From the NCBI RefSeq assembly GCF_000721075.1, contig NZ_JOEQ01000032.1, positions 1-64,000 of the forward strand: DNA of 64,000 bases. The letters are read 5' to 3'. Positions 1 to 64,000 of this stretch are shown piece after piece (position 1 is the stretch's first letter; every line of letters begins with the position of its first letter). The position numbers and the translations under genes are program-made. The notes under the pieces were generated by a model. It saw only the letters and a list, made by a program, of their open reading frames with translations. It searched no databases and had not been told where the DNA came from. Source of the DNA: Streptosporangium amethystogenes. Its GTDB lineage: Bacteria; Actinomycetota; Actinomycetes; Streptosporangiales; Streptosporangiaceae.

Positions 1-50
1 GCGGCTTCCTCCAGGTCTGTGTCCGCAGATGCCTGAATCACGGTACTCAT
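1..50 (-). CDS. 5' end of an unknown protein running off the window
   Basis: An ATG on the minus strand at 50-48 is preceded by a clear ribosome-binding site (AAGGAG, about 8 nt upstream, near 59-64). It opens a frame reading MSTVIQASADTDLEEA up to the window edge. Only 16 residues are visible, so no family can be assigned. Its position next to an Hsp20 remnant and a PEP synthase suggests a stress-island gene, but that is inference from context only. Confidence 0.55.
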   Translation of the reverse strand, partial: MSTVIQASADTDLEEA

Positions 51-67
51 CAGGTGTATCTCCTTGA

Positions 68-406
68 TCAGGAGTTACACCGAAAACCGTACAGTCCCGG
101 CCAGCGGCGGACGTCCCGACCGGAAGAGTCATCGAGCGAATGACCGGGCAAGTGGTCCGGTGGCGTTGACGTGCGCATGGTGGGCCTCGCCTTCTGGGCC
201 TTCGGTGCGGTCATCGTGAGCACGTGGTCGGGCAAGGGGGCCGATATCTGTTCGGGGTTGACCTCGCCGAGCAGGAGGACGCGGTGCTCGAAGCGTCCGG
301 TGCGGTGCGGGCGGCCGGCTGTTTCCTTCTCTTTGACCTCGGCGGTCACCACCAGTTCCCGGTCGTCTGTCTCGACGTCGATGCCGGCGGCGAAGCCGTC
401 GTGCAC
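68..406 (-). pseudogene. Truncated Hsp20/alpha-crystallin small heat-shock protein
   Basis: The minus-strand frame from about 406 to 173 encodes the second half of an alpha-crystallin domain. Beta-strand segments resembling ELVVTAEVKEKE, GRFEHRVLL and the terminal LTMTAPKAQKARP are typical of the C-terminal end of Hsp20 chaperones. The N-terminal half is missing. Upstream (407-515) the homologous reading continues briefly in the same frame (ENRERIVHDG) before stops, and no normal start precedes it. After the alpha-crystallin segment the frame continues about 35 residues with no family resemblance. The gene is most likely a decayed copy. Intact proteins of this family are ATP-independent chaperones of the cytoplasm. 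Confidence 0.6.
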
Positions 407-602
407 GATGCGTTCGCGGTTCTCCGAAAGGTGCAGCGCTATATCTCGTCACGCTGCTCGATCTTGGCGAAGTTGGACGGGACGTCATTGGGACCTTCAG
501 CTGGGTAGAGAGCATTGATGGGTGATGCTTGCGCTGCCGGTCCCGGGGTGGACGTAGGTGCTCTTCTCCCTGGTTCCGGGGTCGGATCCGAACTGAGTAG
601 GG

Positions 603-2984
603 GTGTTCATGGTGAGTCGGGTGGTGTGGCTGTCGCGATTGTCCCGGTCCGACGTCGGTCTGGTGGGTGGGAAGAACGCCTCGCTAGGCGAGATGATCCA
701 GAATCTGGCCGGGAGCGGGATCCGGGTGCCCGAGGGGTTCGCGACCACGGCGGATGCCTATTGGGAGTTCGTGGCGGAGAACGGCCTGCAGGAGCAGGTG
801 GCCGGGCACATCGCCCGGTTGCACGAGGGCGTCGAACTCGGCGAGGTCGGCCGGGCCATCCGGGATCTCTTCCTCGCCGCCGAACTGCCTGCGGCGCTGG
901 CCCGTGAGATCGGGGATGCGTACCGGGAGCTCGCGTCGTCGGCAGGTCGCAGGGATCAAGAGGTGGCGGTGCGCAGCAGCGCCACCGCGGAGGATCTTCC
1001 GGAGGCCAGCTTCGCCGGCCAGCAGGAGACGTTCCTCAACGTCGTGGGCGTCGAAGCGCTCCTGGACGCCTGCCGCAAGTGCTATGCGTCGCTGTTCACC
1101 GATCGGGCGATCAGCTATCGAGAGCATCACGGGTTCGACCACTTGGCGGTGGCGTTGTCGGCAGGGGTACAGCGGATGGTCCGCGCGGACCTGGCCGGCG
1201 CCGGGGTGATGTTCTCCATCGACACAGAAAGCGGCTTCCCCCGCTCCGTATTGATCAATGCGTCGTGGGGCCTGGGCGAGACGGTGGTCAGCGGCCAGGT
1301 GGATCCGGACGAGTACGTGGTGTTCAAGCCGCTCCTGGGCCGCGGCGGGCTGTGCCCCATCGTGTCCCGCAGGAGAGGCGGCAAAGAGCGCAAGGCGATC
1401 TACGCGGCGGCCGGCACTCGGATCGTGGACACCTCTGCGGCGGAACGCCTCGGGCAGGTCCTCGATGATGGTGAGATACTCGCGCTGGCCCGCTGGGCCG
1501 TACAGATCGAGGATCACTACGGCACCGCTATGGACATGGAGTGGGCCAAGGACGGCCGCACCGGTCAGCTGTTCCTGGTCCAGGCGCGACCTGAGACGGT
1601 GCAGACGCGCAGGGAAGCCGCGACGCTGCGGGAGTATCGGCTCACCGACTCCGGTGCGCGGCTCGTCCGCGGGCTGGCGATCGGCGACGCCATCGCCGCG
1701 GGCAAGGTGTGCAACCTGCGCGATTCTGGGGAGATCGACCGGTTCGTGACCGGGGCGGTGCTCGTCACCGCGATCACCGACCCGGACTGGGAACCGATCA
1801 TGAAGAGGGCGGCGGCAATCGTCACCGATCACGGCGGCCGAACGTCGCACGCCGCCATCGTCAGCCGCGAGCTCGGCGTGCCCGCCGTCGTCGGGTGCGG
1901 TGAGGCCACCCGCGTTCTCGCCGATGGCCTGCAGGTCACGGTGTCATGCGCGGAGGGGGATGAGGGCGTCGTCTACGAAGGAGCCCTCGCCTTCGAAGAA
2001 CGCGACGTCGACCTCGGCGACCTCCCGGTGACCCGCACCAAGGTGATGCTGAACCTGGCCAACCCGGCGGCGGCGTTCCGCTGGTGGCGGCTGCCCGCCG
2101 ACGGCGTCGGGCTGGCCCGCATCGAGTTCATCGTCAACAACCACGTCAAGGTCCATCCAATGGCCTTGCTCCACCCCGACCGGCTCAACGCCTCCACCAG
2201 GCAGAAGATCGCCGAACTCACCTGCGGATACGACGACAAGCCAGACTATTTCGTGGACACCCTCGCCCACGGCGTCGCCCGTATCGCGGCCTCGCGCTGG
2301 CCTGAACCGGTCGTGGTCAGGATGAGCGATTTCAAGACCAACGAGTACGCCCGCCTCATCGGTGGTGAGCCGTTCGAGCCCGCGGAGGAGAATCCGATGA
2401 TCGGCTGGCGCGGAGCCAGCCGATACTACAGTTCCGGCTACCGGGACGGCTTCGCCCTGGAGTGCCGTGCCATCCGGCGGGTCCGTAACCAGATGGGACT
2501 GACCAATGTCATCGTGATGATCCCGTTCTGCCGCACCCTGGAGGAAGCCGACCACGTCCTCAAGGTGATGGCCGAGGAACACCTCGTGCGCGGCCTGGAC
2601 GGCCTGGAGGTCTACGTGATGGCGGAGATCCCCGCCAACATCGTGCTGGCGGACGAGTTCTCGGCCCGCTTCGACGGCTTCTCCATCGGCAGCAACGATC
2701 TCACCCAGCTCACGCTCGGGGTGGATCGTGACGCCGAATCCCTGGCGCACCTGTTCGATGAGACCAATCCGGCCGTCACCCGGAGCATCCGGCACCTCAT
2801 CTCCACCGCGCACGCCCACGGGCGCAAGGTCGGGCTCTGCGGGCAGCGGCCCAGCGACGACCCGAACTTCGCCCGCTTCCTCGTGACCGCCGGGATCGAC
2901 TCGATCTCGGTGACCCCGGACAGTTTCTTCGCGGTCAAGGCCAATGTCGCCGCCGCTGAGCGCGAGAACGCTATCGCTCCATAG
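603..2984 (+). CDS. ppsA: Phosphoenolpyruvate synthase (pyruvate, water dikinase)
   Basis: The 793-residue product matches the full three-part layout of PEP synthase: an N-terminal ATP-grasp/pyruvate-binding domain (about 10-340, opening with VGGKNASLGEM), a swivelling phosphohistidine domain around residue 416 (GGRTSHAAIVSRELGVPAVVG, catalytic His416), and a C-terminal TIM-barrel PEP-binding domain ending with the GLCGQRPSD motif that supplies the catalytic Cys. The reaction is ATP + pyruvate + water to PEP + AMP + phosphate, at the entry to gluconeogenesis. The start could be GTG 603, ATG 609 or GTG 612; the conserved part begins soon after, so the choice matters little. It stands alone on the plus strand, followed by a universal stress protein. 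Together these suggest a starvation or low-oxygen response island. Confidence 0.93.
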   Translation: MFMVSRVVWLSRLSRSDVGLVGGKNASLGEMIQNLAGSGIRVPEGFATTADAYWEFVAENGLQEQVAGHIARLHEGVELGEVGRAIRDLFLAAELPAALAREIGDAYRELASSAGRRDQEVAVRSSATAEDLPEASFAGQQETFLNVVGVEALLDACRKCYASLFTDRAISYREHHGFDHLAVALSAGVQRMVRADLAGAGVMFSIDTESGFPRSVLINASWGLGETVVSGQVDPDEYVVFKPLLGRGGLCPIVSRRRGGKERKAIYAAAGTRIVDTSAAERLGQVLDDGEILALARWAVQIEDHYGTAMDMEWAKDGRTGQLFLVQARPETVQTRREAATLREYRLTDSGARLVRGLAIGDAIAAGKVCNLRDSGEIDRFVTGAVLVTAITDPDWEPIMKRAAAIVTDHGGRTSHAAIVSRELGVPAVVGCGEATRVLADGLQVTVSCAEGDEGVVYEGALAFEERDVDLGDLPVTRTKVMLNLANPAAAFRWWRLPADGVGLARIEFIVNNHVKVHPMALLHPDRLNASTRQKIAELTCGYDDKPDYFVDTLAHGVARIAASRWPEPVVVRMSDFKTNEYARLIGGEPFEPAEENPMIGWRGASRYYSSGYRDGFALECRAIRRVRNQMGLTNVIVMIPFCRTLEEADHVLKVMAEEHLVRGLDGLEVYVMAEIPANIVLADEFSARFDGFSIGSNDLTQLTLGVDRDAESLAHLFDETNPAVTRSIRHLISTAHAHGRKVGLCGQRPSDDPNFARFLVTAGIDSISVTPDSFFAVKANVAAAERENAIAP

Positions 2985-3114
2985 CAACGCGACGCAGGCG
3001 CCGGATCACGATGTGGCCGATGACCGGCGCCGGGGGGAGCCGAGCCCTCACCTGGCCCTCCGTTAGGGGGTACCACCCGGCACGGGAAATTGGCTCGTAA
3101 CGCATGGGGGCATC

Positions 3115-3948
3115 GTGATCGTGGCGGGTGTGGACGGCTCGCGGGCGAGCCTCGTGGCGGTGGCATGGGCGGTACGCGAGGCCGCCATGCGAGGCGTCAC
3201 GGTCCGTCTCGTGCACGTCATGCCAGGCCTGGATTCATCCGCGGGTGCTTCCTGCGAGCAGGTGCGGCGATGGTTGCGCAAGCATGCCATGGTGGTGGTG
3301 ACAGACGCCCTGCGGCACGCGCGGCGGGAAGAGGGCGAAGTCGAGGCGGATACGCAGGTGCTGACCGGTGATCCTCGGCTCGGATTGGTCAGGGCTTCCA
3401 AGGACGCCGAACTCCTGGTCGTCGGAAGCCACGGGACGGGAGGGTTCTGGGAGCAGTTGGCCGGCTCGGTGGCGCTGGGCGTGCCTGGCCAGGCCAGCTG
3501 TCCGGTGGTCGTGGTACGCGCCCCACCCGAGCAGTCGCGCAACGAGGTGGTCGTCGGCGTCGACGGCTCGGCGGGCGGCCGTGCCGCAACGGATTTCGCC
3601 TTCGCAGAGGCCGCACTGCGCGGCGCCGAACTGCACGCGGTCCACGCCTGGAGCCCGGTGAGCGATGGCCGGGCGGCGAAGGGCCCCACACGGGAGGCGG
3701 GCAGGCGCCTGCTGGCGGAGACGGTCGCGGATTTCCGCACGCGCTATCCAGGGGTCAAGCTGGTGACGCGGTCGATCCGTGGACATCCCGTGGACGTGCT
3801 GCTGAGGGCGTCCGCAGGAGCCGGCCTGCTGGTCATGGGATCACGGGGGCGCGGCCCTGTCACCGCGTTCTTCGGATCGGTCAGCCATGCGCTGGTCCAG
3901 TACGCCGCGTGCCCGCTGGTCGTGGTCGCCGTGGCTGACGAGGAATGA
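3115..3948 (+). CDS. Tandem-domain universal stress protein (UspA family)
   Basis: The 277-residue protein contains two UspA domains (about 1-140 and 145-275). Each begins with a beta-strand and GVDGS motif (VAGVDGSRAS; VVGVDGSAGG) and ends with the nucleotide-binding glycine pattern (GSHGTGGFWEQLAGSVA; GSRGRGPVTAFFGSVSHAL) followed by a hydrophobic strand (CPVVVV, CPLVVV). The glycine pattern in both halves predicts ATP binding. Tandem Usp proteins of this length are common in actinobacteria, often in hypoxia or dormancy regulons. The GTG start at 3115 is placed directly before the first strand of the fold. A 12-nt box (GATGTGGCCGAT, 3010-3021) lies about 95 nt upstream and recurs at 7181-7192. 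Confidence 0.92.
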   Translation: MIVAGVDGSRASLVAVAWAVREAAMRGVTVRLVHVMPGLDSSAGASCEQVRRWLRKHAMVVVTDALRHARREEGEVEADTQVLTGDPRLGLVRASKDAELLVVGSHGTGGFWEQLAGSVALGVPGQASCPVVVVRAPPEQSRNEVVVGVDGSAGGRAATDFAFAEAALRGAELHAVHAWSPVSDGRAAKGPTREAGRRLLAETVADFRTRYPGVKLVTRSIRGHPVDVLLRASAGAGLLVMGSRGRGPVTAFFGSVSHALVQYAACPLVVVAVADEE

Positions 3949-4021
3949 TCGGTGTTTGCGGGTTAGCGGGGTGAGCGTCCACAAGTCCAGGCCGGTCCGC
4001 TTGGGGAACGCGGTGGCCCGA

Positions 4022-4096
4022 TAGCGTCTTCATGCCGCCGGAGCGGACCGTGACGTCGACGGGGTTAACACTGGTGCCGTGAACGCGGATGAGCAC
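4022..4096 (-). pseudogene. Scrap of a quinone-oxidoreductase/zinc-type alcohol dehydrogenase
   Basis: About 25 residues on the minus strand (LIRVHGTSVNPVDVTVRSGG core) match the well-conserved N-terminal strand-turn segment of medium-chain quinone oxidoreductases, where EVLVRVHAAGVNPVD-like sequence is usual. The similarity then stops, and no nucleotide-binding domain follows on either side. It is a remnant too short to function. The match is from memory of the family and rests on one motif. Confidence 0.4.
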
Positions 4097-4293
4097 CAGT
4101 CCTGCCCACGGCCGACGCGAATGCGGACGTCGAGGAGGTCCTGCACCAGATGGTCGAGTACAAGATCCGTCGTCTGCCGGTGCTGGAGAACGAGGAACTC
4201 ATCGGCCTCATCAGTCAAGCCGATCTCGCGGCGAAGCTGCCCGAGGACAAGGTCGGCGAGCTGGTGGAAGCGATCTCGGCAACCTCCCGCTGA
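4093..4293 (+). pseudogene. C-terminal fragment of a CBS-domain protein
   Basis: The plus frame ending with TGA at 4291-4293 reads DVEEVLHQMVEYKIRRLPVL, then ENEELIGLISQADLAAKLPE, then a short tail. This is the second half of a CBS domain of the kind found in actinobacterial two-CBS stress proteins. The frame is closed by a stop at 4090 and has no start codon before the homology, so the first CBS motif and the initiation region are lost. An intact CBS protein lies nearby at 6344-7039; this is a separate decayed copy. Confidence 0.6.
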
Positions 4294-4339
4294 GTGCTCC
4301 ACGCGTCATCGCCGGGCGGGCAGGAGGCGGCCGGCAGCG

Positions 4340-4930
4340 GCAGACGGAGAATCGCGATTATGGCGGCGTCATCATCGAGATGCCCACCAGTGTAGGCGAG
4401 GAGATCGTCGCATACCCGCTCCAGCAGCCCTTGTGGGGCCTCCTGCGTTCAGGAGGCGATCCGATCGGCCATCGGATAGAAGCGCTTCGGTCACGCCATC
4501 GGTGTAGAGCAGTAGCAGATCGCCCTCCTCGAACCGGAACGAGCAGCCGGTGTGCCCCTGGTGTTCGCAGAGGCCCCCACCGCCCAGCGGCGGCGGCGGA
4601 TGCTCGCACTGCAACGGCGTGACCCGGCCGGCGTGCACCAGCAGCGGCGGCGGGTGACCACAGCTCACCATGGTGAGCACCAGCTCATCGACTGCGATGT
4701 CCATCGCGGCTGCGGTCACGAAGTGTTCTCTTCGCCCTCGGGGCATTCCTCGGCGAACGGGTACGGGTTGAACCCAACGCTGTCCTCCAGATCAGCAACC
4801 AGCTCCGGCAGGGTCAGCCCCCAGCGGGCGGCCTCGCGGAAGGCACCGACGAGCGCGGCGGCGTGACAACCCTCTGACCCGCGGCGCGCCCATGCTCTCG
4901 CCGTGGTCGTGGCTGCGGGCAGGCCGGGAG
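4340..4930 (-). pseudogene. Frameshifted SpoIIE/PP2C-type protein phosphatase remnant
   Basis: Three minus-strand segments in different frames together rebuild the end of a SpoIIE-family phosphatase. Near 4865-4730 is AAALVGAFREAARWGLTLPE and a downstream stretch. From 4725 to about 4480 comes EHFVTAAAMDIAVDELVLTM, then CGHPPPLLVHAG and GDLLLLYTDGVTEA, the metal-dependent phosphatase core. Near 4430-4350 is the terminal LLERVCDDLLAYTGGHLDDD and AAIIAI. Frame changes occur near 4725 and near 4460, and the N-terminal part (sensor and first metal motif) is absent. Intact relatives dephosphorylate anti-sigma-factor antagonists. At least two frameshifts make this copy non-functional unless they are sequencing errors. 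Confidence 0.68.
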
Positions 4931-4943
4931 GAGGTCTGAAGAC

Positions 4944-6347
4944 TCAAAGTAGGACGTGCTCGTCCGGGGCGGGGGCGATCGCGTGCCAGCCGAGTTCGTC
5001 GCGGATGCGGCTCCGCAGCGTGGCGGCCGCGTCGGGCTCGCCGTGGACGACGTAGGTCGCCTGCGGCGGCTGGCGGGCGGTGTGCAGCCAGGCGATGGTC
5101 TCATCGGCGTCGGAGTGCACGGAGAACCCTGGCAGGTTCACGATCTCGGCTCGCACGGGCACGTAGCGGCCGTGGATCTTGAGTGCGGTGGCGCCGTCGA
5201 CGAGGCTGCGCGAGCGCGTCCCGAGCGCGGCGAAGCCCACGATGAGTACGGTCATGCGCGGGTCAGGCAGCAGGTAGCGCAGGTGGTGTAGGACCCGGCC
5301 GCCGCTGGCCATGCCGGAGGCCGAGATGATGATCGACGGCTGGTCCGGCTCGTTGACGCTCATCGACTCCTCGACGGTGCGCAACTCCCGTAGCCAGGGC
5401 GGGGCCAGCACGTCCCGGGTGATTCCGGGGCGCAGCTCCGGCGAGCCGGAGGCGATCGCCTCCAGGTACACGTCCCGGGCGGCCAATCCCATGGGGCTGT
5501 CCACGTAGACTGGCACTTTGGCGATCATGCCCTTGTGCCGCAGCTCGTGCAGCCGGTAGACGATGACCTCGGTGCGGTCGACGGCGAAGGCGGGAATGAG
5601 CACCGAACCGCCGCGGCGCACCGTCCGGTTGACGGCCGTGGCGACTTCCCACAAGGTGCTCGCGTCGTCGTGGCGGCGGTTGCCGTACGTCGACTCGACC
5701 AGCAGCGTGTCCGCCCCGTGGAACGGCGCCGGCGGGTTGAGCAGCGGATGGGTCGCACGCCCGAGGTCGCCGGTGTGGACGAGCGTGGCGCCGCCAGGCA
5801 GGGTGATCTCGCTCCACGAGGAGCCGAGGATGTGCCCGGCCCGATGCAGGCGCAGCCCGATACCGGGCAGCTCGGCGGGCTGCTCGTGCTCCAGAGGAAC
5901 GAATAGCTTCAGGGCCTTCTCGACGTCCTTCTCGTCGTAGAGCGGCAGGGCCGGACGATGCGTGGACCAGCCGTAGGCGTTGGCGTGCTCGGCCTGCTCA
6001 GCCATGAGCTTGGCGCTGTCGCGTAGCACGATCGCGGCCAGCCGCGCCGTGTCCGGCGTGGTGTGGACCGGCCCGCTGAAGCCCTGCCGCACCAGCGCGG
6101 GCAGGTAACCGCAGTGATCCAGGTGCGCGTGGCTGAGCACGATCGCCGACACCGACGAGGCCGGGACCGGGAATGTGGCCCAGTTCCTGCGCTGTAGCTC
6201 CCGCTCTCCCTGAAAGAGCCCGCAGTCGAGCAGGACGCGGTTCCCGTCAGGCAGGTCGAGCAGGAATTTGCTGCCCGTCACGGTGCCGACCCCGCCAAGG
6301 AAGGTCAGCTCCGGCGATCTCGTGCCGCTCCTGCCGATCGTCATCAT
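4944..6347 (-). CDS. MBL-fold/beta-CASP RNA-metabolising hydrolase
   Basis: The 467-residue product carries a metallo-beta-lactamase core with the zinc-binding [11 protein letters not shown] motif, then a beta-CASP domain and a C-terminal Zn-dependent RNA-specificity segment ([15 protein letters not shown], then [12 protein letters not shown] with the conserved His). This is the CPSF73/Ysh1-like bacterial group, generally thought to be nucleases, although the substrate of these short actinobacterial members is not established. The start chosen is ATG at 6347-6345, which overlaps the stop of the upstream CBS gene in an ATGA arrangement, so the two are probably translationally coupled. Confidence 0.88.
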
Positions 6348-7039
6348 TTGCCCCAGGCGAAGGTGTCGTGCCTCCACTCGAGCTCATCGATCACATCAAC
6401 CACCCCGTCCACGCGGGCGATCATCCGCATGGCGATCGCGGTCTCGCTGCGGCGCTCCATCCAACCGCTCGGCGTCACGTTCCCCTGGCGCACCTCGACC
6501 GTGACGCTCGGGGTCTCCATCCACGGCGAGCGCTCCAGCACGTCCTCGCGGATCTCGCTGGCGATGTCGGCAACGGGGCGCACGAACACCTTCAGCAGAT
6601 CGTGGCGGCTGACGATGCCTTGCAGTGTGTCGTCGTCCGCGACAACGATGAGGCGTTTGACGCCGTGCTCATCCATCAGGCGGGTGGCCATCACGACCGA
6701 GGCCGTGGCGGGCACGGTTACGGCGGTCGTGGTCATCACCTCGACGGCAGTGTCCCCGGTGGCCTTGCGTTTGACGTCGGGGCCTTTCTCGGACGGGCGG
6801 TGGCGCAGCCGGGCGCGCACCGGCGGCTTGTAGCCCTCGGCGTAGTAGCGCTCGCGAAACTCCTCCTTGCACAGCAGGTCCGCCTCAGACACCACGCCCA
6901 GGACGTGGTTCTCGGCGTCGACCACCGGTACGGTGCTGCCGCCGTGAACGATGAGCACCTCGGCGACGTCCTTGAACGGGGTAGTGCCGTTGACCGAGGC
7001 AACCTCTGAGGTCATGATCTCCTTGACCGTGGTCCGCAC
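6344..7039 (-). CDS. Two-CBS plus BON domain protein
   Basis: The 231-residue protein has a CBS pair split by a basic linker: CBS1 at about 1-60 ([20 protein letters not shown]), CBS2 at about 97-155 ([33 protein letters not shown]), and a C-terminal BON domain (about 160-225, with [20 protein letters not shown]). CBS pairs usually bind adenine nucleotides and BON domains bind membranes or ligands. Such proteins belong to hypoxia/stress regulons in actinobacteria. It precedes and overlaps the metallo-hydrolase gene by four bases. Its role is inferred from the family only. Confidence 0.88.
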
Positions 7040-7503
7040 GGTGGCTCCTCCCTTCGAGACTTGCCTGTCCTCACAGCAGCGCGGGACGCGTCCACGCAGG
7101 TAAGGCGGAGATCCCGCACGGCGGAGCCGTTCGTCAGAGCTGCCTTATACCGGCCGCCGTTGCAAGCGCTCGGTCATCCGGATGTGGCCGATCGCCGGAT
7201 CATGGTGAGCCCGTCGTTTCCGGTCGTGGAGAGCCCAGCTCACCCTCCGGCCGCCGATTTGCGGTAGTGGCCGGTCCCCTCCCTGCCAGGCAGCGGATCC
7301 AGATGTCGATGCGCGCCCCCGCGCGGGGAGGCAATGCTGTGGCTCGGGTGTCGAGCGCGGAGCAGTGAGTGGTCGGCGCGGCCGGTCCGCATGGCAAGTG
7401 CGCAGCCGACAGCCCCGCCTTCGGCCGGGTCGGCTGCACTGTGCAACCGCAGGGCGCAACCCGGCCGTCCGCGCCTTCCGACCGCTCCGATAAGGGGTGC
7501 CGC
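7040..7503. other. Intergenic stretch without a convincing gene
   Basis: No frame here shows recognisable protein similarity on either strand. The first part should contain the promoter of the CBS-BON gene. The box GATGTGGCCGAT at 7181-7192 is identical to one at 3010-3021 upstream of the universal stress protein gene and may be a shared control element. Confidence 0.4.
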
Positions 7504-7781
7504 TCAGGCAGGCGCATAGGTGAGGCAGTCCGCGGCGTTCTCCACATAACCGACCGTGATGCCGGGAGCCTGGCATTCGAACTGGACGTTGTGCTGGCAG
7601 TCGGACATCTTGCAGGCGCCGACGTGGCCTACGGCTAGGGGTCGCCTCCCTTGGCCGGAGCCTTGAAGTAGGTGTCGCAGTGGGCATGACGGACGTCACC
7701 TACGGTGATGGCCAGTGCGTGACAGCTGCGGTCGGTGTTGTACGCACACGCATCCACTTCGCATGCGTTGACAACAGGCAT
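7504..7781 (-). pseudogene. Frameshifted DUF1540 cysteine-rich small protein
   Basis: The minus frame from ATG 7781 reads MPVVNACEVDACAYNTDRSC and continues with HALAITVGD and HCDTYFKAPAKGGDP, a complete first DUF1540 repeat with its metal-ligand-like Cys/His pattern. It then meets a stop at 7637-7635. In another frame the second repeat follows at once (VGACKMSDCQHNVQFECQAP, then GITVGYVENAADCLTYAPA) and stops at 7506-7504. A one-base loss just after GGDP explains both halves. Family members carry two such repeats joined by a GGDP-like linker. An ATG at 7811 is possible but lacks a ribosome site. DUF1540 has no established function. Confidence 0.75.
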
Positions 7782-8385
7782 CTCCGTCGAAATCCCTCCG
7801 GAACGTGACATGAGGCCGAGGCCGATGAGCGGCTCCCCAGGACCGCTCGGTGATGCTGCCCCGGCTTTCAGGAGCCACTCTGCGTTGCCATGAAGCGGGG
7901 TGAAAGCTTGGCATTGCGATGGTCGGGTAGTTCCCGCGGCTTGGCGATCGACCATCAGGTGAGCGGGATGTGGGCTTGGCCGATGATGGGGCCGGAAGAC
8001 GCGGACGCGCCCGGCCTGGCAGGCATGGTCGGCCATCCGTGTCGGCGGTCGGGCGGCGAAGCTGTCCCCGTTCGGCTCCTCGCCCGCCTTCCTCACCGTG
8101 CAGCGCGTTGGCCAGCCGCACCTGGTAGCGCCGCTCTCCCCGGCGCTCGGCTTCGGCGTCATGCTCGGCCTGGTCACCCTCGCCGGTGTAAACGCCGAGC
8201 GTCATCAGCGCGGTCACCAACTGGTGCACCGAGGCAGGCTGTTCGGAGCGAGGCGCGGCGGTCATGGCGCTCACCGCAGTCCGTGCGCGGCCGCGGTACG
8301 GGCATAACCGGCCAACTCGGCCAGGCCGAGGCCCGAGCCCATGAGCGTCATCACCGATGCCCACAGGTCCGCGGGAAGCGGGAGC
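7782..8385. other. Unassigned region between DUF1540 remnant and transposase scraps
   Basis: Minus-strand frames here have plausible composition but no family I recognise. One ends with GLGLAELAGYARTAAAHGLR at a stop at 8273-8271. A second starts at ATG 8265 (MTAAPRSEQPASVHQLVTAL) and would run to 7696, but it overlaps the DUF1540 remnant and loses any protein-like look after about 60 residues. I take these as possible degraded mobile-element cargo or host genes interrupted by the insertions to the right. Confidence 0.3.
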
Positions 8386-8650
8386 TCAGGCCGGGCCGGC
8401 GGGGAACAGCACGCGCGGCTCCAGATCCAAGCGCGTGATCGGTGCCTGGTCCGGCGGCGTCAAGTTGATCACCCAGTTACCGAACCGGCGCACCGTGTGC
8501 GTGATGTACGGCGAGATCGTGGCCAGGTCGTCGACGTCGACCGGCTCCCCCTCGCCGGCCAACTGATTGGCCGCGTCCGTGATATCGCAGGCGGTCGAGT
8601 AAATCACGCAGTTCGCGATCAGCTCGTTAAACTTGATCACCTTCTGCAGC
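8386..8650 (-). pseudogene. 3' end of a Tn3-family transposase gene
   Basis: The frame contains QKVIKFNELIANCVIYSTAC, then DITDAANQLAGEG, DLATISPYITHTVRRFGNW and a C-terminal LEPRVLFPAGPA. This matches the extreme C-terminus of Tn3-type transposases of actinobacteria. More than 800 residues of a normal TnpA are missing. Its upstream end is fused in frame to ISAzo13-like sequence at about 8650, so it is a recombination remnant and not an expressed transposase. Confidence 0.65.
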
Positions 8651-9023
8651 GAGGCGGTGGTCCAGCGCAGCGGGGAGACTGGGTCGCCGACCTCCCGCGG
8701 CTTGATTAAAGCCTCGAGCGCCGGCACCGGCCAGGGTCATGCTCAGTGGCCGGCCTGCGTCCACCGCCAGGACGACGCACCCGTCCCAGCACCGCCGCAC
8801 CGCCCGCGAGCTCGACGCGTCCCCGCGCGATCGTCGACTGCGACACCTCCGCCAACCGGGCCACCACCGCGATCCCGCCATGCCCCAGAGAATCGGCCTC
8901 CGACGCCAGATACAGGCGCCGCTGCCGCTCATCCAGGTGCGGCAGCAACGCCGAGAACTTCACATCGAGCGCCGCCAGAGCCGTCTCCGAAATCCCCACG
9001 GACGCCCAGATATCACGCCACAC
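8651..9023 (-). pseudogene. 5' part of an ISAzo13-family transposase, frameshifted
   Basis: From the start at 9023 the frame reads ALDVKFSALLPHLDERQRRL, then GHGGIAVVARLAEVSQSTIA and GRVRRPGGGRRPATEHDPG. This is the N-terminal helix-turn-helix region of ISAzo13-type transposases. Around 8735 the frame shifts by one base, and the next conserved block (PALEALIKPREVGDPVSPLR, then WTT) is in the frame that runs into the Tn3 fragment. The DDE catalytic domain is absent. Confidence 0.65.
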
Positions 9024-9066
9024 ACCGACGTCGCTCTAAAACCGTCAGTAATTTCCTTACGGCTCC

Positions 9067-9396
9067 TCACCAGTTGGTCTCTCCCGCGAAATATTTGGCC
9101 GCCCGGCGCAGGATGTCGCGCTCCATCTCCAGCTCCCGGATGCGGGCCTTGAGCTGCTTATTCTCCTCTTCCAGCACGTCGTCGGACGATAGCGCGCCAC
9201 GCGCCGGCCTCCTCACCGGGCCCCGCTCCTTCGCGCCCGCAGTGCCGTCCGCCTGCGCCTGACGCACCCAGTTACGCAGCGTCTCCCGGCTGATCCCCAG
9301 GTCCTCAGCCACCGAGGCCAGCGTCCGTCCCGGATCGGACAGGTACAACGCGACGGCATCCGCCTTGAACTCCGGCGGATACGACTTCATCGCCAC
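9067..9396 (-). CDS. IS3-family transposase OrfA, OrfB missing
   Basis: The 109-residue product has the helix-turn-helix of IS3 OrfA ([20 protein letters not shown], then [14 protein letters not shown]) followed by a leucine-zipper-like coiled coil ([20 protein letters not shown]) and the usual ending KYFAGETNW. In complete IS3 elements an overlapping orfB encoding the DDE integrase follows. Here the DNA beyond 9067 is an ISAzo13-type remnant, so the element cannot transpose by itself. It is divergent from the IS630-type gene starting at 9397. Confidence 0.82.
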
Positions 9397-10545
9397 GTGG
9401 AACTCCTTGTCTCCGGATTTCCATCATCCGGTATTCAAGGTGTCCACACCTCGGGGGCAGGGCCCCTGGTCCTCAGCGACGCCGAGCGGGAGCAGTTGGT
9501 GCGCTGGGCCAGGCGGGCGAAGACCGCGCAGTACCTCGCCCTGCGGGCCAGGATCGTGCTGCGCTGCGCGGAGGGCGGGACCAACCGGCAGGCCGCGATG
9601 GACCTGGGCATCGACGAGTCGACGGTGGAGCGCCGGCGGGCCCGGTTCATCGCCAAGCGTCTCGATGGTCTGCAGGACGAGCCGCGGCCCGGCCGGCGGC
9701 CGTCGATCCTTCTCGACCAGGTCGAAGACGTCATCGTCGCGACGCTGGAGTCCACACCGGGCAGCGACACGCACTGGTCGCGGGCCTCGATGGCCGCCCG
9801 CACCGGGCTGTCGAAGTCGACCATCGGGCGGATCTGGAAGAAGTTCGACCTCAAGCCCCACCTGCAGGACGGCTTCAAGCTGTCCACCGACCCGCAGTTC
9901 GTCGACAAGGTCGTCGATGTCGTCGGCCTGTACCACAACCCTCCCGAGCGGGCGGTTGTGCTCTGCGTCGACGAGAAGAGCCAGATCCAGGCGCTGGACC
10001 GCTCCCAGCCGGTGCTGCCGATGATGCCGGGCATGCCTGAGCGCCGTACCCACGACTACCTGCGGCACGGCATCACCAGCCTGTTCGCCGCCTTCAACAT
10101 CGCCGACGGCGCCGTCATCGGCGAACTCCACCGCCGCCACCGGGCCATCGAGTTCAGGAAGTTCCTGGTCACGATAGACAAGGCCGTGCCCCGCGAGCTC
10201 GACGTGCACCTGGTGTGCGACAACTACGCCACCCACAACACCGCCGAGATCAAAGCGTGGCTGGCCAGGCACCCACGCTTTCACGTTCACTTCACCCCGA
10301 CCGGCTCCTCCTGGATCAACCAGGTCGAGCGCTGGTTCAGCCTGCTGACCGACAAGCTCATCCGCCGCGGCGTCCATACCTCCGTCAAAGCCTTGGAAGA
10401 CGACATCAAGGCCTGGATCGACACCTGGAACGAGGGCCCGAAACCCTTCACCTGGACCAAGACCGCTGATGAGATCCTCAACTCCCTGGCCGACTACCTC
10501 GCCAGGATCACTCCGCCAGCCACCGAAAACAAGCAAACAAATTAG
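9397..10545 (+). CDS. IS630-family DDE transposase
   Basis: The 382-residue frame contains an N-terminal helix-turn-helix ([20 protein letters not shown]), a linker, and the DDE domain with [20 protein letters not shown] (first Asp), [10 protein letters not shown] (second Asp) and [20 protein letters not shown] (Glu), all typical of IS630 transposases. The catalytic domain looks intact. The real start is uncertain: family similarity begins at [13 protein letters not shown] near 9460, while the open frame starts at GTG 9397 inside the neighbouring IS3 sequence, so the left end of the element may be lost. Confidence 0.85.
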
Positions 10546-10579
10546 ACCCGCTATTTCAGGCGCAGGACACTAGCCGCGG

Positions 10580-11119
10580 CTACTCGCCCGTCTCACCGTC
10601 CACGGCCTCCCGGAGGAGGTCGGCGTGGCCGTTGTGGCGGGCGTACTCCTCGATCATGTGGACCAGGATCCACCGCAGGGACGGGGTCTCGCCGCCTGAC
10701 CAGGACCGCTTGGCCAGGCGGCCGGGGTCACCCTCTTCGAGGGCACGGGCGACCGCCTCGCGTGAGCGGTCGACGGACTTCTGCCAGAGAGCGAACAGCT
10801 CCTCGGGGGAGTCGTCGGCGGCGGAGTTCCACTCCCAGTCCTCGTCGGCCTTCCAGTCCACCGTGTCCCACGGCGCGGGCCGCTCCTCGCCGCTCAACCA
10901 GCGGGTGAACCAGTCGTCCTCGACGTAGGCCAGATGCTTGAGCAGCCCACCCAGCGTCATCGTCGAGACGCCGACCCTGGCCGTGAGCCCGGCGTTGTCG
11001 AGACCCCGGCACTTCCAGGCCAGGGTCGCACGCTGATAGTCGAGGAAGCCTAGAAGGGTTGCCGTCTCGTCGCCCGCGAGAGGCGGTTCGGGCCGACCGT
11101 GCTCGTCCACATCAGTCAT
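10580..11119 (-). CDS. DinB/DUF664-family protein
   Basis: The 179-residue protein (ATG at 11119) has the four-helix DinB-like pattern: TATLLGFLDYQRATLAWKCR, then a metal-ligand His in LLKHLAYVEDDWF, and a second His pair in ILVHMIEEYARHNGHADLLR. Members act as metal-dependent, often mycothiol-dependent, transferases in actinobacteria. No substrate can be inferred. It is transcribed toward the transposase region and has no clear link to the peptide cluster beyond position. Confidence 0.85.
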   Translation of the reverse strand: MTDVDEHGRPEPPLAGDETATLLGFLDYQRATLAWKCRGLDNAGLTARVGVSTMTLGGLLKHLAYVEDDWFTRWLSGEERPAPWDTVDWKADEDWEWNSAADDSPEELFALWQKSVDRSREAVARALEEGDPGRLAKRSWSGGETPSLRWILVHMIEEYARHNGHADLLREAVDGETGE

Positions 11120-11153
11120 GACCGGCAAGCATAGCAACTGTGATCACGGATGG

Positions 11154-13472
11154 TCAGGGACCAGCAGCCCCCTGTTCTGGGTACGTGACATCCGATCTGA
11201 CCGTGATCAGACGCAGCTCGGCGGTGTAGAGCTCGCCGTCGGCGTCCGGCAGCCAGAGGTGCTCCACGTCCGGCAACATCTCGGTGAGGGTGATCTCGCC
11301 ATCCTCCGACTCCGCGGTGCGGCGGATCAGCTTGGCCAGCAGGTTCACCATCGGCAGGCTGCGGAAGTCCACCGCCAGCGGCTTCTTCTCGCTCGGCACC
11401 CGGACGAAGCCGCGTTCGGGCAGGCCGTGCCGGAGCCGCCAGAGGCGGGCGGCGGCGTACCGCGAGCTCTCGTCCTTCAGCGCGGCCCAGGCGGGCTCGG
11501 CGGCCGGGAAGGTCCAGGCCTCGCGGCTCATGACCAGCCGGTCGATGGTGACGCGCGGCCGGTGCGGGGCTCGGCCGAGCGGGCGGAAGGAGTTGACCGT
11601 CAGCGCGGTGAGCAGGTCTCCGGCGGCCTCCAGGAAGGGGTGGGTCCTGCTCTCCTGGCGATGCCGGACCACGAGGTCCTCGCCTTCCCGCGTCACGAAC
11701 AGGTCCACGATGGAGTGCAGGGTCACGCCTAGCGGAGGGTCGGCCGACTCGACTCCGATGCTCAGGTAGGCGTTGCTCGGCAGCATGAGTTCCGGGGCCC
11801 GGGACATGCGGGAGGTGGTCAGCGGCGAGTCGGCCCGAGGGACGATCAGGAGCCGGCCGTCCGGATGGGTGGCGGCCATCGCCTCGCGCAACCGGCCGGG
11901 ATCGGGGTGCTGACTGACGAAGCTCCTGTTCTCGATGGTGTTGGCCGCGCAGTGCAGCTCGCCGAGCACGTAGCCGGCCTCGCCTCGGGCCAGGGCCTCG
12001 GCGTCAGGAGCGATCAGCATCAGGTCAGGGGAGAACCAGCGGGCTCCGCTCCACCGCGGCGGCCCCGCCGGGAACTCGAGAGCGACCTGATCGGCGATGT
12101 CGGCGGCCGAGATCTGGTGCTCTCGGGCCTGGGGCTCGCAGATCTCGGCCGAAGGCAGGCCGAGGATCCTGGCCCACTTCTCCTGGAACTCCGCCACCAC
12201 CTCGTGGACGATCTCCGACTCCGGGCTGAGCGTGAGCTGCCCGAGCTCCGGCATGAGCGTGGTCAGGAGCTGGAGCAGCGGCAACTCCTCGCGGCCGGTC
12301 CTGGCGCTCTCCCGGTCGAAGGTCTGGCGGGCCAGCACGGCATAGCGGTCGCCGACCGTGTTGACCAGCCAGGACGCGCTGTCGAGCAGGAGCCCGAGCG
12401 GCGCGGCCAGGGTGGCGATCGCCTGGTCGCCGATCCGGGCCTGGGCCGAGCGGACGGTGTCCTGGTAGACCAGGGTACGGCCAGCGTACAGGCCACCCGA
12501 GCGGCGGCCGGCCTCGCGGCCGGTGAGCCGTTCGAAGGTGTCGGCCAGCTCCTGCTGGGCCTTCATCAGCAGCTCGGCGTCGCCGGCGGCGGCCACGCCG
12601 TCCCGTGCCGCGACCAGCTCCTCCAGCGGCAGCCGGGCCAGATCGCGGACCGACGGGTCGGCGATCGCCTCGATCCTGGCCGCCAGCGTCCGCTCCGGCC
12701 AGGTCTCCAGCGGGCCGGACAGGTCGATGCGGATGGCGCCGACCTCGCGCAGCCGCAACAGGGCCGCCACCGTAGCCGGGACCGGCGGGTCGCCGACGAT
12801 CTCCCGCACGGTCCGCCGGCCGTCGCACCGGGCCAGGACCCTCAGCTCGGCGATCGTCAGCGTCACCGGCCGGTCGAAGGGCCGGCGCAGCAGCCCGCCG
12901 GTGAGCGAGGCCGACCGCGCGCGCCGGGGCCGCAGCCAGGGCCACACCTCCGGCCGGCCGGCGAGCGTGTCGGCCAGCGTGCCGATCGCCCAGTCCTCGA
13001 AGTAGGTGGTCCGGCTGGACAGGAAGCCCGTGCCGGGATCCACGACGATCCCGATCTCCTCCGGCACCACGCGGGCCCAGCCGAACGGGCCGAAGAAGCC
13101 GACCGTGTCGTTCTTGAGGCAGTAGCGCTGCAGGTAGGTCGCTATGGTCAGTTCGTGGCGGCGGCCGCTGCGGTTGGCACGCGACTCACCCGCCGCCGCC
13201 TTGTCCAGCGTGAAGCGGACCACCTGCGGGCTCTGCCAGGCCACCGCCTCGCGGAACTTGCCGTCCGCCGCGATCCGGCCGATCGCGGCGTTGAGCCGCT
13301 CGGAGGCGGCGGCGTAGGCCTCCGGATAGCCGGATCCGGAGTCCGCCGCAGCGGCGAGCTCCTCGTCGCAGATCTCCAGGAACCTCCTGGCCGGGAATCC
13401 GGCGCCGCGCAGCGCGACGTCCCGCCAGGCGGACCAGCCGGTACGGCCCAGCGGCGCGAGATGGCCGGCCAT
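11154..13472 (-). CDS. LanB-like (lantibiotic dehydratase N-terminal type) protein without elimination domain
   Basis: The 772-residue product belongs to the tRNA-dependent LanB superfamily. It shows REAVAWQSPQVVRFTLDK near the start, then the family hallmark YLQRYCLKNDTVGFFGPFGW, and later conserved stretches such as YFEDWAIGTLADTL and YAGRTLVYQDT. Full LanB dehydratases are about 1000 residues and end in a SpaB_C-like elimination domain; none is visible here. This size fits the small LanB/PEARL group that uses aminoacyl-tRNA. The start ATG overlaps the stop of the NRPS gene upstream (TGATG), so the pair is translationally coupled. No LanC, precursor peptide or second LanB is present, so an NRPS-bound or released peptide is a more likely substrate than a ribosomal peptide. 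That role is inference. Confidence 0.8.
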   Translation of the reverse strand: MAGHLAPLGRTGWSAWRDVALRGAGFPARRFLEICDEELAAAADSGSGYPEAYAAASERLNAAIGRIAADGKFREAVAWQSPQVVRFTLDKAAAGESRANRSGRRHELTIATYLQRYCLKNDTVGFFGPFGWARVVPEEIGIVVDPGTGFLSSRTTYFEDWAIGTLADTLAGRPEVWPWLRPRRARSASLTGGLLRRPFDRPVTLTIAELRVLARCDGRRTVREIVGDPPVPATVAALLRLREVGAIRIDLSGPLETWPERTLAARIEAIADPSVRDLARLPLEELVAARDGVAAAGDAELLMKAQQELADTFERLTGREAGRRSGGLYAGRTLVYQDTVRSAQARIGDQAIATLAAPLGLLLDSASWLVNTVGDRYAVLARQTFDRESARTGREELPLLQLLTTLMPELGQLTLSPESEIVHEVVAEFQEKWARILGLPSAEICEPQAREHQISAADIADQVALEFPAGPPRWSGARWFSPDLMLIAPDAEALARGEAGYVLGELHCAANTIENRSFVSQHPDPGRLREAMAATHPDGRLLIVPRADSPLTTSRMSRAPELMLPSNAYLSIGVESADPPLGVTLHSIVDLFVTREGEDLVVRHRQESRTHPFLEAAGDLLTALTVNSFRPLGRAPHRPRVTIDRLVMSREAWTFPAAEPAWAALKDESSRYAAARLWRLRHGLPERGFVRVPSEKKPLAVDFRSLPMVNLLAKLIRRTAESEDGEITLTEMLPDVEHLWLPDADGELYTAELRLITVRSDVTYPEQGAAGP

Positions 13473-16400
13473 CAGTTGTCGATCTCATCCAGGAGAGCGG
13501 CGAACTCCGCTCCGCCGAACCGCTCACCCTGAGCCTGGAGGATCAGCTGCGCCAGCCCCTCCACGGTCGGGGCCTCGAAGACCTGCCGGAGGGAGATCTC
13601 GATCACGAAGGACTCCCTGATCCTGGCGGTGAGCTGGGTGGCCAGCAGGGAGAAGCCGTTCAGCTCGAAGAAGGTGTCGTGGACGCCGACCCGCTCGGCC
13701 TGGAGCAGCTCCTCGAAGATCTCGGTCAGGCGGAGCTCGATCGGCGTGCGAGGAGCCACATAGGTGTCGGCGAGGGAGAGGTCGGACTCGGGCAGCGGAA
13801 GCACCGCGAGGTCGTAGCCGCCGTCCGGAGCCAGCTCCAGGCTCTCCTGGAGGAGCAGGTGGCCGGGGATCAGGCGGTCGGGCAGCCGGTTGCGCAGATG
13901 CTGCGCGATTTTGACCGTGCCCTCCTCGGGGTCGGGCCCGACCAGGTAGGCGACCAGCGCGAGATCACCTTCCGCCATGACCTGCTCGGTGACCAGCGCG
14001 TCGCGGATCTCCGGGAGCTCGCGCAGGATGGCCACGACGTCCCTCAGGTCGTCCCCGGGGTTCTCGCCGGCCCTGGCGACGAACTTCAGCGTGCCGTCGG
14101 TCCAGCGCCGGGCCAGGTCGCCGGTGTGGTCGCTGCCCACGCACAGCTCGGCCACCTCGCCGGTGGCCGCGTGCCGGTCGCCGGGGTGGCTCAGCCGTAC
14201 GGCGGGGCCGTTCCCGAGCGGCACGACCGTCGGCGCGGACTCCTGGCTCCAGTCCGCCGGGACCGGGTAGGCGGCGGCGGGCCGGCCGTCGCGGCCGAGG
14301 CGGTGGACGCCGACGGCCCGGCAGTCCGGGGCCAGGTTGCGCAGCGTGGTGATGTCGCAGGCCAGCAGGTCGCCGGAGTTCTCGATGAAGGCGTGGCGCA
14401 GAGCGGGCAGGTGGCCGCCGGCCAGGGATCGCAGGATCGGCGGCGTCAGGTAGACGACGGTAATCTCCTCGGCGCGCAGCCAGTCGAGGAGGTGTTCGCC
14501 TTCCTCCCGCAGGACCAGGGTCCCGCCGGCGGCCAGCGCGCTGGAGATCGCCGAGGTCACGTGCCCGGACAGGCCGGACAGTACGGCGAAGCGGTCGTCG
14601 GCGGTGAAGTCGGCTTGCGGAGCCGCAGGTCCGGGCAGCGCCAAGGGCAGATCGGCGTGTGGAGCCGCCGGTCCGGGCGGCGACGAGGGCGGATCGGCTT
14701 CCGCGTCGTCGGGTCCGACGAAGGGGCTGAGGTCGAGGACGGCGGCCGATGCGCCGGCTGCCGGGCTCACGTCCGCCACCACGTCCACTCCGAGAAGGTG
14801 GACGGGCACTGACCCGCTGTCCTCGATCACCGAGTAGGGCACCTCGGCCGCCACGCAACCCAGCACCGCGGCCACGAACCCGGCCGACTCCCGGCGCACC
14901 ACGCCGTAGTGGGCCCGGTCCCGGCCGGCCAGCGTCTTGGCGACCCGGCCGCTGGCCTGGGCCAGCCACCGGTGGCTCCACTCCCCTTGGCCGTCGCGGA
15001 CCGTACTGCCCGGCAGTCCCGGACGGTGCTCCGCCTCTCCTGACGGGAACTCCTCATGAGCGTCGGGCAGCGGGTAGTCCAGGATCTTCCGCTCCGGATC
15101 GGCGACCGCCGTCTCCAGCAGGGCCTGGAGATGCGTGAGGAAGGTCCGCATCATCTCCGGGTCGTAGCGGTCGGCGTTGAAGTCGAGGAAGATCTGGAGC
15201 GCTTCGTCGATCTCCTGCGCGGTCATGGTGAGGTCGAACTTGCTGGGCAGCGTGATCGCCTCCAGCGGCTTGACCTCGATCCCGCCGATCCGCTCCGGCT
15301 CCGGGCTGTCGATCATGTTGAGCAGCACCTGGAAGAGCGGAGAGCGACGAGGGTCGCGCGGGACCTGGAGTTCCTTGACGATGACGTCGAAAGGAGCGTC
15401 GGCGTGGGCCAGGCCGTCCAGCGTGACCTGCCTGGAGCGGCCGAGTAGCTCGGCGAAGCTCGGCTCGCCGGAGAGGTCGGCCCGGAAGGGCAGGGTGTTG
15501 ACGAAGAAGCCGATCAGCCCGTCGGTGCCCTCGGCGGCGCGTCCGGCCACCGGCACGCCGATCACCATGTCCTGCTGGCCGCACCAGCGGGACAGGACGG
15601 CGGTCACGCCGGCCATCATCGTCATGAACATGGTCACGCCGTGCCGGCGGCACAGCTCGTGCATCGCCGAGGTCAGCGAGGTCGGCAGGGCGAGTTCGAG
15701 GTGGTGGCCGGGAGACTGGCGCAGCGGGGTCAGGCTCTGCCTGGTGGGCAGCGCGAGCGGCGGCGGCGGGTCGGTCAGCCGCTGGCTCCAGTAGCCGACC
15801 TCTCGCCGCAGCGCGTCCCCGGTCAGGGTCTCGCGCTGCCAGACCGCGTAGTCGCGGTACTGGATCGGCAGCTCGGCCAGTCCGGCGCGTTCCACGTCAC
15901 CCCCGGCCTCGTAGAGGGCCGACAGCTCGCGGACCATGAGGCCGACCGACCAGGCGTCGGAGACGCTGTGGTGCATGGTGACCGACAGCAGGTGCTCGTT
16001 CTCGTCCAGGCGGAGCAACGCGCAGCGGAAGAGCGGCCCGGCGGCCAGGTCGAACGGGGTGGCGGCCTGCAGATCGGCCAGTAATCGAGCGGCCTCGCGC
16101 GGATCGGCCGGCCCGCTGGTGAGGTCGGTGAAGTCGAGGGCCCAGTCGTCGGGAAGCTCGTCCACGACCTGTGTCGGCCGGTCGTTCACCACCGGGAAGC
16201 GGCTGCGCAGCGTCTCGTGGCGCTGGAGGATCGCGCGGATGCTCGCCTCCATCGCGGCCAGGTCGAGCGGGCCGGTCAGCAGCCGCCGGCCGTGCACGTT
16301 GTAGGCCGCGCCGGGCCGTACCTGGTCCTCCAGCCACAGGCGCTCCTGCTCGTAGGAGAGCACCGGCTCGGCGTCGGCCGGCCGACGGCCGACGGCACGC

Positions 16401-16642
16401 GTACCGGGCACCGGCCGGGCGCCGGCGACCACCGCGGCGACCGTTGGTGAGGCGTAGAACTCCTTGATCGGGATCTGCAGGCCCACCTTCTTGCGGATGC
16501 GGGCCACGACCTTGGGGACGAGCAGCGAATGACCGCCCAGCTCGAAGAAGTCATCGAAGATCCCGAGATCCGGGCAGCCCAGGGCCTCGCGCCAGATGGC
16601 GGCGACGGCCTCCTCGTCGGATGTACGGGGAGCGTGTGCCAT
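13472..16642 (-). CDS. NRPS: PCP-C-A(degenerate)-PCP
   Basis: The 1056-residue protein starts at ATG 16642. PCP1 is near residues 8-75 (FELGGHSLL, Ser39). A C domain follows (about 90-515) with HHSVSDA at 224-230, keeping the catalytic second His. Residues about 530-960 occupy the place of an A domain but lack its signatures: FAVLSGLSGHVTSAI replaces the A3 phosphate loop, there is no YGPTE motif, the A8 hinge is missing, and APDGGYDLAVL replaces the A10 Lys segment. A Pro/Ala-rich repeated insert (PGPAAPHADL, PGPAAPQADF) lies within. PCP2 follows (FFELNGFSLL, Ser998). The A region is almost certainly inactive, so both PCPs must be charged in trans. PCP1 has no C domain of its own; the C domain ending the FAAL protein can complete it. 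The LanB-like gene is coupled downstream. Confidence 0.9.
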   Translation of the reverse strand: MAHAPRTSDEEAVAAIWREALGCPDLGIFDDFFELGGHSLLVPKVVARIRKKVGLQIPIKEFYASPTVAAVVAGARPVPGTRAVGRRPADAEPVLSYEQERLWLEDQVRPGAAYNVHGRRLLTGPLDLAAMEASIRAILQRHETLRSRFPVVNDRPTQVVDELPDDWALDFTDLTSGPADPREAARLLADLQAATPFDLAAGPLFRCALLRLDENEHLLSVTMHHSVSDAWSVGLMVRELSALYEAGGDVERAGLAELPIQYRDYAVWQRETLTGDALRREVGYWSQRLTDPPPPLALPTRQSLTPLRQSPGHHLELALPTSLTSAMHELCRRHGVTMFMTMMAGVTAVLSRWCGQQDMVIGVPVAGRAAEGTDGLIGFFVNTLPFRADLSGEPSFAELLGRSRQVTLDGLAHADAPFDVIVKELQVPRDPRRSPLFQVLLNMIDSPEPERIGGIEVKPLEAITLPSKFDLTMTAQEIDEALQIFLDFNADRYDPEMMRTFLTHLQALLETAVADPERKILDYPLPDAHEEFPSGEAEHRPGLPGSTVRDGQGEWSHRWLAQASGRVAKTLAGRDRAHYGVVRRESAGFVAAVLGCVAAEVPYSVIEDSGSVPVHLLGVDVVADVSPAAGASAAVLDLSPFVGPDDAEADPPSSPPGPAAPHADLPLALPGPAAPQADFTADDRFAVLSGLSGHVTSAISSALAAGGTLVLREEGEHLLDWLRAEEITVVYLTPPILRSLAGGHLPALRHAFIENSGDLLACDITTLRNLAPDCRAVGVHRLGRDGRPAAAYPVPADWSQESAPTVVPLGNGPAVRLSHPGDRHAATGEVAELCVGSDHTGDLARRWTDGTLKFVARAGENPGDDLRDVVAILRELPEIRDALVTEQVMAEGDLALVAYLVGPDPEEGTVKIAQHLRNRLPDRLIPGHLLLQESLELAPDGGYDLAVLPLPESDLSLADTYVAPRTPIELRLTEIFEELLQAERVGVHDTFFELNGFSLLATQLTARIRESFVIEISLRQVFEAPTVEGLAQLILQAQGERFGGAEFAALLDEIDN

Positions 16643-16677
16643 AGCCACAGGGTAGGCAGGCCGTACCGGCAGGGCGA

Positions 16678-16697
16678 TGCCCCACTTCATGTGACAT
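16678..16697 (-). promoter_or_regulatory. Copy of the cluster dyad element (divergent promoter region)
   Basis: Read on the minus strand this is ATGTCACATGAAGTGGGGCA. It shares the ATGTC, TGAAGT and GGG blocks at matching spacing with the element at 47751-47770. It lies in the 99-bp gap between the divergent NRPS genes starting at 16642 and 16742, so it could control both. The arms are less symmetric here than in the other copies. Confidence 0.45.
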
Positions 16698-16741
16698 CTC
16701 AGCGCGCAAGCCGCTGGGTACCTTCGTGGTCCGGAGGTACG

Positions 16742-19700
16742 ATGCGAAGCGATCTTCCTGACTTCCCCACGGCTGCCGACACGACCACCCTGGCCGAGCT
16801 GCTGAGCTGGCGGGCCAGCCGCCAACCGGAGCGCGTCGGCTTCGTGTTCATGGGCGAGCACCTCGGCGACGAGCGTCCGGTGACCTACGAGCAGCTCGAC
16901 CGGCGGGCCCGGGCCGTCGCGGCCGAGCTGCGGCGAGCCGGTGTCGGCTTGGCCGACCGCGTCCTGCTGCTCTACCCGCCTGGTAAGGACTTCCTCACCG
17001 CCTTCCTCGGCTGCATGTACGCAGGCGCGGTGGCGGTGCCCACCTTCCCGCCCGACCCGATGCGGCTGGAGCGGACGCTGCCTCGCCTGCTGACGATCGT
17101 GGCCGACGCGCAGCCGGCCGCGCTGCTCACCATCGCGGCGCTGCTTCCGCTGGCCGACCAGCTTCCGCTGGGAGAGCTGGCCTGGATCGCGACCGACACC
17201 GCGCCGGACACCGACGACCGGACCGGATCCGGCGCCGACGCCTCCACCCTGGCGCTGCTCCAGTACACCTCGGGCTCCACCGCCGAGCCCAAGGGTGTGA
17301 TGCTGACCCACGGCAACCTGCTGCACAACTCCGGGCTCATCCAGGAGCTCTTCGGCACTGACGAAGAGGTCCGCGGCTTGAGCTGGCTGCCGCCGTACCA
17401 CGACATGGGCCTGATCGGCGGGCTCATGCAGCCGCTGTTCGCCGGGTTCCCGATGTGGCTGATGTCGCCGATCGACTTCCTTCGGCGGCCGGCGAGCTGG
17501 CTGGAGGCCATGTCGGGGCTGGGGCTGACGCTGAGCGGCGGGCCGAACTTCGCCTATGACCTGTGTGTCCGCAAGACCACGCCGGAGCAGCGGGAACAGT
17601 TCGACCTCAGCCAGTGGAGCGTGGCCTTCAACGGGGCCGAGCCGATCCGGCGGGCCACGCTGGAGCGCTTCGCCGAGGCCTTCCGGCCGGCGGGTTTCCG
17701 GCCCGAGGCGTTCTTCCCGTGCTACGGCCTGGCCGAGGCGACGCTGATCGTCAGCGGCGGCTTCGGCGTGCCCGCCGGAAAGGGGCCGGTCGGCTGTGGC
17801 CGGAGCGGCTCTGAGCAGGAGGTGCTGATCGTCGATCCGGTGACGGCGACGCCATGTCCCGCCGGTGAGGAAGGCGAGGTGTGGCTGCGCGGGCCGAGCG
17901 TCGCGGGCGGCTACTGGAACCGGACGGAGGAGAGCCGTGAGGTGTTCCAGGCCGTGTCGGCCGAAGGCGGCGGGCCGTACCTGAGGACCGGTGACCTGGG
18001 CAGGTCGGCCGATGGCGAGCTGACGATCACGGGCCGGCTCAAGGACCTGATCATCGTCAGGGGCCGCAACCACTACCCGCAGGACCTGGAGGCCACCGCC
18101 GAGCGGGCCGACCCCGTGCTGCGGCCGGGCTGCGGGGCCGCGTTCACCGTGAACGACGAGCCCGCGATCGTGCATGAGATCGTCCGTGGCGTTGAAGACG
18201 TGGACGTTGCGGCGGTGGCGCGGGCGATCCGGACTCTGGTGGCCGAGGAGCACGGCCTCCACCTCGGACTGGTGGTGCTGATCCCGGCCGGGCAGCTGCC
18301 CAAGACCACCAGCGGCAAGGTCCGCCGCCGGGTCTGCCGGGACCTGCTGCTGGCCGGAGAGCTGCCCGAGGTCGGCCGCAGCTCGATCGACCTGGAAGGT
18401 TTCCTGCGCGAGCAGACCGCCGCCGTCTGCGGCCTGCCCGCCGAGGATCTCGCGCGCGAACTTCCGCTGCTGGCCCTGGGCCTCGACTCGCTCGCCGCCC
18501 AGGAGCTCGCCCAGCGGGTCCAGACCGAGCTGGGAGTACGGCTTCCGCTCGAAGACCTGCTCGGCGGCGCTTCCCTGGCCGACCTCACCTCGCTGTCCGA
18601 CTTCGCCTCGCCGGCGGCCCAGGAGGCCCAGGCGGCCGAAGGCACCGCGCAGGTGTCGGAGGGCCAGCGGGAGTTGTGGCTCCTGCACCGGCTCGACCCG
18701 GAGAGCACCGCCTACACCACGGCCGCCGCCTTCCGGCTGCACGGCTCGCTCGACGAGGAGGCGTTACGTCGGGCCTACGGCCGGCTCCAGCAGCGGCACC
18801 AGGCCCTGCGGACGGTCTTCGCCGACCGGGACGGCGAGCCGGTGCCCGTCGTCCGAAAGAACTGCCAGGGCTTCTACTCGGTGGCCGAGCTCGGCGAGGC
18901 CGGGCTGCAAACGAGGCTGGAGCACGACGCGAACCGGCCGTTCGACCTGGCCATCGGCCCGTTGGCCCGGCTGCACCTCTACCGGCTCGCCGACGGCACG
19001 CACGCGTTGCTCTTCGCCGCGCATCACGTCGTGACCGACTTCTGGTCCACGATGATCCTCGGCCGGGAGCTGGAGGCCCTTTACGGCGAGGAGAGCGGCG
19101 GCCCGGCCGCTGAGCTACCGGCGCCGGCCGAGGCCGGCTCGTTCCCGCGATCGGAGCAGGCGGGACGGGGAGACCGGCCGGTGCTCAGCGGTCCGGGCGG
19201 GACCCGCAGGTTCCGGCTCGGCACGTCCCTGGCGGCCGGGCTGGCCGATCGCGCGGCGGCCGAAGGCACGACGCTCAACGTCTTCCTGCTCGCCGCCTAC
19301 CAGGCACTCCTGCACCGGGTCACCGGCCAGGACGACCTGACGGTCGGCGTCCCCTTCGCCGCTCGCACGCATGCCCGCCTGACCGGCCTGGTCGGCTACT
19401 TCATGAACCCGGTGCCGATCCGGAGCCAGGCCCGCGACAGCTTCCGTGAGCTGCTGGCCGAGACCAGGAGCCAGGTGATCGGCGCGCTGGAGCGGCAGGA
19501 CCGCCGTGACGGCGACCGCTTCCGGGCCATGTTCGTCTTCAACCAGCCGGCCTCCGCCGACGTCGCGACCTTCCCGGCGCTGCTGCTCGGTCACGCCGGC
19601 CTCCGGCGCTCGTTCGGCGGGCTGCGGGCCGAGTCGTTACCGGTCGGGCTGCGCGAGTGCGCCATGGATCTGGAGCTGTCGCTGACCGTCCTCGACGGCG

Positions 19701-22700
19701 ACGTCCATGGCTGCCTCCGCTTCCGGACCGACGCCTTCGACGAGGAGGCCGCCGACCGGTTCGTCCGACACTTCACCGCCCTGGTCGAGGCGGTGGCCGC
19801 CGAACCCGCCGCCGTGCTGGGCTCGGTGCCGCCGGCCACCGCGCAGGAGCTCGATCTGCTGCTCGGCGAGTGGAGCACCGGCGGGCCAGCGAGCGGCGCG
19901 GAGGTCCCGGTGTCCCGGCTCATCGAGGAGCAGGCCGCGCGCTCGCCGCATGCGACCGCCATCGCGGCGGGCGGCGAGTCGCTGTCCTACCAAGAGCTGG
20001 ACCAGCACGCGAACCGGCTCGCGCACCTGCTGCGGGCCAAGGGCCTCGGCTCCGGCGGGAGAGTGGGCATCTGCCTGGAGCGAGGCTCCGGCATGGTCGT
20101 CGCGATGCTCGCGGCCGGCCGGGCCGGCGCGACCTACGTGCCGATCGACCCGCTGACCCCGGCCGGCCGCGTGGCCGCGGTCTTCGCCGACGCGCGCGTG
20201 GACGTCGTGGTCAGCGAGGAGGCCCTGGCCGGGAAACTCCAGGACGTCGCCGTCCCGGCGGTCCTGCTCGACGCCGACCGGCCGGAGATCCTGAGCAGCC
20301 CGGTCACCGCGCTCGCGCCGCCCGAGCCGGGTGATGCGGCCTACGTCGTCTACACCTCCGGCACGAGCGGGACGCCGAAGGGAGTGGAGGTCCCGCACCG
20401 CGCGCTGTCGGCCTTCACCCGGCAGGCCGCCGAGCTGTACGGCATCGGCCCGGCCGACCGGGTCCTGCAGTTCGCCTCGATCGGCTTCGACGCCAGCGTC
20501 GAAGAGATCTATCCCACCCTCGCCCACGGCGCTCGCCTGGTTCTGCGCACGGACCGCATGCTGGCCGACCCGGGTGCCTTCCTAGCCGCCTGCGAGGCCC
20601 AGGGAGTGACCGTGCTCGACCTGCCCACGGCCTTCTGGCACGAGCTGGTCGACGCGCTGGGCGCGGACGGGACGCTGCCGGCCTCGGTGCGGCTGGTCAT
20701 CATCGGCGGCGAGAAAGCGCTGCCGGAGCGGGTGGCCGCCTGGCAGTCCAAGGTCGGGAACCGGGTCCGGCTGGTCAACACCTACGGGCCGACCGAGGCG
20801 ACCGTGGTCGCGATCGCGCATGAGCTCGACTCGCCCATCGACGCACCGGACAAGCCGGGCCGTGGCATGGCACGGACGGCTCGGGCAGTGCCCATCGGCC
20901 GGCCGCTGGGCGGGGTCCGGGCCTACGTGCTCGACGCCGTCGGCTCGCCGGTACCCGCCGGGCTCACCGGCGAGCTGTATCTCGGCGGCGCCGGCCTGGC
21001 CCACGGCTATCTCAACCGGCCGGGCCTGACTGCCGAGCGGTTCGTGGCCGACCCCTTCGGCCCTCCCGGCGGGCGGCTCTACCGCACTGGTGACCTGGTC
21101 CGCCACCTGCCGGACGGCACGCTGGCCTTCGTGGCCCGCGCCGACCGGCAGCTCAAGCTGAGCGGCTACCGAGTGGAACCCGGCGAGATCGAGGCGGCAC
21201 TGCGCGCGCTGGACGAGGTCGGCGACGCGGTCGTGACCCACGACGGGCAGTCCCTGCTCGCCTACGTGACGCCGCAGACGTGCGAGCCCGCCGAGCTGCG
21301 GACAAGGCTGCTCGCGACCCTGCCCGGCTACATGGTGCCGGCCCGTTACGTGCCGCTGGCCGTACTGCCGAGGACCCTGAACGGCAAGATCGACCTCCGC
21401 GCGCTGCCCGAGCCGCCCGAGCAGGTACGGCGGAGCGTCCCGAAGTCCTTCCAGATACCGGAGGAACGCGCGCTGGCGGGGATCTGGCGCGAGGTGCTCG
21501 ACGTGACGGAGGTCGGCCGGACCGACGACTTCTTCATGATCGGCGGCCACTCGTTGTCGGCGACCAAGATGCTGGCGCGGGTCAACGACGTGCTCGGCCG
21601 GGATCTGCCGCTCCGGGTGGTGTTCGAGACGCCGGTCCTGGCCGCGCTGGCGGAGCTGATCCGCCTGGCGCCGAAGGGGATCTCCCGGCGGGTGCCGCCG
21701 GCGCCGCGCGACCAGCCGCTGCCGCTCTCCTTCGTGCAGGAGCGGATCTGGTTCCTGCAGCAACTGGACCCGGAGGGCACCACCTACAACGTGCCGCGTG
21801 CGCTACGGCTGCGCGGCAAGCTCGACGTCGGCGCGATCGCCAGGACCCTTGACGACCTCGAGATCCGGCACGAGATCCTGCGCACGACCTTCCCCGAGGA
21901 CGACGGCGAGCCGTTCCAGGAGATCGGCGAGCCGCAGGGCATCCCGGTGACCGTCGTCGACGGCACCGAGGAGGGGCTCAAGGAGTTCATCCTCGCCGCC
22001 GGGCAGGAGCCCTTCGACCTGGCCAAGGGTCCGCTGCTGCGGGTCACGCTGGTCCGCCTGGCGCCGGAGGACCACGTCCTGGTCGTGGTGGAGCACCACA
22101 TGGTCCACGACGGATGGGCCCAGGGAGTCTTCCTCCGCGACTTCCTGGAGCTCTACGAGGCCCACGCCACCGGCCGGCCGCCACGACTGCCCGACCTGCC
22201 CGTGCAGTACGCCGACTTCGCCTTCTGGCAGCGGCGGACCTTCCAGGGTGAGCGGCTGGACTCGCTGGTCGACTACTGGCGCGAGCGGTTGCGCGGAGCG
22301 CCGCCGCTGCTGTCGGTGCCCGGCGACTGGCCCCGTCCGGCGGTGCTGGGCTCGCAGGGCGGCGAGGAGACCCTCTACATCGAGGCTCCGCTGGCGGCCA
22401 GGCTCCGGGAGTACGGCCGGGAACACGACGCCACCCTGTTCATGACGATGTTCGCCGCCTTCGCGGTGCTGCTGCGCAGGCGCAGCGGGCACGAGGACAT
22501 CGTGGTCGGCAGCGGCATCGCCAACCGGCAGCGGCCCGAGCTGGAGAACCTCCTCGGGATGATCATCAATACCGTGCTGATGCGCGTGGACCTCTCCGGC
22601 GGTCCAGCCTTCCCCGAGGTGGTGGATCGCGTGCGGGAGTCGTGCCTGGCCGCCTACGCGCACCAGGACATGCCCTTCGAGAAGCTGGTGGAGGTCCTGC

Positions 22701-23014
22701 GTCCGCCGCGCAGCCTCAGCCACACGCCGCTCTTCCAGACGATGTTCAACTTCCTCGACACCCCGATGCCCTCGCTGCTGGTCCAGGGGCTGGAGATCGA
22801 GGTGCTGAACGCGCACAACCGCTCATCCAAGTTCGACCTGAACGCGGTGGTCATCCCGCACGCAGCCGAGCGGCTCGGGGTGATGTCGGGGGAGACCGGG
22901 CCGGAGCGGATCGCGGTGCTGCTGGAGTACAACGCCGATCTCTTCACCGCCGACACGATCCGCGGCCTGCTCGCCGAGTACCTGCAGATCCTCACCGAAA
23001 GCGTCGAATCATGA
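16742..23014 (+). CDS. Lipopeptide-initiating NRPS: FAAL-ACP-C-A-PCP-C
   Basis: The start ATG 16742 follows a CGGAGG ribosome site. The product is 2090 residues. A fatty acyl-AMP ligase occupies about 1-550 (YTSGSTAEPKGVMLTHGN, LSWLPPYHDMGLIGGLMQ, CYGLAEATLIVSGG). The ACP Ser is 583 (LGLDSLAAQE). The first C domain (about 640-1050) has HHVVTDF at 761-767, with Phe instead of Gly after the Asp, and a shortened middle. The A domain (about 1075-1580) is complete, with YTSGTSGTPKG, TYGPTEA and NGKIDL. Its pocket reads D-A-E-D-I-G-T-V-V-K by manual alignment; two acidic residues suggest a basic amino acid such as Lys or an Arg derivative. A PCP (IGGHSLSATK) and a second C domain (HHMVHDG) end the protein. 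It should load a fatty acid, acylate residue 1 and pass the chain to a PCP on another protein. Confidence 0.94.
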   Translation: MRSDLPDFPTAADTTTLAELLSWRASRQPERVGFVFMGEHLGDERPVTYEQLDRRARAVAAELRRAGVGLADRVLLLYPPGKDFLTAFLGCMYAGAVAVPTFPPDPMRLERTLPRLLTIVADAQPAALLTIAALLPLADQLPLGELAWIATDTAPDTDDRTGSGADASTLALLQYTSGSTAEPKGVMLTHGNLLHNSGLIQELFGTDEEVRGLSWLPPYHDMGLIGGLMQPLFAGFPMWLMSPIDFLRRPASWLEAMSGLGLTLSGGPNFAYDLCVRKTTPEQREQFDLSQWSVAFNGAEPIRRATLERFAEAFRPAGFRPEAFFPCYGLAEATLIVSGGFGVPAGKGPVGCGRSGSEQEVLIVDPVTATPCPAGEEGEVWLRGPSVAGGYWNRTEESREVFQAVSAEGGGPYLRTGDLGRSADGELTITGRLKDLIIVRGRNHYPQDLEATAERADPVLRPGCGAAFTVNDEPAIVHEIVRGVEDVDVAAVARAIRTLVAEEHGLHLGLVVLIPAGQLPKTTSGKVRRRVCRDLLLAGELPEVGRSSIDLEGFLREQTAAVCGLPAEDLARELPLLALGLDSLAAQELAQRVQTELGVRLPLEDLLGGASLADLTSLSDFASPAAQEAQAAEGTAQVSEGQRELWLLHRLDPESTAYTTAAAFRLHGSLDEEALRRAYGRLQQRHQALRTVFADRDGEPVPVVRKNCQGFYSVAELGEAGLQTRLEHDANRPFDLAIGPLARLHLYRLADGTHALLFAAHHVVTDFWSTMILGRELEALYGEESGGPAAELPAPAEAGSFPRSEQAGRGDRPVLSGPGGTRRFRLGTSLAAGLADRAAAEGTTLNVFLLAAYQALLHRVTGQDDLTVGVPFAARTHARLTGLVGYFMNPVPIRSQARDSFRELLAETRSQVIGALERQDRRDGDRFRAMFVFNQPASADVATFPALLLGHAGLRRSFGGLRAESLPVGLRECAMDLELSLTVLDGDVHGCLRFRTDAFDEEAADRFVRHFTALVEAVAAEPAAVLGSVPPATAQELDLLLGEWSTGGPASGAEVPVSRLIEEQAARSPHATAIAAGGESLSYQELDQHANRLAHLLRAKGLGSGGRVGICLERGSGMVVAMLAAGRAGATYVPIDPLTPAGRVAAVFADARVDVVVSEEALAGKLQDVAVPAVLLDADRPEILSSPVTALAPPEPGDAAYVVYTSGTSGTPKGVEVPHRALSAFTRQAAELYGIGPADRVLQFASIGFDASVEEIYPTLAHGARLVLRTDRMLADPGAFLAACEAQGVTVLDLPTAFWHELVDALGADGTLPASVRLVIIGGEKALPERVAAWQSKVGNRVRLVNTYGPTEATVVAIAHELDSPIDAPDKPGRGMARTARAVPIGRPLGGVRAYVLDAVGSPVPAGLTGELYLGGAGLAHGYLNRPGLTAERFVADPFGPPGGRLYRTGDLVRHLPDGTLAFVARADRQLKLSGYRVEPGEIEAALRALDEVGDAVVTHDGQSLLAYVTPQTCEPAELRTRLLATLPGYMVPARYVPLAVLPRTLNGKIDLRALPEPPEQVRRSVPKSFQIPEERALAGIWREVLDVTEVGRTDDFFMIGGHSLSATKMLARVNDVLGRDLPLRVVFETPVLAALAELIRLAPKGISRRVPPAPRDQPLPLSFVQERIWFLQQLDPEGTTYNVPRALRLRGKLDVGAIARTLDDLEIRHEILRTTFPEDDGEPFQEIGEPQGIPVTVVDGTEEGLKEFILAAGQEPFDLAKGPLLRVTLVRLAPEDHVLVVVEHHMVHDGWAQGVFLRDFLELYEAHATGRPPRLPDLPVQYADFAFWQRRTFQGERLDSLVDYWRERLRGAPPLLSVPGDWPRPAVLGSQGGEETLYIEAPLAARLREYGREHDATLFMTMFAAFAVLLRRRSGHEDIVVGSGIANRQRPELENLLGMIINTVLMRVDLSGGPAFPEVVDRVRESCLAAYAHQDMPFEKLVEVLRPPRSLSHTPLFQTMFNFLDTPMPSLLVQGLEIEVLNAHNRSSKFDLNAVVIPHAAERLGVMSGETGPERIAVLLEYNADLFTADTIRGLLAEYLQILTESVES

Positions 23015-24450
23015 GCTCGCTGCCCGCGCTGTTCCTGGAGAACTGCGTCAAGTATCCGGAGCGGACGGCAGTCGTCGCCGGTTCCAGGACCCTGTCCTAC
23101 CAGGAGCTGGCCGAGGCGGCCGGAAGCCTGGCGGCCGAGCTCGGCCGCCGTGGCGTGAGCCGTGGCGAGCTCGTCGGCGTGCGCCTGGCCAGGTCGGCCG
23201 ACGCCGTGGTGGCCATCGTCGGCGTGCTGCTGTCCGGCGCGGCGTACGTGCCGCTCGATCCGCGCTATCCGGCCGACCGGCTGCGGCTGATGACCGAGGA
23301 GTGCCGGATCACGCACACCGTCGGCGAGAACGTGCCGGTCTGGGGCCATCCGGCGGCGAGCGTCCAGCCGGAGCTGGACGAGGACGACGCCGCCTACGTG
23401 ATCTACACCTCCGGCTCCACCGGACGGCCCAAGGGCTGCGTGGTGACCCACGGCAACGTCCTCAGCCTGCTCGACGCGGCGCTGCCGCTCTTCGACATGG
23501 GACCGGACGACCGGTGGGCCCTGTTCCACTCGATCAACTTCGACTTCTCGGTCTGGGAGATCTGGTCGGCGCTGGCCACCGGCGCCGCGGTGGTCGTCGT
23601 GGATGAGGATGCCTCCCTCGACCCCGGCGAGCTGCTCGACCTGCTGATCAGGGAACGAGTCACCATCCTGAACCAGGTCCCGTCGATCTTCCGGATGCTG
23701 ATCGAGGCCCACGAGGACGAGGGCTGCCCGCCGCTGCCGCTGCGCTACCTCATCTTCGGCGGCGACGCCGTCGACCTGGAGGCCACCTCGCGCTTCCTGG
23801 CGTCGCTGCCCGCCGCCGCCAGACCCGTCGCGATCAACATGTACGGCATCACCGAGACGACCGTGCACTCCACCTTCAAGGAGCTCGACCCGGACACGCT
23901 GCGCGGCTCCAATCCCTCGCCGATCGGCAGGCCCCTGTCCTCCCTGGGCATCACGCTGCGCGACCCGGACGGGGTGGAGGTGCCCGACGGCGAGGTGGGT
24001 GAGATCTGGGTGTCCGGGGCCGGCGTGGCCGCAGGCTACTTCCAGCGCGACGAGCTGACCGCCGAGCGGTTCGTGGTGGTGGACGGCACACGGCACTACC
24101 GCTCCGGCGACCTGGCCCGGCGGCTGCCGGACGGGGAGTTCCAGTACCTCTCCCGGGCCGACCGCCAGGTGAAGCTGCGCGGGATGCGCGTCGAGCTGCC
24201 GGAGATCGAGGTCGCCCTGCGGGCCTGCACCGGGGTGAAGGAGGCGGCGGTGCTGCTGGAGAGCGACGAGGCGGTGGGCGAGCTGCTGGTGGCCTACGTC
24301 GCGGCCGGGACGGGCTTCGACCCGGGACAGGCCCGGGCCGAGTGTGCCCGGGTCCTGCCGTCGCACATGGTGCCCACCAGGTTCGAGCGGCGCGACTCGC
24401 TGCCGCTCTCGCCTTCGGGGAAGGTGGACTACCGGGCCCTCAGTAGATGA
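23011..24450 (+). CDS. Stand-alone adenylation enzyme, predicted L-Thr
   Basis: The 479-residue protein is an A domain alone, with no carrier domain. Core motifs are complete: YTSGSTGRPKG (A3), FDFSVWEIW (A4), NMYGITETTV (A5), YRSGDLARRL (A7), RADRQVKLRGMRVEL (A8) and PSGKVDYRAL (A10 Lys). Manual alignment gives the pocket D-F-W-N-I-G-M-V-H-K, which is the classical threonine code. The start ATG overlaps the FAAL-NRPS stop (ATGA), so it is made with it. A free-standing Thr activator beside A-deficient modules and a SyrB2-like gene suggests in-trans charging of a PCP with Thr, possibly before tailoring. Its 3' end overlaps the convergent oxygenase gene by 11 bp. Confidence 0.92.
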   Translation: MSSLPALFLENCVKYPERTAVVAGSRTLSYQELAEAAGSLAAELGRRGVSRGELVGVRLARSADAVVAIVGVLLSGAAYVPLDPRYPADRLRLMTEECRITHTVGENVPVWGHPAASVQPELDEDDAAYVIYTSGSTGRPKGCVVTHGNVLSLLDAALPLFDMGPDDRWALFHSINFDFSVWEIWSALATGAAVVVVDEDASLDPGELLDLLIRERVTILNQVPSIFRMLIEAHEDEGCPPLPLRYLIFGGDAVDLEATSRFLASLPAAARPVAINMYGITETTVHSTFKELDPDTLRGSNPSPIGRPLSSLGITLRDPDGVEVPDGEVGEIWVSGAGVAAGYFQRDELTAERFVVVDGTRHYRSGDLARRLPDGEFQYLSRADRQVKLRGMRVELPEIEVALRACTGVKEAAVLLESDEAVGELLVAYVAAGTGFDPGQARAECARVLPSHMVPTRFERRDSLPLSPSGKVDYRALSR

Positions 24451-25468
24451 CGCGGTTGTCGGCCGCCGGCCGCCAGCCGCGCGAGCCGCGGAGGTTGCGG
24501 GTGATGTTGAGCCGCTTGAGCCAGCGGTCGGAACCGTCGTAACGGGCCTGGAACGACCTGCGGCCGTGCACCGCGCGGAAGTTGTCGACGAACACCAGAT
24601 CGCCGGGACGCAGGCGGACGTCCCGCATCTTCGCCTCGATCTGCGCGCACAGGGCCTCGAAGGCCCGCAGCGAACGCTCGGACCAGCCCTCGGTCTTCAT
24701 GTGATACGGATCGAGCGCCATGTAGGGGTCGACGTTGTCGCCGAACAGGATCGGCCGCTTGACCGGGTCGTCGTTCCACGACTGGATGAGCTCGAAGCTC
24801 CGGATCCGGAGCCGGTCCACGACCGGGTCGCCGGTGGACTGCCGCGCGTTCTGCGGCTGGTGCGAGTTGTCCGGCATCTGGGTGAACTCCGGCTCGAACA
24901 GGGCCGCGACGTCGAGCGAGGACCAGTCGAGGTCGGCCGCGTCGCAGATCATCGTCGCCACCGCGTCCGGGTTCTTCAGGCACATGAGCGCCACGTAGTC
25001 GCCGCGGCAGGGATGGAAGGCGTCCTCGGTGTGCCAGGAGAGGTGCTGCAGGCTGTTGGAGCCGATCTCGTAGTTCTCGTGGCCCTTGATCGGCAGCACG
25101 TCGTGCATGATCCGGCCGTCCTGCTGGGTCGCCCAGCCGAAGACGTCGCCCAGCACGGACGCGCAGAGCAGGAAGAATATCTCCTGGGTGAAGGCGGGCG
25201 AGCCGTACTGGCTATCGCGCCAGTGTTCGGGAGTGGGCCCGAGCAGCTCCTCCTCCATCGGCAGGCCGGAGACCACGCAGACGGCGGAGGGCTCGCTGAG
25301 GCGGTATTCCTCCAGGAACTCCACCAGGCCCACCGGGAAGGACCTGGCCAGCACGCGGGCCCGGCGGATCAGCGTGTCGTCCTCAATGGTGTCGTGGGTC
25401 TTGGCCAGCTCGGCGAGCAGCGGCGCCACCTGCGCCACGTCCTTGTCGCTCAGCGCGTATTCAGGCAC
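24440..25468 (-). CDS. VioC/OrfP-like 2OG-Fe(II) amino-acid beta-hydroxylase (probably arginine)
   Basis: The 342-residue protein is a clavaminate-synthase-like oxygenase. The iron ligands are visible as His146-x-Glu148 in SWHTEDAFHP and His301 in NFRAVHGRRSF. The HTEDAFHP block, with glutamate instead of aspartate in the facial triad, is typical of the VioC/OrfP/AsnO group, which hydroxylates C3 of free Arg, Asn or Lys. Arg is favoured because a VioD-like PLP enzyme, which turns 3-hydroxy-Arg into capreomycidine, lies at 54536-55651 in the same cluster. The start is GTG 25468, inside the end of the upstream SRPBCC gene. Confidence 0.85.
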   Translation of the reverse strand: MPEYALSDKDVAQVAPLLAELAKTHDTIEDDTLIRRARVLARSFPVGLVEFLEEYRLSEPSAVCVVSGLPMEEELLGPTPEHWRDSQYGSPAFTQEIFFLLCASVLGDVFGWATQQDGRIMHDVLPIKGHENYEIGSNSLQHLSWHTEDAFHPCRGDYVALMCLKNPDAVATMICDAADLDWSSLDVAALFEPEFTQMPDNSHQPQNARQSTGDPVVDRLRIRSFELIQSWNDDPVKRPILFGDNVDPYMALDPYHMKTEGWSERSLRAFEALCAQIEAKMRDVRLRPGDLVFVDNFRAVHGRRSFQARYDGSDRWLKRLNITRNLRGSRGWRPAADNRVIY

Positions 25469-25877
25469 GGCACAGTCCTTCCACGTAGTCCTTGGCCCCG
25501 TGGAGCTCTTTGCGCATCCATTCGAGCTGTTCGGCGTATTCCTCGGGGGAGTCGCCAGGCGACTTCACATTGGTCATGATCAACTCGCTGCCTAGGTGGT
25601 TGGGGGCGACCCGGTAGGGGATGAAGACCTCGGCGCCGTCGGAGAGGACCACTTTGTGGTCCAGCAGCAGCAGGTCCCGGTCGAAGCAAGTGGCGAGCAC
25701 GACCGGCCCCTGCGGGCCTGTGACGTCGAAGGTCTTCTCCGACGTCCTGGTCACCGCGAGGGCGAAGGGCGAGAACCTGGGCCACTCCTCGACGTCGGCC
25801 ATCGCCTGCCAGACGAACTCCGGCGGGGCCTCGATCGAGACGCTGTAGGTGTCGGACCGCTCAGTGCGGTGCTCCAT
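25461..25877 (-). CDS. SRPBCC-superfamily protein
   Basis: The 138-residue product has a SRPBCC/START-like profile: an opening strand DTYSVSIEAPPEFVWQAMAD, then VEEWPRFSPFALAVTR, and a long C-terminal helix (SPEEYAEQLEWMRKELHGAK). ATG 25877 is chosen over ATG 25883 because GGAGG lies six bases before it. The gene overlaps the end of the upstream NRPS gene and the start of the oxygenase gene. These proteins bind hydrophobic ligands or act as cyclases, aromatases or chaperones. Its role here is unknown. Confidence 0.75.
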   Translation of the reverse strand: MEHRTERSDTYSVSIEAPPEFVWQAMADVEEWPRFSPFALAVTRTSEKTFDVTGPQGPVVLATCFDRDLLLLDHKVVLSDGAEVFIPYRVAPNHLGSELIMTNVKSPGDSPEEYAEQLEWMRKELHGAKDYVEGLCRA

Positions 25878-28800
25878 GCACATCCTCCTCCAGTCTGGCG
25901 GCGAGCTGTCGTAGCGACGGGTTGGCGAACAGGTCGCGGACCGGCACCTCGACGCCGAAAGCGACGCGGAGGCGGGCGACGAGCTGCGTGGCGTGCAGCG
26001 AGCTGCCGCCCAGGCCGAACAGGTCGTCGCCGACGCCGACCTGTTCGGCCTCGAGCAACTCGGCCACCGTGGCTACCAGCCAGCGCTCGGTCTCGGTGGC
26101 TGGCGGCAGGTACGGCTCCGCCGCCTGGACGGGCGGCCCGGCCGGCTCGGCGGCCAGCGAGCCCCGCTCGGCGTCCAGAGCGAGTGCCGTGGTGAAGCCG
26201 CCGGCGTGCTCCGCGTGGGTCAGGACGAGGGTCGGAGCAGCTGCCTGGCCCGGAGCGGTGACCTGGCCGGAGCCGGTGGCCTCGCCGGAGGCCGGCTGCT
26301 CCTCCGCCGTGACCTGTACGGCCTGGCCGCCCACCTTCCAGACCGCCAGCAACGCGGTGATCAGGTCGGCACCAGGCGGCAGACACAGGCCGACGGTGTC
26401 GCCGGCGGCGACGTCGGCGCGGCGCAGCCGGTTGGCGATCCGGCCGGCCGCCGCGTCGAGCTGCCGGTGCGTCCAGCGCGTGCCGTCGCCGTCGACCAGA
26501 GCCGCTTCGCCATCACCGGGATGCCGCGCCAGCAGCTCGGTGTCCCGCAGGGCCCGCTCGCGTTCGGCGGCGGTCAGGATCTCCAGGTCGGCGGCACGGC
26601 GCTCCGGCGCGGCGACGCCTTCGGCCAGCGCGGTGAGGTAGTGGTCGATGAACCGGTCGATCCGGTCGGCGTCGAACAGGTCGGTGGCGTACTCGACCGC
26701 CACCGGGAGGCTGCCGTCCGGCACGTCCGCGACGTCCACGGAGATGTCGTAGAGGGCATAGCGCTCCGGCACCACGATGGGCTCGATGCTCACCTCGCCG
26801 AGCGAGAGGTCGGTGGCGCCGATGGCGCGGGGCAGCAGGGTGAGACCCACCTGGAAGAGCGGATTGCGACCGGCCGCCCGCTCCGGCCGCAATGCGTCCA
26901 CGACCAGGCTGAACGGCACGTCCTGATGCGCGGTGGCGTTCAGGATGGTCTCGTGGCAGCGGCGGGCCAGCTCGCCGAAGCTGGGCTCGCCGTCGAGGGA
27001 GGTCCGCAGCACCACAGTGTTGCCGAAGAAGCCGACCAGCGACTCGATGTCGGGCCGGGTCCGGCCGGAAAAGATGGAGCCGATCGGCAGGTCCCGCTGC
27101 CCGGTGTAGCGATGCAGCACGACCAGCAGCGCCGCCTGCAGTACGGCGAGCAGAGAGACCTGGTGTTCGCGCGCGCAGGCCCGCACGGCCTGGCTCAGCT
27201 CGGCGGGCAGCTGCTGGTCGAGCGTGTCACCGAGGCCGGTGGGCCGCTCCGGCCGCCTACGGTCGGCGGGGAAGTGGACGGTGGGCAGCCCGGCCAGGTT
27301 CTCCCGCCAGTAGCCGAGCCGGCGTTCCAGCTCCGCGCCGCGCAACCGGCGGCGCTGCCAGGCGGCGTAGTCGGCGGGCTGCACCGTCAGCGGCTCCAGG
27401 CCGGCCTCGCCTCCTGCGGCGTAGAGGGCCGACAGCTCGCCGCCGAGCACCGCGGCCGACCAGCCGTCCGCCACGATGTGGTGGAAGACCAGCACCAGCG
27501 CGTGATCGTCCGGGGCCAGCCGGGCCAGCGCGTACCGGAAGACCGGCCCACGCGCCAGGTCGAAGGGCCTGGTGCACTCCTCGGCGGCCCAGCTCTCGAC
27601 CTGGTCGGCGGGCAGGTCGATCGGCTCCAGTCGGACGGCGGCGGGCGGGTCGATCACCTGGATCGGCAGGCCGCCCTCGTTCACGAACCTGGTCCGCAGC
27701 GCTTCGTGCCGCGTCACGAGGCCGTGCAGGGCCCGCTCCAGCACCTCGACGTCCAGCCGGCCGCGGATCCGCAGCGGGAAGGGGATGTGGTAGGCGGTCG
27801 AGGCGGGGTCGTACTGGTTCATGAACCAGACCGCCTCCTGCTGGAAGGTGCAGGCCAGCGAGCCGTCGCGAGCGACCGGGACGGGACCGGCGTTCAGCGC
27901 CGACCGCTCGGCGAGCTTGCCCGCCAGGCGACGCTGCAGCTCGGCGATCTCCTGATCCAGCTCGTCGTCCAGCCCCACGCCTTGCTCCGCGTCCGCCTCC
28001 GGCGTGGTGTCCGGCGCCGGGCTGCCGCGGCCAGCGTCCAGGAGGGCCTGGGCCATCCGGCGGACGCTGGGATGGGAGGCGAGCAGGCCGACGCTCGCGC
28101 CGTCGATCCGGCTGACCACGCGCACCGCGGCGAAGGAGTCGCCGCCCAGGTCGAAGAAGCTCGCGGTCGGGTCGAGCTCCGGCAGGGCGAGGATCTCGCG
28201 GAAGACCTCCGAGATCTTCTCCTCCAGCAGCGCCGCCTCCGCGCTGAGCGGTTCGGCCGCCGTCACGGAGGCGGCTGGAGCGGCCTGCGCGACGGAGTCG
28301 GGACCGGCCGCGCTGATCACGGCCGCGAGGTGGTCGGCACTGGCCAGCGACTCGAAGACGGCGTGCAGGCGGGCCAGGACGTCGTCGATGAAGCCCTCGT
28401 CGAACCGCTCGCGATGGATCAGCACCTGCAGCTCGGAGACCGGCTGCGGCGCGACCGTCAGCGTCAGCGGGAAGCTGATCTTGTCGTAGAGAGCGTCCCG
28501 GTGGAAGGCGGGCTGTCCGGGCTGCCCAGAGCCTGCGGAGTTGACGGCCAGAGCGGCGTTCTCCAAAACCACCAGGCTCTCGAAGAGGGACCGGCCGGAG
28601 GCGCCGGCCCAGGTCTTGATGTCGGCCAGCGGTGTGTACTCATACCGGCGCGTCTGCGCGTAACGCTCCTGGATATCACGCAGCCAGGCGCCGACGTCGC
28701 CGTCGTCCGGCACGCTCACCCGCACCGGCAAGGTGTTGGCGAACAGGCCGACCATCCGCTCGACCTGCGGCAGCTCGGCCGGCCGGCCGGAGCTGGTGGA

Positions 28801-29607
28801 GCCGAAGACGACGTCCGAGCGGCCGCTGTAGCGCCGCAGCACCGCGGCCCACGCTCCTTGCACCATCGTCCCGAAGGTGACGCGGTGGCGTGCCGCGGCC
28901 TCCCTCAGCCTCTGGCCGAGCCGCTCGGGCAGGTCCACCGTCTGGCGGGTGACCTCTCCGGTGCCGCGCAGCGGGTCCCAGGACCTCAGCGGGACCAGGC
29001 GGCTGGGCTCGACGCCGGCGAGCGTGCGGGTCCAGAAGTCCTTGGCCGCCTCGGGGTCCCGCTGCTGCAGCCAGGCGATGTAGTCGCGGTAGGGCGGCGG
29101 GTCGGACGGGCTGGCTCCGCCGGTGAAGCGAGCCATCACCTCGGTCATGACGACCGCCACCGACCAGCCGTCCAGCAGCAGGTGGTGGTAGGTCCACGTC
29201 AGGCTGTGCCGGTCGTCGGCGAGCCGGACCAGGTGGAGGCGTTGCAGCGGCGCGGCCGTCAGGTCGAAGCCGGCCGCGCGGTCCTCGACGTGCAGCCGTT
29301 CGAGCCGGTCACGCTGCTGCGCGGCGTCGAGTCCGCGCCAGTCGTGCCGGTGCACGGGCAGTTTCACGTCCCGGTGGACGACCTGCAGCGGCTTGTCGAG
29401 CCCCTCCCAGTGGAAGGAGGTGCGCAACGAGGGATGCGCTTCGAGGACAGCGTGCCAGGTCTCCTCCAGGGCCTGGTCGTCGAGCGGCCCCTCCACCTCG
29501 TACATGTGCTGGCTGAGGTACATGTCGGCGGCGCCGTCGTGCGTGCTGTGCAGCAGCATGCCCTGCTGGAGCGGCGAGAGCTCGTAGATGTCCTCGACGT
29601 TGTCCAT
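25861..29607 (-). CDS. NRPS: C-PCP-C-A(truncated)-PCP
   Basis: The 1248-residue protein contains a C domain (about 1-440; IYELSPLQQGMLLHS opening, HHLLLDG at 141-147), a PCP with FFDLGGDSFAAV, a second C domain (about 600-1030; HHIVADG), and then only the first part of an A domain (about 1040-1165). That part keeps the A1-A2-like helices (RWTHRQLDAAAGRIANRLR, VGLCLPPGADLITALLAVW), then an Ala/Gly/Gln-rich linker, and stops before the A3 loop; A3 to A10 are missing. A terminal PCP follows (GLGGSSLHATQ, Ser1203). Neither PCP has a working A domain in cis, so both residues must arrive from other enzymes. The opening of C1 resembles C domains that accept D-configured or dual-type donors. Confidence 0.92.
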   Translation of the reverse strand: MDNVEDIYELSPLQQGMLLHSTHDGAADMYLSQHMYEVEGPLDDQALEETWHAVLEAHPSLRTSFHWEGLDKPLQVVHRDVKLPVHRHDWRGLDAAQQRDRLERLHVEDRAAGFDLTAAPLQRLHLVRLADDRHSLTWTYHHLLLDGWSVAVVMTEVMARFTGGASPSDPPPYRDYIAWLQQRDPEAAKDFWTRTLAGVEPSRLVPLRSWDPLRGTGEVTRQTVDLPERLGQRLREAAARHRVTFGTMVQGAWAAVLRRYSGRSDVVFGSTSSGRPAELPQVERMVGLFANTLPVRVSVPDDGDVGAWLRDIQERYAQTRRYEYTPLADIKTWAGASGRSLFESLVVLENAALAVNSAGSGQPGQPAFHRDALYDKISFPLTLTVAPQPVSELQVLIHRERFDEGFIDDVLARLHAVFESLASADHLAAVISAAGPDSVAQAAPAASVTAAEPLSAEAALLEEKISEVFREILALPELDPTASFFDLGGDSFAAVRVVSRIDGASVGLLASHPSVRRMAQALLDAGRGSPAPDTTPEADAEQGVGLDDELDQEIAELQRRLAGKLAERSALNAGPVPVARDGSLACTFQQEAVWFMNQYDPASTAYHIPFPLRIRGRLDVEVLERALHGLVTRHEALRTRFVNEGGLPIQVIDPPAAVRLEPIDLPADQVESWAAEECTRPFDLARGPVFRYALARLAPDDHALVLVFHHIVADGWSAAVLGGELSALYAAGGEAGLEPLTVQPADYAAWQRRRLRGAELERRLGYWRENLAGLPTVHFPADRRRPERPTGLGDTLDQQLPAELSQAVRACAREHQVSLLAVLQAALLVVLHRYTGQRDLPIGSIFSGRTRPDIESLVGFFGNTVVLRTSLDGEPSFGELARRCHETILNATAHQDVPFSLVVDALRPERAAGRNPLFQVGLTLLPRAIGATDLSLGEVSIEPIVVPERYALYDISVDVADVPDGSLPVAVEYATDLFDADRIDRFIDHYLTALAEGVAAPERRAADLEILTAAERERALRDTELLARHPGDGEAALVDGDGTRWTHRQLDAAAGRIANRLRRADVAAGDTVGLCLPPGADLITALLAVWKVGGQAVQVTAEEQPASGEATGSGQVTAPGQAAAPTLVLTHAEHAGGFTTALALDAERGSLAAEPAGPPVQAAEPYLPPATETERWLVATVAELLEAEQVGVGDDLFGLGGSSLHATQLVARLRVAFGVEVPVRDLFANPSLRQLAARLEEDVHGAPH

Positions 29608-29610
29608 GAC

Positions 29611-30318
29611 CTACTCCACTCTCGACAAGGTCTCCAGCAGTTCCGCCGGCGCGTCCTGGAAGCGGTGATGGCGTCCGGGGAAGATCAGGAAGGTGGTCTC
29701 GCCGCAGCCGGCCCACCCCTTCATCTCCTCGGGTCCCACCTCTTCGTCCTCGCTCCAGCCGATGGCGGTGATCGGGGTGGCGAGCCGTACCGGATCGGGC
29801 ACGAGGTATCGCCGGCTCACCTCGACGTCCACCCGGAGGATCTTCAGATAGATGGCGACCAGCTCAGGATGCGGCGTGTTGCCCTGGTCCCGGATGGACT
29901 CCTCCAGCTCCGCCCGGAGCTCGGCGTCGCTCATCTTCAGCATCCGGCCGACCGGCCCGTCCTGCGGCGCGAGCTGCGAGGAGACGAACAGCCGCGTGGC
30001 CGGCCGGCCCGCCCGCTCCAGCCGCAAGGCGACCTCGTAGGCGGCGTAGGCCGACCAGCAGTGCCCGAACAAGGCGAAAGGCACGTCCAGGTACGGCCGG
30101 AGCCCCGCGATCATGGAGTCGGCCAGGGCCTGGAACGTGTCCGGCATCGGGTCGTCGAAGCGGCTCAGCCGGCCCGGCAACTCCACCGGCAGGAACTCCA
30201 CGGAGTTCCGCTCCGGAGGCCAGGCGCCGAACACGCTCGTGCCGCATCCCGCGTGCGGGAGGCAGAACACCCGTCCGGCGGCGCTCGGCGAGGGCTCACG
30301 TTCCAGCCAGGCCGTCAT
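29611..30318 (-). CDS. Type II thioesterase-fold protein with Cys nucleophile, probable aminoacyl transferase
   Basis: The 235-residue alpha/beta-hydrolase aligns with editing thioesterases (VFCLPHAGCG opening, FLPVELPGRLSRF, C-terminal GRHHRF with the catalytic His). At the nucleophile elbow the usual GHSMGA is GHCWSA, placing Cys87 where Ser is expected and Ser for the second Gly. Cys nucleophiles at this site are known in SyrC- and CmaE-type enzymes that move aminoacyl groups between carrier domains. A shuttle role would suit the A-less NRPS gene that follows immediately. The gene lies between mbtH and that NRPS. Editing activity remains possible. Confidence 0.85.
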   Translation of the reverse strand: MTAWLEREPSPSAAGRVFCLPHAGCGTSVFGAWPPERNSVEFLPVELPGRLSRFDDPMPDTFQALADSMIAGLRPYLDVPFALFGHCWSAYAAYEVALRLERAGRPATRLFVSSQLAPQDGPVGRMLKMSDAELRAELEESIRDQGNTPHPELVAIYLKILRVDVEVSRRYLVPDPVRLATPITAIGWSEDEEVGPEEMKGWAGCGETTFLIFPGRHHRFQDAPAELLETLSRVE

Positions 30319-30319
30319 C

Positions 30320-30511
30320 TCAGCGTGCGCTCAACGGACGCAGGTCGGTCCAGGTCCGCTCCACGTACTCCAGGCACGCCTCGCGGCTGTCCTCACCGTG
30401 GACCGTGCGCCAGCCGGCTGGCACCGGGAGGTGGCCCGGCCAGAGCGAGTGTTGCTCCTCGTCGTTGGCCAGCACCAAAAAGACGCCATCGGGATCATCG
30501 AACGGGTTCAT
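30320..30511 (-). CDS. MbtH-like NRPS accessory protein
   Basis: The 63-residue protein shows the family signature: N-terminal [32 protein letters not shown] and [14 protein letters not shown]. MbtH proteins bind A domains and support their folding or activity. The gene directly precedes the Cys-thioesterase gene with a one-base gap. Since the next NRPS in this operon has no functional A domain, its clients are presumably the A enzymes encoded elsewhere in the cluster. Confidence 0.96.
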
Positions 30512-30550
30512 GCCAAGGACTCCTTCGAGAGGTGAGAAGAGGAACCGCTT

Positions 30551-31315
30551 CTACCGGGGCACCGCCGTACCGAGGACACGCACGCGGTCACCGGCCAGCG
30601 TCATCTCCAGGCGGCCACCACGCTCGGACAGTTGCAGCGCGGTGAGCCGGGCCAGGTCCAGCCGGGCGGCCCAGTGAGGAGCGAGCTTGCAGTGCGCGGT
30701 GACGCACACCTGGTCCTCGTTGACGCCGAGCGCCGGGAAGAAGGTGCGGGAGACGAAGTCCACCCCGGCCTGCTCCGATGCGGCGGTCACGATGTGGCCG
30801 CGGTACGGCTGGGCCGCCAGCGCGGCGAAGTCGGGGTCGACGGCGGCCACGGCCTGCGCCGAGTCCACCTCGACCAGGATGTCGTCGCTGGAGACCGCGC
30901 AGCGGGCCGCGCCGATGCCCAGCGCCTCCAGCAGCCCGGCGGGCGGCTCGCACGGCACGGGCGGAGCCGCCGGCAGCTCGATGGAGACCAGGTGGCCGTC
31001 ACGCTCGGCGTGCAGGACGCCGTTGTCGGAGACGAAGGTCAGCCGTTTGAGCTCGTCGTCCAGGTCGAACAGGTGGCGGGCACTGGCGATGGTGGCGTGC
31101 CCGCAGAGGTTGATCTCCTTGTACGGGGTGAACCAACGCACGCGGTACTCGTCCGGCGCGACGACCGGGACCACGAAGGCCGTCGTCGGCAGGCCGATCT
31201 GGTGCGCCTCCCGCTGCATCGCCTCCTCCGCAGGGAAGGCCCGCGTGACCACGACCGCGGCCGGGTTCCCGGCGAAGTTCGCGTCGGCGAAGGTGTCAAA
31301 CACGTGGAACCGCAT
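30551..31315 (-). CDS. PhzF-family isomerase-like protein
   Basis: The 254-residue product has the PhzF pattern: FHVFDTFADANFAGNPAAVV at the start, with the second half of the pseudo-twofold fold carrying NLCGHATIASAR and VCVTAHCKLAPHWA. PhzF proteins are diaminopimelate-epimerase-like isomerases; PhzF itself moves a double bond. The conserved catalytic region is present. The N-terminus overlaps the end of the desaturase gene by 20 bp, which ties it to the tailoring operon. Its substrate is unknown; a peptide or amino-acid epimerisation or isomerisation step is possible. Confidence 0.88.
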   Translation of the reverse strand: MRFHVFDTFADANFAGNPAAVVVTRAFPAEEAMQREAHQIGLPTTAFVVPVVAPDEYRVRWFTPYKEINLCGHATIASARHLFDLDDELKRLTFVSDNGVLHAERDGHLVSIELPAAPPVPCEPPAGLLEALGIGAARCAVSSDDILVEVDSAQAVAAVDPDFAALAAQPYRGHIVTAASEQAGVDFVSRTFFPALGVNEDQVCVTAHCKLAPHWAARLDLARLTALQLSERGGRLEMTLAGDRVRVLGTAVPR

Positions 31316-32405
31316 GCGCGGGAAGCTCCTCCCAGGTGCGGAAGACGCGGTCGATGGCCTGGCCCATCCCCCACACCTCCTGGTACGGCGGGCCCTCCGG
31401 CCCGTTGTCGATGTCCCGCTGCCGCGCGTAGGCCGCGATGGTCCAGTCCGGCGTGGCGGGATAGCGGTGGTGGTAGTCGTGGTTGGGCAGGTCGCCCACG
31501 ATCACGAGCAGCCGTGACGGCAGGTGGTAGCCGAGGGTCAGCGCGGTCCAGCGAATCCAGGCCCACACCCCGTCCCCCTTGGCCGGCACCGGCCCGCCGC
31601 AGAAGCGGGCGGAGGTGTTGGCCGCGGTGTAGAAGCGGTGGCCGAACTCGGGATTGCGCGGCGCGAGCCACTCGTGCTCGCCGAGCCGGTCGAGCAACGC
31701 GCTGAGCTGCGCGAAGACGATGACCGGGACGGCGAAGGCGAGCAGGAGGACCAGCAGGCCGTTCGCGAACCAGAACGGCAGCGACAACCACCAGCCGAAC
31801 CAGAGAGCGAACAGCACGCGGCGCACCAGGCCGCCTCGCAGGTTGCTGACGACCCGGCCGGCGAAGCCCTTCCAGTAGAAGACCGGCGAGAGGAAGACCA
31901 GCCACGCGCGCCGCCACAGCCGAGCCCGGGTCATCCCGGGCCGGAAGCCGAGGTCGGCCAGGAACTGCACCGGTGGGTCCACCTCGGTCGCGAAGACCTC
32001 CCGCCGGTGGTGGTTGTCGAAGTGCTCTTCCTTGAAGTCGCGGAAGGTGTGGAAGACGCTCAGCACTGTGACGGCCTCGCCCCAGAACCGGTCGCCCGAG
32101 GGACGGCCCGAGAACCTTCGGTGCAGCGCCTGGTGCGCGATGACCAGGACCATCATGCGGGCCCCGGTCACAGTCAGGACCCAGCCGGCCAGGAGCGCCA
32201 GGACCCAGAACCCATGCGTCGTGGCCACGGCGACGGTCGAGACCGCCAGGCCGGCGAAGAACAGCGTCAGGGTCACAGCCAGGTAGGAGGCCCAGGTGTG
32301 GCGGAGCAGCGGCCGCTGGCCCGGCAGGGCCTTACCGGTCTGCCAGGTCCAGAAGTGCTGCGTCCACGACGGGAAGCGCAGGTAAGTGGCGCGAACGTCT
32401 TCCAC
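31296..32405 (-). CDS. Membrane fatty-acid-desaturase-like di-iron protein
   Basis: The 369-residue protein has hydrophobic segments at about 40-95 and 190-240 and three histidine clusters in the desaturase order: HQALHRR, HFDNHHRRE and NHDYHHRYP. This is the membrane di-iron desaturase/hydroxylase superfamily. In a FAAL-initiated lipopeptide cluster the most natural substrate is the acyl chain, but members also act on amino-acid-derived groups. Its stop is three bases upstream of nothing but the overlapping PhzF start, so the two are co-translated. Confidence 0.85.
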   Translation of the reverse strand: MEDVRATYLRFPSWTQHFWTWQTGKALPGQRPLLRHTWASYLAVTLTLFFAGLAVSTVAVATTHGFWVLALLAGWVLTVTGARMMVLVIAHQALHRRFSGRPSGDRFWGEAVTVLSVFHTFRDFKEEHFDNHHRREVFATEVDPPVQFLADLGFRPGMTRARLWRRAWLVFLSPVFYWKGFAGRVVSNLRGGLVRRVLFALWFGWWLSLPFWFANGLLVLLLAFAVPVIVFAQLSALLDRLGEHEWLAPRNPEFGHRFYTAANTSARFCGGPVPAKGDGVWAWIRWTALTLGYHLPSRLLVIVGDLPNHDYHHRYPATPDWTIAAYARQRDIDNGPEGPPYQEVWGMGQAIDRVFRTWEELPAHAVPRV

Positions 32406-32408
32406 GGT

Positions 32409-33083
32409 TCACGCTCCGAGACCGGTCTCCGTCGACAGCCGGTCGAAGAAGCGCGTCCAGAGCCGCCACATCTCGTCGGCCGCCTCGAAGACCAGTCGGG
32501 CCTGCTCGGGGCTGTAGTCCGCCATCAGCGTGTGCTCGGCCTCCTCCACGTGGTCCGGCTCCTGCTGGACGTGGATGGAGACCCACTCGTTGTCGCTGAT
32601 GCCGGTGGCCCGCTCGATGGCCGCGCCGATGCTGGAGACCATGAGCAGGTCGGTGTTCTCGGTGGCGAAGATGAAGCCGATGGCGCTCTCCCGGCTCTCC
32701 GAGCCGCGGCGGTAGCCCTCGACCAGAGCGGCGGTCTCCTCGAACGGCTCGGTCTCGGTGACCCGCGCGCGGTCGAAGCCGCACTTGTCCATCGAGTTGA
32801 CGTAGATCACCTCGTGGGCCTGCTCGACGTGGCCGCCGCCGGCCTCCTGGTTGAGGATGCGCGCGATGGCGCTCTTGGAGGCGATGTCCGGCAGGACCGC
32901 CACGCAGCGGGCCAGGAAGGTCGGGAAGTAGTGCAGCGGATGCCACCACTGCTCGATGAGGACCTCCGCCTGCTCCTTGGTGACCGCGGAGGACTTCACT
33001 GCGGCGAAGAAGGGATGGTCGCGGAAGGCCTGGTAAACGGCGCTCTCATTGAGCTGCTCGTTGAGGGACAGTGTCGCGGTCAT
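32409..33083 (-). CDS. Haem-oxygenase-like di-iron oxidase (HDO) family protein
   Basis: The 224-residue all-helical protein resembles the TenA/HDO fold used by UndA, SznF and BesC. Candidate metal ligands occur in the expected helical spacing: Glu and His in NQEAGGGHVEQAHEV, Glu in FIFATENTDLL, and His/Asp/His in SIHVQQEPDHVEEAEH. HDO enzymes perform N-oxygenation, C-C cleavage or olefin formation on amino or fatty acids. The start ATG overlaps the stop of the upstream oxygenase gene (ATGA). The reaction here cannot be predicted. Confidence 0.78.
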   Translation of the reverse strand: MTATLSLNEQLNESAVYQAFRDHPFFAAVKSSAVTKEQAEVLIEQWWHPLHYFPTFLARCVAVLPDIASKSAIARILNQEAGGGHVEQAHEVIYVNSMDKCGFDRARVTETEPFEETAALVEGYRRGSESRESAIGFIFATENTDLLMVSSIGAAIERATGISDNEWVSIHVQQEPDHVEEAEHTLMADYSPEQARLVFEAADEMWRLWTRFFDRLSTETGLGA

Positions 33084-33949
33084 GCTTGCCCACTCCCTGA
33101 GGGTCGATCCAATGTGAAGTACTGGTGCAACTCGGTGGCGTGGGGCAGCACAGCGGGATCCGCGCTGGCACGCGAGAGGTCGAGCATGGTCTCCCAGACG
33201 AAGCCGTCGCCGCCGTCGCGGCGGAAGTGCGTTTTGACGACGATGGCGAAGACCTCGTTAAAGGTGTCCATGGTCAGCACCGTCGACAGCCGCGCCAGTG
33301 CCGCGCGCTCGGCGTCGGGAAGTGGCGGCCGCTGGACGATCCGGCCGGGCTCGATCGTGCCGTTCCCCTCGTCGGGGATGGTGAGGATCGGGCCGTCCTG
33401 GGGCCGGTCGGCGAAGTCGAAGATGATGTGGATGCGCGGCTCGGCGGAGAAGGAGGCCACCGAGTGGATCTGCGAGGCGTCGAAGTGCCACACCTCGCCG
33501 GCCTGCATCCGGTAAACCTGGTTGTCCTCGCTGAAGAAGCAGTCCTCGTGCGTGGCCAGCGGGATGTGCAGGCGGTGGGCCGAACGAGCGTCCTGCGGGA
33601 TCTCGGCGAGCTCGATGTAGTCGCGGTGCGGGACGATGACGCTCTTGGCGAAGACCGCCAGCCGGACGAAGGTCAGCCGCGTTGTGTTGGCCACCGACGT
33701 GATGATCTCCTGGATGTACGGCAGCTGCCTGCCGTACTCGGTGAAGGTGGAACGGTCCTGGTAGTCGTAGTTGGTGAGCAGGCCGTCACCCTCGTCGCCG
33801 CCGGTGGCCCAGAGCATGGCGCTCTTCCACGGGCCGCCGATGAGGTAGTTGCTGTAGGCCTCGGAAAAATTGAAGGTCAGCGCGTGCTCCAGGTCCTTGG
33901 CGAGCCGGGCCTGGTCGAGCTGGAGCGTGCTCACGTACTGGGTGCGCAT
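33080..33949 (-). CDS. Proline-hydroxylase-like 2OG oxygenase (aspartyl/asparaginyl hydroxylase fold)
   Basis: The 289-residue protein closely follows the layout of streptomycete proline 3-hydroxylase: QLDQARLAKDLEHAL start, QLPYIQEIITSVANTTRL, iron ligands His108-x-Asp110 in VPHRDYIEL, His162 in IHSVASFS and the 2OG-binding Arg172. The C-terminal helical domain found in that enzyme is also present. A hydroxylated proline fits the A-PCP-TE protein at 34835-37381, whose pocket resembles proline codes. The start ATG 33949 shares a base with the stop of the halogenase-like gene (TGATG). Confidence 0.82.
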   Translation of the reverse strand: MRTQYVSTLQLDQARLAKDLEHALTFNFSEAYSNYLIGGPWKSAMLWATGGDEGDGLLTNYDYQDRSTFTEYGRQLPYIQEIITSVANTTRLTFVRLAVFAKSVIVPHRDYIELAEIPQDARSAHRLHIPLATHEDCFFSEDNQVYRMQAGEVWHFDASQIHSVASFSAEPRIHIIFDFADRPQDGPILTIPDEGNGTIEPGRIVQRPPLPDAERAALARLSTVLTMDTFNEVFAIVVKTHFRRDGGDGFVWETMLDLSRASADPAVLPHATELHQYFTLDRPSGSGQA

Positions 33950-34845
33950 CAGACGGTCCTTTCCAGCCGGTCGACCGGGGTGAACGGCTCTCCCCAGAAG
34001 TTCTCGCCGTGGAGCCGGTTGAGCCCGTGGTCGTCCTGGCCGGCGACCAGCACGCAGCCGTGCCGGTCGAGGTTGAAGCGGTGGCCGAACTCCTCGAACT
34101 CGGTCATGCCGCCGTAGACCCGGACGTGCGTGGGGACGGTGCGGATGGCGAAGCCCATGCGCTGCCGGTTGCTGATGTTGGGGTTGGAGCCGTGGATGCA
34201 GCGCGCGGTGAAGATGATGAACTCGCCGGGCTTCATCTCCAGGTGACGGACGTCCTGCTGGTCCGGGTCCCAGTTCTTGTCGATCTTGATGTCGTTGTAG
34301 TTGTAGCCGAAGAAGGAGTTGTCCTTGGCGGCGTTGTTCCACTTCATCGGCGCGGTCTCGTCGTAGCGCCATTCGCGGTGGCTGCCGGGGATGACCTTCA
34401 TGCAGCCGTTCTGGATGGTCGCCTCGGTGAAGGCGACCCAGGCGGTGAGCTCCATGGGGTTGCCGGGGACGCGGTCGGTCGCCTCCAGCATGCCCTTGTC
34501 GGCCTCGCCGATGGCGTAGGTCTCGACCTGGTGCCAGCCGGTGCCGGTGTCGCCGGGGTTCTTCGGGAAGAACTCGGTGCGCCAGCAGATGACGTCGGAG
34601 CCGATGAGGGCCTGCTTGCGCCGGACGATCTCGGGCTCGGTGATCAGCTTGCTCAGGCCCGGGATGTCGAGGTGCCGGTCGTAGTTGACCGGGTTGTCGA
34701 AGGCCTTGCGTGCGTTGTTCTCGGGGTCCAGCAACGCCTTGCGCTGGATCTTCCACCACGCCTTCATCTCCTCCGGCTCCCAGAGGGTGAAGGGTCCGAT
34801 GTAGCCCTGCTCCGCGAATGCGGCGCGGTCGGCGTCAAGATTCAT
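33949..34845 (-). CDS. SyrB2/CytC3-like non-haem iron halogenase homologue
   Basis: The 298-residue PhyH-fold protein aligns along its length with SyrB2: the first iron site GWHQVETY, AWVAFTEATIQNGCMKVIPG, YDETAPM, FFGYNYNDIKIDKNWDPD, MKPGEFIIFTARCIHGSNPN and RMGFAIRTVPTHVRVY. Ligands are His105 and His218, and Arg235 should bind 2OG. The facial-triad carboxylate is replaced by Val107, where SyrB2 has Ala. Loss of the carboxylate is the halogenase hallmark, but Val at that place is not one I know. SyrB2 chlorinates carrier-bound Thr, and a Thr-type A enzyme is encoded at 23011-24450. ATG 34845 is preferred over GTG 34854 because AGGGGAG lies nine bases upstream. Confidence 0.8.
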   Translation of the reverse strand: MNLDADRAAFAEQGYIGPFTLWEPEEMKAWWKIQRKALLDPENNARKAFDNPVNYDRHLDIPGLSKLITEPEIVRRKQALIGSDVICWRTEFFPKNPGDTGTGWHQVETYAIGEADKGMLEATDRVPGNPMELTAWVAFTEATIQNGCMKVIPGSHREWRYDETAPMKWNNAAKDNSFFGYNYNDIKIDKNWDPDQQDVRHLEMKPGEFIIFTARCIHGSNPNISNRQRMGFAIRTVPTHVRVYGGMTEFEEFGHRFNLDRHGCVLVAGQDDHGLNRLHGENFWGEPFTPVDRLERTV

Positions 34846-37381
34846 TATGTGCACTCCCCTGGCGTTCCAGCGCGGCGTCCAACTCTTTGGCGGTCTGACT
34901 GACGTGTTCGGCTCGCATGAGTCCCCAGTGGTCGCCCGGCACGGGGATGACGGTGAAGGCTCCCGTGCAGAGCTTGCGCAGTGCCGCGGCCGACTCCGCC
35001 TGCCGTACGGGATCCGTGCCGGACGCCTGGAACAGGTGGACGGGACCGGCGTAAGGCGGCGGCTGATAGGCCATTGCCGCCGCCATGCAGGCCCGCGCGG
35101 TGTCGAGAGTGGCGCGCAGGTGCCGGCTGGAGGCTCCGTCGGCGATCGGGGTTCCCATGAGCTGGATCCAGGTCTCGCCTGAGGTCAGGTCGCGCAGTCC
35201 GGTCCCGGTCGGGTCGTCCAGCTTGGTCACCACCTGGTCGAGCAGGCCCAGGAAGGGGGTCTCGGCCATCGGCAGGCCGGTGATCGGGTCGATGACCGGG
35301 TTGGCGTCGAGCAGGCCGAGGAAGCCGATCTCGGCTCCGGCAGCGGTGAGCTGCTGGGCGATCTCGAAGGCCAGCACGCCGCCGAAGGACCAGCCGGCCA
35401 GCAGGTAGGGGCCATCGGGCTGGATCGTGCGGAGCTGCTCGACGTGGATCGCGGCGATCTCCGGCAGGGAGAGCCCGAAGCGCGGCGGGTCGCCGGTCCA
35501 GCCGAGGCCGAGGATGCGGACCGGAGCCTGGGAGGCACGGGCCAGCTCGCGGTAGCCGAGCAGCTCGCCGCCGAGCGGGTGGGCCAGGTAGAGGCTGCGT
35601 CCGCTCGGGCCCTGCCGTACGGTGACGATCTGGGAGGACTGGCGCTTGGCCGCCGAGACCGGGCCGTCGGTGCCGAGTGCGGCGACGAGGTCCTCGACGG
35701 TGCTGGCGTCCAGCAGGACGGAGAGCTCGATCTGGCGGCCGATGGCCTGGCCGAGCTCGGCGACCACCCAGGTGGCCAGCAGCGAGTCGCCGCCGACGTC
35801 GAAGAAGTCGTCGTCCTCCTCGAAGTCGTCGTGGCCCAGGACCCGGATCCACAGGTCGGTGACGAGCTGGGGGAGATCCTCGGTGGGCTCCGCCTCGATC
35901 TCGGGCAGCGGCAGCGCGGCCAGGGCGGCTCTGTCGATCTTGCCGGAGGTCGTGCGCGGCATGGACTCCACGAACAGGACCCGGGAGGGGACCATGTACT
36001 CCGGCAGCAGCTCGCGCACATGGTCGGCGACCTCGCGAGGCGACAGCGAGCCCTCGGTCTGCACGTAGGCGACCAGCACGGACAGGCCGCCCAGCACCTG
36101 GCGCAGGCCCACCACCGCGGCGCTCACGTGAGGATGGCCGACCAGGACGTGCTCCACCTCGCCGGGTTCGACGCGGAACCCGCGGATCTTGAGCTGGTCG
36201 TCGGAGCGGCCGACGAACTCGTAGGTCTCGTCGTCGGCGCGGCGCACGAGGTCGCCGGTGCGGTAGAGCCTGCCGCCCCACGGGGAGGCGACGAAACGCT
36301 CGGCGGTGGCCGCCGGCGCGTTGTGGTAGCCGCGGGCCAGGCAGTCGCCGGCGACGTAGAGCTCGCCGACCTCGCCGTCGGGCACCTCCTCCAGCCGCTC
36401 GTCCAGGACCCGGCAGGTCACGCCGTCGACCGGCGTGCCGATCGCGGGCAGCGGCGGCCAGGTCGAGGGGTCGCCGGGCAGCGTGAAGCTGGTGACCAGG
36501 TGGGCCTCGGTCGGCCCGAAGTGGTTGTCGAGGCGGCAGCCGTCGAGAGCGGTGAACAGCTCGCGGATCGCCGGGGTGATCAGCAGCCGCTCGCCGGCCG
36601 TGACGACGTGCTTGAGCGAGGCCGGCACCAGCCCGCTGCGGGCGGAGGCCTCGGCGAGCAGCTGGAGAGCGACGTAGGGCAGGAACAGCCGCTCGATCCG
36701 CTGGCTCACGATGGTGTCCAGGAGGGCTCGCGAGTCCCGGCGGGTCTCCTCGGCGGCGACGATCAGCGTGCCGCCGGTCGCCAGGGTGGAGAGCACCTCC
36801 TGGAAGGTCACGTCGAAGGAGGCGGCGGTGAAGTGCAGCGTGCGCAGCCCCGGCTCGCCGCTGGCGACCTGCCAGCGGATCAGCCGGTCCAGCCCGCGGT
36901 ACGGCATGGCGACGCCTTTGGGCACGCCGGTCGAACCGGAGGTGTGCAGCACGTAGGCCGGCGCGTCCAGCGAGTACGGCTGCGCGTCCGGCCCGTCGGT
37001 CGCGGCCAGACCGTCGCGGGTGATCGTGACGCGGGCCGCGAGCCGGCGGGTCAGCGTCTCCAGCCGCGCGGGCGGCAGGTCGGAGTCGATCGGGCAGTAG
37101 GCGCCGCCGACGGCCAGCACCGCCAGCATGGCGACGATCGTCTCGGCAGAGCGGCCGAGCAGGACCGCGACCGTTTGCTCAGGTCCGGCTCCCGCGTTCC
37201 GCAGCCGGCCGGTCAGGTCGTCGACCCGGCTGATCAGCTCGGCGTAACTCAGCGAAGAGCCATCTGCCAGGTCCACGAGCGCGCAGGCCGCGCCGTCGGT
37301 CCTGGCTTGCTCCCGGACGGCTTCGAAGGCGAAGGAAACAGCCAAGCGAGGCTCCTCAGATGGCGTCTGCGGCTTTCGCAT
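34835..37381 (-). CDS. NRPS: A-PCP-TE, Pro-like adenylation code
   Basis: From ATG 37381 the product is 848 residues; TTG 37345, with GAGGAG seven bases before it, is an equally good start. The A domain (about 20-510) has HTSGSTGVPKG, HFGPTEAHLV and SGKIDRAAL. The pocket reads D-V-Q-F-V-A-H-L-V-K, close to the proline code family (DVQ.IAHVVK). The PCP (VGGDSLLATW) and a type I thioesterase (about 620-848, GWSFGG nucleophile Ser, C-terminal GDHWGL His) follow. There is no C domain, so it is either the terminal module served by a C domain on another protein or a unit that makes and releases a modified amino acid. The end overlaps the halogenase-like gene. Confidence 0.9.
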   Translation of the reverse strand: MRKPQTPSEEPRLAVSFAFEAVREQARTDGAACALVDLADGSSLSYAELISRVDDLTGRLRNAGAGPEQTVAVLLGRSAETIVAMLAVLAVGGAYCPIDSDLPPARLETLTRRLAARVTITRDGLAATDGPDAQPYSLDAPAYVLHTSGSTGVPKGVAMPYRGLDRLIRWQVASGEPGLRTLHFTAASFDVTFQEVLSTLATGGTLIVAAEETRRDSRALLDTIVSQRIERLFLPYVALQLLAEASARSGLVPASLKHVVTAGERLLITPAIRELFTALDGCRLDNHFGPTEAHLVTSFTLPGDPSTWPPLPAIGTPVDGVTCRVLDERLEEVPDGEVGELYVAGDCLARGYHNAPAATAERFVASPWGGRLYRTGDLVRRADDETYEFVGRSDDQLKIRGFRVEPGEVEHVLVGHPHVSAAVVGLRQVLGGLSVLVAYVQTEGSLSPREVADHVRELLPEYMVPSRVLFVESMPRTTSGKIDRAALAALPLPEIEAEPTEDLPQLVTDLWIRVLGHDDFEEDDDFFDVGGDSLLATWVVAELGQAIGRQIELSVLLDASTVEDLVAALGTDGPVSAAKRQSSQIVTVRQGPSGRSLYLAHPLGGELLGYRELARASQAPVRILGLGWTGDPPRFGLSLPEIAAIHVEQLRTIQPDGPYLLAGWSFGGVLAFEIAQQLTAAGAEIGFLGLLDANPVIDPITGLPMAETPFLGLLDQVVTKLDDPTGTGLRDLTSGETWIQLMGTPIADGASSRHLRATLDTARACMAAAMAYQPPPYAGPVHLFQASGTDPVRQAESAAALRKLCTGAFTVIPVPGDHWGLMRAEHVSQTAKELDAALERQGSAHNES

Positions 37382-37451
37382 CGAAGCTATAGGCGCCCCT
37401 CGCGGTCCTGGAGTCACCGGAACAGGGCACAAATCGCCGGTTTAGCCGATT

Positions 37452-37471
37452 TGTCCGGTGAACGTGGGACA
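37452..37471 (+). promoter_or_regulatory. Copy of the cluster dyad element
   Basis: The sequence TGTCCGGTGAACGTGGGACA has TGTCC and GGACA arms and resembles the element at 47751-47770, including the preceding CCGA. It sits in the gap between the divergent A-PCP-TE gene and the A-PCP gene starting at TTG 37538, a suitable place for a shared operator. Confidence 0.5.
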
Positions 37472-37537
37472 GGCGCTTCCCTTGAATCCTCCGACGGCCT
37501 CTTCTTTCACTAGTCGCGACAGAGGTGAGGAGCGATC

Positions 37538-39787
37538 TTGATCAACAGCCAGAATTCCACGCAAGAGTGTGTCGGGCCCATCGCCATCTCTCCCGGCACC
37601 GTCAACGCGCTCGACGGCCTGGCCAGGAGCGCCGGGACGGACGATCTCGCCCCGTTCACCGTCTGCGCGGCGGTAGTGGCCGACCGGATCGTGGCCCCCC
37701 GCCGGGTCCGGGTGATCCGCGGCGACCTGGAGGAGGTCGTGCCGCTGGCGACCGGGCCGGTGGATCCCGACCTTAGCCTCGGGGACGCCGTGGCCCGGAT
37801 GAACCACGGCCGCGACACCACCCGCTCGGCCGAACCTGCGGACGTCACCGTGCTGCTGTCCAAGGACGGCATGCAGCTCTACGTCGAGACCGAGACCGGT
37901 GCCGAGAGCTGGGCCCAGACCTTCACCCGCCTGCTGGCCGGCGCGGCCCGCCGTCCCGACGCGCCGCTCAGCCTTCCCTCGCTGCTCCACCGGCCGCTCA
38001 CCCGGCCCGTGGAGGAGCAGGCCGAACGCACTCCGGACGCCGTCGCCCTGCTGGACGAGGACGGCCTCACGCTCACCTACCGCGAGCTGAACGAGCAGGC
38101 CAACCGGCTGGCGCACTTCCTGATCGAACACGGCGCCGCCCGTGGCACGCGGATCGGCATCTGCATGGAGCGGAGCGTCGACCAGATCGTCGCGATCCAC
38201 GCCGTGGTCAAGACCGGCGCCGCCTACGTTCCGCTCGACTCCGACCTGCCGGACCTGCGGCTGGCCTACATGCTGGAGGACGCCGCGCCGCTGCACGTCC
38301 TGACCGACCCGGCCTGCCGTGATCGCGTTCCGGAGGGCTCCTGGAGCGTCCACGACCTCGGAGCCGACCGCGAGCGCTGGGCCACGCGGAGCACCGCCAA
38401 CCCGATGATCGAAGGAGCCGCCGCCGACCTGCTGCACATCCTCTACACCTCGGGCACTACCGGCCCGCCCAAGGGTGTGGCCTATCCGGCGGACGGCGCA
38501 CTCACGCACCTGGAGTGGATGCAGTCCCGCTATCCCTTCCGACCCGGCGACACCGCCGTCTTCAAGACCTCTCCCGGCTTCGACGTCTCCATCTGGGAGA
38601 TCTTCTGGCCGCTCTACCACGGCGCTCGGCTGCTGGTCTGCCGTCCCGGCGGCCACCGCGACCCAGGCCATCTGGCCAGGCTGGTCGAGGAGTACTCGGT
38701 CTCGGCCTTCTTCCTGCCGCCGACCATGATGGCCCCCTTCCTGGAGGAGGTGCAGCCGGCCGGCGCCGCCGCCCTGCGCCGGGCCTTCTGCGGCGGCGAG
38801 CCGGTCACGCCGCGGATCCGCGACACCTTCCACACCACGCTGCCGGCGGCGACCCTCGTCAACTGCTACGGGCCCACGGAGGCGGGCAACGTCACCGACC
38901 TGGTCCTGCCGCAGACCCCGGGCAAGCCCGTCCCGCTGGGCCAGCCGTCGGCCAACTTCCGGCTGCTCGTCCTGGACGAGAACCTCCAGCCGGTGCCGGC
39001 CGGAACGCCTGGCGAGGCCTACATCGGCGGCGATCCCGGCCTGGCCCTGGCCTACTGGCAGGCTCCGGGACGCACCGCGGAGCGCTTCGTCGCCGATCCC
39101 TACGGGCCACCGGGCTCGCGGCTCTACCGCACCGGCGATCTCTGCCGGCAACGGGACGACGGCCTCCTGGAGCACCTGGGCCGGATCGACCGGCAGATCA
39201 AGATCCGAGGGCTGAGGGTGGAGCCCGGCGAGGTCGAGGCGGTGCTCGGCGCGCATCGGGCGGTCGCCGACTGCGCGGTCATCGCGCACGGCGAGCCGCT
39301 GCGGCTGCTGGCCTTCGTCGTACCTCAAGGCGACGGATTCGACAGCGAGGAGATCCTCGCTCACGCGGCGGAGAGGCTGCCCGGCCACATGGTGCCCGCC
39401 CGTGCCGTGGCGGTCCCGCGCATCCCCGCTACGGTCAACGGCAAGATCGACCGTGAGGCCCTGCTGAACCTCCCCGCACCTCAGCCACCCCGCGAGATCG
39501 TGCCGCCCTCCGACGAGATCGAGGCAGCCCTGGCCGAGATCTACAGCCGCGTCCTGGACGTCGGACGGGTCAGCGTGCTCGACACCTTCACCCATCTCGG
39601 CGGCGACTCCGTGCGTGCCTTCCGGCTCCTGGCGGCCTGCGAGGAGCGCTTCGAGGCCCGGCCCGCCGTCGCCGAGCTGCTGACAAGTCCCCTACGCGAG
39701 GTGGCCGCGGCGATCAAGGCCGCCGGACGGTCCCCAGTAGATGGGACAGGTAACGGATCGGCACCCGAGCCTACGGTTTCCCCATGA
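37538..39787 (+). CDS. NRPS didomain A-PCP with N-terminal C-domain-like remnant
   Basis: The TTG start at 37538 is supported by GAGGAG five bases upstream; the product is 749 residues. Residues 1-150 do not form a full domain but resemble the last part of a condensation domain (VTVLLSKDGMQLYVETE, FTRLLAGAARRPDAPL). The A domain (about 155-650) is complete (YTSGTTGPPKG, NCYGPTEAGN, RIDRQIKIRG, NGKIDREAL). The pocket reads D-V-W-F-F-G-C-N-V-K, which I cannot assign. A PCP follows (LGGDSVRAF). Without a C domain it should load an amino acid for modification or transfer. The next gene overlaps by four bases and encodes an MppP-like PLP enzyme. Confidence 0.9.
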   Translation: MINSQNSTQECVGPIAISPGTVNALDGLARSAGTDDLAPFTVCAAVVADRIVAPRRVRVIRGDLEEVVPLATGPVDPDLSLGDAVARMNHGRDTTRSAEPADVTVLLSKDGMQLYVETETGAESWAQTFTRLLAGAARRPDAPLSLPSLLHRPLTRPVEEQAERTPDAVALLDEDGLTLTYRELNEQANRLAHFLIEHGAARGTRIGICMERSVDQIVAIHAVVKTGAAYVPLDSDLPDLRLAYMLEDAAPLHVLTDPACRDRVPEGSWSVHDLGADRERWATRSTANPMIEGAAADLLHILYTSGTTGPPKGVAYPADGALTHLEWMQSRYPFRPGDTAVFKTSPGFDVSIWEIFWPLYHGARLLVCRPGGHRDPGHLARLVEEYSVSAFFLPPTMMAPFLEEVQPAGAAALRRAFCGGEPVTPRIRDTFHTTLPAATLVNCYGPTEAGNVTDLVLPQTPGKPVPLGQPSANFRLLVLDENLQPVPAGTPGEAYIGGDPGLALAYWQAPGRTAERFVADPYGPPGSRLYRTGDLCRQRDDGLLEHLGRIDRQIKIRGLRVEPGEVEAVLGAHRAVADCAVIAHGEPLRLLAFVVPQGDGFDSEEILAHAAERLPGHMVPARAVAVPRIPATVNGKIDREALLNLPAPQPPREIVPPSDEIEAALAEIYSRVLDVGRVSVLDTFTHLGGDSVRAFRLLAACEERFEARPAVAELLTSPLREVAAAIKAAGRSPVDGTGNGSAPEPTVSP

Positions 39788-40905
39788 GCCAGCTCGCGAA
39801 CCTGACCATCCTTGAAGTCGATGCGCTGACCGACCTCGACGGCGGCCTCAACCTGACTGACGGCCATGCGCGGCTGGTTCTAACGGAGGAGCAGGCCGCC
39901 ATCGTCGCCCGAATCCCCGAGATGTTCACCGAGGCCTGCCGCCGGCCCTTTCCCGACGTAGAACGGGAGGCCCACCAGGCCTTCCTGGCCGCGATCGGCC
40001 AGCACAGCGCTCCGGTCGGCACCGGCCGGATCCTCAGCTGCTACTCCTCGACCCTGGCCACCGACATCGTGGCCCGGGCCCTGCCCAGCGGCGCCACGGT
40101 TGCCGTCCTCCACCCGACCTTCGACAACATCGCCGATCTCATGGTCACCCGCGGCCTGACGCTGGTGCCGCTGTCGGAGGCCCAGCTGCTGAACCAGGAG
40201 TGGCCGGGCTCGCCGGTCAGCGCCATCGCGGTGACCCACCCGAACAACCCGACCGGCCTGATCACGCCGGAAGGCCACCTGCGGTCCCTGGCCGAGCACG
40301 CCGTACGGCACGGCCAGACGGTCATCATCGACGCCAGCTTCCGCGGGCAGGTCCGTGAGGCCCAGTACGACACCTACGCGGTGCTCGACGAGGCCGGCGC
40401 TGACTGGATCGTCATCGAGGACACCGGCAAGCTCTGGCCCACCCACGAGCTCAAGATCGGCCTACTCGCCTACAGCGAGCGGACGACCCTGCCCATCATG
40501 CGGGCCTTCTCCGAGTCGCTGCTGGCCGCCTCGCCGGTGGTGCTCCAGCTCATCAAGGAGCTGTCGGCCGACTGGGTCAACGGCGGCTACGAGCGGGCCA
40601 GGGAACTGGTGGACACCAACCGGGCCACGCTGGCCAAGGCGATCGAGCCGGTGGGGCTGCGGCTGGCCGATCCCACCTCGCAGATCAGCGTCGCGCGGGT
40701 GGAGCTGCCCGCCGAGGGGCTCGACTCCTCGCTGCTGCACAAGGCCATGCTGACCAAGGGCGTCCACGTGCTGCCCTGTGCCCCCTTCCACTGGGCGGAT
40801 CCCGAGGAGGGATTGCGCTACATCCGCCTGTCGCTGGCCCGGCCGTACCAGACCGTCGAGACCGGAGCCCGGCTGCTGGCCGCCGCGTATCGGGAGTTGC
40901 GGTGA
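39784..40905 (+). CDS. MppP-like PLP-dependent L-arginine oxidase/hydroxylase
   Basis: The 373-residue fold-type I PLP enzyme follows MppP of the enduracididine pathway closely: NLTDGHARLVLTEEQ near the start, EREAHQAFLAAIGQH, GRILSCYSS, LHPTFDNIADLM, THPNNPTGLI, DASFRGQV, and the PLP Lys216 in IEDTGKLWPTHELKIGLL. MppP oxidises L-Arg with O2 to 4-hydroxy-2-oxo-5-guanidinovalerate and a 2-oxo by-product; relatives make dehydro-Arg. The cyclising partner MppR was not found in the window. The start overlaps the A-PCP stop (ATGA) and the stop overlaps the P450 start. Confidence 0.86.
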   Translation: MSQLANLTILEVDALTDLDGGLNLTDGHARLVLTEEQAAIVARIPEMFTEACRRPFPDVEREAHQAFLAAIGQHSAPVGTGRILSCYSSTLATDIVARALPSGATVAVLHPTFDNIADLMVTRGLTLVPLSEAQLLNQEWPGSPVSAIAVTHPNNPTGLITPEGHLRSLAEHAVRHGQTVIIDASFRGQVREAQYDTYAVLDEAGADWIVIEDTGKLWPTHELKIGLLAYSERTTLPIMRAFSESLLAASPVVLQLIKELSADWVNGGYERARELVDTNRATLAKAIEPVGLRLADPTSQISVARVELPAEGLDSSLLHKAMLTKGVHVLPCAPFHWADPEEGLRYIRLSLARPYQTVETGARLLAAAYRELR

Positions 40906-42089
40906 AATATGACCCGTTCGACTACCGCGTGCACGAGGACCCCTATCCCGTCTACGCGTGGATGCGGGACAACGCGCCGCTGTACCGGAACGACGAGCGT
41001 GACTTCTGGGCGTTGTCGCGGCACGCGGACGTAGGAGCGGCGCTGCGCAATCCGGCGCTGTTCTCCAACACCTACGGCATCTCGCTGGAGCCGGAGCTCT
41101 GGGGAGCCCACGCGCAGAAGACCAGCTTCTTCCTGGCCATGGATCCGCCGTCGCACGGCGTGCACCGCGGACTGGTGTCCAGCGTGTTCACGCCGCGGCG
41201 GATCGCCGCCCTGGAGCCCCGGGTCCGGGAACTGGCCCGCGAGCGGCTGGAGCCCCTGCGGGACCTGAGCCGCTTCGACTTCGCCGCCGACTACGCCGCG
41301 GCCCTGCCCAACGACGTGCTGTGCGAGATGCTCGGCATCCCGGCGGCGGACTGGGACCAGATCCGGGCCGACGCCGACCAGATGAACCAGCGCGAGGACG
41401 GAGTGGACGAGCGCGGCCCCAACTCGGTGGCCGCTGCGCTGCGGCTGGCCGCCTACCTGGGAGCCTTCGTCGTCGATCTGCGCCGTGACTCTGGGGACGA
41501 CCTCACCTCCACCATGATCAAGGCGGAGGTGGACGGAGAGAAGCTCACCGACTCGCAGATCGTCGGCTTCCTGTTCGTCATGATCGGCGCCGGCAACGAG
41601 TCCACCGGCAAGACCATCGGCAACGCCTGGTACCAGGGCTGGCTCCACCCCGAGGCCAGGCGGAAGGGCCTGGCCGGCCGGGCCGCCGACTGGTACAGCG
41701 AGACCCTGCGCTACGACTCGGCGAGCCAGATGACCGCGCGGCTCGTCACCGCCGAGACGGTCGTCCACGGCACCAAGCTGCCCGTGGGAGCCCGCGTGGC
41801 GCTCCTTCCGGCCTCGGCCAACCGCGACGAGCGGGCCTTTCCCGACCCGGACCGCTACGACCTCGATCGCGACACCCGGAAGATGATCAGCTACGGCCTC
41901 GGCCCGCACCACTGCCTCGGTTCGGCGCTGGCCAATCTTGAGATGGAGGTCGCGCTAGACGAGATCGGCGTCCTGATCGAGGACTACGAGCTCGATCTGG
42001 CCGGTGCCCGCCGGGTGCACTCTCCCCACCAGCGTGGGTTCGCCTCCCTGCCCACCACGGTCCAGCGCCGTTCCCGGCCACGGGGGTGA
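40902..42089 (+). CDS. Cytochrome P450
   Basis: The 395-residue protein has an I-helix segment MIGAGNESTGKTI (Asn and Glu around the usual acid-Thr pair), an ExxR-like ETLRY and the haem loop YGLGPHHCLGSALANLE with the Cys thiolate. It starts at GTG 40902 overlapping the stop of the MppP-like gene, so the operon order is A-PCP, MppP-like, P450, aminotransferase. P450s next to A-PCP didomains often beta-hydroxylate carrier-bound amino acids, a reasonable guess here for the 37538-39787 carrier. Confidence 0.9.
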   Translation: MKYDPFDYRVHEDPYPVYAWMRDNAPLYRNDERDFWALSRHADVGAALRNPALFSNTYGISLEPELWGAHAQKTSFFLAMDPPSHGVHRGLVSSVFTPRRIAALEPRVRELARERLEPLRDLSRFDFAADYAAALPNDVLCEMLGIPAADWDQIRADADQMNQREDGVDERGPNSVAAALRLAAYLGAFVVDLRRDSGDDLTSTMIKAEVDGEKLTDSQIVGFLFVMIGAGNESTGKTIGNAWYQGWLHPEARRKGLAGRAADWYSETLRYDSASQMTARLVTAETVVHGTKLPVGARVALLPASANRDERAFPDPDRYDLDRDTRKMISYGLGPHHCLGSALANLEMEVALDEIGVLIEDYELDLAGARRVHSPHQRGFASLPTTVQRRSRPRG

Positions 42090-42129
42090 ACCTTGTCCAT
42101 CTCCATCTCACGACAAGGACGGTTTCCCC

Positions 42130-43215
42130 GTGACCGACTTCGAGATCCGCGCGAACGACCGCCGCCTGCCGGACGCTGAACGCGCGGAGATCCTCGCCGC
42201 GCCGGGATTCGGGCAGCACTTCACCGACCACATGATCACCATGCGCTGGTCGGCGGGCAGCGGCTGGCATGACGGCCGGCTGGAGCCCTACGGTTCGTTC
42301 ACCCTCGACCCGGCCAGCCTGGTCTTCCACTACGGCCAGGAGTTCTTCGAGGGCATGAAGGCCTACCGCCGGGACGACGGCTCGGTCGCCCTGTTCCGGC
42401 CCGAGGCCAACGCCGCGCGGTTCAACCGGTCGGCGCGGCGCATGGAGATGCCCGAGATGCCGGTCGAGATCTTCGTCCGGGCTCTGGAGCTCCTCGTCTC
42501 CCAGGACCAAGCGTGGGTCCCGCACACCTTCGGCGAGAGCCTCTACCTGCGGCCCTTCATGATCGCCACCCAGCGCGGCCTGGCCTTCACACAGCCCTCC
42601 TCCAGCTACCTGTTCTGCGTCATCGCCTCTCCCGCCACCGCCTACTTCGGTGGCGGGACTCCGCGTGCGCTGACCGTCTGGTTGTCGGAGGACTACTCGC
42701 GCGCGGCCCCCGGCGGCACCGGCTTCGCCAAGGCCGGCGGCAACTACGCCGGTGCCTACGCCGCCTCCCGCCAGGCCGTCGAGCAGGGCTGCGACCAGGT
42801 GGTCTGGCTCGACTCCGGCGAGCACCAGTGGGTGGAGGAGATGGGCGGCATGAACCTCTTCTTCGGGTACGGCGAGCGGATCATGACTCCGTCGCTCACC
42901 GGCACGCTGCTGCCCGGCGTCACCCGTGACTCGCTGCTGACGCTGGCGCCTCGCCTCGGCATCGAGGCCGAGGAAGGCCGGATCTCCATCTCCCAGTGGC
43001 GCAAGGAGTGCGAGAGCGGCGTCATGACCGAGGCCTTCGCCTGCGGCACGGCCGCCGTGATGGCGCCGGTCGGCACGGTCCGCGGCGTCGGCAAGGAGTG
43101 GCTGATCGGCGACGGCCGCCCGGGCCCGGTCACCCTCCGCCTGCGCGAAGAGCTCCTGGGCATCCAGTACGGCCGCCGTCCCGATCCGCTCAGCTGGGTG
43201 CACCGAGTTTGCTGA
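42130..43215 (+). CDS. Class IV (branched-chain-type) aminotransferase
   Basis: The 361-residue protein matches IlvE-type enzymes: GQEFFEGMKAYRRDDG (front of the active site), LYLRPFMIAT, the PLP Lys in GFAKAGGNYAGAYAA and the EEMGGMNLFF motif. GTG 42130 is selected with AAGGA upstream. The enzyme interconverts a 2-oxo acid and an amino acid with glutamate. In this operon it might supply a branched-chain precursor, such as for the Val-like A domain, or re-aminate the keto acid from the MppP-like enzyme. The 3' end overlaps the convergent NRPS gene by 26 bp. Confidence 0.88.
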   Translation: MTDFEIRANDRRLPDAERAEILAAPGFGQHFTDHMITMRWSAGSGWHDGRLEPYGSFTLDPASLVFHYGQEFFEGMKAYRRDDGSVALFRPEANAARFNRSARRMEMPEMPVEIFVRALELLVSQDQAWVPHTFGESLYLRPFMIATQRGLAFTQPSSSYLFCVIASPATAYFGGGTPRALTVWLSEDYSRAAPGGTGFAKAGGNYAGAYAASRQAVEQGCDQVVWLDSGEHQWVEEMGGMNLFFGYGERIMTPSLTGTLLPGVTRDSLLTLAPRLGIEAEEGRISISQWRKECESGVMTEAFACGTAAVMAPVGTVRGVGKEWLIGDGRPGPVTLRLREELLGIQYGRRPDPLSWVHRVC

Positions 43216-46200
43216 GCAACTGCTCCAGCTGATCGGCCGACACTCGCGCCAGCGGGAAGTCCGCCGGCGCCGGTCCCGCGCCGATCAGCTCTCGCAGCTT
43301 CTCGAGGTAGCCGTCGGCCAGAGCCTGGATGCTCTGGCAGGCGTGCAGGTCCTCGCTGTAGCTCCAGCGGACCACCAGGCTGCCGGCCACGATCGAGGCC
43401 TCCACCTCCACCGGATACGGCCGCCGCCCGTGCGGGCTCGCCGCGTGGCTCAGCAGCCGGTCCAGCGGGCCCAGGTAGGAGAAGCGGAGCTCGGCGGGGG
43501 AGTCCGGCAGCGGGTCGGAGCCGTGATGCAGGAGCCGCCAGCCGATGCCGCCCAGCGGCGCGGCCTTGGTCGCCGTGACGCCGTCGAGCAGCACCGGGTA
43601 GGAGCGGCTGAACCAGCCCACGGTCCTGGTCAGGTCGACGTCGTCGAAGATCGGCTCGCGGTCGTGCCGTTCGAGGTCCACCACGTGACGCTCGGCCCCG
43701 GTCCATCCGCTGAGAGTCCGGCCGAGGGCCGTCAGCAGGATCGTCTCGATCCCCTGCGGACCCCGCGACAGGGCGGCGGTGGCCTCGGCGTCGAGCGTGG
43801 CGACCACGCTCCGCTCCGAAGAGATGAGTCCGGCGTGCTCGGCCGAGCCGTCGTAGGGGAGCCGTCCGACGTGCTCGGACAGCAGCGCCGACCAGTGCTC
43901 GCGCTGCGACTGCACGGCAGGCGTGCCGGCGTGCCGGCTGAGCCGCCGGGCCCAGGACTGCCAGGAGGTGGTCTTGTCCGCGAGCTCCCGGCCGGCCAGC
44001 AGGGCCTCCAAGTCCTCCAGGAGGATCCGCATGGAGGTGGCGTCGGCGGCCAGGCGGTGGACGGTCAGGACGATCCGGTCCGGCCGTCCGGCGCCGGAGT
44101 GCACCAGCGCCAGCCGCAGCAGCGGGCCGACCGCCAGGTCGAGCTCGGCCTCCGGGCTCTCGGCTAGCTGCCGGATCCGGCCGGCCCGCTCCTCCTCGCC
44201 GAGGCCGGACAGGTCGTGGACGTCCACCGGGATCGCGTCGCCGCACGGCGCGATCCGCAGCCTGGTCCGCTCGCCGGCCATCAGGAAGCGCTGCCGCAGC
44301 CCGTCGTGGTGGGCGACCAGCCGCTCGGCGGCCTGCCGTACCTGATCGGGATCTGCCGTGCCGGACAGCTCCAGCGTCGCCGAGACGGTCCAGCGGCGCG
44401 GCTCGTCGTGTCCGGCCAGCGCGAACCGCTGCTGCTCCGCCACCAGGTGCACCGGTCCGGTCACCTCGCCCTGCTCGGCGTCGACCACGGCTCCCGCCAC
44501 CGCCACGCCGGCCAGCAGGCCGACAGTCGGATTGGCGAACAGGTCGTACGGCTCCAGCCGGATCCCGGCCTCCTGAGACCTGGCCACCACCTGGATGGCC
44601 AGGATGGAGTCACCGCCGATCTCGAAGAAGTTGTCGTTGACGCCGATCTCGTCGACGCCGACGACTCCCGCCACGATGGCGGCCAGCCGCTGCTCCAGCG
44701 GCGTCCGGGGAGCCACGAACTCCTCGGACAGCTCTGGCCGCCCGCCGTCCGGCGCGGGCAGCTTGGCCCGGTCGACCTTGCCGTTGTGGTTGAGCGGCAG
44801 CTCGTCGATGTCGATGAAGACCGAGGGCACCATGTACGGCGGCAGCGTCTGCTCCAGGAAGCGGCGCAGCTCCGCGTGGCTGACCGCCGGCTCGGGACGC
44901 CGCACGATGTAGGCCACCAGCCGCCGGTCACCGGGCGTGGGCTCGTGGACCGTCACCACCGCCGCGGCGAGTCCGGGATGCTCGCTCAGCATCGACTCGA
45001 TCTCCAGCGGCTCCACCCGGAAGCCGCGGATCTTGATCTGGGTGTCGACGCGGGAGATGAATTCGAGGCTGCCGTCGGCGCGCTGCCGGATCAGGTCGCC
45101 GGTGCGGTAGAGACGCCGTCCGGGACGCGCGGGGTCGGCGACGAAACGCATGGCGGTCAGACCGGGCCGGCCGAGGTAGCCGCGGGCCACGCTGGCCCCG
45201 CCGATGTACAGCTCGCCGACGCCGCCAGGCGGGACCGGCCGCAGCCGGCTGTCCAGCAGGTGGAGCTCGGCCGAGGGGATCGGCGTGCCGATCGGCAGGT
45301 TGGGCCAGTCGTAGTCCGGGTCGGCCGGGTCCAGGCGGTAGAAGGTGGAGCTGACCGTGGTCTCGGTCAGGCCGTAGACGTGCATCAGCGGCACGCCGAG
45401 CCGCCGCCACAGGGCCAGCCGCTCGGGCAGAATCCGCTCGCCGCCGATGATCACCAGTCGCAGGCTCGGCGGCAGTTCCCGGCCCTGCCGGTCGAGCTCG
45501 CGGACCCACTCGTGCCAGTAGGCGGTGGGCAGCTCGATGACGGTCATCCGCTCGCGTTCGATCAGGTCGGTGAGATCGGCCTGGCCGCTGATGAAGTGCT
45601 GGGTGGGGATGACCACCGCGCCGCCTGCCAGCCAGGTCGGGAAGAGCTCCTCGACGTGCACGTCGAAGCCGGCCGAGGCGAACTGCAGGAACCGGTCGCC
45701 GGAGCCGAGCCCGAGCCGGTCGACGATGTCACGGGCGAAGACCGCCAGGGACCGGTGCTCGATCATGGTGCCCTTGGGCCGGCCGGTCGAGCCGGAGGTG
45801 TAGATCACGTAGGCCAGCGCGTCCGGGCTCGGCGCGGGCAGCTCGCCGTCGAGCTCGTCGAGCGGGTCGTCGAGATAGACCACCTGCTCCGGCAGGCCGT
45901 CACCGGGAACCATGTCCCGCTGGGTGACCAGAGCTCCGACCTCCGCGTCGGCCAGCATGAAGGTGATGCGCTCCGGCGGATAGGTGGGGTCCACGGGGAC
46001 GTAGGCGGCTCCGGCCATCAGGACGCCGAGGATGGCGACGGGCAGCCGTGGGGAACGCTCCACCAGGATGCCGACCTTGGTGCCCTCGCCGACTCCTCGT
46101 GCGCGCAGGTGCCGGGCCAGCCGCTCGGCCTCCCGGTTGAGCTCGCCGAAGCGGGTCGGGACGCCGTCGCAGACGACCGCCGGAGAGTAGGGGGCCAGCG

Positions 46201-47716
46201 CGACCCGCCGGCGGAAGAGCTCGATGAAGGTCGGCCCTTCGGCGCTCTCCCTCTCCGCTTCCACGACGGGTTCGGGGCCGCCGAGCACCACACTCTCCAC
46301 CGGCTGGTCCGGCGTGGCGACGATCTGGCGCACGATCTCATGGAGCTGGTCGGCCAGGAGCCGCACGGTCTCCGCGTCGAAGAGCTCGGTCATGTACTGC
46401 CACTGGAGCTCCAGCCGGTCGTCCTTCGGGATGACCGCGACGGTCAGGTCCACCGAGGCCAGGCCGAGATCCATCGGCTCCGGCGTCAGCCGCAGTCCGG
46501 GCAGCTCCAGCGCGGTGTCGGGGACGGTGAGCACGTTGAGCCACATGCCGCTCAGCGAGGTCTGCGAGGCTTCGCGGCCCAGGCCCAGGGCCTCGATCAG
46601 CCGGTCGAACGGCACGTCCTGGTGGTTGAGAGCGTCGGAGACGGTGTCACGGGCCTGGCGTACGACCTCGCGCAGTGTGTGGCCGGAATCGAGCCGCATG
46701 CGCAGCGGAAGCGGGTTGGCGAAGCAGCCGATGAGCCGCTCGGTCTCGACCCGCGTGCGGCCGGAGACCAGGGAACCCACGACGAGGTCGTCCTGCTCCA
46801 GGTGCCGGTGCATGAGCACCGAGCAGGCGGCGAGCATGACCGTGCCGAGCGAGGCGCCTTCCTGCTCCAGGAAGCGGCGCAGCTCGGCGCTGAGCTCGAC
46901 AGAGAGGTGGACCGAGACCACGTCGCCGGTGAAGGCCGGCCGGGCCGGATACGGCCGGTCGGTCCGCAACGCCGAGCCGGTCGGGATGCCCTCCATCACC
47001 TCCCGCCAGTACTTCACCTCCTCGGAGATGCGCTGCTCGTCGAAGAGGTCGCGCTGCCAGGCGGCGTAGTCGCCGAACTGGATCATCGGCGGCGGCGGGG
47101 GCACTCCCTGGCCGCTCTGCGCGAGATAGAGCTGCGCGACCTCCTGCACGATGATCGACAGCGACCAGGCGTCCGAGGCGGCGTGGTCGGTGGCGAACAG
47201 CGCGACCTCGGTCTCCTCGGCCAGGTGGAACATGGTGATCCGGAGCCGCTGCGGGTCCTTCGGATCGAACCGGCGCGAGACCTCCGCCAGGCAGCGCCGC
47301 CGTAATTCGTCCCGCTGTTCGTCCGGTGCGAGGTCGGACAGGTCGACGACCGGGATCGGTACGCGGCTCACCTCGTGCACCGTCTGGATCGGCGTGCCGC
47401 TCGCGTCGAGGCCGAAGGTGGATCTGAGCACCTCGTGCCGCTCGACCACCTGGGTGAGCACCGCGCTGAGCAGATCCAGGTCCAGCTCGCCTTCGATGCG
47501 GAAAGCACCGGTGATGTTGTTGGCGCCGCGGAAGCGCTCCACGGCCCATTCCCGCTGCTGCGCGATGCCCAGCGGGGTCGGGCCGGAACGGTCTCGCGGC
47601 CTGATCCTATCGTCCGGCGGGGACACCCGTGCTGACATCAACTCGGCGAGCCTCCGCTCGAGAAGCTCCCGCTTCTCGGGGGGCAGGGCGGCGATCCGAC
47701 TCAGCTCATCAGTCAC
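43190..47716 (-). CDS. NRPS: C-A-PCP-E(degenerate)
   Basis: The 1508-residue protein starts at GTG 47716 without a clear ribosome site. After a short charged helix (about 1-30) comes a C domain with DHAASDA at 177-183 (catalytic second His kept, first His to Asp). The A domain (about 480-990) is complete (YTSGSTGRPKG, VYGLTETTVS, NGKVDRAKL). Its pocket reads D-V-E-E-I-G-V-V-S-K; two glutamates favour a basic residue such as Arg, Orn or a cyclic Arg derivative. A PCP (IGGDSILAIQ) follows. Residues about 1090-1500 are an epimerisation-type domain (LVAHHDGLRQRF, RTVGWFSRSYPV, FSYLGPLDRL), but the catalytic HHxxxDG is VHRLAADA, so the second His is Arg. Epimerisation is doubtful. Confidence 0.93.
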   Translation of the reverse strand: MTDELSRIAALPPEKRELLERRLAELMSARVSPPDDRIRPRDRSGPTPLGIAQQREWAVERFRGANNITGAFRIEGELDLDLLSAVLTQVVERHEVLRSTFGLDASGTPIQTVHEVSRVPIPVVDLSDLAPDEQRDELRRRCLAEVSRRFDPKDPQRLRITMFHLAEETEVALFATDHAASDAWSLSIIVQEVAQLYLAQSGQGVPPPPPMIQFGDYAAWQRDLFDEQRISEEVKYWREVMEGIPTGSALRTDRPYPARPAFTGDVVSVHLSVELSAELRRFLEQEGASLGTVMLAACSVLMHRHLEQDDLVVGSLVSGRTRVETERLIGCFANPLPLRMRLDSGHTLREVVRQARDTVSDALNHQDVPFDRLIEALGLGREASQTSLSGMWLNVLTVPDTALELPGLRLTPEPMDLGLASVDLTVAVIPKDDRLELQWQYMTELFDAETVRLLADQLHEIVRQIVATPDQPVESVVLGGPEPVVEAERESAEGPTFIELFRRRVALAPYSPAVVCDGVPTRFGELNREAERLARHLRARGVGEGTKVGILVERSPRLPVAILGVLMAGAAYVPVDPTYPPERITFMLADAEVGALVTQRDMVPGDGLPEQVVYLDDPLDELDGELPAPSPDALAYVIYTSGSTGRPKGTMIEHRSLAVFARDIVDRLGLGSGDRFLQFASAGFDVHVEELFPTWLAGGAVVIPTQHFISGQADLTDLIERERMTVIELPTAYWHEWVRELDRQGRELPPSLRLVIIGGERILPERLALWRRLGVPLMHVYGLTETTVSSTFYRLDPADPDYDWPNLPIGTPIPSAELHLLDSRLRPVPPGGVGELYIGGASVARGYLGRPGLTAMRFVADPARPGRRLYRTGDLIRQRADGSLEFISRVDTQIKIRGFRVEPLEIESMLSEHPGLAAAVVTVHEPTPGDRRLVAYIVRRPEPAVSHAELRRFLEQTLPPYMVPSVFIDIDELPLNHNGKVDRAKLPAPDGGRPELSEEFVAPRTPLEQRLAAIVAGVVGVDEIGVNDNFFEIGGDSILAIQVVARSQEAGIRLEPYDLFANPTVGLLAGVAVAGAVVDAEQGEVTGPVHLVAEQQRFALAGHDEPRRWTVSATLELSGTADPDQVRQAAERLVAHHDGLRQRFLMAGERTRLRIAPCGDAIPVDVHDLSGLGEEERAGRIRQLAESPEAELDLAVGPLLRLALVHSGAGRPDRIVLTVHRLAADATSMRILLEDLEALLAGRELADKTTSWQSWARRLSRHAGTPAVQSQREHWSALLSEHVGRLPYDGSAEHAGLISSERSVVATLDAEATAALSRGPQGIETILLTALGRTLSGWTGAERHVVDLERHDREPIFDDVDLTRTVGWFSRSYPVLLDGVTATKAAPLGGIGWRLLHHGSDPLPDSPAELRFSYLGPLDRLLSHAASPHGRRPYPVEVEASIVAGSLVVRWSYSEDLHACQSIQALADGYLEKLRELIGAGPAPADFPLARVSADQLEQLLSKLGAPS

Positions 47717-47750
47717 TCGGCAACCGTAGGCTGCCCGGCGATAACCGAAA

Positions 47751-47770
47751 TGTCCCGTGAAGTCGGGACG
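47751..47770 (+). promoter_or_regulatory. Best copy of the cluster dyad element
   Basis: TGTCCCGTGAAGTCGGGACG contains a perfect inverted repeat, GTCCCG and CGGGAC, around a 6-bp TGAAGT core. It lies between the divergent C-A-PCP-E gene (start 47716) and the small leader frame at 47831. Similar sequences occur at 16678-16697, 37452-37471 and 60284-60305. Confidence 0.55.
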
Positions 47771-47830
47771 GTAATGAAGAGAGGGAAATCTATAGCTTTG
47801 TGGCGGGTCCGCGTGTCGCGAAGGAGTGTT

Positions 47831-47890
47831 ATGAAGCCGTTCGATGACAACCCGCGCAGCGCCAGCCGTACTGTTCTCGGCCAGCGATGA
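47831..47890 (+). CDS. 19-codon leader frame with an MbtH-like start
   Basis: An AAGGAG ribosome site five bases upstream opens ATG 47831 and the frame MKPFDDNPRSASRTVLGQR, which ends with TGA at 47888-47890. That stop overlaps the ATG of the A-PCP gene at 47887 (ATGA), so the leader probably drives its translation by coupling. The opening residues resemble the start of MbtH proteins (compare MNPFDDPDG at 30511), suggesting the remnant of an mbtH gene whose body was lost. Confidence 0.6.
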   Translation: MKPFDDNPRSASRTVLGQR

Positions 47891-49707
47891 TGGCGACGAT
47901 GGCCATGCCGCGGTGCGTGCACGAGATGGTGGCCGAGCAGGCCGCCCGCACGCCGGATCGGATCGCGATCAGTTACGTGGGGGCCACCCTCACCTACCGC
48001 CAGCTCGACCGCGCCGCCGATGCTCTGTCGGTACGGCTGCGCGAGGTCGGGGTCGGCGGAGGGGCGGTGGTCGCCGTCGTCATGGGCCGCACGCCTGAGC
48101 TCATCGTCACTTTGACGGCGATCCTCAAGTCCGGCGGCGCCTATCTCTATCTCGACCCCGCCGAACCGCAGGCCCAGCGTGCCCGGATCGTGCGGGACGC
48201 TCAGGCCAGGTTCGCCGTCGTGGGTGTGGATTTCCTTGATCACGCGCCGGAGGTGGCCCAGGTGCTGCCGCTGGAGCGTGACATGATCGCTTTGGCTGGC
48301 TCCGCGACCGATCCCCTCGGCGGGCTCACGCATCCGGACACCCCGGCCTACGTCTGCTACACCTCCGGCTCGACCGGCGAGCCCAAGGGAGTGGTGGTCT
48401 CTCACACCGCCATCTGGCGGCTGATCGACCAGCCCACCTGGATCGACGTCCGCGACGACGACGTCTTCCTGCAACTGACCCGGGTCGGGTTCGACGTCTC
48501 CACTTTCGAGATCTGGATGCCGCTGGTGCGCGGCTGCCGGCTAGCGCTCGCGCCGACCGGGCACGCCGACCTGGAAGAGATCGTGGCGGTGGTCAAGGCG
48601 GAGGAAGTCACCGTCCTCTGGCTGACCACCGGCCTCTTCCACAAGATCGTCACCCATCACCTCGACGGCCTGGCCGGCGTCCGGCACCTGCTGGCCGGCG
48701 GCGACGTCCTCTCGCCGACGCACGTGCAGCGGGTGATGTCCCACTATCCCGGCCTGATCTTCACCAACGGCTACGGCCCGACGGAGAACACCACCTTCAG
48801 CACCTGCTGGACGACGAGCCAGATCAGCTCCGCCTCGCGGGTGCCGATCGGCATCCCTATCGACGGCAGCACCGCCGCCGTGCTCGACGACCGGCTCCGG
48901 CCGGTGGCGCCGGGCGAGATCGGCGAGCTGTGGGTCGGTGGCCACGGCGTGGCCATCGGCTATCTCAACCGGCCCGGCGCGACCGCCGAGAAGTTCGTGG
49001 CCGACTGCGACCCCTCCGCACCACCAGGCAGCCGGATGTATCGCACCGGCGACCTGGCGCGCTGGGAGGAGGACGGCACGCTGGACTTCCTCGGCCGGGC
49101 CGACCGCCAAGTCAAGATCCGCGGGTATCGGGTCGAGCTGAGCACCGTCGAGGTGGAGCTCTCCTCCTACGAGGAGGTGGAGCAGGCCGCGGCCCTGACC
49201 TACACCGACGGTGCCGGCGACACCAAGCTGCTCGCCTACGTCGCGGTCGGCCAGCAGGTGGACCCCGAGGAGCACGGCGCGTTCGGCGTGACGCTGCGTG
49301 AGCGGCTGCAGGCGGTCTTCCCGGCGCATCTGGTGCCGTGGGCGGTCATCGTGCTGCAGGACATCCCGCTCAACCCGAACGGCAAGGTGGATCGTTCCGC
49401 CCTGCCCACCAAGATCCCTCGCAACGTGTGGAACGACTACGTCGAGCCGCGCGACCCGACCGAACAGCTCCTGGCCGAGATCTGGAGCGACGCGCTGGAC
49501 GTCGAGCCGATCGGGGTCGAGGACAACTTCTTCGAGCTCGGCGGCCACTCTCTGCTCGCCGCCGAGCTGCTGGCTGTTCTGCACCACACCTTCGACGTCA
49601 AGCTGCCGGCCCGCACGTTGTTCCTGCGGCCAACCATCGCGGATCTCGCGGAGGAGCTGCGTCGCCAGGGCGTCGACAAGGAGGCCACCAATGCGGGAAC
49701 CCGATAG
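47887..49707 (+). CDS. NRPS didomain A-PCP, Val-like code
   Basis: The 606-residue protein has a full A domain (about 10-510: YTSGSTGEPKG, NGYGPTENTT, RADRQVKIRGYRVEL, NGKVDRSAL) and a PCP (LGGHSLLAAE). The pocket reads D-V-F-W-L-G-G-T-F-K, one change from the common valine code D-A-F-W-L-G-G-T-F-K, so Val or a similar aliphatic residue is likely. It is followed by an overlapping P450 gene and a thioesterase-fold gene. This order matches A-PCP/P450/TE cassettes (for example NikP1-NikQ-NikP2) that beta-hydroxylate a carrier-bound amino acid and pass it on or release it. Confidence 0.92.
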   Translation: MMATMAMPRCVHEMVAEQAARTPDRIAISYVGATLTYRQLDRAADALSVRLREVGVGGGAVVAVVMGRTPELIVTLTAILKSGGAYLYLDPAEPQAQRARIVRDAQARFAVVGVDFLDHAPEVAQVLPLERDMIALAGSATDPLGGLTHPDTPAYVCYTSGSTGEPKGVVVSHTAIWRLIDQPTWIDVRDDDVFLQLTRVGFDVSTFEIWMPLVRGCRLALAPTGHADLEEIVAVVKAEEVTVLWLTTGLFHKIVTHHLDGLAGVRHLLAGGDVLSPTHVQRVMSHYPGLIFTNGYGPTENTTFSTCWTTSQISSASRVPIGIPIDGSTAAVLDDRLRPVAPGEIGELWVGGHGVAIGYLNRPGATAEKFVADCDPSAPPGSRMYRTGDLARWEEDGTLDFLGRADRQVKIRGYRVELSTVEVELSSYEEVEQAAALTYTDGAGDTKLLAYVAVGQQVDPEEHGAFGVTLRERLQAVFPAHLVPWAVIVLQDIPLNPNGKVDRSALPTKIPRNVWNDYVEPRDPTEQLLAEIWSDALDVEPIGVEDNFFELGGHSLLAAELLAVLHHTFDVKLPARTLFLRPTIADLAEELRRQGVDKEATNAGTR

Positions 49708-50911
49708 CGGCTGTCCGGTCGGCGGGCTGGCGGACCCGATGCTCTACACGAGCCTCGACTTCCGCGAGCGCTGGGACGACCTGCGCGACCTGGACCACCT
49801 CGAATGGCAGCAGGCCGACGAGCGCAACGGCTTCTGGTCGGTGCTGAAGTACCACGACGCCGACCGAGTGCTCCGCGACGCGGCCACCTTCACCTCCGAA
49901 CGCGGGACCTTGCTCAACATCATCGGAGTGGAGGACCCGGCCGGCGGCAGGCAGATCGCCGCCACCGACCCGCCGCGCCACACGATCATGCGGGCCCGGC
50001 TGCAGAAGGCCCTGTCCATCAAGGCCGCCGAACGCCAGCACGAGCTCATCCGCGACCTGATCCTGGAGATCATCCAGCCGCTGGCCGACGACGGATCGTT
50101 CGACTTCGCCCAGGCCATGCTGATGTTGCCGGTCGCGGTCGGCGGCGAGATGATGCGGCTGCCCCGCTCGGACTGGCCCCGGCTGGAGAAGCTGCTCAAC
50201 GCCTCGATCGCGCCGGACGACCCCGAGTACCGGATGCCAGGCGGCCCCAGGAGCACGCTCGACCAAGCCCACCGCGAGCTGTTCGCCTACTTCCAGGACA
50301 TCTACCACGAGCGCCACCGCAACCTCGGCGACGACCTGATCAGCGTCCTGATCACCACCGAGGTGGACGGCCGGACCATGACGCCGGGCGAGGTCATGTC
50401 CAACTGCTACAGCGTGCTGCTCGGCGCGGTGGTGACCACGCCACACTCGCCGAACTACGTCATGTCCGAGCACATCGGCGACGGGTTGCTGGAGAAGTGG
50501 GCCGCCGACCAGTCGGTTACCGTCTCCGCGGTGGAGGAGGCCCTGCGGCTGGCCTCGCCGGTCAGCCACTTCATGCGCTACGCCGTCAAGGACACCGAGG
50601 TCCACGGCACGGAGATCAAGGCAGGGGACGCGGTGGTCACCTGGCTCGGCGCGGCCAACCGCGACGAGGAGGTCTTCCCCGACGCGCAGCGCTTCGACCT
50701 GCGCCGCAGGCCCAACAAGCACCTGGCCTTCGGGATCGGCCCGCACTACTGCGTCGGCCACACGCTGGCCCGGGTCACCCTGCGGATCCTCTTCACCGAG
50801 CTGCTCACCCGCTTCACCGGCTTCGAGCCGGCCGGTGAGCAGGTCCGGATGCACTCCAACTTCATCTCCGGCTACAAGCACCTGCCCATCGCCGCGAAGG
50901 TCATCGCCTGA
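49691..50911 (+). CDS. Cytochrome P450, probable amino acyl-PCP hydroxylase
   Basis: The 406-residue protein shows an I-helix LLGAVVTTPHSP, EEALRLASPV (ExxR) and the haem loop FGIGPHYCVGHTLARV. It overlaps the A-PCP gene by 17 bp and precedes the Cys-type thioesterase-fold gene. P450s in this setting use the aminoacyl-S-PCP as substrate and usually place a beta-hydroxyl group, here perhaps beta-hydroxy-Val. The MREPDSGCPVGG start is ATG 49691. Confidence 0.9.
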   Translation: MREPDSGCPVGGLADPMLYTSLDFRERWDDLRDLDHLEWQQADERNGFWSVLKYHDADRVLRDAATFTSERGTLLNIIGVEDPAGGRQIAATDPPRHTIMRARLQKALSIKAAERQHELIRDLILEIIQPLADDGSFDFAQAMLMLPVAVGGEMMRLPRSDWPRLEKLLNASIAPDDPEYRMPGGPRSTLDQAHRELFAYFQDIYHERHRNLGDDLISVLITTEVDGRTMTPGEVMSNCYSVLLGAVVTTPHSPNYVMSEHIGDGLLEKWAADQSVTVSAVEEALRLASPVSHFMRYAVKDTEVHGTEIKAGDAVVTWLGAANRDEEVFPDAQRFDLRRRPNKHLAFGIGPHYCVGHTLARVTLRILFTELLTRFTGFEPAGEQVRMHSNFISGYKHLPIAAKVIA

Positions 50912-50935
50912 CCCGAACTCCAGGAGGCCCGTCCC

Positions 50936-51676
50936 ATGTCCCAGCAGAGGCAGCGCGACAAGTGGCTGCCCGCCATGCCCTCGGCCTCGGCGACTGGACG
51001 GGTCTTCCTGATCCCGTACTCGGGCTGCGGAGCCAGCATGTACCGCAGGTGGCCGCGGCAACACGACGGCGTCGAATTCCTGCCGGTCGAGCTGCCCGGA
51101 CACGAGACACGCTTCGCTGAGCCCACCTACCAGAGCTACCAGGAACTGGCCGCGAGCATGGCGGACGCGCTGGAGCCGTACCTCGACGTGCCCTTCGCCT
51201 TCTTCGGCCACTGCGGCTCGGCCCTGGCCGCCTACGAGACCTCGGCCGAGCTGGTGCGCACCGGCAGGCCCGCGCCGGCCAACCTCTACGTCTCCTCCGA
51301 GGTCGCTCCGCAGGACGGCCCGGCGGGCCGCTTCCTGTCCATGAACGACGTCGAGCTCGGCGCCGAGCTGGAGAAGCTGATCCGCGAGCTGGGCGGCACG
51401 CCTTCGCCCGAGCTGATCGAGCTCTACGTCGAGGTGCTCCGCTCCGACGTCGAGGTCAACAAGCGCTACGTGGTGCCCGATCCACTGCGGCTGCCCGGCC
51501 CGATCACCGCGATCGGCTGGACCGAGGACGACGAGATCCCCTACTCGACCATGGGCGGCTGGGACGCGTGCGGCGAGGCGACCTCAGTGCTCCTGAGGGG
51601 CAAGCACCATCGCTTCCTTGACGGCTCCGCCGACCTGCTGGAGGTGCTGTGCACGGGTCTCAAAGCCAAGCGCTGA
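50936..51676 (+). CDS. Thioesterase-fold protein with Cys nucleophile, probable aminoacyl shuttle
   Basis: The 246-residue alpha/beta-hydrolase is a close relative of the protein at 29611-30318 (shared FLPVELPG, PYLDVPFAFFGHCGSA, YVSSEVAPQDGPAGRFLSM, ITAIGWTEDDE, GKHHRF). The nucleophile elbow is GHCGSA, so Cys93 replaces Ser. Following an A-PCP and a P450, it may transfer the modified aminoacyl group to an A-less module, in the manner of SyrC/CmaE. A GGAGG site lies nine bases before ATG 50936. Confidence 0.85.
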   Translation: MSQQRQRDKWLPAMPSASATGRVFLIPYSGCGASMYRRWPRQHDGVEFLPVELPGHETRFAEPTYQSYQELAASMADALEPYLDVPFAFFGHCGSALAAYETSAELVRTGRPAPANLYVSSEVAPQDGPAGRFLSMNDVELGAELEKLIRELGGTPSPELIELYVEVLRSDVEVNKRYVVPDPLRLPGPITAIGWTEDDEIPYSTMGGWDACGEATSVLLRGKHHRFLDGSADLLEVLCTGLKAKR

Positions 51677-52428
51677 CGGGTGACCGCCGCTGGCTCAAAA
51701 GATTCAGCCGCCCCTCGCCGGGCGGCGTCCAGCTTCTCTGCTTCCACAGCGGCGGCGCCAGCGCGGGCATGTTCCGCCACTGGGCCACGCTGGCGGCCCC
51801 GGGCATCGACGTGGTCGCGGTCCAGTTACCCGGCAGGGCCGACCGCTTCGGCGAGTCTCCCTACCGCCGGATGGGCCCGCTGATCGACGACTTCATCACC
51901 GCCGTCGAGCCGCTGCTGGCCCAGCCGTTCGCGCTGTACGGCACGAGCATGGGTGCCCGCGTGGCGTGGGCCTTCGCTCACGAGTTACGTGAGCGGGCTC
52001 TGCCGCAGCCGCGTGCTCTCTATGTGGCGGCCAGCGCCGCTCCTTGCCTGGACGACGGGAACTGGACCTGGGAGGGCCGGGACGACGGCCTGGAGGGTTA
52101 CGTCCGCGAGATGGGCGGCACTCCGGCCGAGGTGCTGGCCGAACCCCAGCTGCTCGCCGTCCTGCTGGCCACGCTCGACGCCGACCTGACCGTGCTCAGC
52201 ACGCATGGCTTCCAGCCTGCGGCTCCGCTCGACCTGCCGATCCACGCGTTCGCCGGCTCGGATGATCCGGAGTCGCCGCCTGAGCGAATGATGGGCTGGA
52301 AGGCCGAGACCACCGCCGGGTTCGATCTCACCTCTGTTCCCGGCGGTCACTTCTTCGACCGGGAGGGCGACAGCCTGGTCATCGAGACGATCGGGGCCGA
52401 CCTGGGCTTGGGCAGGGAGAAGCCATGA
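51649..52428 (+). CDS. Conventional type II thioesterase
   Basis: The 259-residue protein has LLCFHSGGASAGMFRHWA, VQLPGRADRFGES, the normal Ser nucleophile in LYGTSMGARVAWAF and the catalytic His in VPGGHFFDRE. Such enzymes hydrolyse wrong or blocked acyl groups from carrier domains. GTG 51649, preceded by GGAGG, lies inside the end of the previous gene (28-bp overlap). Its normal Ser contrasts with the two Cys relatives and makes it the likely housekeeping editor. Confidence 0.9.
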   Translation: MHGSQSQALTGDRRWLKRFSRPSPGGVQLLCFHSGGASAGMFRHWATLAAPGIDVVAVQLPGRADRFGESPYRRMGPLIDDFITAVEPLLAQPFALYGTSMGARVAWAFAHELRERALPQPRALYVAASAAPCLDDGNWTWEGRDDGLEGYVREMGGTPAEVLAEPQLLAVLLATLDADLTVLSTHGFQPAAPLDLPIHAFAGSDDPESPPERMMGWKAETTAGFDLTSVPGGHFFDREGDSLVIETIGADLGLGREKP

Positions 52429-53765
52429 CCGGCATGCGAACCTTCGTAGTGGTCTGGAGCGGCCAGTTCGCCTCGATGGTCGGCACCAACCTCGGCGGCT
52501 TCGCCCTCGGGGTCTACGTCTACCAGCAGACCGGCTCGGCCATCCAGCTCGGCACCGTCTTCGCCATCGCCTTGCTGCCCTCGATCCTGATCTCGCCGCT
52601 GGCGGGGACCTTCGTCGACCGGTGGGGAGCCAAACGAGCGCTCCTGCTGAGCAACATCGGCGCCATGGCGATCACCTTGACCCTGGCGGCGCTGCTCGTC
52701 ACCGACACCTTCGCCATCTGGCACGTCTATCTCGTCGTGGCCGGACTCTCGTTGCTGTCCGCCTTCGAAGGGCCGGCCTTCGGCTCGCTGGTGCCGTTGC
52801 TGGTGCCTAAGGAACACCTGGGCCGCGCCAACGGCCTGCGGATGTTCGCGCTGTCGGTGAGCGAGCTGCTGGCTCCGATCTCGGCGGGTTTCCTGCTGCT
52901 GCTCATCGGCATCGAGGGCATCGTGCTCATCGACGGCCTCTCCTTCGGCCTGGCTCTGATCACGCTGCTGGCCGTACGGGTGCCCAGCCCGAGGCCGCGC
53001 AAGGCGGTGCAGACCGAAGGTGAGCCGGAGGAGGAGCCGCGCGTGCAGTTCAGGGAGGCCTGGCGTTACGTGGCCGCCCGCACGGGCCTGCTCGCTCTCA
53101 TGATCTTCTTCGGCGCGGTGAACTTCAGCGCCGGCTTCATCGACCTGCTGATCACTCCGCTCGTGCTCTCCTTCGCCTCCTCGGACGCGCTGGGCACGGT
53201 CATGACGATCGGCGGTCTCGGCATGCTCGTGGCCAGTGGAGCGGTGAGCATTTGGGGTGGGCCGAAACGCCGGGTCCGCGGCCTGTTCGTGATGAGCCTG
53301 CTCCTCGCGGCGGCCACGGTCATCGGCTCGTTGCGGCCGAACGTCGCGATGGTCGCCGTGGCGGCCTTCCTCTTCATGGGGGGCCTGGCCGCCTTCATGG
53401 CCACCAACCAGGCCGTCTGGCAGTCGAAGGTGGAGCCGGGGATGCTGGGCCGGGTCGGCGCGCTGCAAAACATGGTCATCTCGATTCCGCAGCTCATCGC
53501 CTACTGCGTGGCCGGCCTGCTGGCCGAGCGGGTCTTCGAGCCGCTGGTCGGCCGCGATGCGGTCGCCTCTCCCAGCCTCGCCGTGCTCATCGGCGACGGA
53601 CCGGGGAGAGGCATCGCCTTGCTAATCATGGTCATGGGAGGTCTGATCTTACTCTCCGTGACCATCGCCGCACTCCACCCGCGGCTGCGGCGTCTGGAGG
53701 ACGAGCTCCCGGATCAAATTCCAGACGAACAAATTCCGGCGAGCGGCCTTTCCGGAAATAGTTGA
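52425..53765 (+). CDS. MFS exporter (EntS-like)
   Basis: The 446-residue membrane protein has about twelve hydrophobic segments, with the MFS loop motif GTFVDRWGAKRALLLSN after the second and a long charged loop (PSPRPRKAVQTEGEPEEEPR) in the middle. The family includes exporters of siderophores and peptides. The start ATG overlaps the thioesterase stop (ATGA). It is the best candidate for product export or self-resistance. Confidence 0.9.
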   Translation: MTGMRTFVVVWSGQFASMVGTNLGGFALGVYVYQQTGSAIQLGTVFAIALLPSILISPLAGTFVDRWGAKRALLLSNIGAMAITLTLAALLVTDTFAIWHVYLVVAGLSLLSAFEGPAFGSLVPLLVPKEHLGRANGLRMFALSVSELLAPISAGFLLLLIGIEGIVLIDGLSFGLALITLLAVRVPSPRPRKAVQTEGEPEEEPRVQFREAWRYVAARTGLLALMIFFGAVNFSAGFIDLLITPLVLSFASSDALGTVMTIGGLGMLVASGAVSIWGGPKRRVRGLFVMSLLLAAATVIGSLRPNVAMVAVAAFLFMGGLAAFMATNQAVWQSKVEPGMLGRVGALQNMVISIPQLIAYCVAGLLAERVFEPLVGRDAVASPSLAVLIGDGPGRGIALLIMVMGGLILLSVTIAALHPRLRRLEDELPDQIPDEQIPASGLSGNS

Positions 53766-53798
53766 AATATCTCCTGACCACAAGACTAACTCAGAATC

Positions 53799-53815
53799 AT
53801 GAAGTTCTACTTCAT
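53799..53815. promoter_or_regulatory. Perfect palindrome upstream of the LuxR-type regulator
   Basis: ATGAAGT-TCT-ACTTCAT is a perfect 7-bp inverted repeat in an AT-rich gap (53766-53927), unusual for this GC-rich window. It lies 113 bp before the regulator start. Its TGAAGT half matches the core of the dyad element. It could be an operator or promoter element for the regulator. Confidence 0.5.
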
Positions 53816-53927
53816 AGTGATTTCTATTGCATTGGTCAGTGGTTCTGGCGATGATTGACGAAGTCACCGTGGAGTGGGGCCACGTACGATTCGCCTGGGA
53901 ACGATCCAGCAAGCACAGGAGATGCCG

Positions 53928-54512
53928 ATGATCAGGGTCGCCGCCATCGCGGATTCGCCGATTTACTTGGTCGGTCTCGTCCATACGCTGAAGACCGCCG
54001 GAATGACCGTGACCTTCGGATTCAGGATCGACGAGGAGCAGCTGTCCTGGGACGTGGACGTGGCGCTGCTCGACATCAACTCACTCACCCCGGACGATGG
54101 CCTCTCCTACATCAGGAGGCTCTCCGGACGCGCGGGAATCCTCATGCTCCACGAGGACCGCGTGGATCTCGACCCCTACCTCTACGCGGGGGCCTGTGGC
54201 GCCATCAGTATCCGGGAATCGGCCCGGAACGCGATCTCCACGATCCAGGCCGTCGCCTCCGGAAACCGCGATATTCCCGCGGCCAAGGGCTCTCAGCCGG
54301 CCCGCGCCAAAACCGCCGGAGTGCCGCTGTCCGGACGCGAGAAGCAGGTGCTCTACCAGATCTCCCGTGGTCTGACCCACGGGCAGATCGCCACCAGGCT
54401 CGGCATCAGCCCGCACACCGTCGACACCTACGTCAAGCGCATCAGGACCAAGCTCGGAGTGGGGAACAAAGCCGAACTCACCCGGGCGGCCATCACTGCG
54501 CGGGCCAGCTAG
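53928..54512 (+). CDS. LuxR/NarL-type transcriptional regulator
   Basis: The 194-residue protein has a receiver-like N-terminal domain (about 1-115) and a LuxR helix-turn-helix (LSGREKQVLYQISRGLTHGQ, RLGISPHTVDTYVKRIRTKL). The receiver is atypical: the acidic pair at the start is reduced (VAAIADSP) although an Asp remains at the LLDIN position, so phosphorylation is doubtful. No sensor kinase gene is nearby. ATG 53928 is chosen because CAGGAG sits six bases before it. It is the only regulator inside the cluster and the natural candidate to bind the dyad elements. Confidence 0.88.
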   Translation: MIRVAAIADSPIYLVGLVHTLKTAGMTVTFGFRIDEEQLSWDVDVALLDINSLTPDDGLSYIRRLSGRAGILMLHEDRVDLDPYLYAGACGAISIRESARNAISTIQAVASGNRDIPAAKGSQPARAKTAGVPLSGREKQVLYQISRGLTHGQIATRLGISPHTVDTYVKRIRTKLGVGNKAELTRAAITARAS

Positions 54513-54535
54513 CGTATCGAGCGAGGAATGAAATC

Positions 54536-55651
54536 ATGAAATTAGTCCTTGCCGAACTCGAAGAATGGATGCGCCTCTATTACCACAAAGTCGATCACGA
54601 TATCGGCAGCAGTGGTGTGCGCGATATGACCATTAATGAACTGGCATCCATCTGTGAATTTGAGCTTTCCGAGCTCGGGCCGATGATATTTCATGACAGC
54701 GAGAGTTTCGGCGGTAGTCGTTTACGGAGAGCGCTCGCCGACCGCTGGACCGGCGGTGACCTGGACCCGGTGATGGTCACCCACGGTTCCAGTGAAGCGA
54801 TCTACATCGTGATGCACACCCTGCTCGACCCCGGCGACGAGGTCATCGTCGTCGATCCGGCCTACCAGCAGCTGTACGACATCGCCGCTGGTCTGGGCTG
54901 CCGGATCACCCGCTGGGCCCTCAACCGGGACGATGGCTTCTCCGCCGACCTGAGCTCGCTCAGGAGGCTGGCGAGGGAGAGCCGTCCGCGGATGATCGTG
55001 GTCAATTTCCCGCACAATCCCACCGGCGTCTCCATCACCCCGCAGCAACAGCGCGAACTGATCGAGATAGCCGAGGAGGCCGGCGCGTGGCTCGTGTGGG
55101 ACCACGCCTTCGGTGAGCTGACCTACACCACCGAACCCCTCCCGCTGCCCTTCGGCTCCTACGCCAAGTGCATCGCTTTCGGCACCTTCTCCAAGAGTTA
55201 TGGCCTGGCCGGTCTGCGCGTCGGCTGGTGCCTGGCGCCACCGGAGTTGCTGCACAGGATGGCGGTGCTGCGTGACTACATCGCTCTCTACGTCTCGCCG
55301 ATCCTGGAGTTCTTCGCGGAGAAGGCGGTCAGGAACGCCGACCGCATCGTCTCCCTCCAGCGCGAGCACGCCAGAGCGAACCTGAAGACCCTGCTGGACT
55401 GGGCCGAAGAGCTGCCCGGCCTGGTCAAGGTCCGCCCGCCGGCGGGCGGGGTGGCCACCTTCGTGGAGTTCCCCGGCCATCCCGACGTGACCGGACTCTG
55501 CCGCCGCCTGGCCGAACAGGAGCGAGTCCTGCTCGTCCCCGGACACTGCTTCGGCGAGTCCTTCAGCGGTTACGCGCGGCTGGGCTTCGGCGGCACCTCG
55601 ACCGAGCTGAGCGCCGGTCTGGCCGGCATCCGCCGACTGCTGCTCGGGTGA
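54536..55651 (+). CDS. VioD/OrfR-like PLP enzyme (capreomycidine-synthase type)
   Basis: The 371-residue fold-type I PLP enzyme has the opening LEEWMRLYYHKVDHDIGSSG, then THGSSEAIYIV, VDPAYQQLYD, NFPHNPTGVS, WDHAFGELTY and Lys220 in FGTFSKSYGLAGLRVGW. The DISSSG-like start and overall pattern match VioD/OrfR, which cyclise 3-hydroxy-Arg to capreomycidine. The partner hydroxylase is at 24440-25468. GAGGA lies eight bases before ATG 54536. A general aminotransferase is the alternative. Confidence 0.8.
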   Translation: MKLVLAELEEWMRLYYHKVDHDIGSSGVRDMTINELASICEFELSELGPMIFHDSESFGGSRLRRALADRWTGGDLDPVMVTHGSSEAIYIVMHTLLDPGDEVIVVDPAYQQLYDIAAGLGCRITRWALNRDDGFSADLSSLRRLARESRPRMIVVNFPHNPTGVSITPQQQRELIEIAEEAGAWLVWDHAFGELTYTTEPLPLPFGSYAKCIAFGTFSKSYGLAGLRVGWCLAPPELLHRMAVLRDYIALYVSPILEFFAEKAVRNADRIVSLQREHARANLKTLLDWAEELPGLVKVRPPAGGVATFVEFPGHPDVTGLCRRLAEQERVLLVPGHCFGESFSGYARLGFGGTSTELSAGLAGIRRLLLG

Positions 55652-55658
55652 CGCCCGC

Positions 55659-56480
55659 GTGAGCAGCCTGCTCGCGATCAGCGACCTCCACATCAGCCAT
55701 CCGGACAACCGGCACCACCTTCACCGGGTCCTTCCCTACTCCCCTCGCGACTGGTTGATCGTCGCCGGCGACATCGCCGAGCGGAAGAGCGACATCCGGT
55801 GGGCACTGGAGATGCTCAGCGAGCGGTTCACCAAGGTGATCTGGGCTCCGGGAAACCACGACCTGTGGACGACCTCCGGTGACCCGTCGGCTCCCCGAGG
55901 CGAGGAGCGTTACCGGGAACTGGTGAAGCTGTGCGGAGAGCTCGACGTCATCACTCCCGAGGATCCCTACCCGGTCTGGGAAGGAGACGGCGGGCCGGTG
56001 ACGGTGGCTCCGCTCCTGCTGCTGTACGACTACAGCTTCCGGCCGGAGGGCACGTCGACCAAGGAGGAGTCGCTGGCCCTGGCCTACGACACCGGCGTGG
56101 TCTGCACCGATGAGATGTTGCTGCATCCGGACCCGTATCCCGGCGTGGAAGCCTGGTGCGAGGCCCGGGTCGTCGAGACCGAGCGGCGGCTGGAGGAGCT
56201 CGACCCCCGCATCCCCGTCGTCCTGGTGAACCACTATCCGCTGGTGCGGGAGCCGACGCGGGTGTTGCGGTATCCGGAGTTCGCGCAGTGGTGCGGCACG
56301 GAGCGGACCGCCGACTGGCACCGCCGTTTCAACGTGGCGGCGGTCGTCTACGGCCACCTGCACATCCGCCGGACCACCTGGCACGACGGAGTGCCGTTCA
56401 TGGAGGTCTCCGTGGGCTATCCCCGGGAGTGGCGCCGCCGCGGCCGTTATCCGGAGCCGGTCAGGGTCCTCCCGGCATGA
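55659..56480 (+). CDS. Calcineurin-like metallophosphoesterase
   Basis: The 273-residue protein has the five metallophosphoesterase motifs: AISDLHISH, VAGDIAERK, WAPGNHDLW, VVLVNHYPL and VYGHLHIRR. It starts at GTG 55659 and its stop overlaps the PPTase start (ATGA). This gene pair is common in actinobacteria, which suggests a role tied to phosphopantetheine or coenzyme A metabolism, though the substrate is not known. Confidence 0.9.
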   Translation: MSSLLAISDLHISHPDNRHHLHRVLPYSPRDWLIVAGDIAERKSDIRWALEMLSERFTKVIWAPGNHDLWTTSGDPSAPRGEERYRELVKLCGELDVITPEDPYPVWEGDGGPVTVAPLLLLYDYSFRPEGTSTKEESLALAYDTGVVCTDEMLLHPDPYPGVEAWCEARVVETERRLEELDPRIPVVLVNHYPLVREPTRVLRYPEFAQWCGTERTADWHRRFNVAAVVYGHLHIRRTTWHDGVPFMEVSVGYPREWRRRGRYPEPVRVLPA

Positions 56481-57040
56481 TCGAGGAGCTGCTGCCGGCC
56501 GCCGTCGTCACGGCCGAGGCCTTCGACGACCCGCCAGAGCTCGGGCTGCCGCCGGGCCCGATCCTCAAGGACCAGTGTGGTGCTCCGCGGTGGCCTGAAG
56601 GGGTGGTGGGCAGCATCACGCACTGTGTCGGCTACCGCGCGGCGGTGGTGGCGCGGCGCTCGACCCTGGCCACCGTGGGAGTCGACGCCGAGCCGAACGA
56701 GCCGCTGCCGGCCAACGTGCTGGAGCTGGTGGCCTCGGCCGCCGAGCAGGCCAGGCTCGCCGGCCTCACGGCGGCGATTCCCGGCGTGGCCTGGGACCGG
56801 CTGCTGTTCAGCGCCAAGGAGTCGGTCTACAAGGCGTGGTTCCCGCTGACCGGGCTCTTCCTCGACTTCGACGGCGCGGACATCACCTTCGGCCACGACC
56901 TCGATGGCGGGATCGGGCGGTTCACCACCCGGTTGCTCGTGCTCGGCCCGATCGTGAAGGGGAAGCGGCTCGACGTCTTCGCCGGCCGCTTCGCCGTACG
57001 GGATGGGCTGGTGCTCACCGCGGTGGCGGAACCAGCCTGA
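56477..57040 (+). CDS. EntD/Sfp-type 4'-phosphopantetheinyl transferase, shortened
   Basis: The 187-residue protein keeps GVVGSITHCVGYRAAVVAR, the metal site VGVDAEPNEPL and FSAKESVYKAWFPLTG, the core of EntD-family enzymes that convert apo- to holo-carrier domains. Relatives are about 220-230 residues. The segment between EAFDDPPE and LGLPPGPIL, where the family has a PEE...KRRxEFxxxRxCAR stretch of about 40 residues, is missing in frame. This part contacts CoA, so activity may be lost or altered. It overlaps the penicillin-acylase gene at its 3' end by 26 bp (convergent). Confidence 0.88.
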   Translation: MIEELLPAAVVTAEAFDDPPELGLPPGPILKDQCGAPRWPEGVVGSITHCVGYRAAVVARRSTLATVGVDAEPNEPLPANVLELVASAAEQARLAGLTAAIPGVAWDRLLFSAKESVYKAWFPLTGLFLDFDGADITFGHDLDGGIGRFTTRLLVLGPIVKGKRLDVFAGRFAVRDGLVLTAVAEPA

Positions 57041-59591
57041 GCGTGTTCTCGGCCAGCGACTCCACCCGCTCGCGTGACCACACCATCGGGGCCGTGCGGC
57101 CGGTGCGCCACAGCTCCAGCTGGTCACCGTAGTTGGCGTGGAAGGCATGGCCGGAGTTGCCGGAGAGCTGGGACCAGGCCGAGCCGTCCAGGTTGGCCAG
57201 GTCCACGATCATCCGCATGGAGGGCACGAAGTCGACCTCGTAGCCCTGCTCCGGCGTCCAGCCCGTGGCGTTGACGATGTCCGCGCCGCCGGCCGCCGCC
57301 ACCGGGGAGAGGTTGAAGAGCCACTCGACCGGCGCGATGCCGGACTCACCGAAGGTGGCGTTCCGCAGCGTCAGTGTGTGGAGATCACCCCATCGCCAGT
57401 CCTTCGGCTCGTCGCCGAGCAGTTCGGTCAGCTCGGTGGTCGCCTCGTTCATCGCGGTCACGAGCATGTCGTTCATCGACTCGGCCTTCGGCGTCGTCCT
57501 GTCGTCCCACCACGGCGAGGACGGCTTGCCGAGCAGCGGCCGGAGGATCTCCCACGAACCGTCGCCGCTGGCCGGCTTCTGGCCCTCCGGCACCTCGTCG
57601 AAGGTCCGCAGCAGCAGGTGCCGCAGGGTGGCGTTGTAGAAGGCGGCGGCGGCCGAGTCAGCCGGCTGCTGGAAGTCCCAGCCGCGCAGCAGCTCGCGGG
57701 CCGGCGCCGAAGCGCCGCTCAGGCCCTGGGCCGCCAGCAGGACCGGCACCAGCTCCGGCGCGAAGCCGTTGCGGTTGTCGAACTGCATCTCCCGCATGTC
57801 GTCCAGGTCGAGCTTCCCGCGGGCCGCGCGTTCGGCGATCAGGTCGAACACCCGCTGGCTGCGGTAGCCGTACGACCAGTCGGCGGTGAGGTAGGGGCCC
57901 TTGTCCGGCCTGGTGACCGCCTGGTTGGCGGTGACGATCACGCCGCCGGGCGGGTTGTACTGCTGAGGCAGCTCGGCGAAGGGCACATAACCCTTCCAGT
58001 CGTAGGCGGGATCCCAGCCCAGAGCGGGCCACTGGCCGTCGCCCTTGCCTCTGACCGGCACGCGGCCCGGGGCCTGGTAGCCGATGTTGCCGTCCACGTC
58101 GGCGTAGACGAGGTTCTGGGAAGGCACGTCGAACAGGGCGGCCGCGGCTCGGAAGTCCTCCCAGTCCGCCGCCCGGTTGAGTGCGAAGATCGCCTCCACG
58201 GTGCGGCCGGGAGTGAGTGCGGTCCAGCGCAACGCCACCCCGTAGGGGCTCTGCGAGGCGGCGGGAGGCACATTGGGAGCTTCCAGGTCGAGGCTGGGTG
58301 TGGGCTGCGGCGTGGCGGCCTGGTGGCTCGCGATCCCGAACAGCTCCGCCGACCGGTCCGACAGCAGCGGGCCGTGCTTGGAGGAGCGCACGGTGATGGG
58401 TACGGCTTCGCCGCCGGCGACCTTGATGACCTCCTGGCGGACGGTGAGGTCACGCCAGGCGGAGCCGCCGAGGTACCGGTCGCCGTCGATCTTCTCCAGG
58501 TAGAGATCGGTGACGTCGGGAGCCAGGTTGGTCAGGCCCCAGGCGACGCGGTCGTTGTGGCCGATCATCACGCCGGGCAGGCCGGACAGGGTGAAGCCCT
58601 GGACGTTCAGCCGGCACTCGCAGTGCAGGCCGACCTGGTACCAGACGTTCGGCTGGGAAGGGCTCAGGTGCGGGTCGTTGGCCAGCAGCGGCTTGCCGGA
58701 GGCGGTCAGCGCGCCGCTGACCACCCAGGAGTTGGAGCCCACGCCGGCGCCGTTCGAGCTCAGCAGGCCGGGCAGGCCCGGCAGAGCTCGCAGCGCGGCC
58801 AGCGCCGGGGCCGCCTCCTGGTAAGCGCGACGCGGCGGGGTCGCGCCGGACATGACGGTGACCGGAGGCGTGCCGCCGTCGACGATCGGCCGGTTGCGGT
58901 CGTACGGGTAGGCCGGGAACAGCTCGCCGATCTGCGCGCGGCTGAGGCCGTGCGCGAGCAGCGACGCGCGGGCGACCTCGGCGCTCAGGTTGCTGCGCAG
59001 GTCCCACGCCATCGCCTTGAGCCAGGCGATGGAGTCGATCGGGTCCCACGGAGCCACGGTGTAGCCGTCGTTCTGCAGGCCAAGGACGGTGTACTCCAAG
59101 CTCTTGGCGCCGGTCGCGTCGGGGCCGCCGTTGTCGGCGATCCAGGCGTTGACCCCGTCGGCGTAAGCCTGGAAGTAGCCGCGGGCCTCCGGGGAGATGA
59201 GCCGCCACTCCTGCTCGGCCACCTGCCGCCAGCCCAAAGTGCGGAAGAAGGCGTCGGTGCTGACCAGCGAGCCGCCGAACAGCTCCGACAGGCGGCCGGA
59301 GGTCAGGTGGCGGCGGTAGTCCATCTCCCAGAAACGATCCTGCGCGGTGACGTAACCCTGGGCCTTGAACAGGTCGGCCTCGGTGCGCGCGTAGATCTGA
59401 GGCACGCCGTGCCCGTCGCGGAGGACCTTCACCTCCGCGGACAGGCCGGCCAGCGTCAGCGTGCCCTCGTACTGCGGGAACGGGCGGCGCACTGTCCACA
59501 CGCCCAGCACCGCGCCGGTGAGGGAGAGGACCACCACCAGGATCAGGCCCCATCGTGCCACCCGCCGGAGCCGGCCGCGCTTTTCTCGCAT
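57015..59591 (-). CDS. Penicillin-acylase-family Ntn hydrolase, membrane anchored
   Basis: The 858-residue precursor starts at ATG 59591. A basic N-terminus (MREKRGRLRRVARWG) and one hydrophobic helix (about 16-38) suggest export with a membrane anchor. The alpha chain (VLRDGHGVPQIYARTEADLF, GYVTAQDRFWEMDYRRH) is followed by the autoprocessing site GVGSNSWVVSG, whose Ser becomes the beta-chain N-terminal nucleophile, then LLANDPHL and GVMIGHNDRVAWGLTN. The family hydrolyses N-acyl groups, including fatty acyl chains (PvdQ-like). In a FAAL-initiated cluster it could remove the lipid outside the membrane. Confidence 0.93.
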   Translation of the reverse strand: MREKRGRLRRVARWGLILVVVLSLTGAVLGVWTVRRPFPQYEGTLTLAGLSAEVKVLRDGHGVPQIYARTEADLFKAQGYVTAQDRFWEMDYRRHLTSGRLSELFGGSLVSTDAFFRTLGWRQVAEQEWRLISPEARGYFQAYADGVNAWIADNGGPDATGAKSLEYTVLGLQNDGYTVAPWDPIDSIAWLKAMAWDLRSNLSAEVARASLLAHGLSRAQIGELFPAYPYDRNRPIVDGGTPPVTVMSGATPPRRAYQEAAPALAALRALPGLPGLLSSNGAGVGSNSWVVSGALTASGKPLLANDPHLSPSQPNVWYQVGLHCECRLNVQGFTLSGLPGVMIGHNDRVAWGLTNLAPDVTDLYLEKIDGDRYLGGSAWRDLTVRQEVIKVAGGEAVPITVRSSKHGPLLSDRSAELFGIASHQAATPQPTPSLDLEAPNVPPAASQSPYGVALRWTALTPGRTVEAIFALNRAADWEDFRAAAALFDVPSQNLVYADVDGNIGYQAPGRVPVRGKGDGQWPALGWDPAYDWKGYVPFAELPQQYNPPGGVIVTANQAVTRPDKGPYLTADWSYGYRSQRVFDLIAERAARGKLDLDDMREMQFDNRNGFAPELVPVLLAAQGLSGASAPARELLRGWDFQQPADSAAAAFYNATLRHLLLRTFDEVPEGQKPASGDGSWEILRPLLGKPSSPWWDDRTTPKAESMNDMLVTAMNEATTELTELLGDEPKDWRWGDLHTLTLRNATFGESGIAPVEWLFNLSPVAAAGGADIVNATGWTPEQGYEVDFVPSMRMIVDLANLDGSAWSQLSGNSGHAFHANYGDQLELWRTGRTAPMVWSRERVESLAENTLRLVPPPR

Positions 59592-59596
59592 GACGG

Positions 59597-60256
59597 TTAC
59601 GGCCGGCCGTACAGGTACTCGTTGAGGTCCTGCGGCCGTGTCATCTCCGGGCACTCGTCGGTGTAGTAGTTCATGCCGACCGCCATGCGCAGCCCGGGCT
59701 CGCGCAGCTGGCGCACGTAGTGCGGGAAGCGCCGCGCGTCGAAGAAGACGATGTGCCCGGCCACCGGGTAGAGGATCGAGCAGTCCTCGTCGACCTCCTC
59801 GACCGACTGGACCCGGTCGTCGTTGGCCACCACGAGCTCGCCGCCGGTGCCACGGGGGTGGTCAGTGACGTAGAGGAGCGCTTCGACGGGGTTGGTGTCC
59901 ACGTGGCACTCGTAGCGGTCGCCGCCTTCCTGGACGTTCATGACGACCGCGTAGCGCCGGTCCTCGGTCGGATAGATCCGCCGACCGGTCGCACTCTCGT
60001 ACAACTCGCGGAAGTAGCCTCGGTACAGGTCGATCAGCCAGGGCAGGCGGTCCCACATCAGGTGACCCCGTACGGTCATGATCTGCAGGGATTTCACCTC
60101 GGGACCTTCCCGGGAGGTGGAGTGCGGCGGGACCAGGTGCTTGGTGATTCGGTCGTTGCGGGCGACCTTCTCGATCTCCTCGCGCCAGCCGGTGGGCAGC
60201 GTGGAGGTGACATCGAAGCTCAACCAATTGAACCGATTAGCCGAGAACATGTGCAT
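59597..60256 (-). CDS. 2OG-Fe(II) oxygenase
   Basis: The 219-residue protein has a double-stranded beta-helix pattern with His-x-Asp in YECHVDTNPVEAL and a distal His in RRFPHYVRQL followed by an Arg (LRMAVGMNYY) for 2OG. This is the general P4H-like 2OG-Fe(II) superfamily. Its stop is five bases before the acylase start, so they form an operon. The substrate is unknown. The dyad element at 60284-60305 lies about 30 bp upstream of its start, linking it to the cluster. Confidence 0.82.
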   Translation of the reverse strand: MHMFSANRFNWLSFDVTSTLPTGWREEIEKVARNDRITKHLVPPHSTSREGPEVKSLQIMTVRGHLMWDRLPWLIDLYRGYFRELYESATGRRIYPTEDRRYAVVMNVQEGGDRYECHVDTNPVEALLYVTDHPRGTGGELVVANDDRVQSVEEVDEDCSILYPVAGHIVFFDARRFPHYVRQLREPGLRMAVGMNYYTDECPEMTRPQDLNEYLYGRP

Positions 60257-60283
60257 ATCGTGGCCGACGATCCAGCTGAAGAC

Positions 60284-60305
60284 CGTTCCCCGCTTTAGGG
60301 GACGC
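60284..60305 (-). promoter_or_regulatory. Copy of the cluster dyad element
   Basis: On the minus strand it reads GCGTCCCCTAAAGCGGGGAA. TCCCC and GGGGA form a perfect inverted repeat around a 6-bp core. It matches GTCCC-N-GAAGT-N-GGGA in the element at 47751-47770 at most places. It lies between the 2OG oxygenase start (60256) and the divergent GNAT gene (60381). Confidence 0.45.
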
Positions 60306-60380
60306 CTGAGGTGAGAAGCGGTCGGCTAGAGTGCTTCGGGACTGCTTCGGGACGATGGGCCTCTGGAAGGGGCGCCGACG

Positions 60381-60971
60381 ATGATCGTAGCTCTACCCGC
60401 CAACGAAGTGAGCTGGGAAAACCTGCAGACGGTCTTCGGCAAGCGTGGCGAGGCAGCCCAGTGCCAGTGCCAGCGGTACAAGATCCGGCATGTCGAGTGG
60501 TTCAACCACACTCTCGCCGACCGCAAGCACCGCCTGCGCGAGCAGACCGACTGCGGATATCCCGGCTCCGGCACGACCAGCGGGCTGGTGGCCTTCCTCG
60601 ACGACGAGCCGGTCGGCTGGTGCGCAGTCGAGCCCCGCACCGAGTATCCACGGCTGCTCGACACCCGGGTCCCCTGGCTGGACCGCGACGAGGACGTCAA
60701 GGATGCCGGCGTGTGGGCGGTCACCTGCTTCTTCACCAGGGCCGGTTACCGCCGGCGAGGAGTCAGCGGAGCCCTCGCCCACGCCGCGGTCGAGTTCGCC
60801 CGCAAGGCTGGAGCCCGCGCGCTGGAGGGTTATCCGATGCTGACCTCGGAGGGACGGGACGTGCCCTGGGGTGAGCTTCACGTGGGCAGTCGCAGCATCT
60901 TCGTAGAGGCCGGATTCCGCGAGATCGCTAAGCCCACACCCAGGCGGGTCGTGATGAGGATCGACTTCTAG
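60381..60971 (+). CDS. GNAT-family acetyltransferase
   Basis: The 196-residue protein has the acetyl-CoA loop in CFFTRAGYRRRGVSGALAHA (R-x-x-G-x-G/S-like) and the later GFREIAKPTPRRVVMR strand. A Cys-rich segment (QCQCQRY) near residue 30 is seen in a common actinobacterial subgroup. No substrate can be given. It lies at the right edge of the cluster and could be unrelated to it. Confidence 0.85.
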   Translation: MIVALPANEVSWENLQTVFGKRGEAAQCQCQRYKIRHVEWFNHTLADRKHRLREQTDCGYPGSGTTSGLVAFLDDEPVGWCAVEPRTEYPRLLDTRVPWLDRDEDVKDAGVWAVTCFFTRAGYRRRGVSGALAHAAVEFARKAGARALEGYPMLTSEGRDVPWGELHVGSRSIFVEAGFREIAKPTPRRVVMRIDF

Positions 60972-60977
60972 AGACTT

Positions 60978-62138
60978 CTAGAGCTTGCGCACCATCTCGA
61001 AGCGTTCGGCGAGGTCGGCGAAGACGTCGCCGGTCAGGTTGCCGACGCTCACCCGGATCATCCCCTGGTCGCCCGGGACGAAGGCCGTTCCCGGGATGAC
61101 CAGGGTGTCGAGGCGGATCGCGAGGTCGCGGACGACCTCCTCGGTGGGCCGCCCGGCGAACGGATGCCTCACCCACCCGAAGAACCCGCCCACCGACACG
61201 AGCTCGAACCCGCCCGGCCGCGCGGCCATCGCCTCGGCGAAGCCACGCCGCCTGGCGGCCAGCTCGCCAGCCCGCTCACGCCGCCACTGCGCAGCCCCGG
61301 TCAGCCCGGCCCAGGCGGCCTCCTGCCCGATCCTCGGCGCGCAGATCGCCACGCAGTCGAGCAGCTTCAGCACCTCGCGGTTGACCTCCGGCGAGGCCAC
61401 CAGGGCCCCGACCCGATAGCCGGGCAGCGCGAAGTCCTTGGAGAAGCTGTGCAGGCTGACCACCGTCTCGCCCCAGCCCGGATCGGCGAAGAGCTTGTGC
61501 GCGGGCTCCTCGGTGTCGCGGAAGGAGCGGTAGGTCTCATCCAGGATCAGCGCGATCCCCTTGCGCGCGGCGAACTCCGCGAACTCCGCGATCACCTCCG
61601 GAGCGAGCGTCACGCCGCTCGGGTTGCCCGGCGTGATCAGCACGATCGCCCGCGTCCGCGAGCCGACCAGCGTCTCGGCACGTTCCACCGTCGGCACCAG
61701 GTCCGGGCCCGACTGTAGGTAGACCGGCTGGATCCCGGTCAGCCGCAGCCACATGTCGTGGTTGGGATAGAAGGGCAAGGCCAGGATGATCTCGTCACCC
61801 GCCTCCGCCAGCGCGGCGGCGATCAGACAGAACGCCTGGTTGCAGCCGGCGGTCACGATGACGTTCTCCTCGCCGATCCGCCCGCCGTACGCCTGGGTGA
61901 GCTCCTCCGCGAACCGCTGCCGCAGCCGTGGCAGACCGGCGATCTCCACGTAGGCCCCGCCGTCCGCCTGCCGCGCGACCGAAGCCACGTGCTCGACCAC
62001 CGCCGGCGCGGTGGGGTACGGCGGAGCCCCCTGCGCCAGGTCGAGCAGATCGCGTTCCTTGCACCGTTGGTCCAGGAGGAGATAGGCCGCGTCGAAAGGG
62101 GAGTCGATCTGCTGGCGCGTTCGCGGGTTCAGTCGCAT
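60978..62138 (-). CDS. Class I/II PLP-dependent aminotransferase
   Basis: The 386-residue enzyme has the fold-type I motifs: LAQGAPPYPTAP, VTAGCNQAFCLIAA, LPFYPNHDMWL, ITPGNPSGVTL, LDETYRSF and the PLP Lys in HSFSKDFALPGYRVG. The C-terminal GMIRVSVGN carries the substrate-carboxylate Arg. This is a general amino-acid aminotransferase; nothing ties it to the peptide cluster. Confidence 0.9.
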   Translation of the reverse strand: MRLNPRTRQQIDSPFDAAYLLLDQRCKERDLLDLAQGAPPYPTAPAVVEHVASVARQADGGAYVEIAGLPRLRQRFAEELTQAYGGRIGEENVIVTAGCNQAFCLIAAALAEAGDEIILALPFYPNHDMWLRLTGIQPVYLQSGPDLVPTVERAETLVGSRTRAIVLITPGNPSGVTLAPEVIAEFAEFAARKGIALILDETYRSFRDTEEPAHKLFADPGWGETVVSLHSFSKDFALPGYRVGALVASPEVNREVLKLLDCVAICAPRIGQEAAWAGLTGAAQWRRERAGELAARRRGFAEAMAARPGGFELVSVGGFFGWVRHPFAGRPTEEVVRDLAIRLDTLVIPGTAFVPGDQGMIRVSVGNLTGDVFADLAERFEMVRKL

Positions 62139-62256
62139 CAGATCAGCGTGGCTTCACTTGCCCGCCATGCGTATCCCCGATTCACGGGACACGCCGGAGG
62201 CACATGGAGCCCGCCGAACCCTCGACTCGATCAGAGGCCCTGAAGATAATGATCCA

Positions 62257-63003
62257 ATGGCACCTTCCGATGCGCAGGATCTGCAGGGCTCCTCCTTCAC
62301 CGGCGCCGACCTGACCGGGTCGAGATTCCGTGACTGCGATATGCGCCAGGTAAGGATCATCTCTTCAGTCCTGGTCGACGTCTCCGTCTCCGGCGAGATC
62401 GAGAACTTCACCGTCAACGGCATCGACGTGACCGGATACGTGGCCGCCGAGCTCGACCGCCGCCATCCCGAGCGGGTTCTCGTGCGGGAGATGAAGACGG
62501 TCGCCGACCATCGCGAGGCGTGGCGGACGATCGAGACGCTCTGGGCCGAGACGATCGCGCGGGCCGAGCGCCTGCCCGAGCCGCTCCGGCACGAGCGGGT
62601 GGAAGAGGAGTGGTCCCTGGTGGAGACCCTCCGCCATCTCGTCTTCGCCACCGACCTGTGGGTCTCCCAGATCATCCTCGACCTCCCCTCTCCCCACTAT
62701 TCCGCCGCCCTCCCGCCCGGCGACTACCCTTCCGAGGCGCTGCCGGAGCTCGACCTCGACGCCCGTCCGTCGTACGCGGAAGTCCTCGCGGTACGGCTGG
62801 CGCGGATGGCGCTCGTGCGCGACCTCCTCGACGACCTCACCGAGGACCGCCTCCACAGCGACTGCCCGGGAAGCCTCCCCTCCGCCTGGGACGAGCCCTC
62901 GCCCCCGGTGCACGAAGCCCTGGCCGTCGTGATGGATGAGGAGATCGACCACCGGCGCTACGTCTTGCGCGATCTTGGAGCTCTGGAATCACGCCGCAGT
63001 TGA
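62257..63003 (+). CDS. DinB-like protein with short pentapeptide-repeat start
   Basis: The 248-residue protein begins with two to three pentapeptide-type repeats (GSSFTGADLTGSRFRDCDM) and continues with a DinB-like four-helix domain (LVETLRHLVFATDLWVSQI with a ligand His, MDEEIDHRRYVLRDL with another). ATG 62257 is chosen since no family similarity precedes it; the upstream in-frame ATG at 62158 adds 33 residues of low complexity. Enzyme function is unknown. Confidence 0.82.
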   Translation: MAPSDAQDLQGSSFTGADLTGSRFRDCDMRQVRIISSVLVDVSVSGEIENFTVNGIDVTGYVAAELDRRHPERVLVREMKTVADHREAWRTIETLWAETIARAERLPEPLRHERVEEEWSLVETLRHLVFATDLWVSQIILDLPSPHYSAALPPGDYPSEALPELDLDARPSYAEVLAVRLARMALVRDLLDDLTEDRLHSDCPGSLPSAWDEPSPPVHEALAVVMDEEIDHRRYVLRDLGALESRRS

Positions 63004-63016
63004 CCAATGGAGAGTC

Positions 63017-64000
63017 ATGCTGCTGTCGTCGTCGTCCGCCCCCGTAGCCGCCATCGCCTCGCACACGCTGCTCCTCTTCCTGTTACAGCTCGGCCTGCTG
63101 CTCCTGCTGGCGATGGCCCTGGGCCGGCTCGCCGTGCGGCTGGGCATGCCGGCTCTCGTCGGCGAGCTGCTGGTCGGCGTCATCCTCGGCCCCTCCCTCC
63201 TGGCCTGGGCCGCTCCTGACTTCCAGCGCTGGCTCTTCCCCGCCCAGGCCGGACAGTTCCACCTGCTCGACGCCGTCGGACAGCTCGGCGTCCTCCTGCT
63301 GGTCGGACTGACCGGCATGCACATGGACATGGGACTGGTCCGCAGGCGGGCCGGCACCGCCGCCGGGATCAGCCTCGGCGGCCTGATCGTGCCGCTCGGC
63401 CTGGGCATCGCCACCGGATTCCTGTTCCCCGGGACGTTGGTACCGGACGGAGTCGACGTCACCGTCTTCGCGCTGTTCATGGGGGTGGCGATGTGCGTCA
63501 GCGCGATCCCGGTGATCGCCAAGACGCTGCTGGACATGAAGCTGCTGCACCGCAACATCGGCCAGCTCACGCTGACCGCCGGCATGATCGACGACGCCTT
63601 CGGCTGGTTGATGTTGTCGGTCGTCAGCGCCATGGCGGTCAGCGCCATCTCCACCGGCACCGTGTTGTTCTCGGTGGCTTGCCTGCTGGCCATCGTCCTG
63701 TTCGCGTTAACGCTCGGCCGCCCGGTGGTCCGGGGAGCCCTGCGGGTCGCCGACAGATCCGGCGACTCCGCGCCGGTCATCGCGGTCGCCGTCGTGCTCG
63801 TCCTGCTGAGTTCGGCCGGGACCCACGCACTCGGCCTGGAGGCGGTCTTCGGCGCCTTCGTCGTCGGCATCCTGATCGGCACCGCGGGCCGGGAGTACCT
63901 GCCCAAGCTGGCTCCGCTGCGCACGGTCGTCCTGTCGGTGCTGGCTCCGATCTTCTTCGCCACGGCGGGCTTCCGGATGGACCTCACCTCGCTGCTCCAG
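63017..64000 (+). CDS. CPA2-type cation/proton antiporter, N-terminal part
   Basis: The frame from ATG 63017, with GGAGAG upstream, stays open to the window end (328 codons). It has about nine hydrophobic segments, LVGELLVGVILGPSLLAW and the ion-site region LTAGMIDDAFGWLMLSV with the Asp-Asp pair of Na+/H+ exchangers of the KefB/NapA type. The protein continues beyond the window, where a regulatory domain may follow. Confidence 0.9.
   Translation, partial: MLLSSSSAPVAAIASHTLLLFLLQLGLLLLLAMALGRLAVRLGMPALVGELLVGVILGPSLLAWAAPDFQRWLFPAQAGQFHLLDAVGQLGVLLLVGLTGMHMDMGLVRRRAGTAAGISLGGLIVPLGLGIATGFLFPGTLVPDGVDVTVFALFMGVAMCVSAIPVIAKTLLDMKLLHRNIGQLTLTAGMIDDAFGWLMLSVVSAMAVSAISTGTVLFSVACLLAIVLFALTLGRPVVRGALRVADRSGDSAPVIAVAVVLVLLSSAGTHALGLEAVFGAFVVGILIGTAGREYLPKLAPLRTVVLSVLAPIFFATAGFRMDLTSLLQ

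What the first reader, a model, noticed from the sequence alone, without database searches (positions are those of the whole stretch)
11154..52428. Four A-deficient carrier domains matched by four detached adenylation enzymes
Seen: PCP1 and PCP2 of the protein at 13472-16642 and both PCPs of the protein at 25861-29607 have no intact A domain in cis. Seen: four A enzymes stand outside C-A-PCP modules (23011-24450 A; 34835-37381 A-PCP-TE; 37538-39787 A-PCP; 47887-49707 A-PCP). Known: in-trans loading exists for syringomycin, coronamic acid and barbamide. Inference: most of this line is charged in trans, with each residue modified on its own carrier by a P450, halogenase or hydroxylase before transfer. 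The scale and the equal count are unusual. Six C domains in total are available.
Basis: partly seen in the sequence, partly recalled or inferred. Interest (0 to 1): 0.9.

Follow-up and report, generated by a model that had tools for sequence, protein, structure and literature searches.

The report
Peptide line charged by separate loaders
A soil actinomycete carries a peptide-making assembly line in which several stations have lost their own amino-acid loader and seem to be fed by separate loading enzymes and cysteine-based shuttle proteins, an arrangement also seen in related bacteria.

Summary
Trans-charging gains support: of 13 clusters annotated, the 10 with an A-less carrier all encode a cysteine-nucleophile thioesterase, the 3 without have none; loader and acceptor types also tend to travel together. 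The 'degenerate A' of 13472-16642 is a conserved pseudo-A: P-loop, Asp235 and Lys517 lost in 36 of 36 homologues, fold predicted kept. New: the C domain ending at 23011 bears the published ureido signature EHHXXHDG, and the LanB-like gene overlapping 13472-16642 resembles the PEARL that acts after chain reversal. No loading and no product was tested.

The parts
11154..13472 (-). LanB-like protein (PF04738 only, no PF14028), PEARL-like candidate; its ATG overlaps the stop of 13472-16642
13472..16642 (-). N1: PCP1-C-pseudoA-PCP2; two carriers without an intact A in cis
13778..15010 (-). Pseudo-A domain of N1: P-loop, Asp235 and Lys517 lost, fold predicted kept
16742..23014 (+). FAAL-ACP-C-A-PCP-C (start codon chosen by eye); A code DAEDIGTVVK
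22091..22114 (+). EHHMVHDG, the ureido-forming C signature EHHXXHDG, in the last C domain of the FAAL protein
23011..24450 (+). Stand-alone A, Thr-type code DFWNIGMVHK; read as middle piece of split C|A|PCP module
24440..25468 (-). VioC/GntD-type arginine/enduracididine beta-hydroxylase
25861..29607 (-). N2: C-PCP1-C-(A remnant)-PCP2; PCP1 has no A at all, PCP2 only an A fragment
29611..30318 (-). CysTE1: type II thioesterase-like with Cys nucleophile (GHCWS), candidate aminoacyl shuttle
30320..30511 (-). MbtH-like small protein (by motif)
30551..31315 (-). PhzF-family protein of the Pro cassette
31296..32405 (-). Fatty-acid-desaturase-like protein of the Pro cassette
32409..33083 (-). Haem-oxygenase-like oxidase of the Pro cassette
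33080..33949 (-). Asp/Arg-hydroxylase-like protein (TIGR04531-like, under its cut-off) of the Pro cassette
33949..34845 (-). SyrB2-family (TIGR01762) enzyme with HxV (WHQVETY) at the SyrB2 HxA site
34835..37381 (-). A-PCP-TE, Pro-type code DVQFVAHLVK, TE with Ser (GWSFG); read as precursor station
37538..39787 (+). Detached A-PCP, code DVWFFGCNVK; clade built in in 3 and detached in 9 clusters
39784..40905 (+). MppP-like PLP enzyme (243 bits, under the TIGR04462 cut-off of 450)
40902..42089 (+). Cytochrome P450 (P450a)
42130..43215 (+). Branched-chain aminotransferase (start chosen by eye)
43190..47716 (-). N3: C-A-PCP-E, code DVEEIGVVSK
47887..49707 (+). Detached A-PCP, Val-type code DVFWLGGTFK
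49691..50911 (+). Cytochrome P450 (P450b), next to the Val-type A-PCP
50936..51676 (+). CysTE2: type II thioesterase-like with Cys nucleophile (GHCGS), candidate aminoacyl shuttle
51649..52428 (+). Ordinary type II thioesterase with Ser (GTSMG)

Best explanation
A FAAL-initiated NRPS line in which several carriers are charged from outside their own protein. Shown from sequence: A-less carriers, detached A(-PCP) enzymes, Cys-nucleophile thioesterases, and their joint presence or absence across clusters. Inferred: (a) the Thr-type A at 23011 charges PCP1 of 13472-16642 as the A part of a module split over three proteins; (b) the Val-type A-PCP 47887 holds its residue while P450b oxidises it, and CysTE2 moves it to PCP2 of 13472-16642; (c) the six-gene Pro cassette (A-PCP-TE, SyrB2-family enzyme, hydroxylase, haem-oxygenase-like oxidase, desaturase-like enzyme, PhzF) makes an unusual amino acid that its TE frees, A-PCP 37538 re-activates it, and CysTE1 delivers it to PCP1 of 25861-29607; (d) PCP2 of 25861-29607 has no assignable loader, its cis A having been lost; (e) the C domain ending at 23011 makes a urea and the LanB-like protein extends the freed carboxylate. 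Steps (a)-(c) are the core claim; (e) is a further inference.
For: Census of 13 clusters: 10 with an A-less carrier all have a GHC-type TE, 3 without have none. The 37538-type A: cis in G020, G021, G022 (each with a C upstream, 152-172 bits), detached in 9 (no C, under 7 bits), one clade with support 100; the 9 detached have a Cys-TE in the stretch, the 3 cis have none. 120 of 120 listed CysTE1 homologues carry Cys (324 passed the cut-off, 120 were listed). N2-type C-PCP recurs in G018, G242, G1080, each with the detached 37538-type A and CysTE1. G221 has N1 plus the 47887/P450b/CysTE2 unit but neither the Pro cassette nor N2. A-PCP-TE is in 3 clusters without any A-less carrier. Gene overlap C|A (4 bases) and N-terminal PCP of N1 for the split module. 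Precedents: LgnA TEII moves Thr between carriers; barbamide hydrolysis and re-activation; albicidin Alb04 serves an inactive A (passages).
Against: No biochemistry. 12 of the 13 clusters were found through the SyrB2-family gene of the cassette, so they are not an unbiased sample, and window/G002, G016/G017 and G020/G021 are sister pairs. The stretches of the three cis clusters are shorter (40-60 kb against 58-140 kb), so a Cys-TE could lie outside. In G016/G017 the only A-less carrier is on a distant, weakly similar NRPS. G354 has the detached 37538-type A and CysTE1 but no N2-type C-PCP, and G018, G242 and G1080 have 4 A-less carriers but 1 GHC-type TE. G221 has two further detached A-PCPs that could serve N1 instead. 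LgnA, the proven TEII shuttle, uses Ser, so Cys is not needed for the job. The urea step needs a free amine on the upstream residue, not obvious behind FAAL-ACP-C.
Confidence: 0.55

Rival explanations
1. One reading: four detached A enzymes each charge one of four A-less carriers, A-PCP-TE included (for example a Pro derivative to PCP2 of 25861-29607).
For: Counted this way the numbers are 4:4 in the window and S. becharense; PCP2 of N2 otherwise has no loader; no other stand-alone terminal TE is seen on the line proteins.
Against: A-PCP-TE is present in G020, G021, G022 where no A-less carrier was found; counted this way the numbers differ in the other 11 of 13 clusters (my count); the TE keeps a hydrolytic-type Ser motif GWSFG in 12 of 12.
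Confidence: 0.2
2. The A-less modules are decayed or skipped, so the detached A enzymes serve other purposes.
For: The same N2 module has an intact Ser-type A in G018 and G242, so its loss is recent; PCP2 of N2 has the second highest dN/dS of the eight PCPs measured (0.44).
Against: The N1 pseudo-A is kept at 399-454 aa in 36 homologues with new conserved residues; dN/dS 0.43 for it and 0.24 for the N2 remnant against 0.24-0.43 for six intact A domains; carrier Ser and C-domain His motifs kept.
Confidence: 0.08
3. The A-less carriers are charged by A domains within the line (reaching neighbouring carriers) or by an A enzyme elsewhere in the genome, and the Cys-TEs are editing enzymes.
For: In G018, G242 and G1080 A-less carriers outnumber detached A enzymes, so at least one loader there serves more than one carrier or lies elsewhere; the rest of the genome was not searched for A enzymes.
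Against: Joint presence and absence of Cys-TE and A-less carriers; an ordinary Ser-type TEII is already present for editing at 51649.
Confidence: 0.12

Closest known systems
Syringomycin SyrB1/SyrB2/SyrC (review passages, PMC8949500)
   Same: Detached A-PCP, SyrB2-family enzyme, shuttle, line module without A
   Different: Several detached A enzymes instead of one; shuttles are TEII-like with Cys; the SyrB2-family enzyme sits with a Pro-type A-PCP-TE and has HxV
Legonindolizidine LgnA/LgnB/LgnD (PMC8748450 passages)
   Same: TEII-type enzyme moves an aminoacyl group from a detached A-T to a line carrier
   Different: LgnA has Ser77 in GHSXG; here Cys, in a separate conserved clade
Barbamide BarA/BarC (PMC8748450 passages)
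   Same: Residue tailored on a separate carrier, hydrolysed, then re-activated by another A domain
   Different: Here A-PCP-TE with five further enzymes and a Pro-type code; product unknown
Albicidin Alb04, ramoplanin and enduracidin stand-alone A-T (PMC8949500 passages)
   Same: Stand-alone A-T complements an inactive A domain in the line
   Different: Here the inactive A of N1 is a family-wide pseudo-A with its own signature
Threopeptin SnaA/SnaE, ureido C plus PEARL-like LanB (PMC11212132, text parts 1-3 of 6)
   Same: C domain with EHHXXHDG and a LanB-annotated protein without elimination domain in one cluster
   Different: Here behind FAAL-ACP-C-A-PCP, with a split A and an A-less acceptor protein; ureido product not shown

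Membership tests
In-trans A-PCP/shuttle systems (syringomycin, LgnA type) | Detached A or A-PCP enzymes | tested here: met
In-trans A-PCP/shuttle systems (syringomycin, LgnA type) | Line module without a working A | tested here: met
In-trans A-PCP/shuttle systems (syringomycin, LgnA type) | Alpha/beta-hydrolase shuttle encoded alongside | tested here: met
   two TEII-like proteins with GHC motif; shuttle activity itself not tested
In-trans A-PCP/shuttle systems (syringomycin, LgnA type) | Transfer of the residue to the line carrier | not testable with these tools
   needs loading assays
LgnA-type TEII translocase | Ser nucleophile in GHSXG | tested here: not met
   GHCWS and GHCGS; so it may work like LgnA but is not filed as one
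Ureido-forming C domains | EHHXXHDG active-site motif | tested here: met
   EHHMVHDG at 22091-22114
Ureido-forming C domains | Ureido product | not testable with these tools
   no product known
PEARL / NRPS-associated LanB | PF04738 fold without elimination domain PF14028 in the neighbourhood | tested here: met
   PF04738 only; both PF14028 hits of the genome lie on another contig; fold as MibB, TbtB, MadB, NisB
PEARL / NRPS-associated LanB | Extra conserved residues for ATP-dependent phosphorylation | not tested
   listed in a supplementary figure not seen
Carrier-dependent Fe/2OG halogenases (SyrB2) | TIGR01762 cut-off and SyrB2 homology | tested here: met
   312.4 bits, cut-off 226.3; 2fct 235.9 bits
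Carrier-dependent Fe/2OG halogenases (SyrB2) | Small residue (Ala/Gly, recalled) at the chloride site HxA/G | tested here: not met
   Val in 12 of 12 cassette members, Ala in 4 of 4 second copies; so called SyrB2-family enzyme, not halogenase
VioC/GntD beta-hydroxylases | NCBIfam cut-offs | tested here: met
   TIGR03946 499.4 (cut-off 418.6), NF041363 428.5 (cut-off 345)
MppP (enduracididine) | TIGR04462 cut-off | tested here: not met
   243.3 bits, cut-off 450; called MppP-like only

The most novel reading that the evidence does not exclude
A two-directional, largely trans-charged lipo-ureidopeptide line: a ureido-forming C, a free-standing Thr-type A and an A-less protein together reverse the chain, a tRNA-dependent LanB-like enzyme extends the freed end, and other stations are fed through Cys-nucleophile TEII shuttles. 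The pseudo-A would be a conserved, catalytically dead adenylation fold kept as a docking platform for the incoming loader or shuttle.
Probability: 0.3. Interest if true: 0.82.

Novelty: new variant of a known kind. Interest (0 to 1): 0.62.

Why it matters
Trans-charging breaks the collinearity rule used to predict peptides from genomes. Here one A-domain clade occurs both built in and detached, a natural set for finding what lets a loader work in trans. The Cys-TEII marker and the pseudo-A signature may flag other A-less modules. The Pro cassette, seen from actinobacteria to Pseudoalteromonas, points to an amino acid I could not identify. The ureido-C and LanB pairing carries a published pair into another line architecture and makes it testable there.

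Tried and rejected
Rejected: the equal count as a meaningful feature. A-PCP-TE as a line loader (three clusters without A-less carriers). The 23011 A as a free trans loader (gene order and overlap); in G354 a stand-alone A with another code lies directly upstream of N1 instead. The N1 pseudo-A as recent decay. LanB as an ordinary dehydratase (no PF14028 on this contig). LanB as the missing fourth loader: considered, then dropped because LanB-positive G221 and G354 have no N2.

Results against the reading: N1 occurs without LanB in G018, G242 and G1080. LanB relatives at 46-50% identity in G075, G341 and G057 lie beside C domains without the ureido motif, though only 4-18 kb were read there. 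In 19 of 82 C domains the HH motif was not read by the script; a scan of all ORFs for the ureido motif found the same four only. G1080 showed no hydroxylase of the cassette. The 56% SyrB2-family relative in L030 showed no other cassette gene on its 9 kb contig, and the two at 31-36% (L032, L033) showed none either.

Led nowhere: Rfam and tRNA scans (none). Paper searches for a product or for trans-acting A enzymes listed no matching cluster; none listed a pseudo-A paired with a PEARL (open-access library only). LanB against PDB by sequence (best E 0.88). The product of the Pro cassette could not be named. Not done: PEARL ATP residues; a genome-wide search for further A enzymes.
Full report
WHAT IS THERE. 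The window is G000:C32:1-64000 of an unnamed 9.44 Mb genome. Pfam, NCBIfam and local profile scans give on the line: FAAL-ACP-C-A-PCP-C (about 16742-23014 +), A (23011-24450 +), PCP-C-remnant-PCP (13472-16642 -, 'N1'), C-PCP-C-remnant-PCP (25861-29607 -, 'N2'), C-A-PCP-E (43190-47716 -, 'N3'); off the line: A-PCP-TE (34835-37381 -), A-PCP (37538-39787 +), A-PCP (47887-49707 +). 23 of 23 genes tested lie in the same order in G002, about 86% identical in DNA; G002 is Streptosporangium becharense by equal contig length.

SPECIFICITY READINGS. Ten-letter codes were read by alignment; PheA numbering and the amino-acid meaning of codes are recalled, from no call. 23011: DFWNIGMVHK (Thr-type). 34835: DVQFVAHLVK (Pro-type). 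37538: DVWFFGCNVK (no match known to me). 47887: DVFWLGGTFK (Val-type). N3: DVEEIGVVSK. FAAL protein: DAEDIGTVVK.

RELATIVES. A scan of genome contigs with the SyrB2-family protein gave 10 loci; all 10 were scanned for the window's genes, 7 were followed up. Searches of 345, 391, 397, 390 and 197 genomes with the same protein added G242, G354 and G1080. G221 came from a LanB search of 170 genomes. 13 clusters, the window included, were annotated. Since 12 of them were found through, or contain, this protein, the cassette's presence in 12 of 13 is partly by choice. Its six genes (A-PCP-TE, SyrB2-family, hydroxylase, haem-oxygenase-like, desaturase-like, PhzF) are all present in 11 of the 12; in G022 they lie in two groups of three; G1080 showed no hydroxylase. 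The A-PCP-TE code is DVQFVAHLVK in 11 and DVQFIAHLIK in G022.

CIS AND TRANS. The A domain of 37538 belongs to a clade of 12 with support 100 (quick tree, SH-aLRT). It is built in as C-A-PCP in G020, G021 and G022 and detached in nine. The built-in ones have a C domain upstream (152-172 bits to a C profile); the nine detached have none (under 7 bits or not listed), though seven of the nine keep the C-A linker 'ERIL..LN', as if the C had been lost (window and G002 lack it). A script census found A-less carriers in 10 clusters, each with at least one GHC-type thioesterase, and neither in the other 3 (G020, G021, G022). Caveats: sister pairs (window/G002, G016/G017, G020/G021); stretches of 40, 56 and 60 kb for the three cis clusters against 58-140 kb; in G016 and G017 the only A-less carrier is on a distant, weakly similar NRPS. 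All 120 listed homologues of CysTE1 have Cys (324 passed, 120 listed).

WHO LOADS WHAT. The N2-type C-PCP recurs in G018, G242 and G1080, each with the detached 37538-type A and CysTE1; G354 has both enzymes but no such C-PCP. G221 has N1 and the 47887/P450b/CysTE2 unit (75, 81 and 73% identity) but neither cassette nor N2, so that unit goes with N1; G221 also has two more detached A-PCPs. The 23011 gene overlaps the stop of the C-ending protein by 4 bases, and N1 starts with a PCP; G221 has the same order (65% identity), and G354 has a stand-alone A with another code directly upstream of N1. In G018 and G242 the second N2 module has an intact Ser-type A, so the window lost it, and no loader can be assigned to N2 PCP2. 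A-PCP-TE is in three clusters with no A-less carrier; I read it as a precursor station of the barbamide kind (PMC8748450 passages).

THE COUNT. A-less carriers to detached A enzymes, A-PCP-TE(GWSFG) left out and A-PCP-C proteins taken as line parts (my count): window 4:3, G002 4:3, G354 4:4, G221 3:4, G018 4:2, G242 4:2, G1080 4:2 (4:3 if the A-PCP at 79439 is counted), G019, G016 and G017 1:1. So equal in 4 of 10.

UREIDO C AND LANB. The C at the end of the FAAL protein reads EHHMVHDG, the signature reported for ureido-forming C domains (PMC11212132, text parts 1-3 of 6). 4 of 82 C domains scoring over 100 have it (19 motifs not read; a scan of all ORFs found the same four). They are orthologues in exactly the four clusters with a LanB of 53% identity or more: window, G002, G221, G354. 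The LanB start codon overlaps the stop of N1. Ten contig lengths are shared between the 120 listed LanB hits and the 55 pseudo-A hits (by eye), one being G002. But N1 occurs without LanB in G018, G242 and G1080, and LanBs of 46-50% lie beside other C domains. The LanB model (pLDDT 90.7) matches MibB, TbtB, MadB, NisB and GodF, which does not tell a PEARL from a glutamylation domain; the lack of PF14028 on this contig does favour a PEARL (criterion). A free amine on the upstream residue is needed for a urea and is not obvious behind FAAL-ACP-C.

VERDICT. Assignments and chemistry are inferred; nothing was measured.

Noticed in passing
33949-34845 (-) and its counterparts in 11 other clusters: SyrB2-family enzyme with WHQVETY in 12 of 12 cassette members, Val where SyrB2 has Ala; second copies in G018, G242, G1080 have WHQADTF in 4 of 4. 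Its reaction may differ from chlorination.
   Followed up: partly
30551-37381 (-): Six-gene Pro-type amino-acid cassette shared by actinobacteria and Pseudoalteromonas luteoviolacea; product unknown.
   Followed up: partly
G018, G242, G1080: Thr-type stand-alone A with a separate small PCP beside a second SyrB2-family gene, like SyrB1/SyrB2.
   Followed up: partly
G221 and G354: A further block with C-A-PCP, C-pseudoA-PCP, two detached A-PCPs, P450s and a third Cys-TE type (GHCMG).
   Followed up: no
43217-44449 (-), E domain of N3: Highest dN/dS of the 31 segments measured against S. becharense (0.60); possibly relaxed.
   Followed up: no
9397-10545 (+): Transposase (DDE_3) just outside the cluster, near the LanB gene.
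   Followed up: no
53855-59654: Aminotransferase, metallophosphoesterase and penicillin-amidase-type protein beyond the MFS exporter; membership in the cluster unclear.
   Followed up: no
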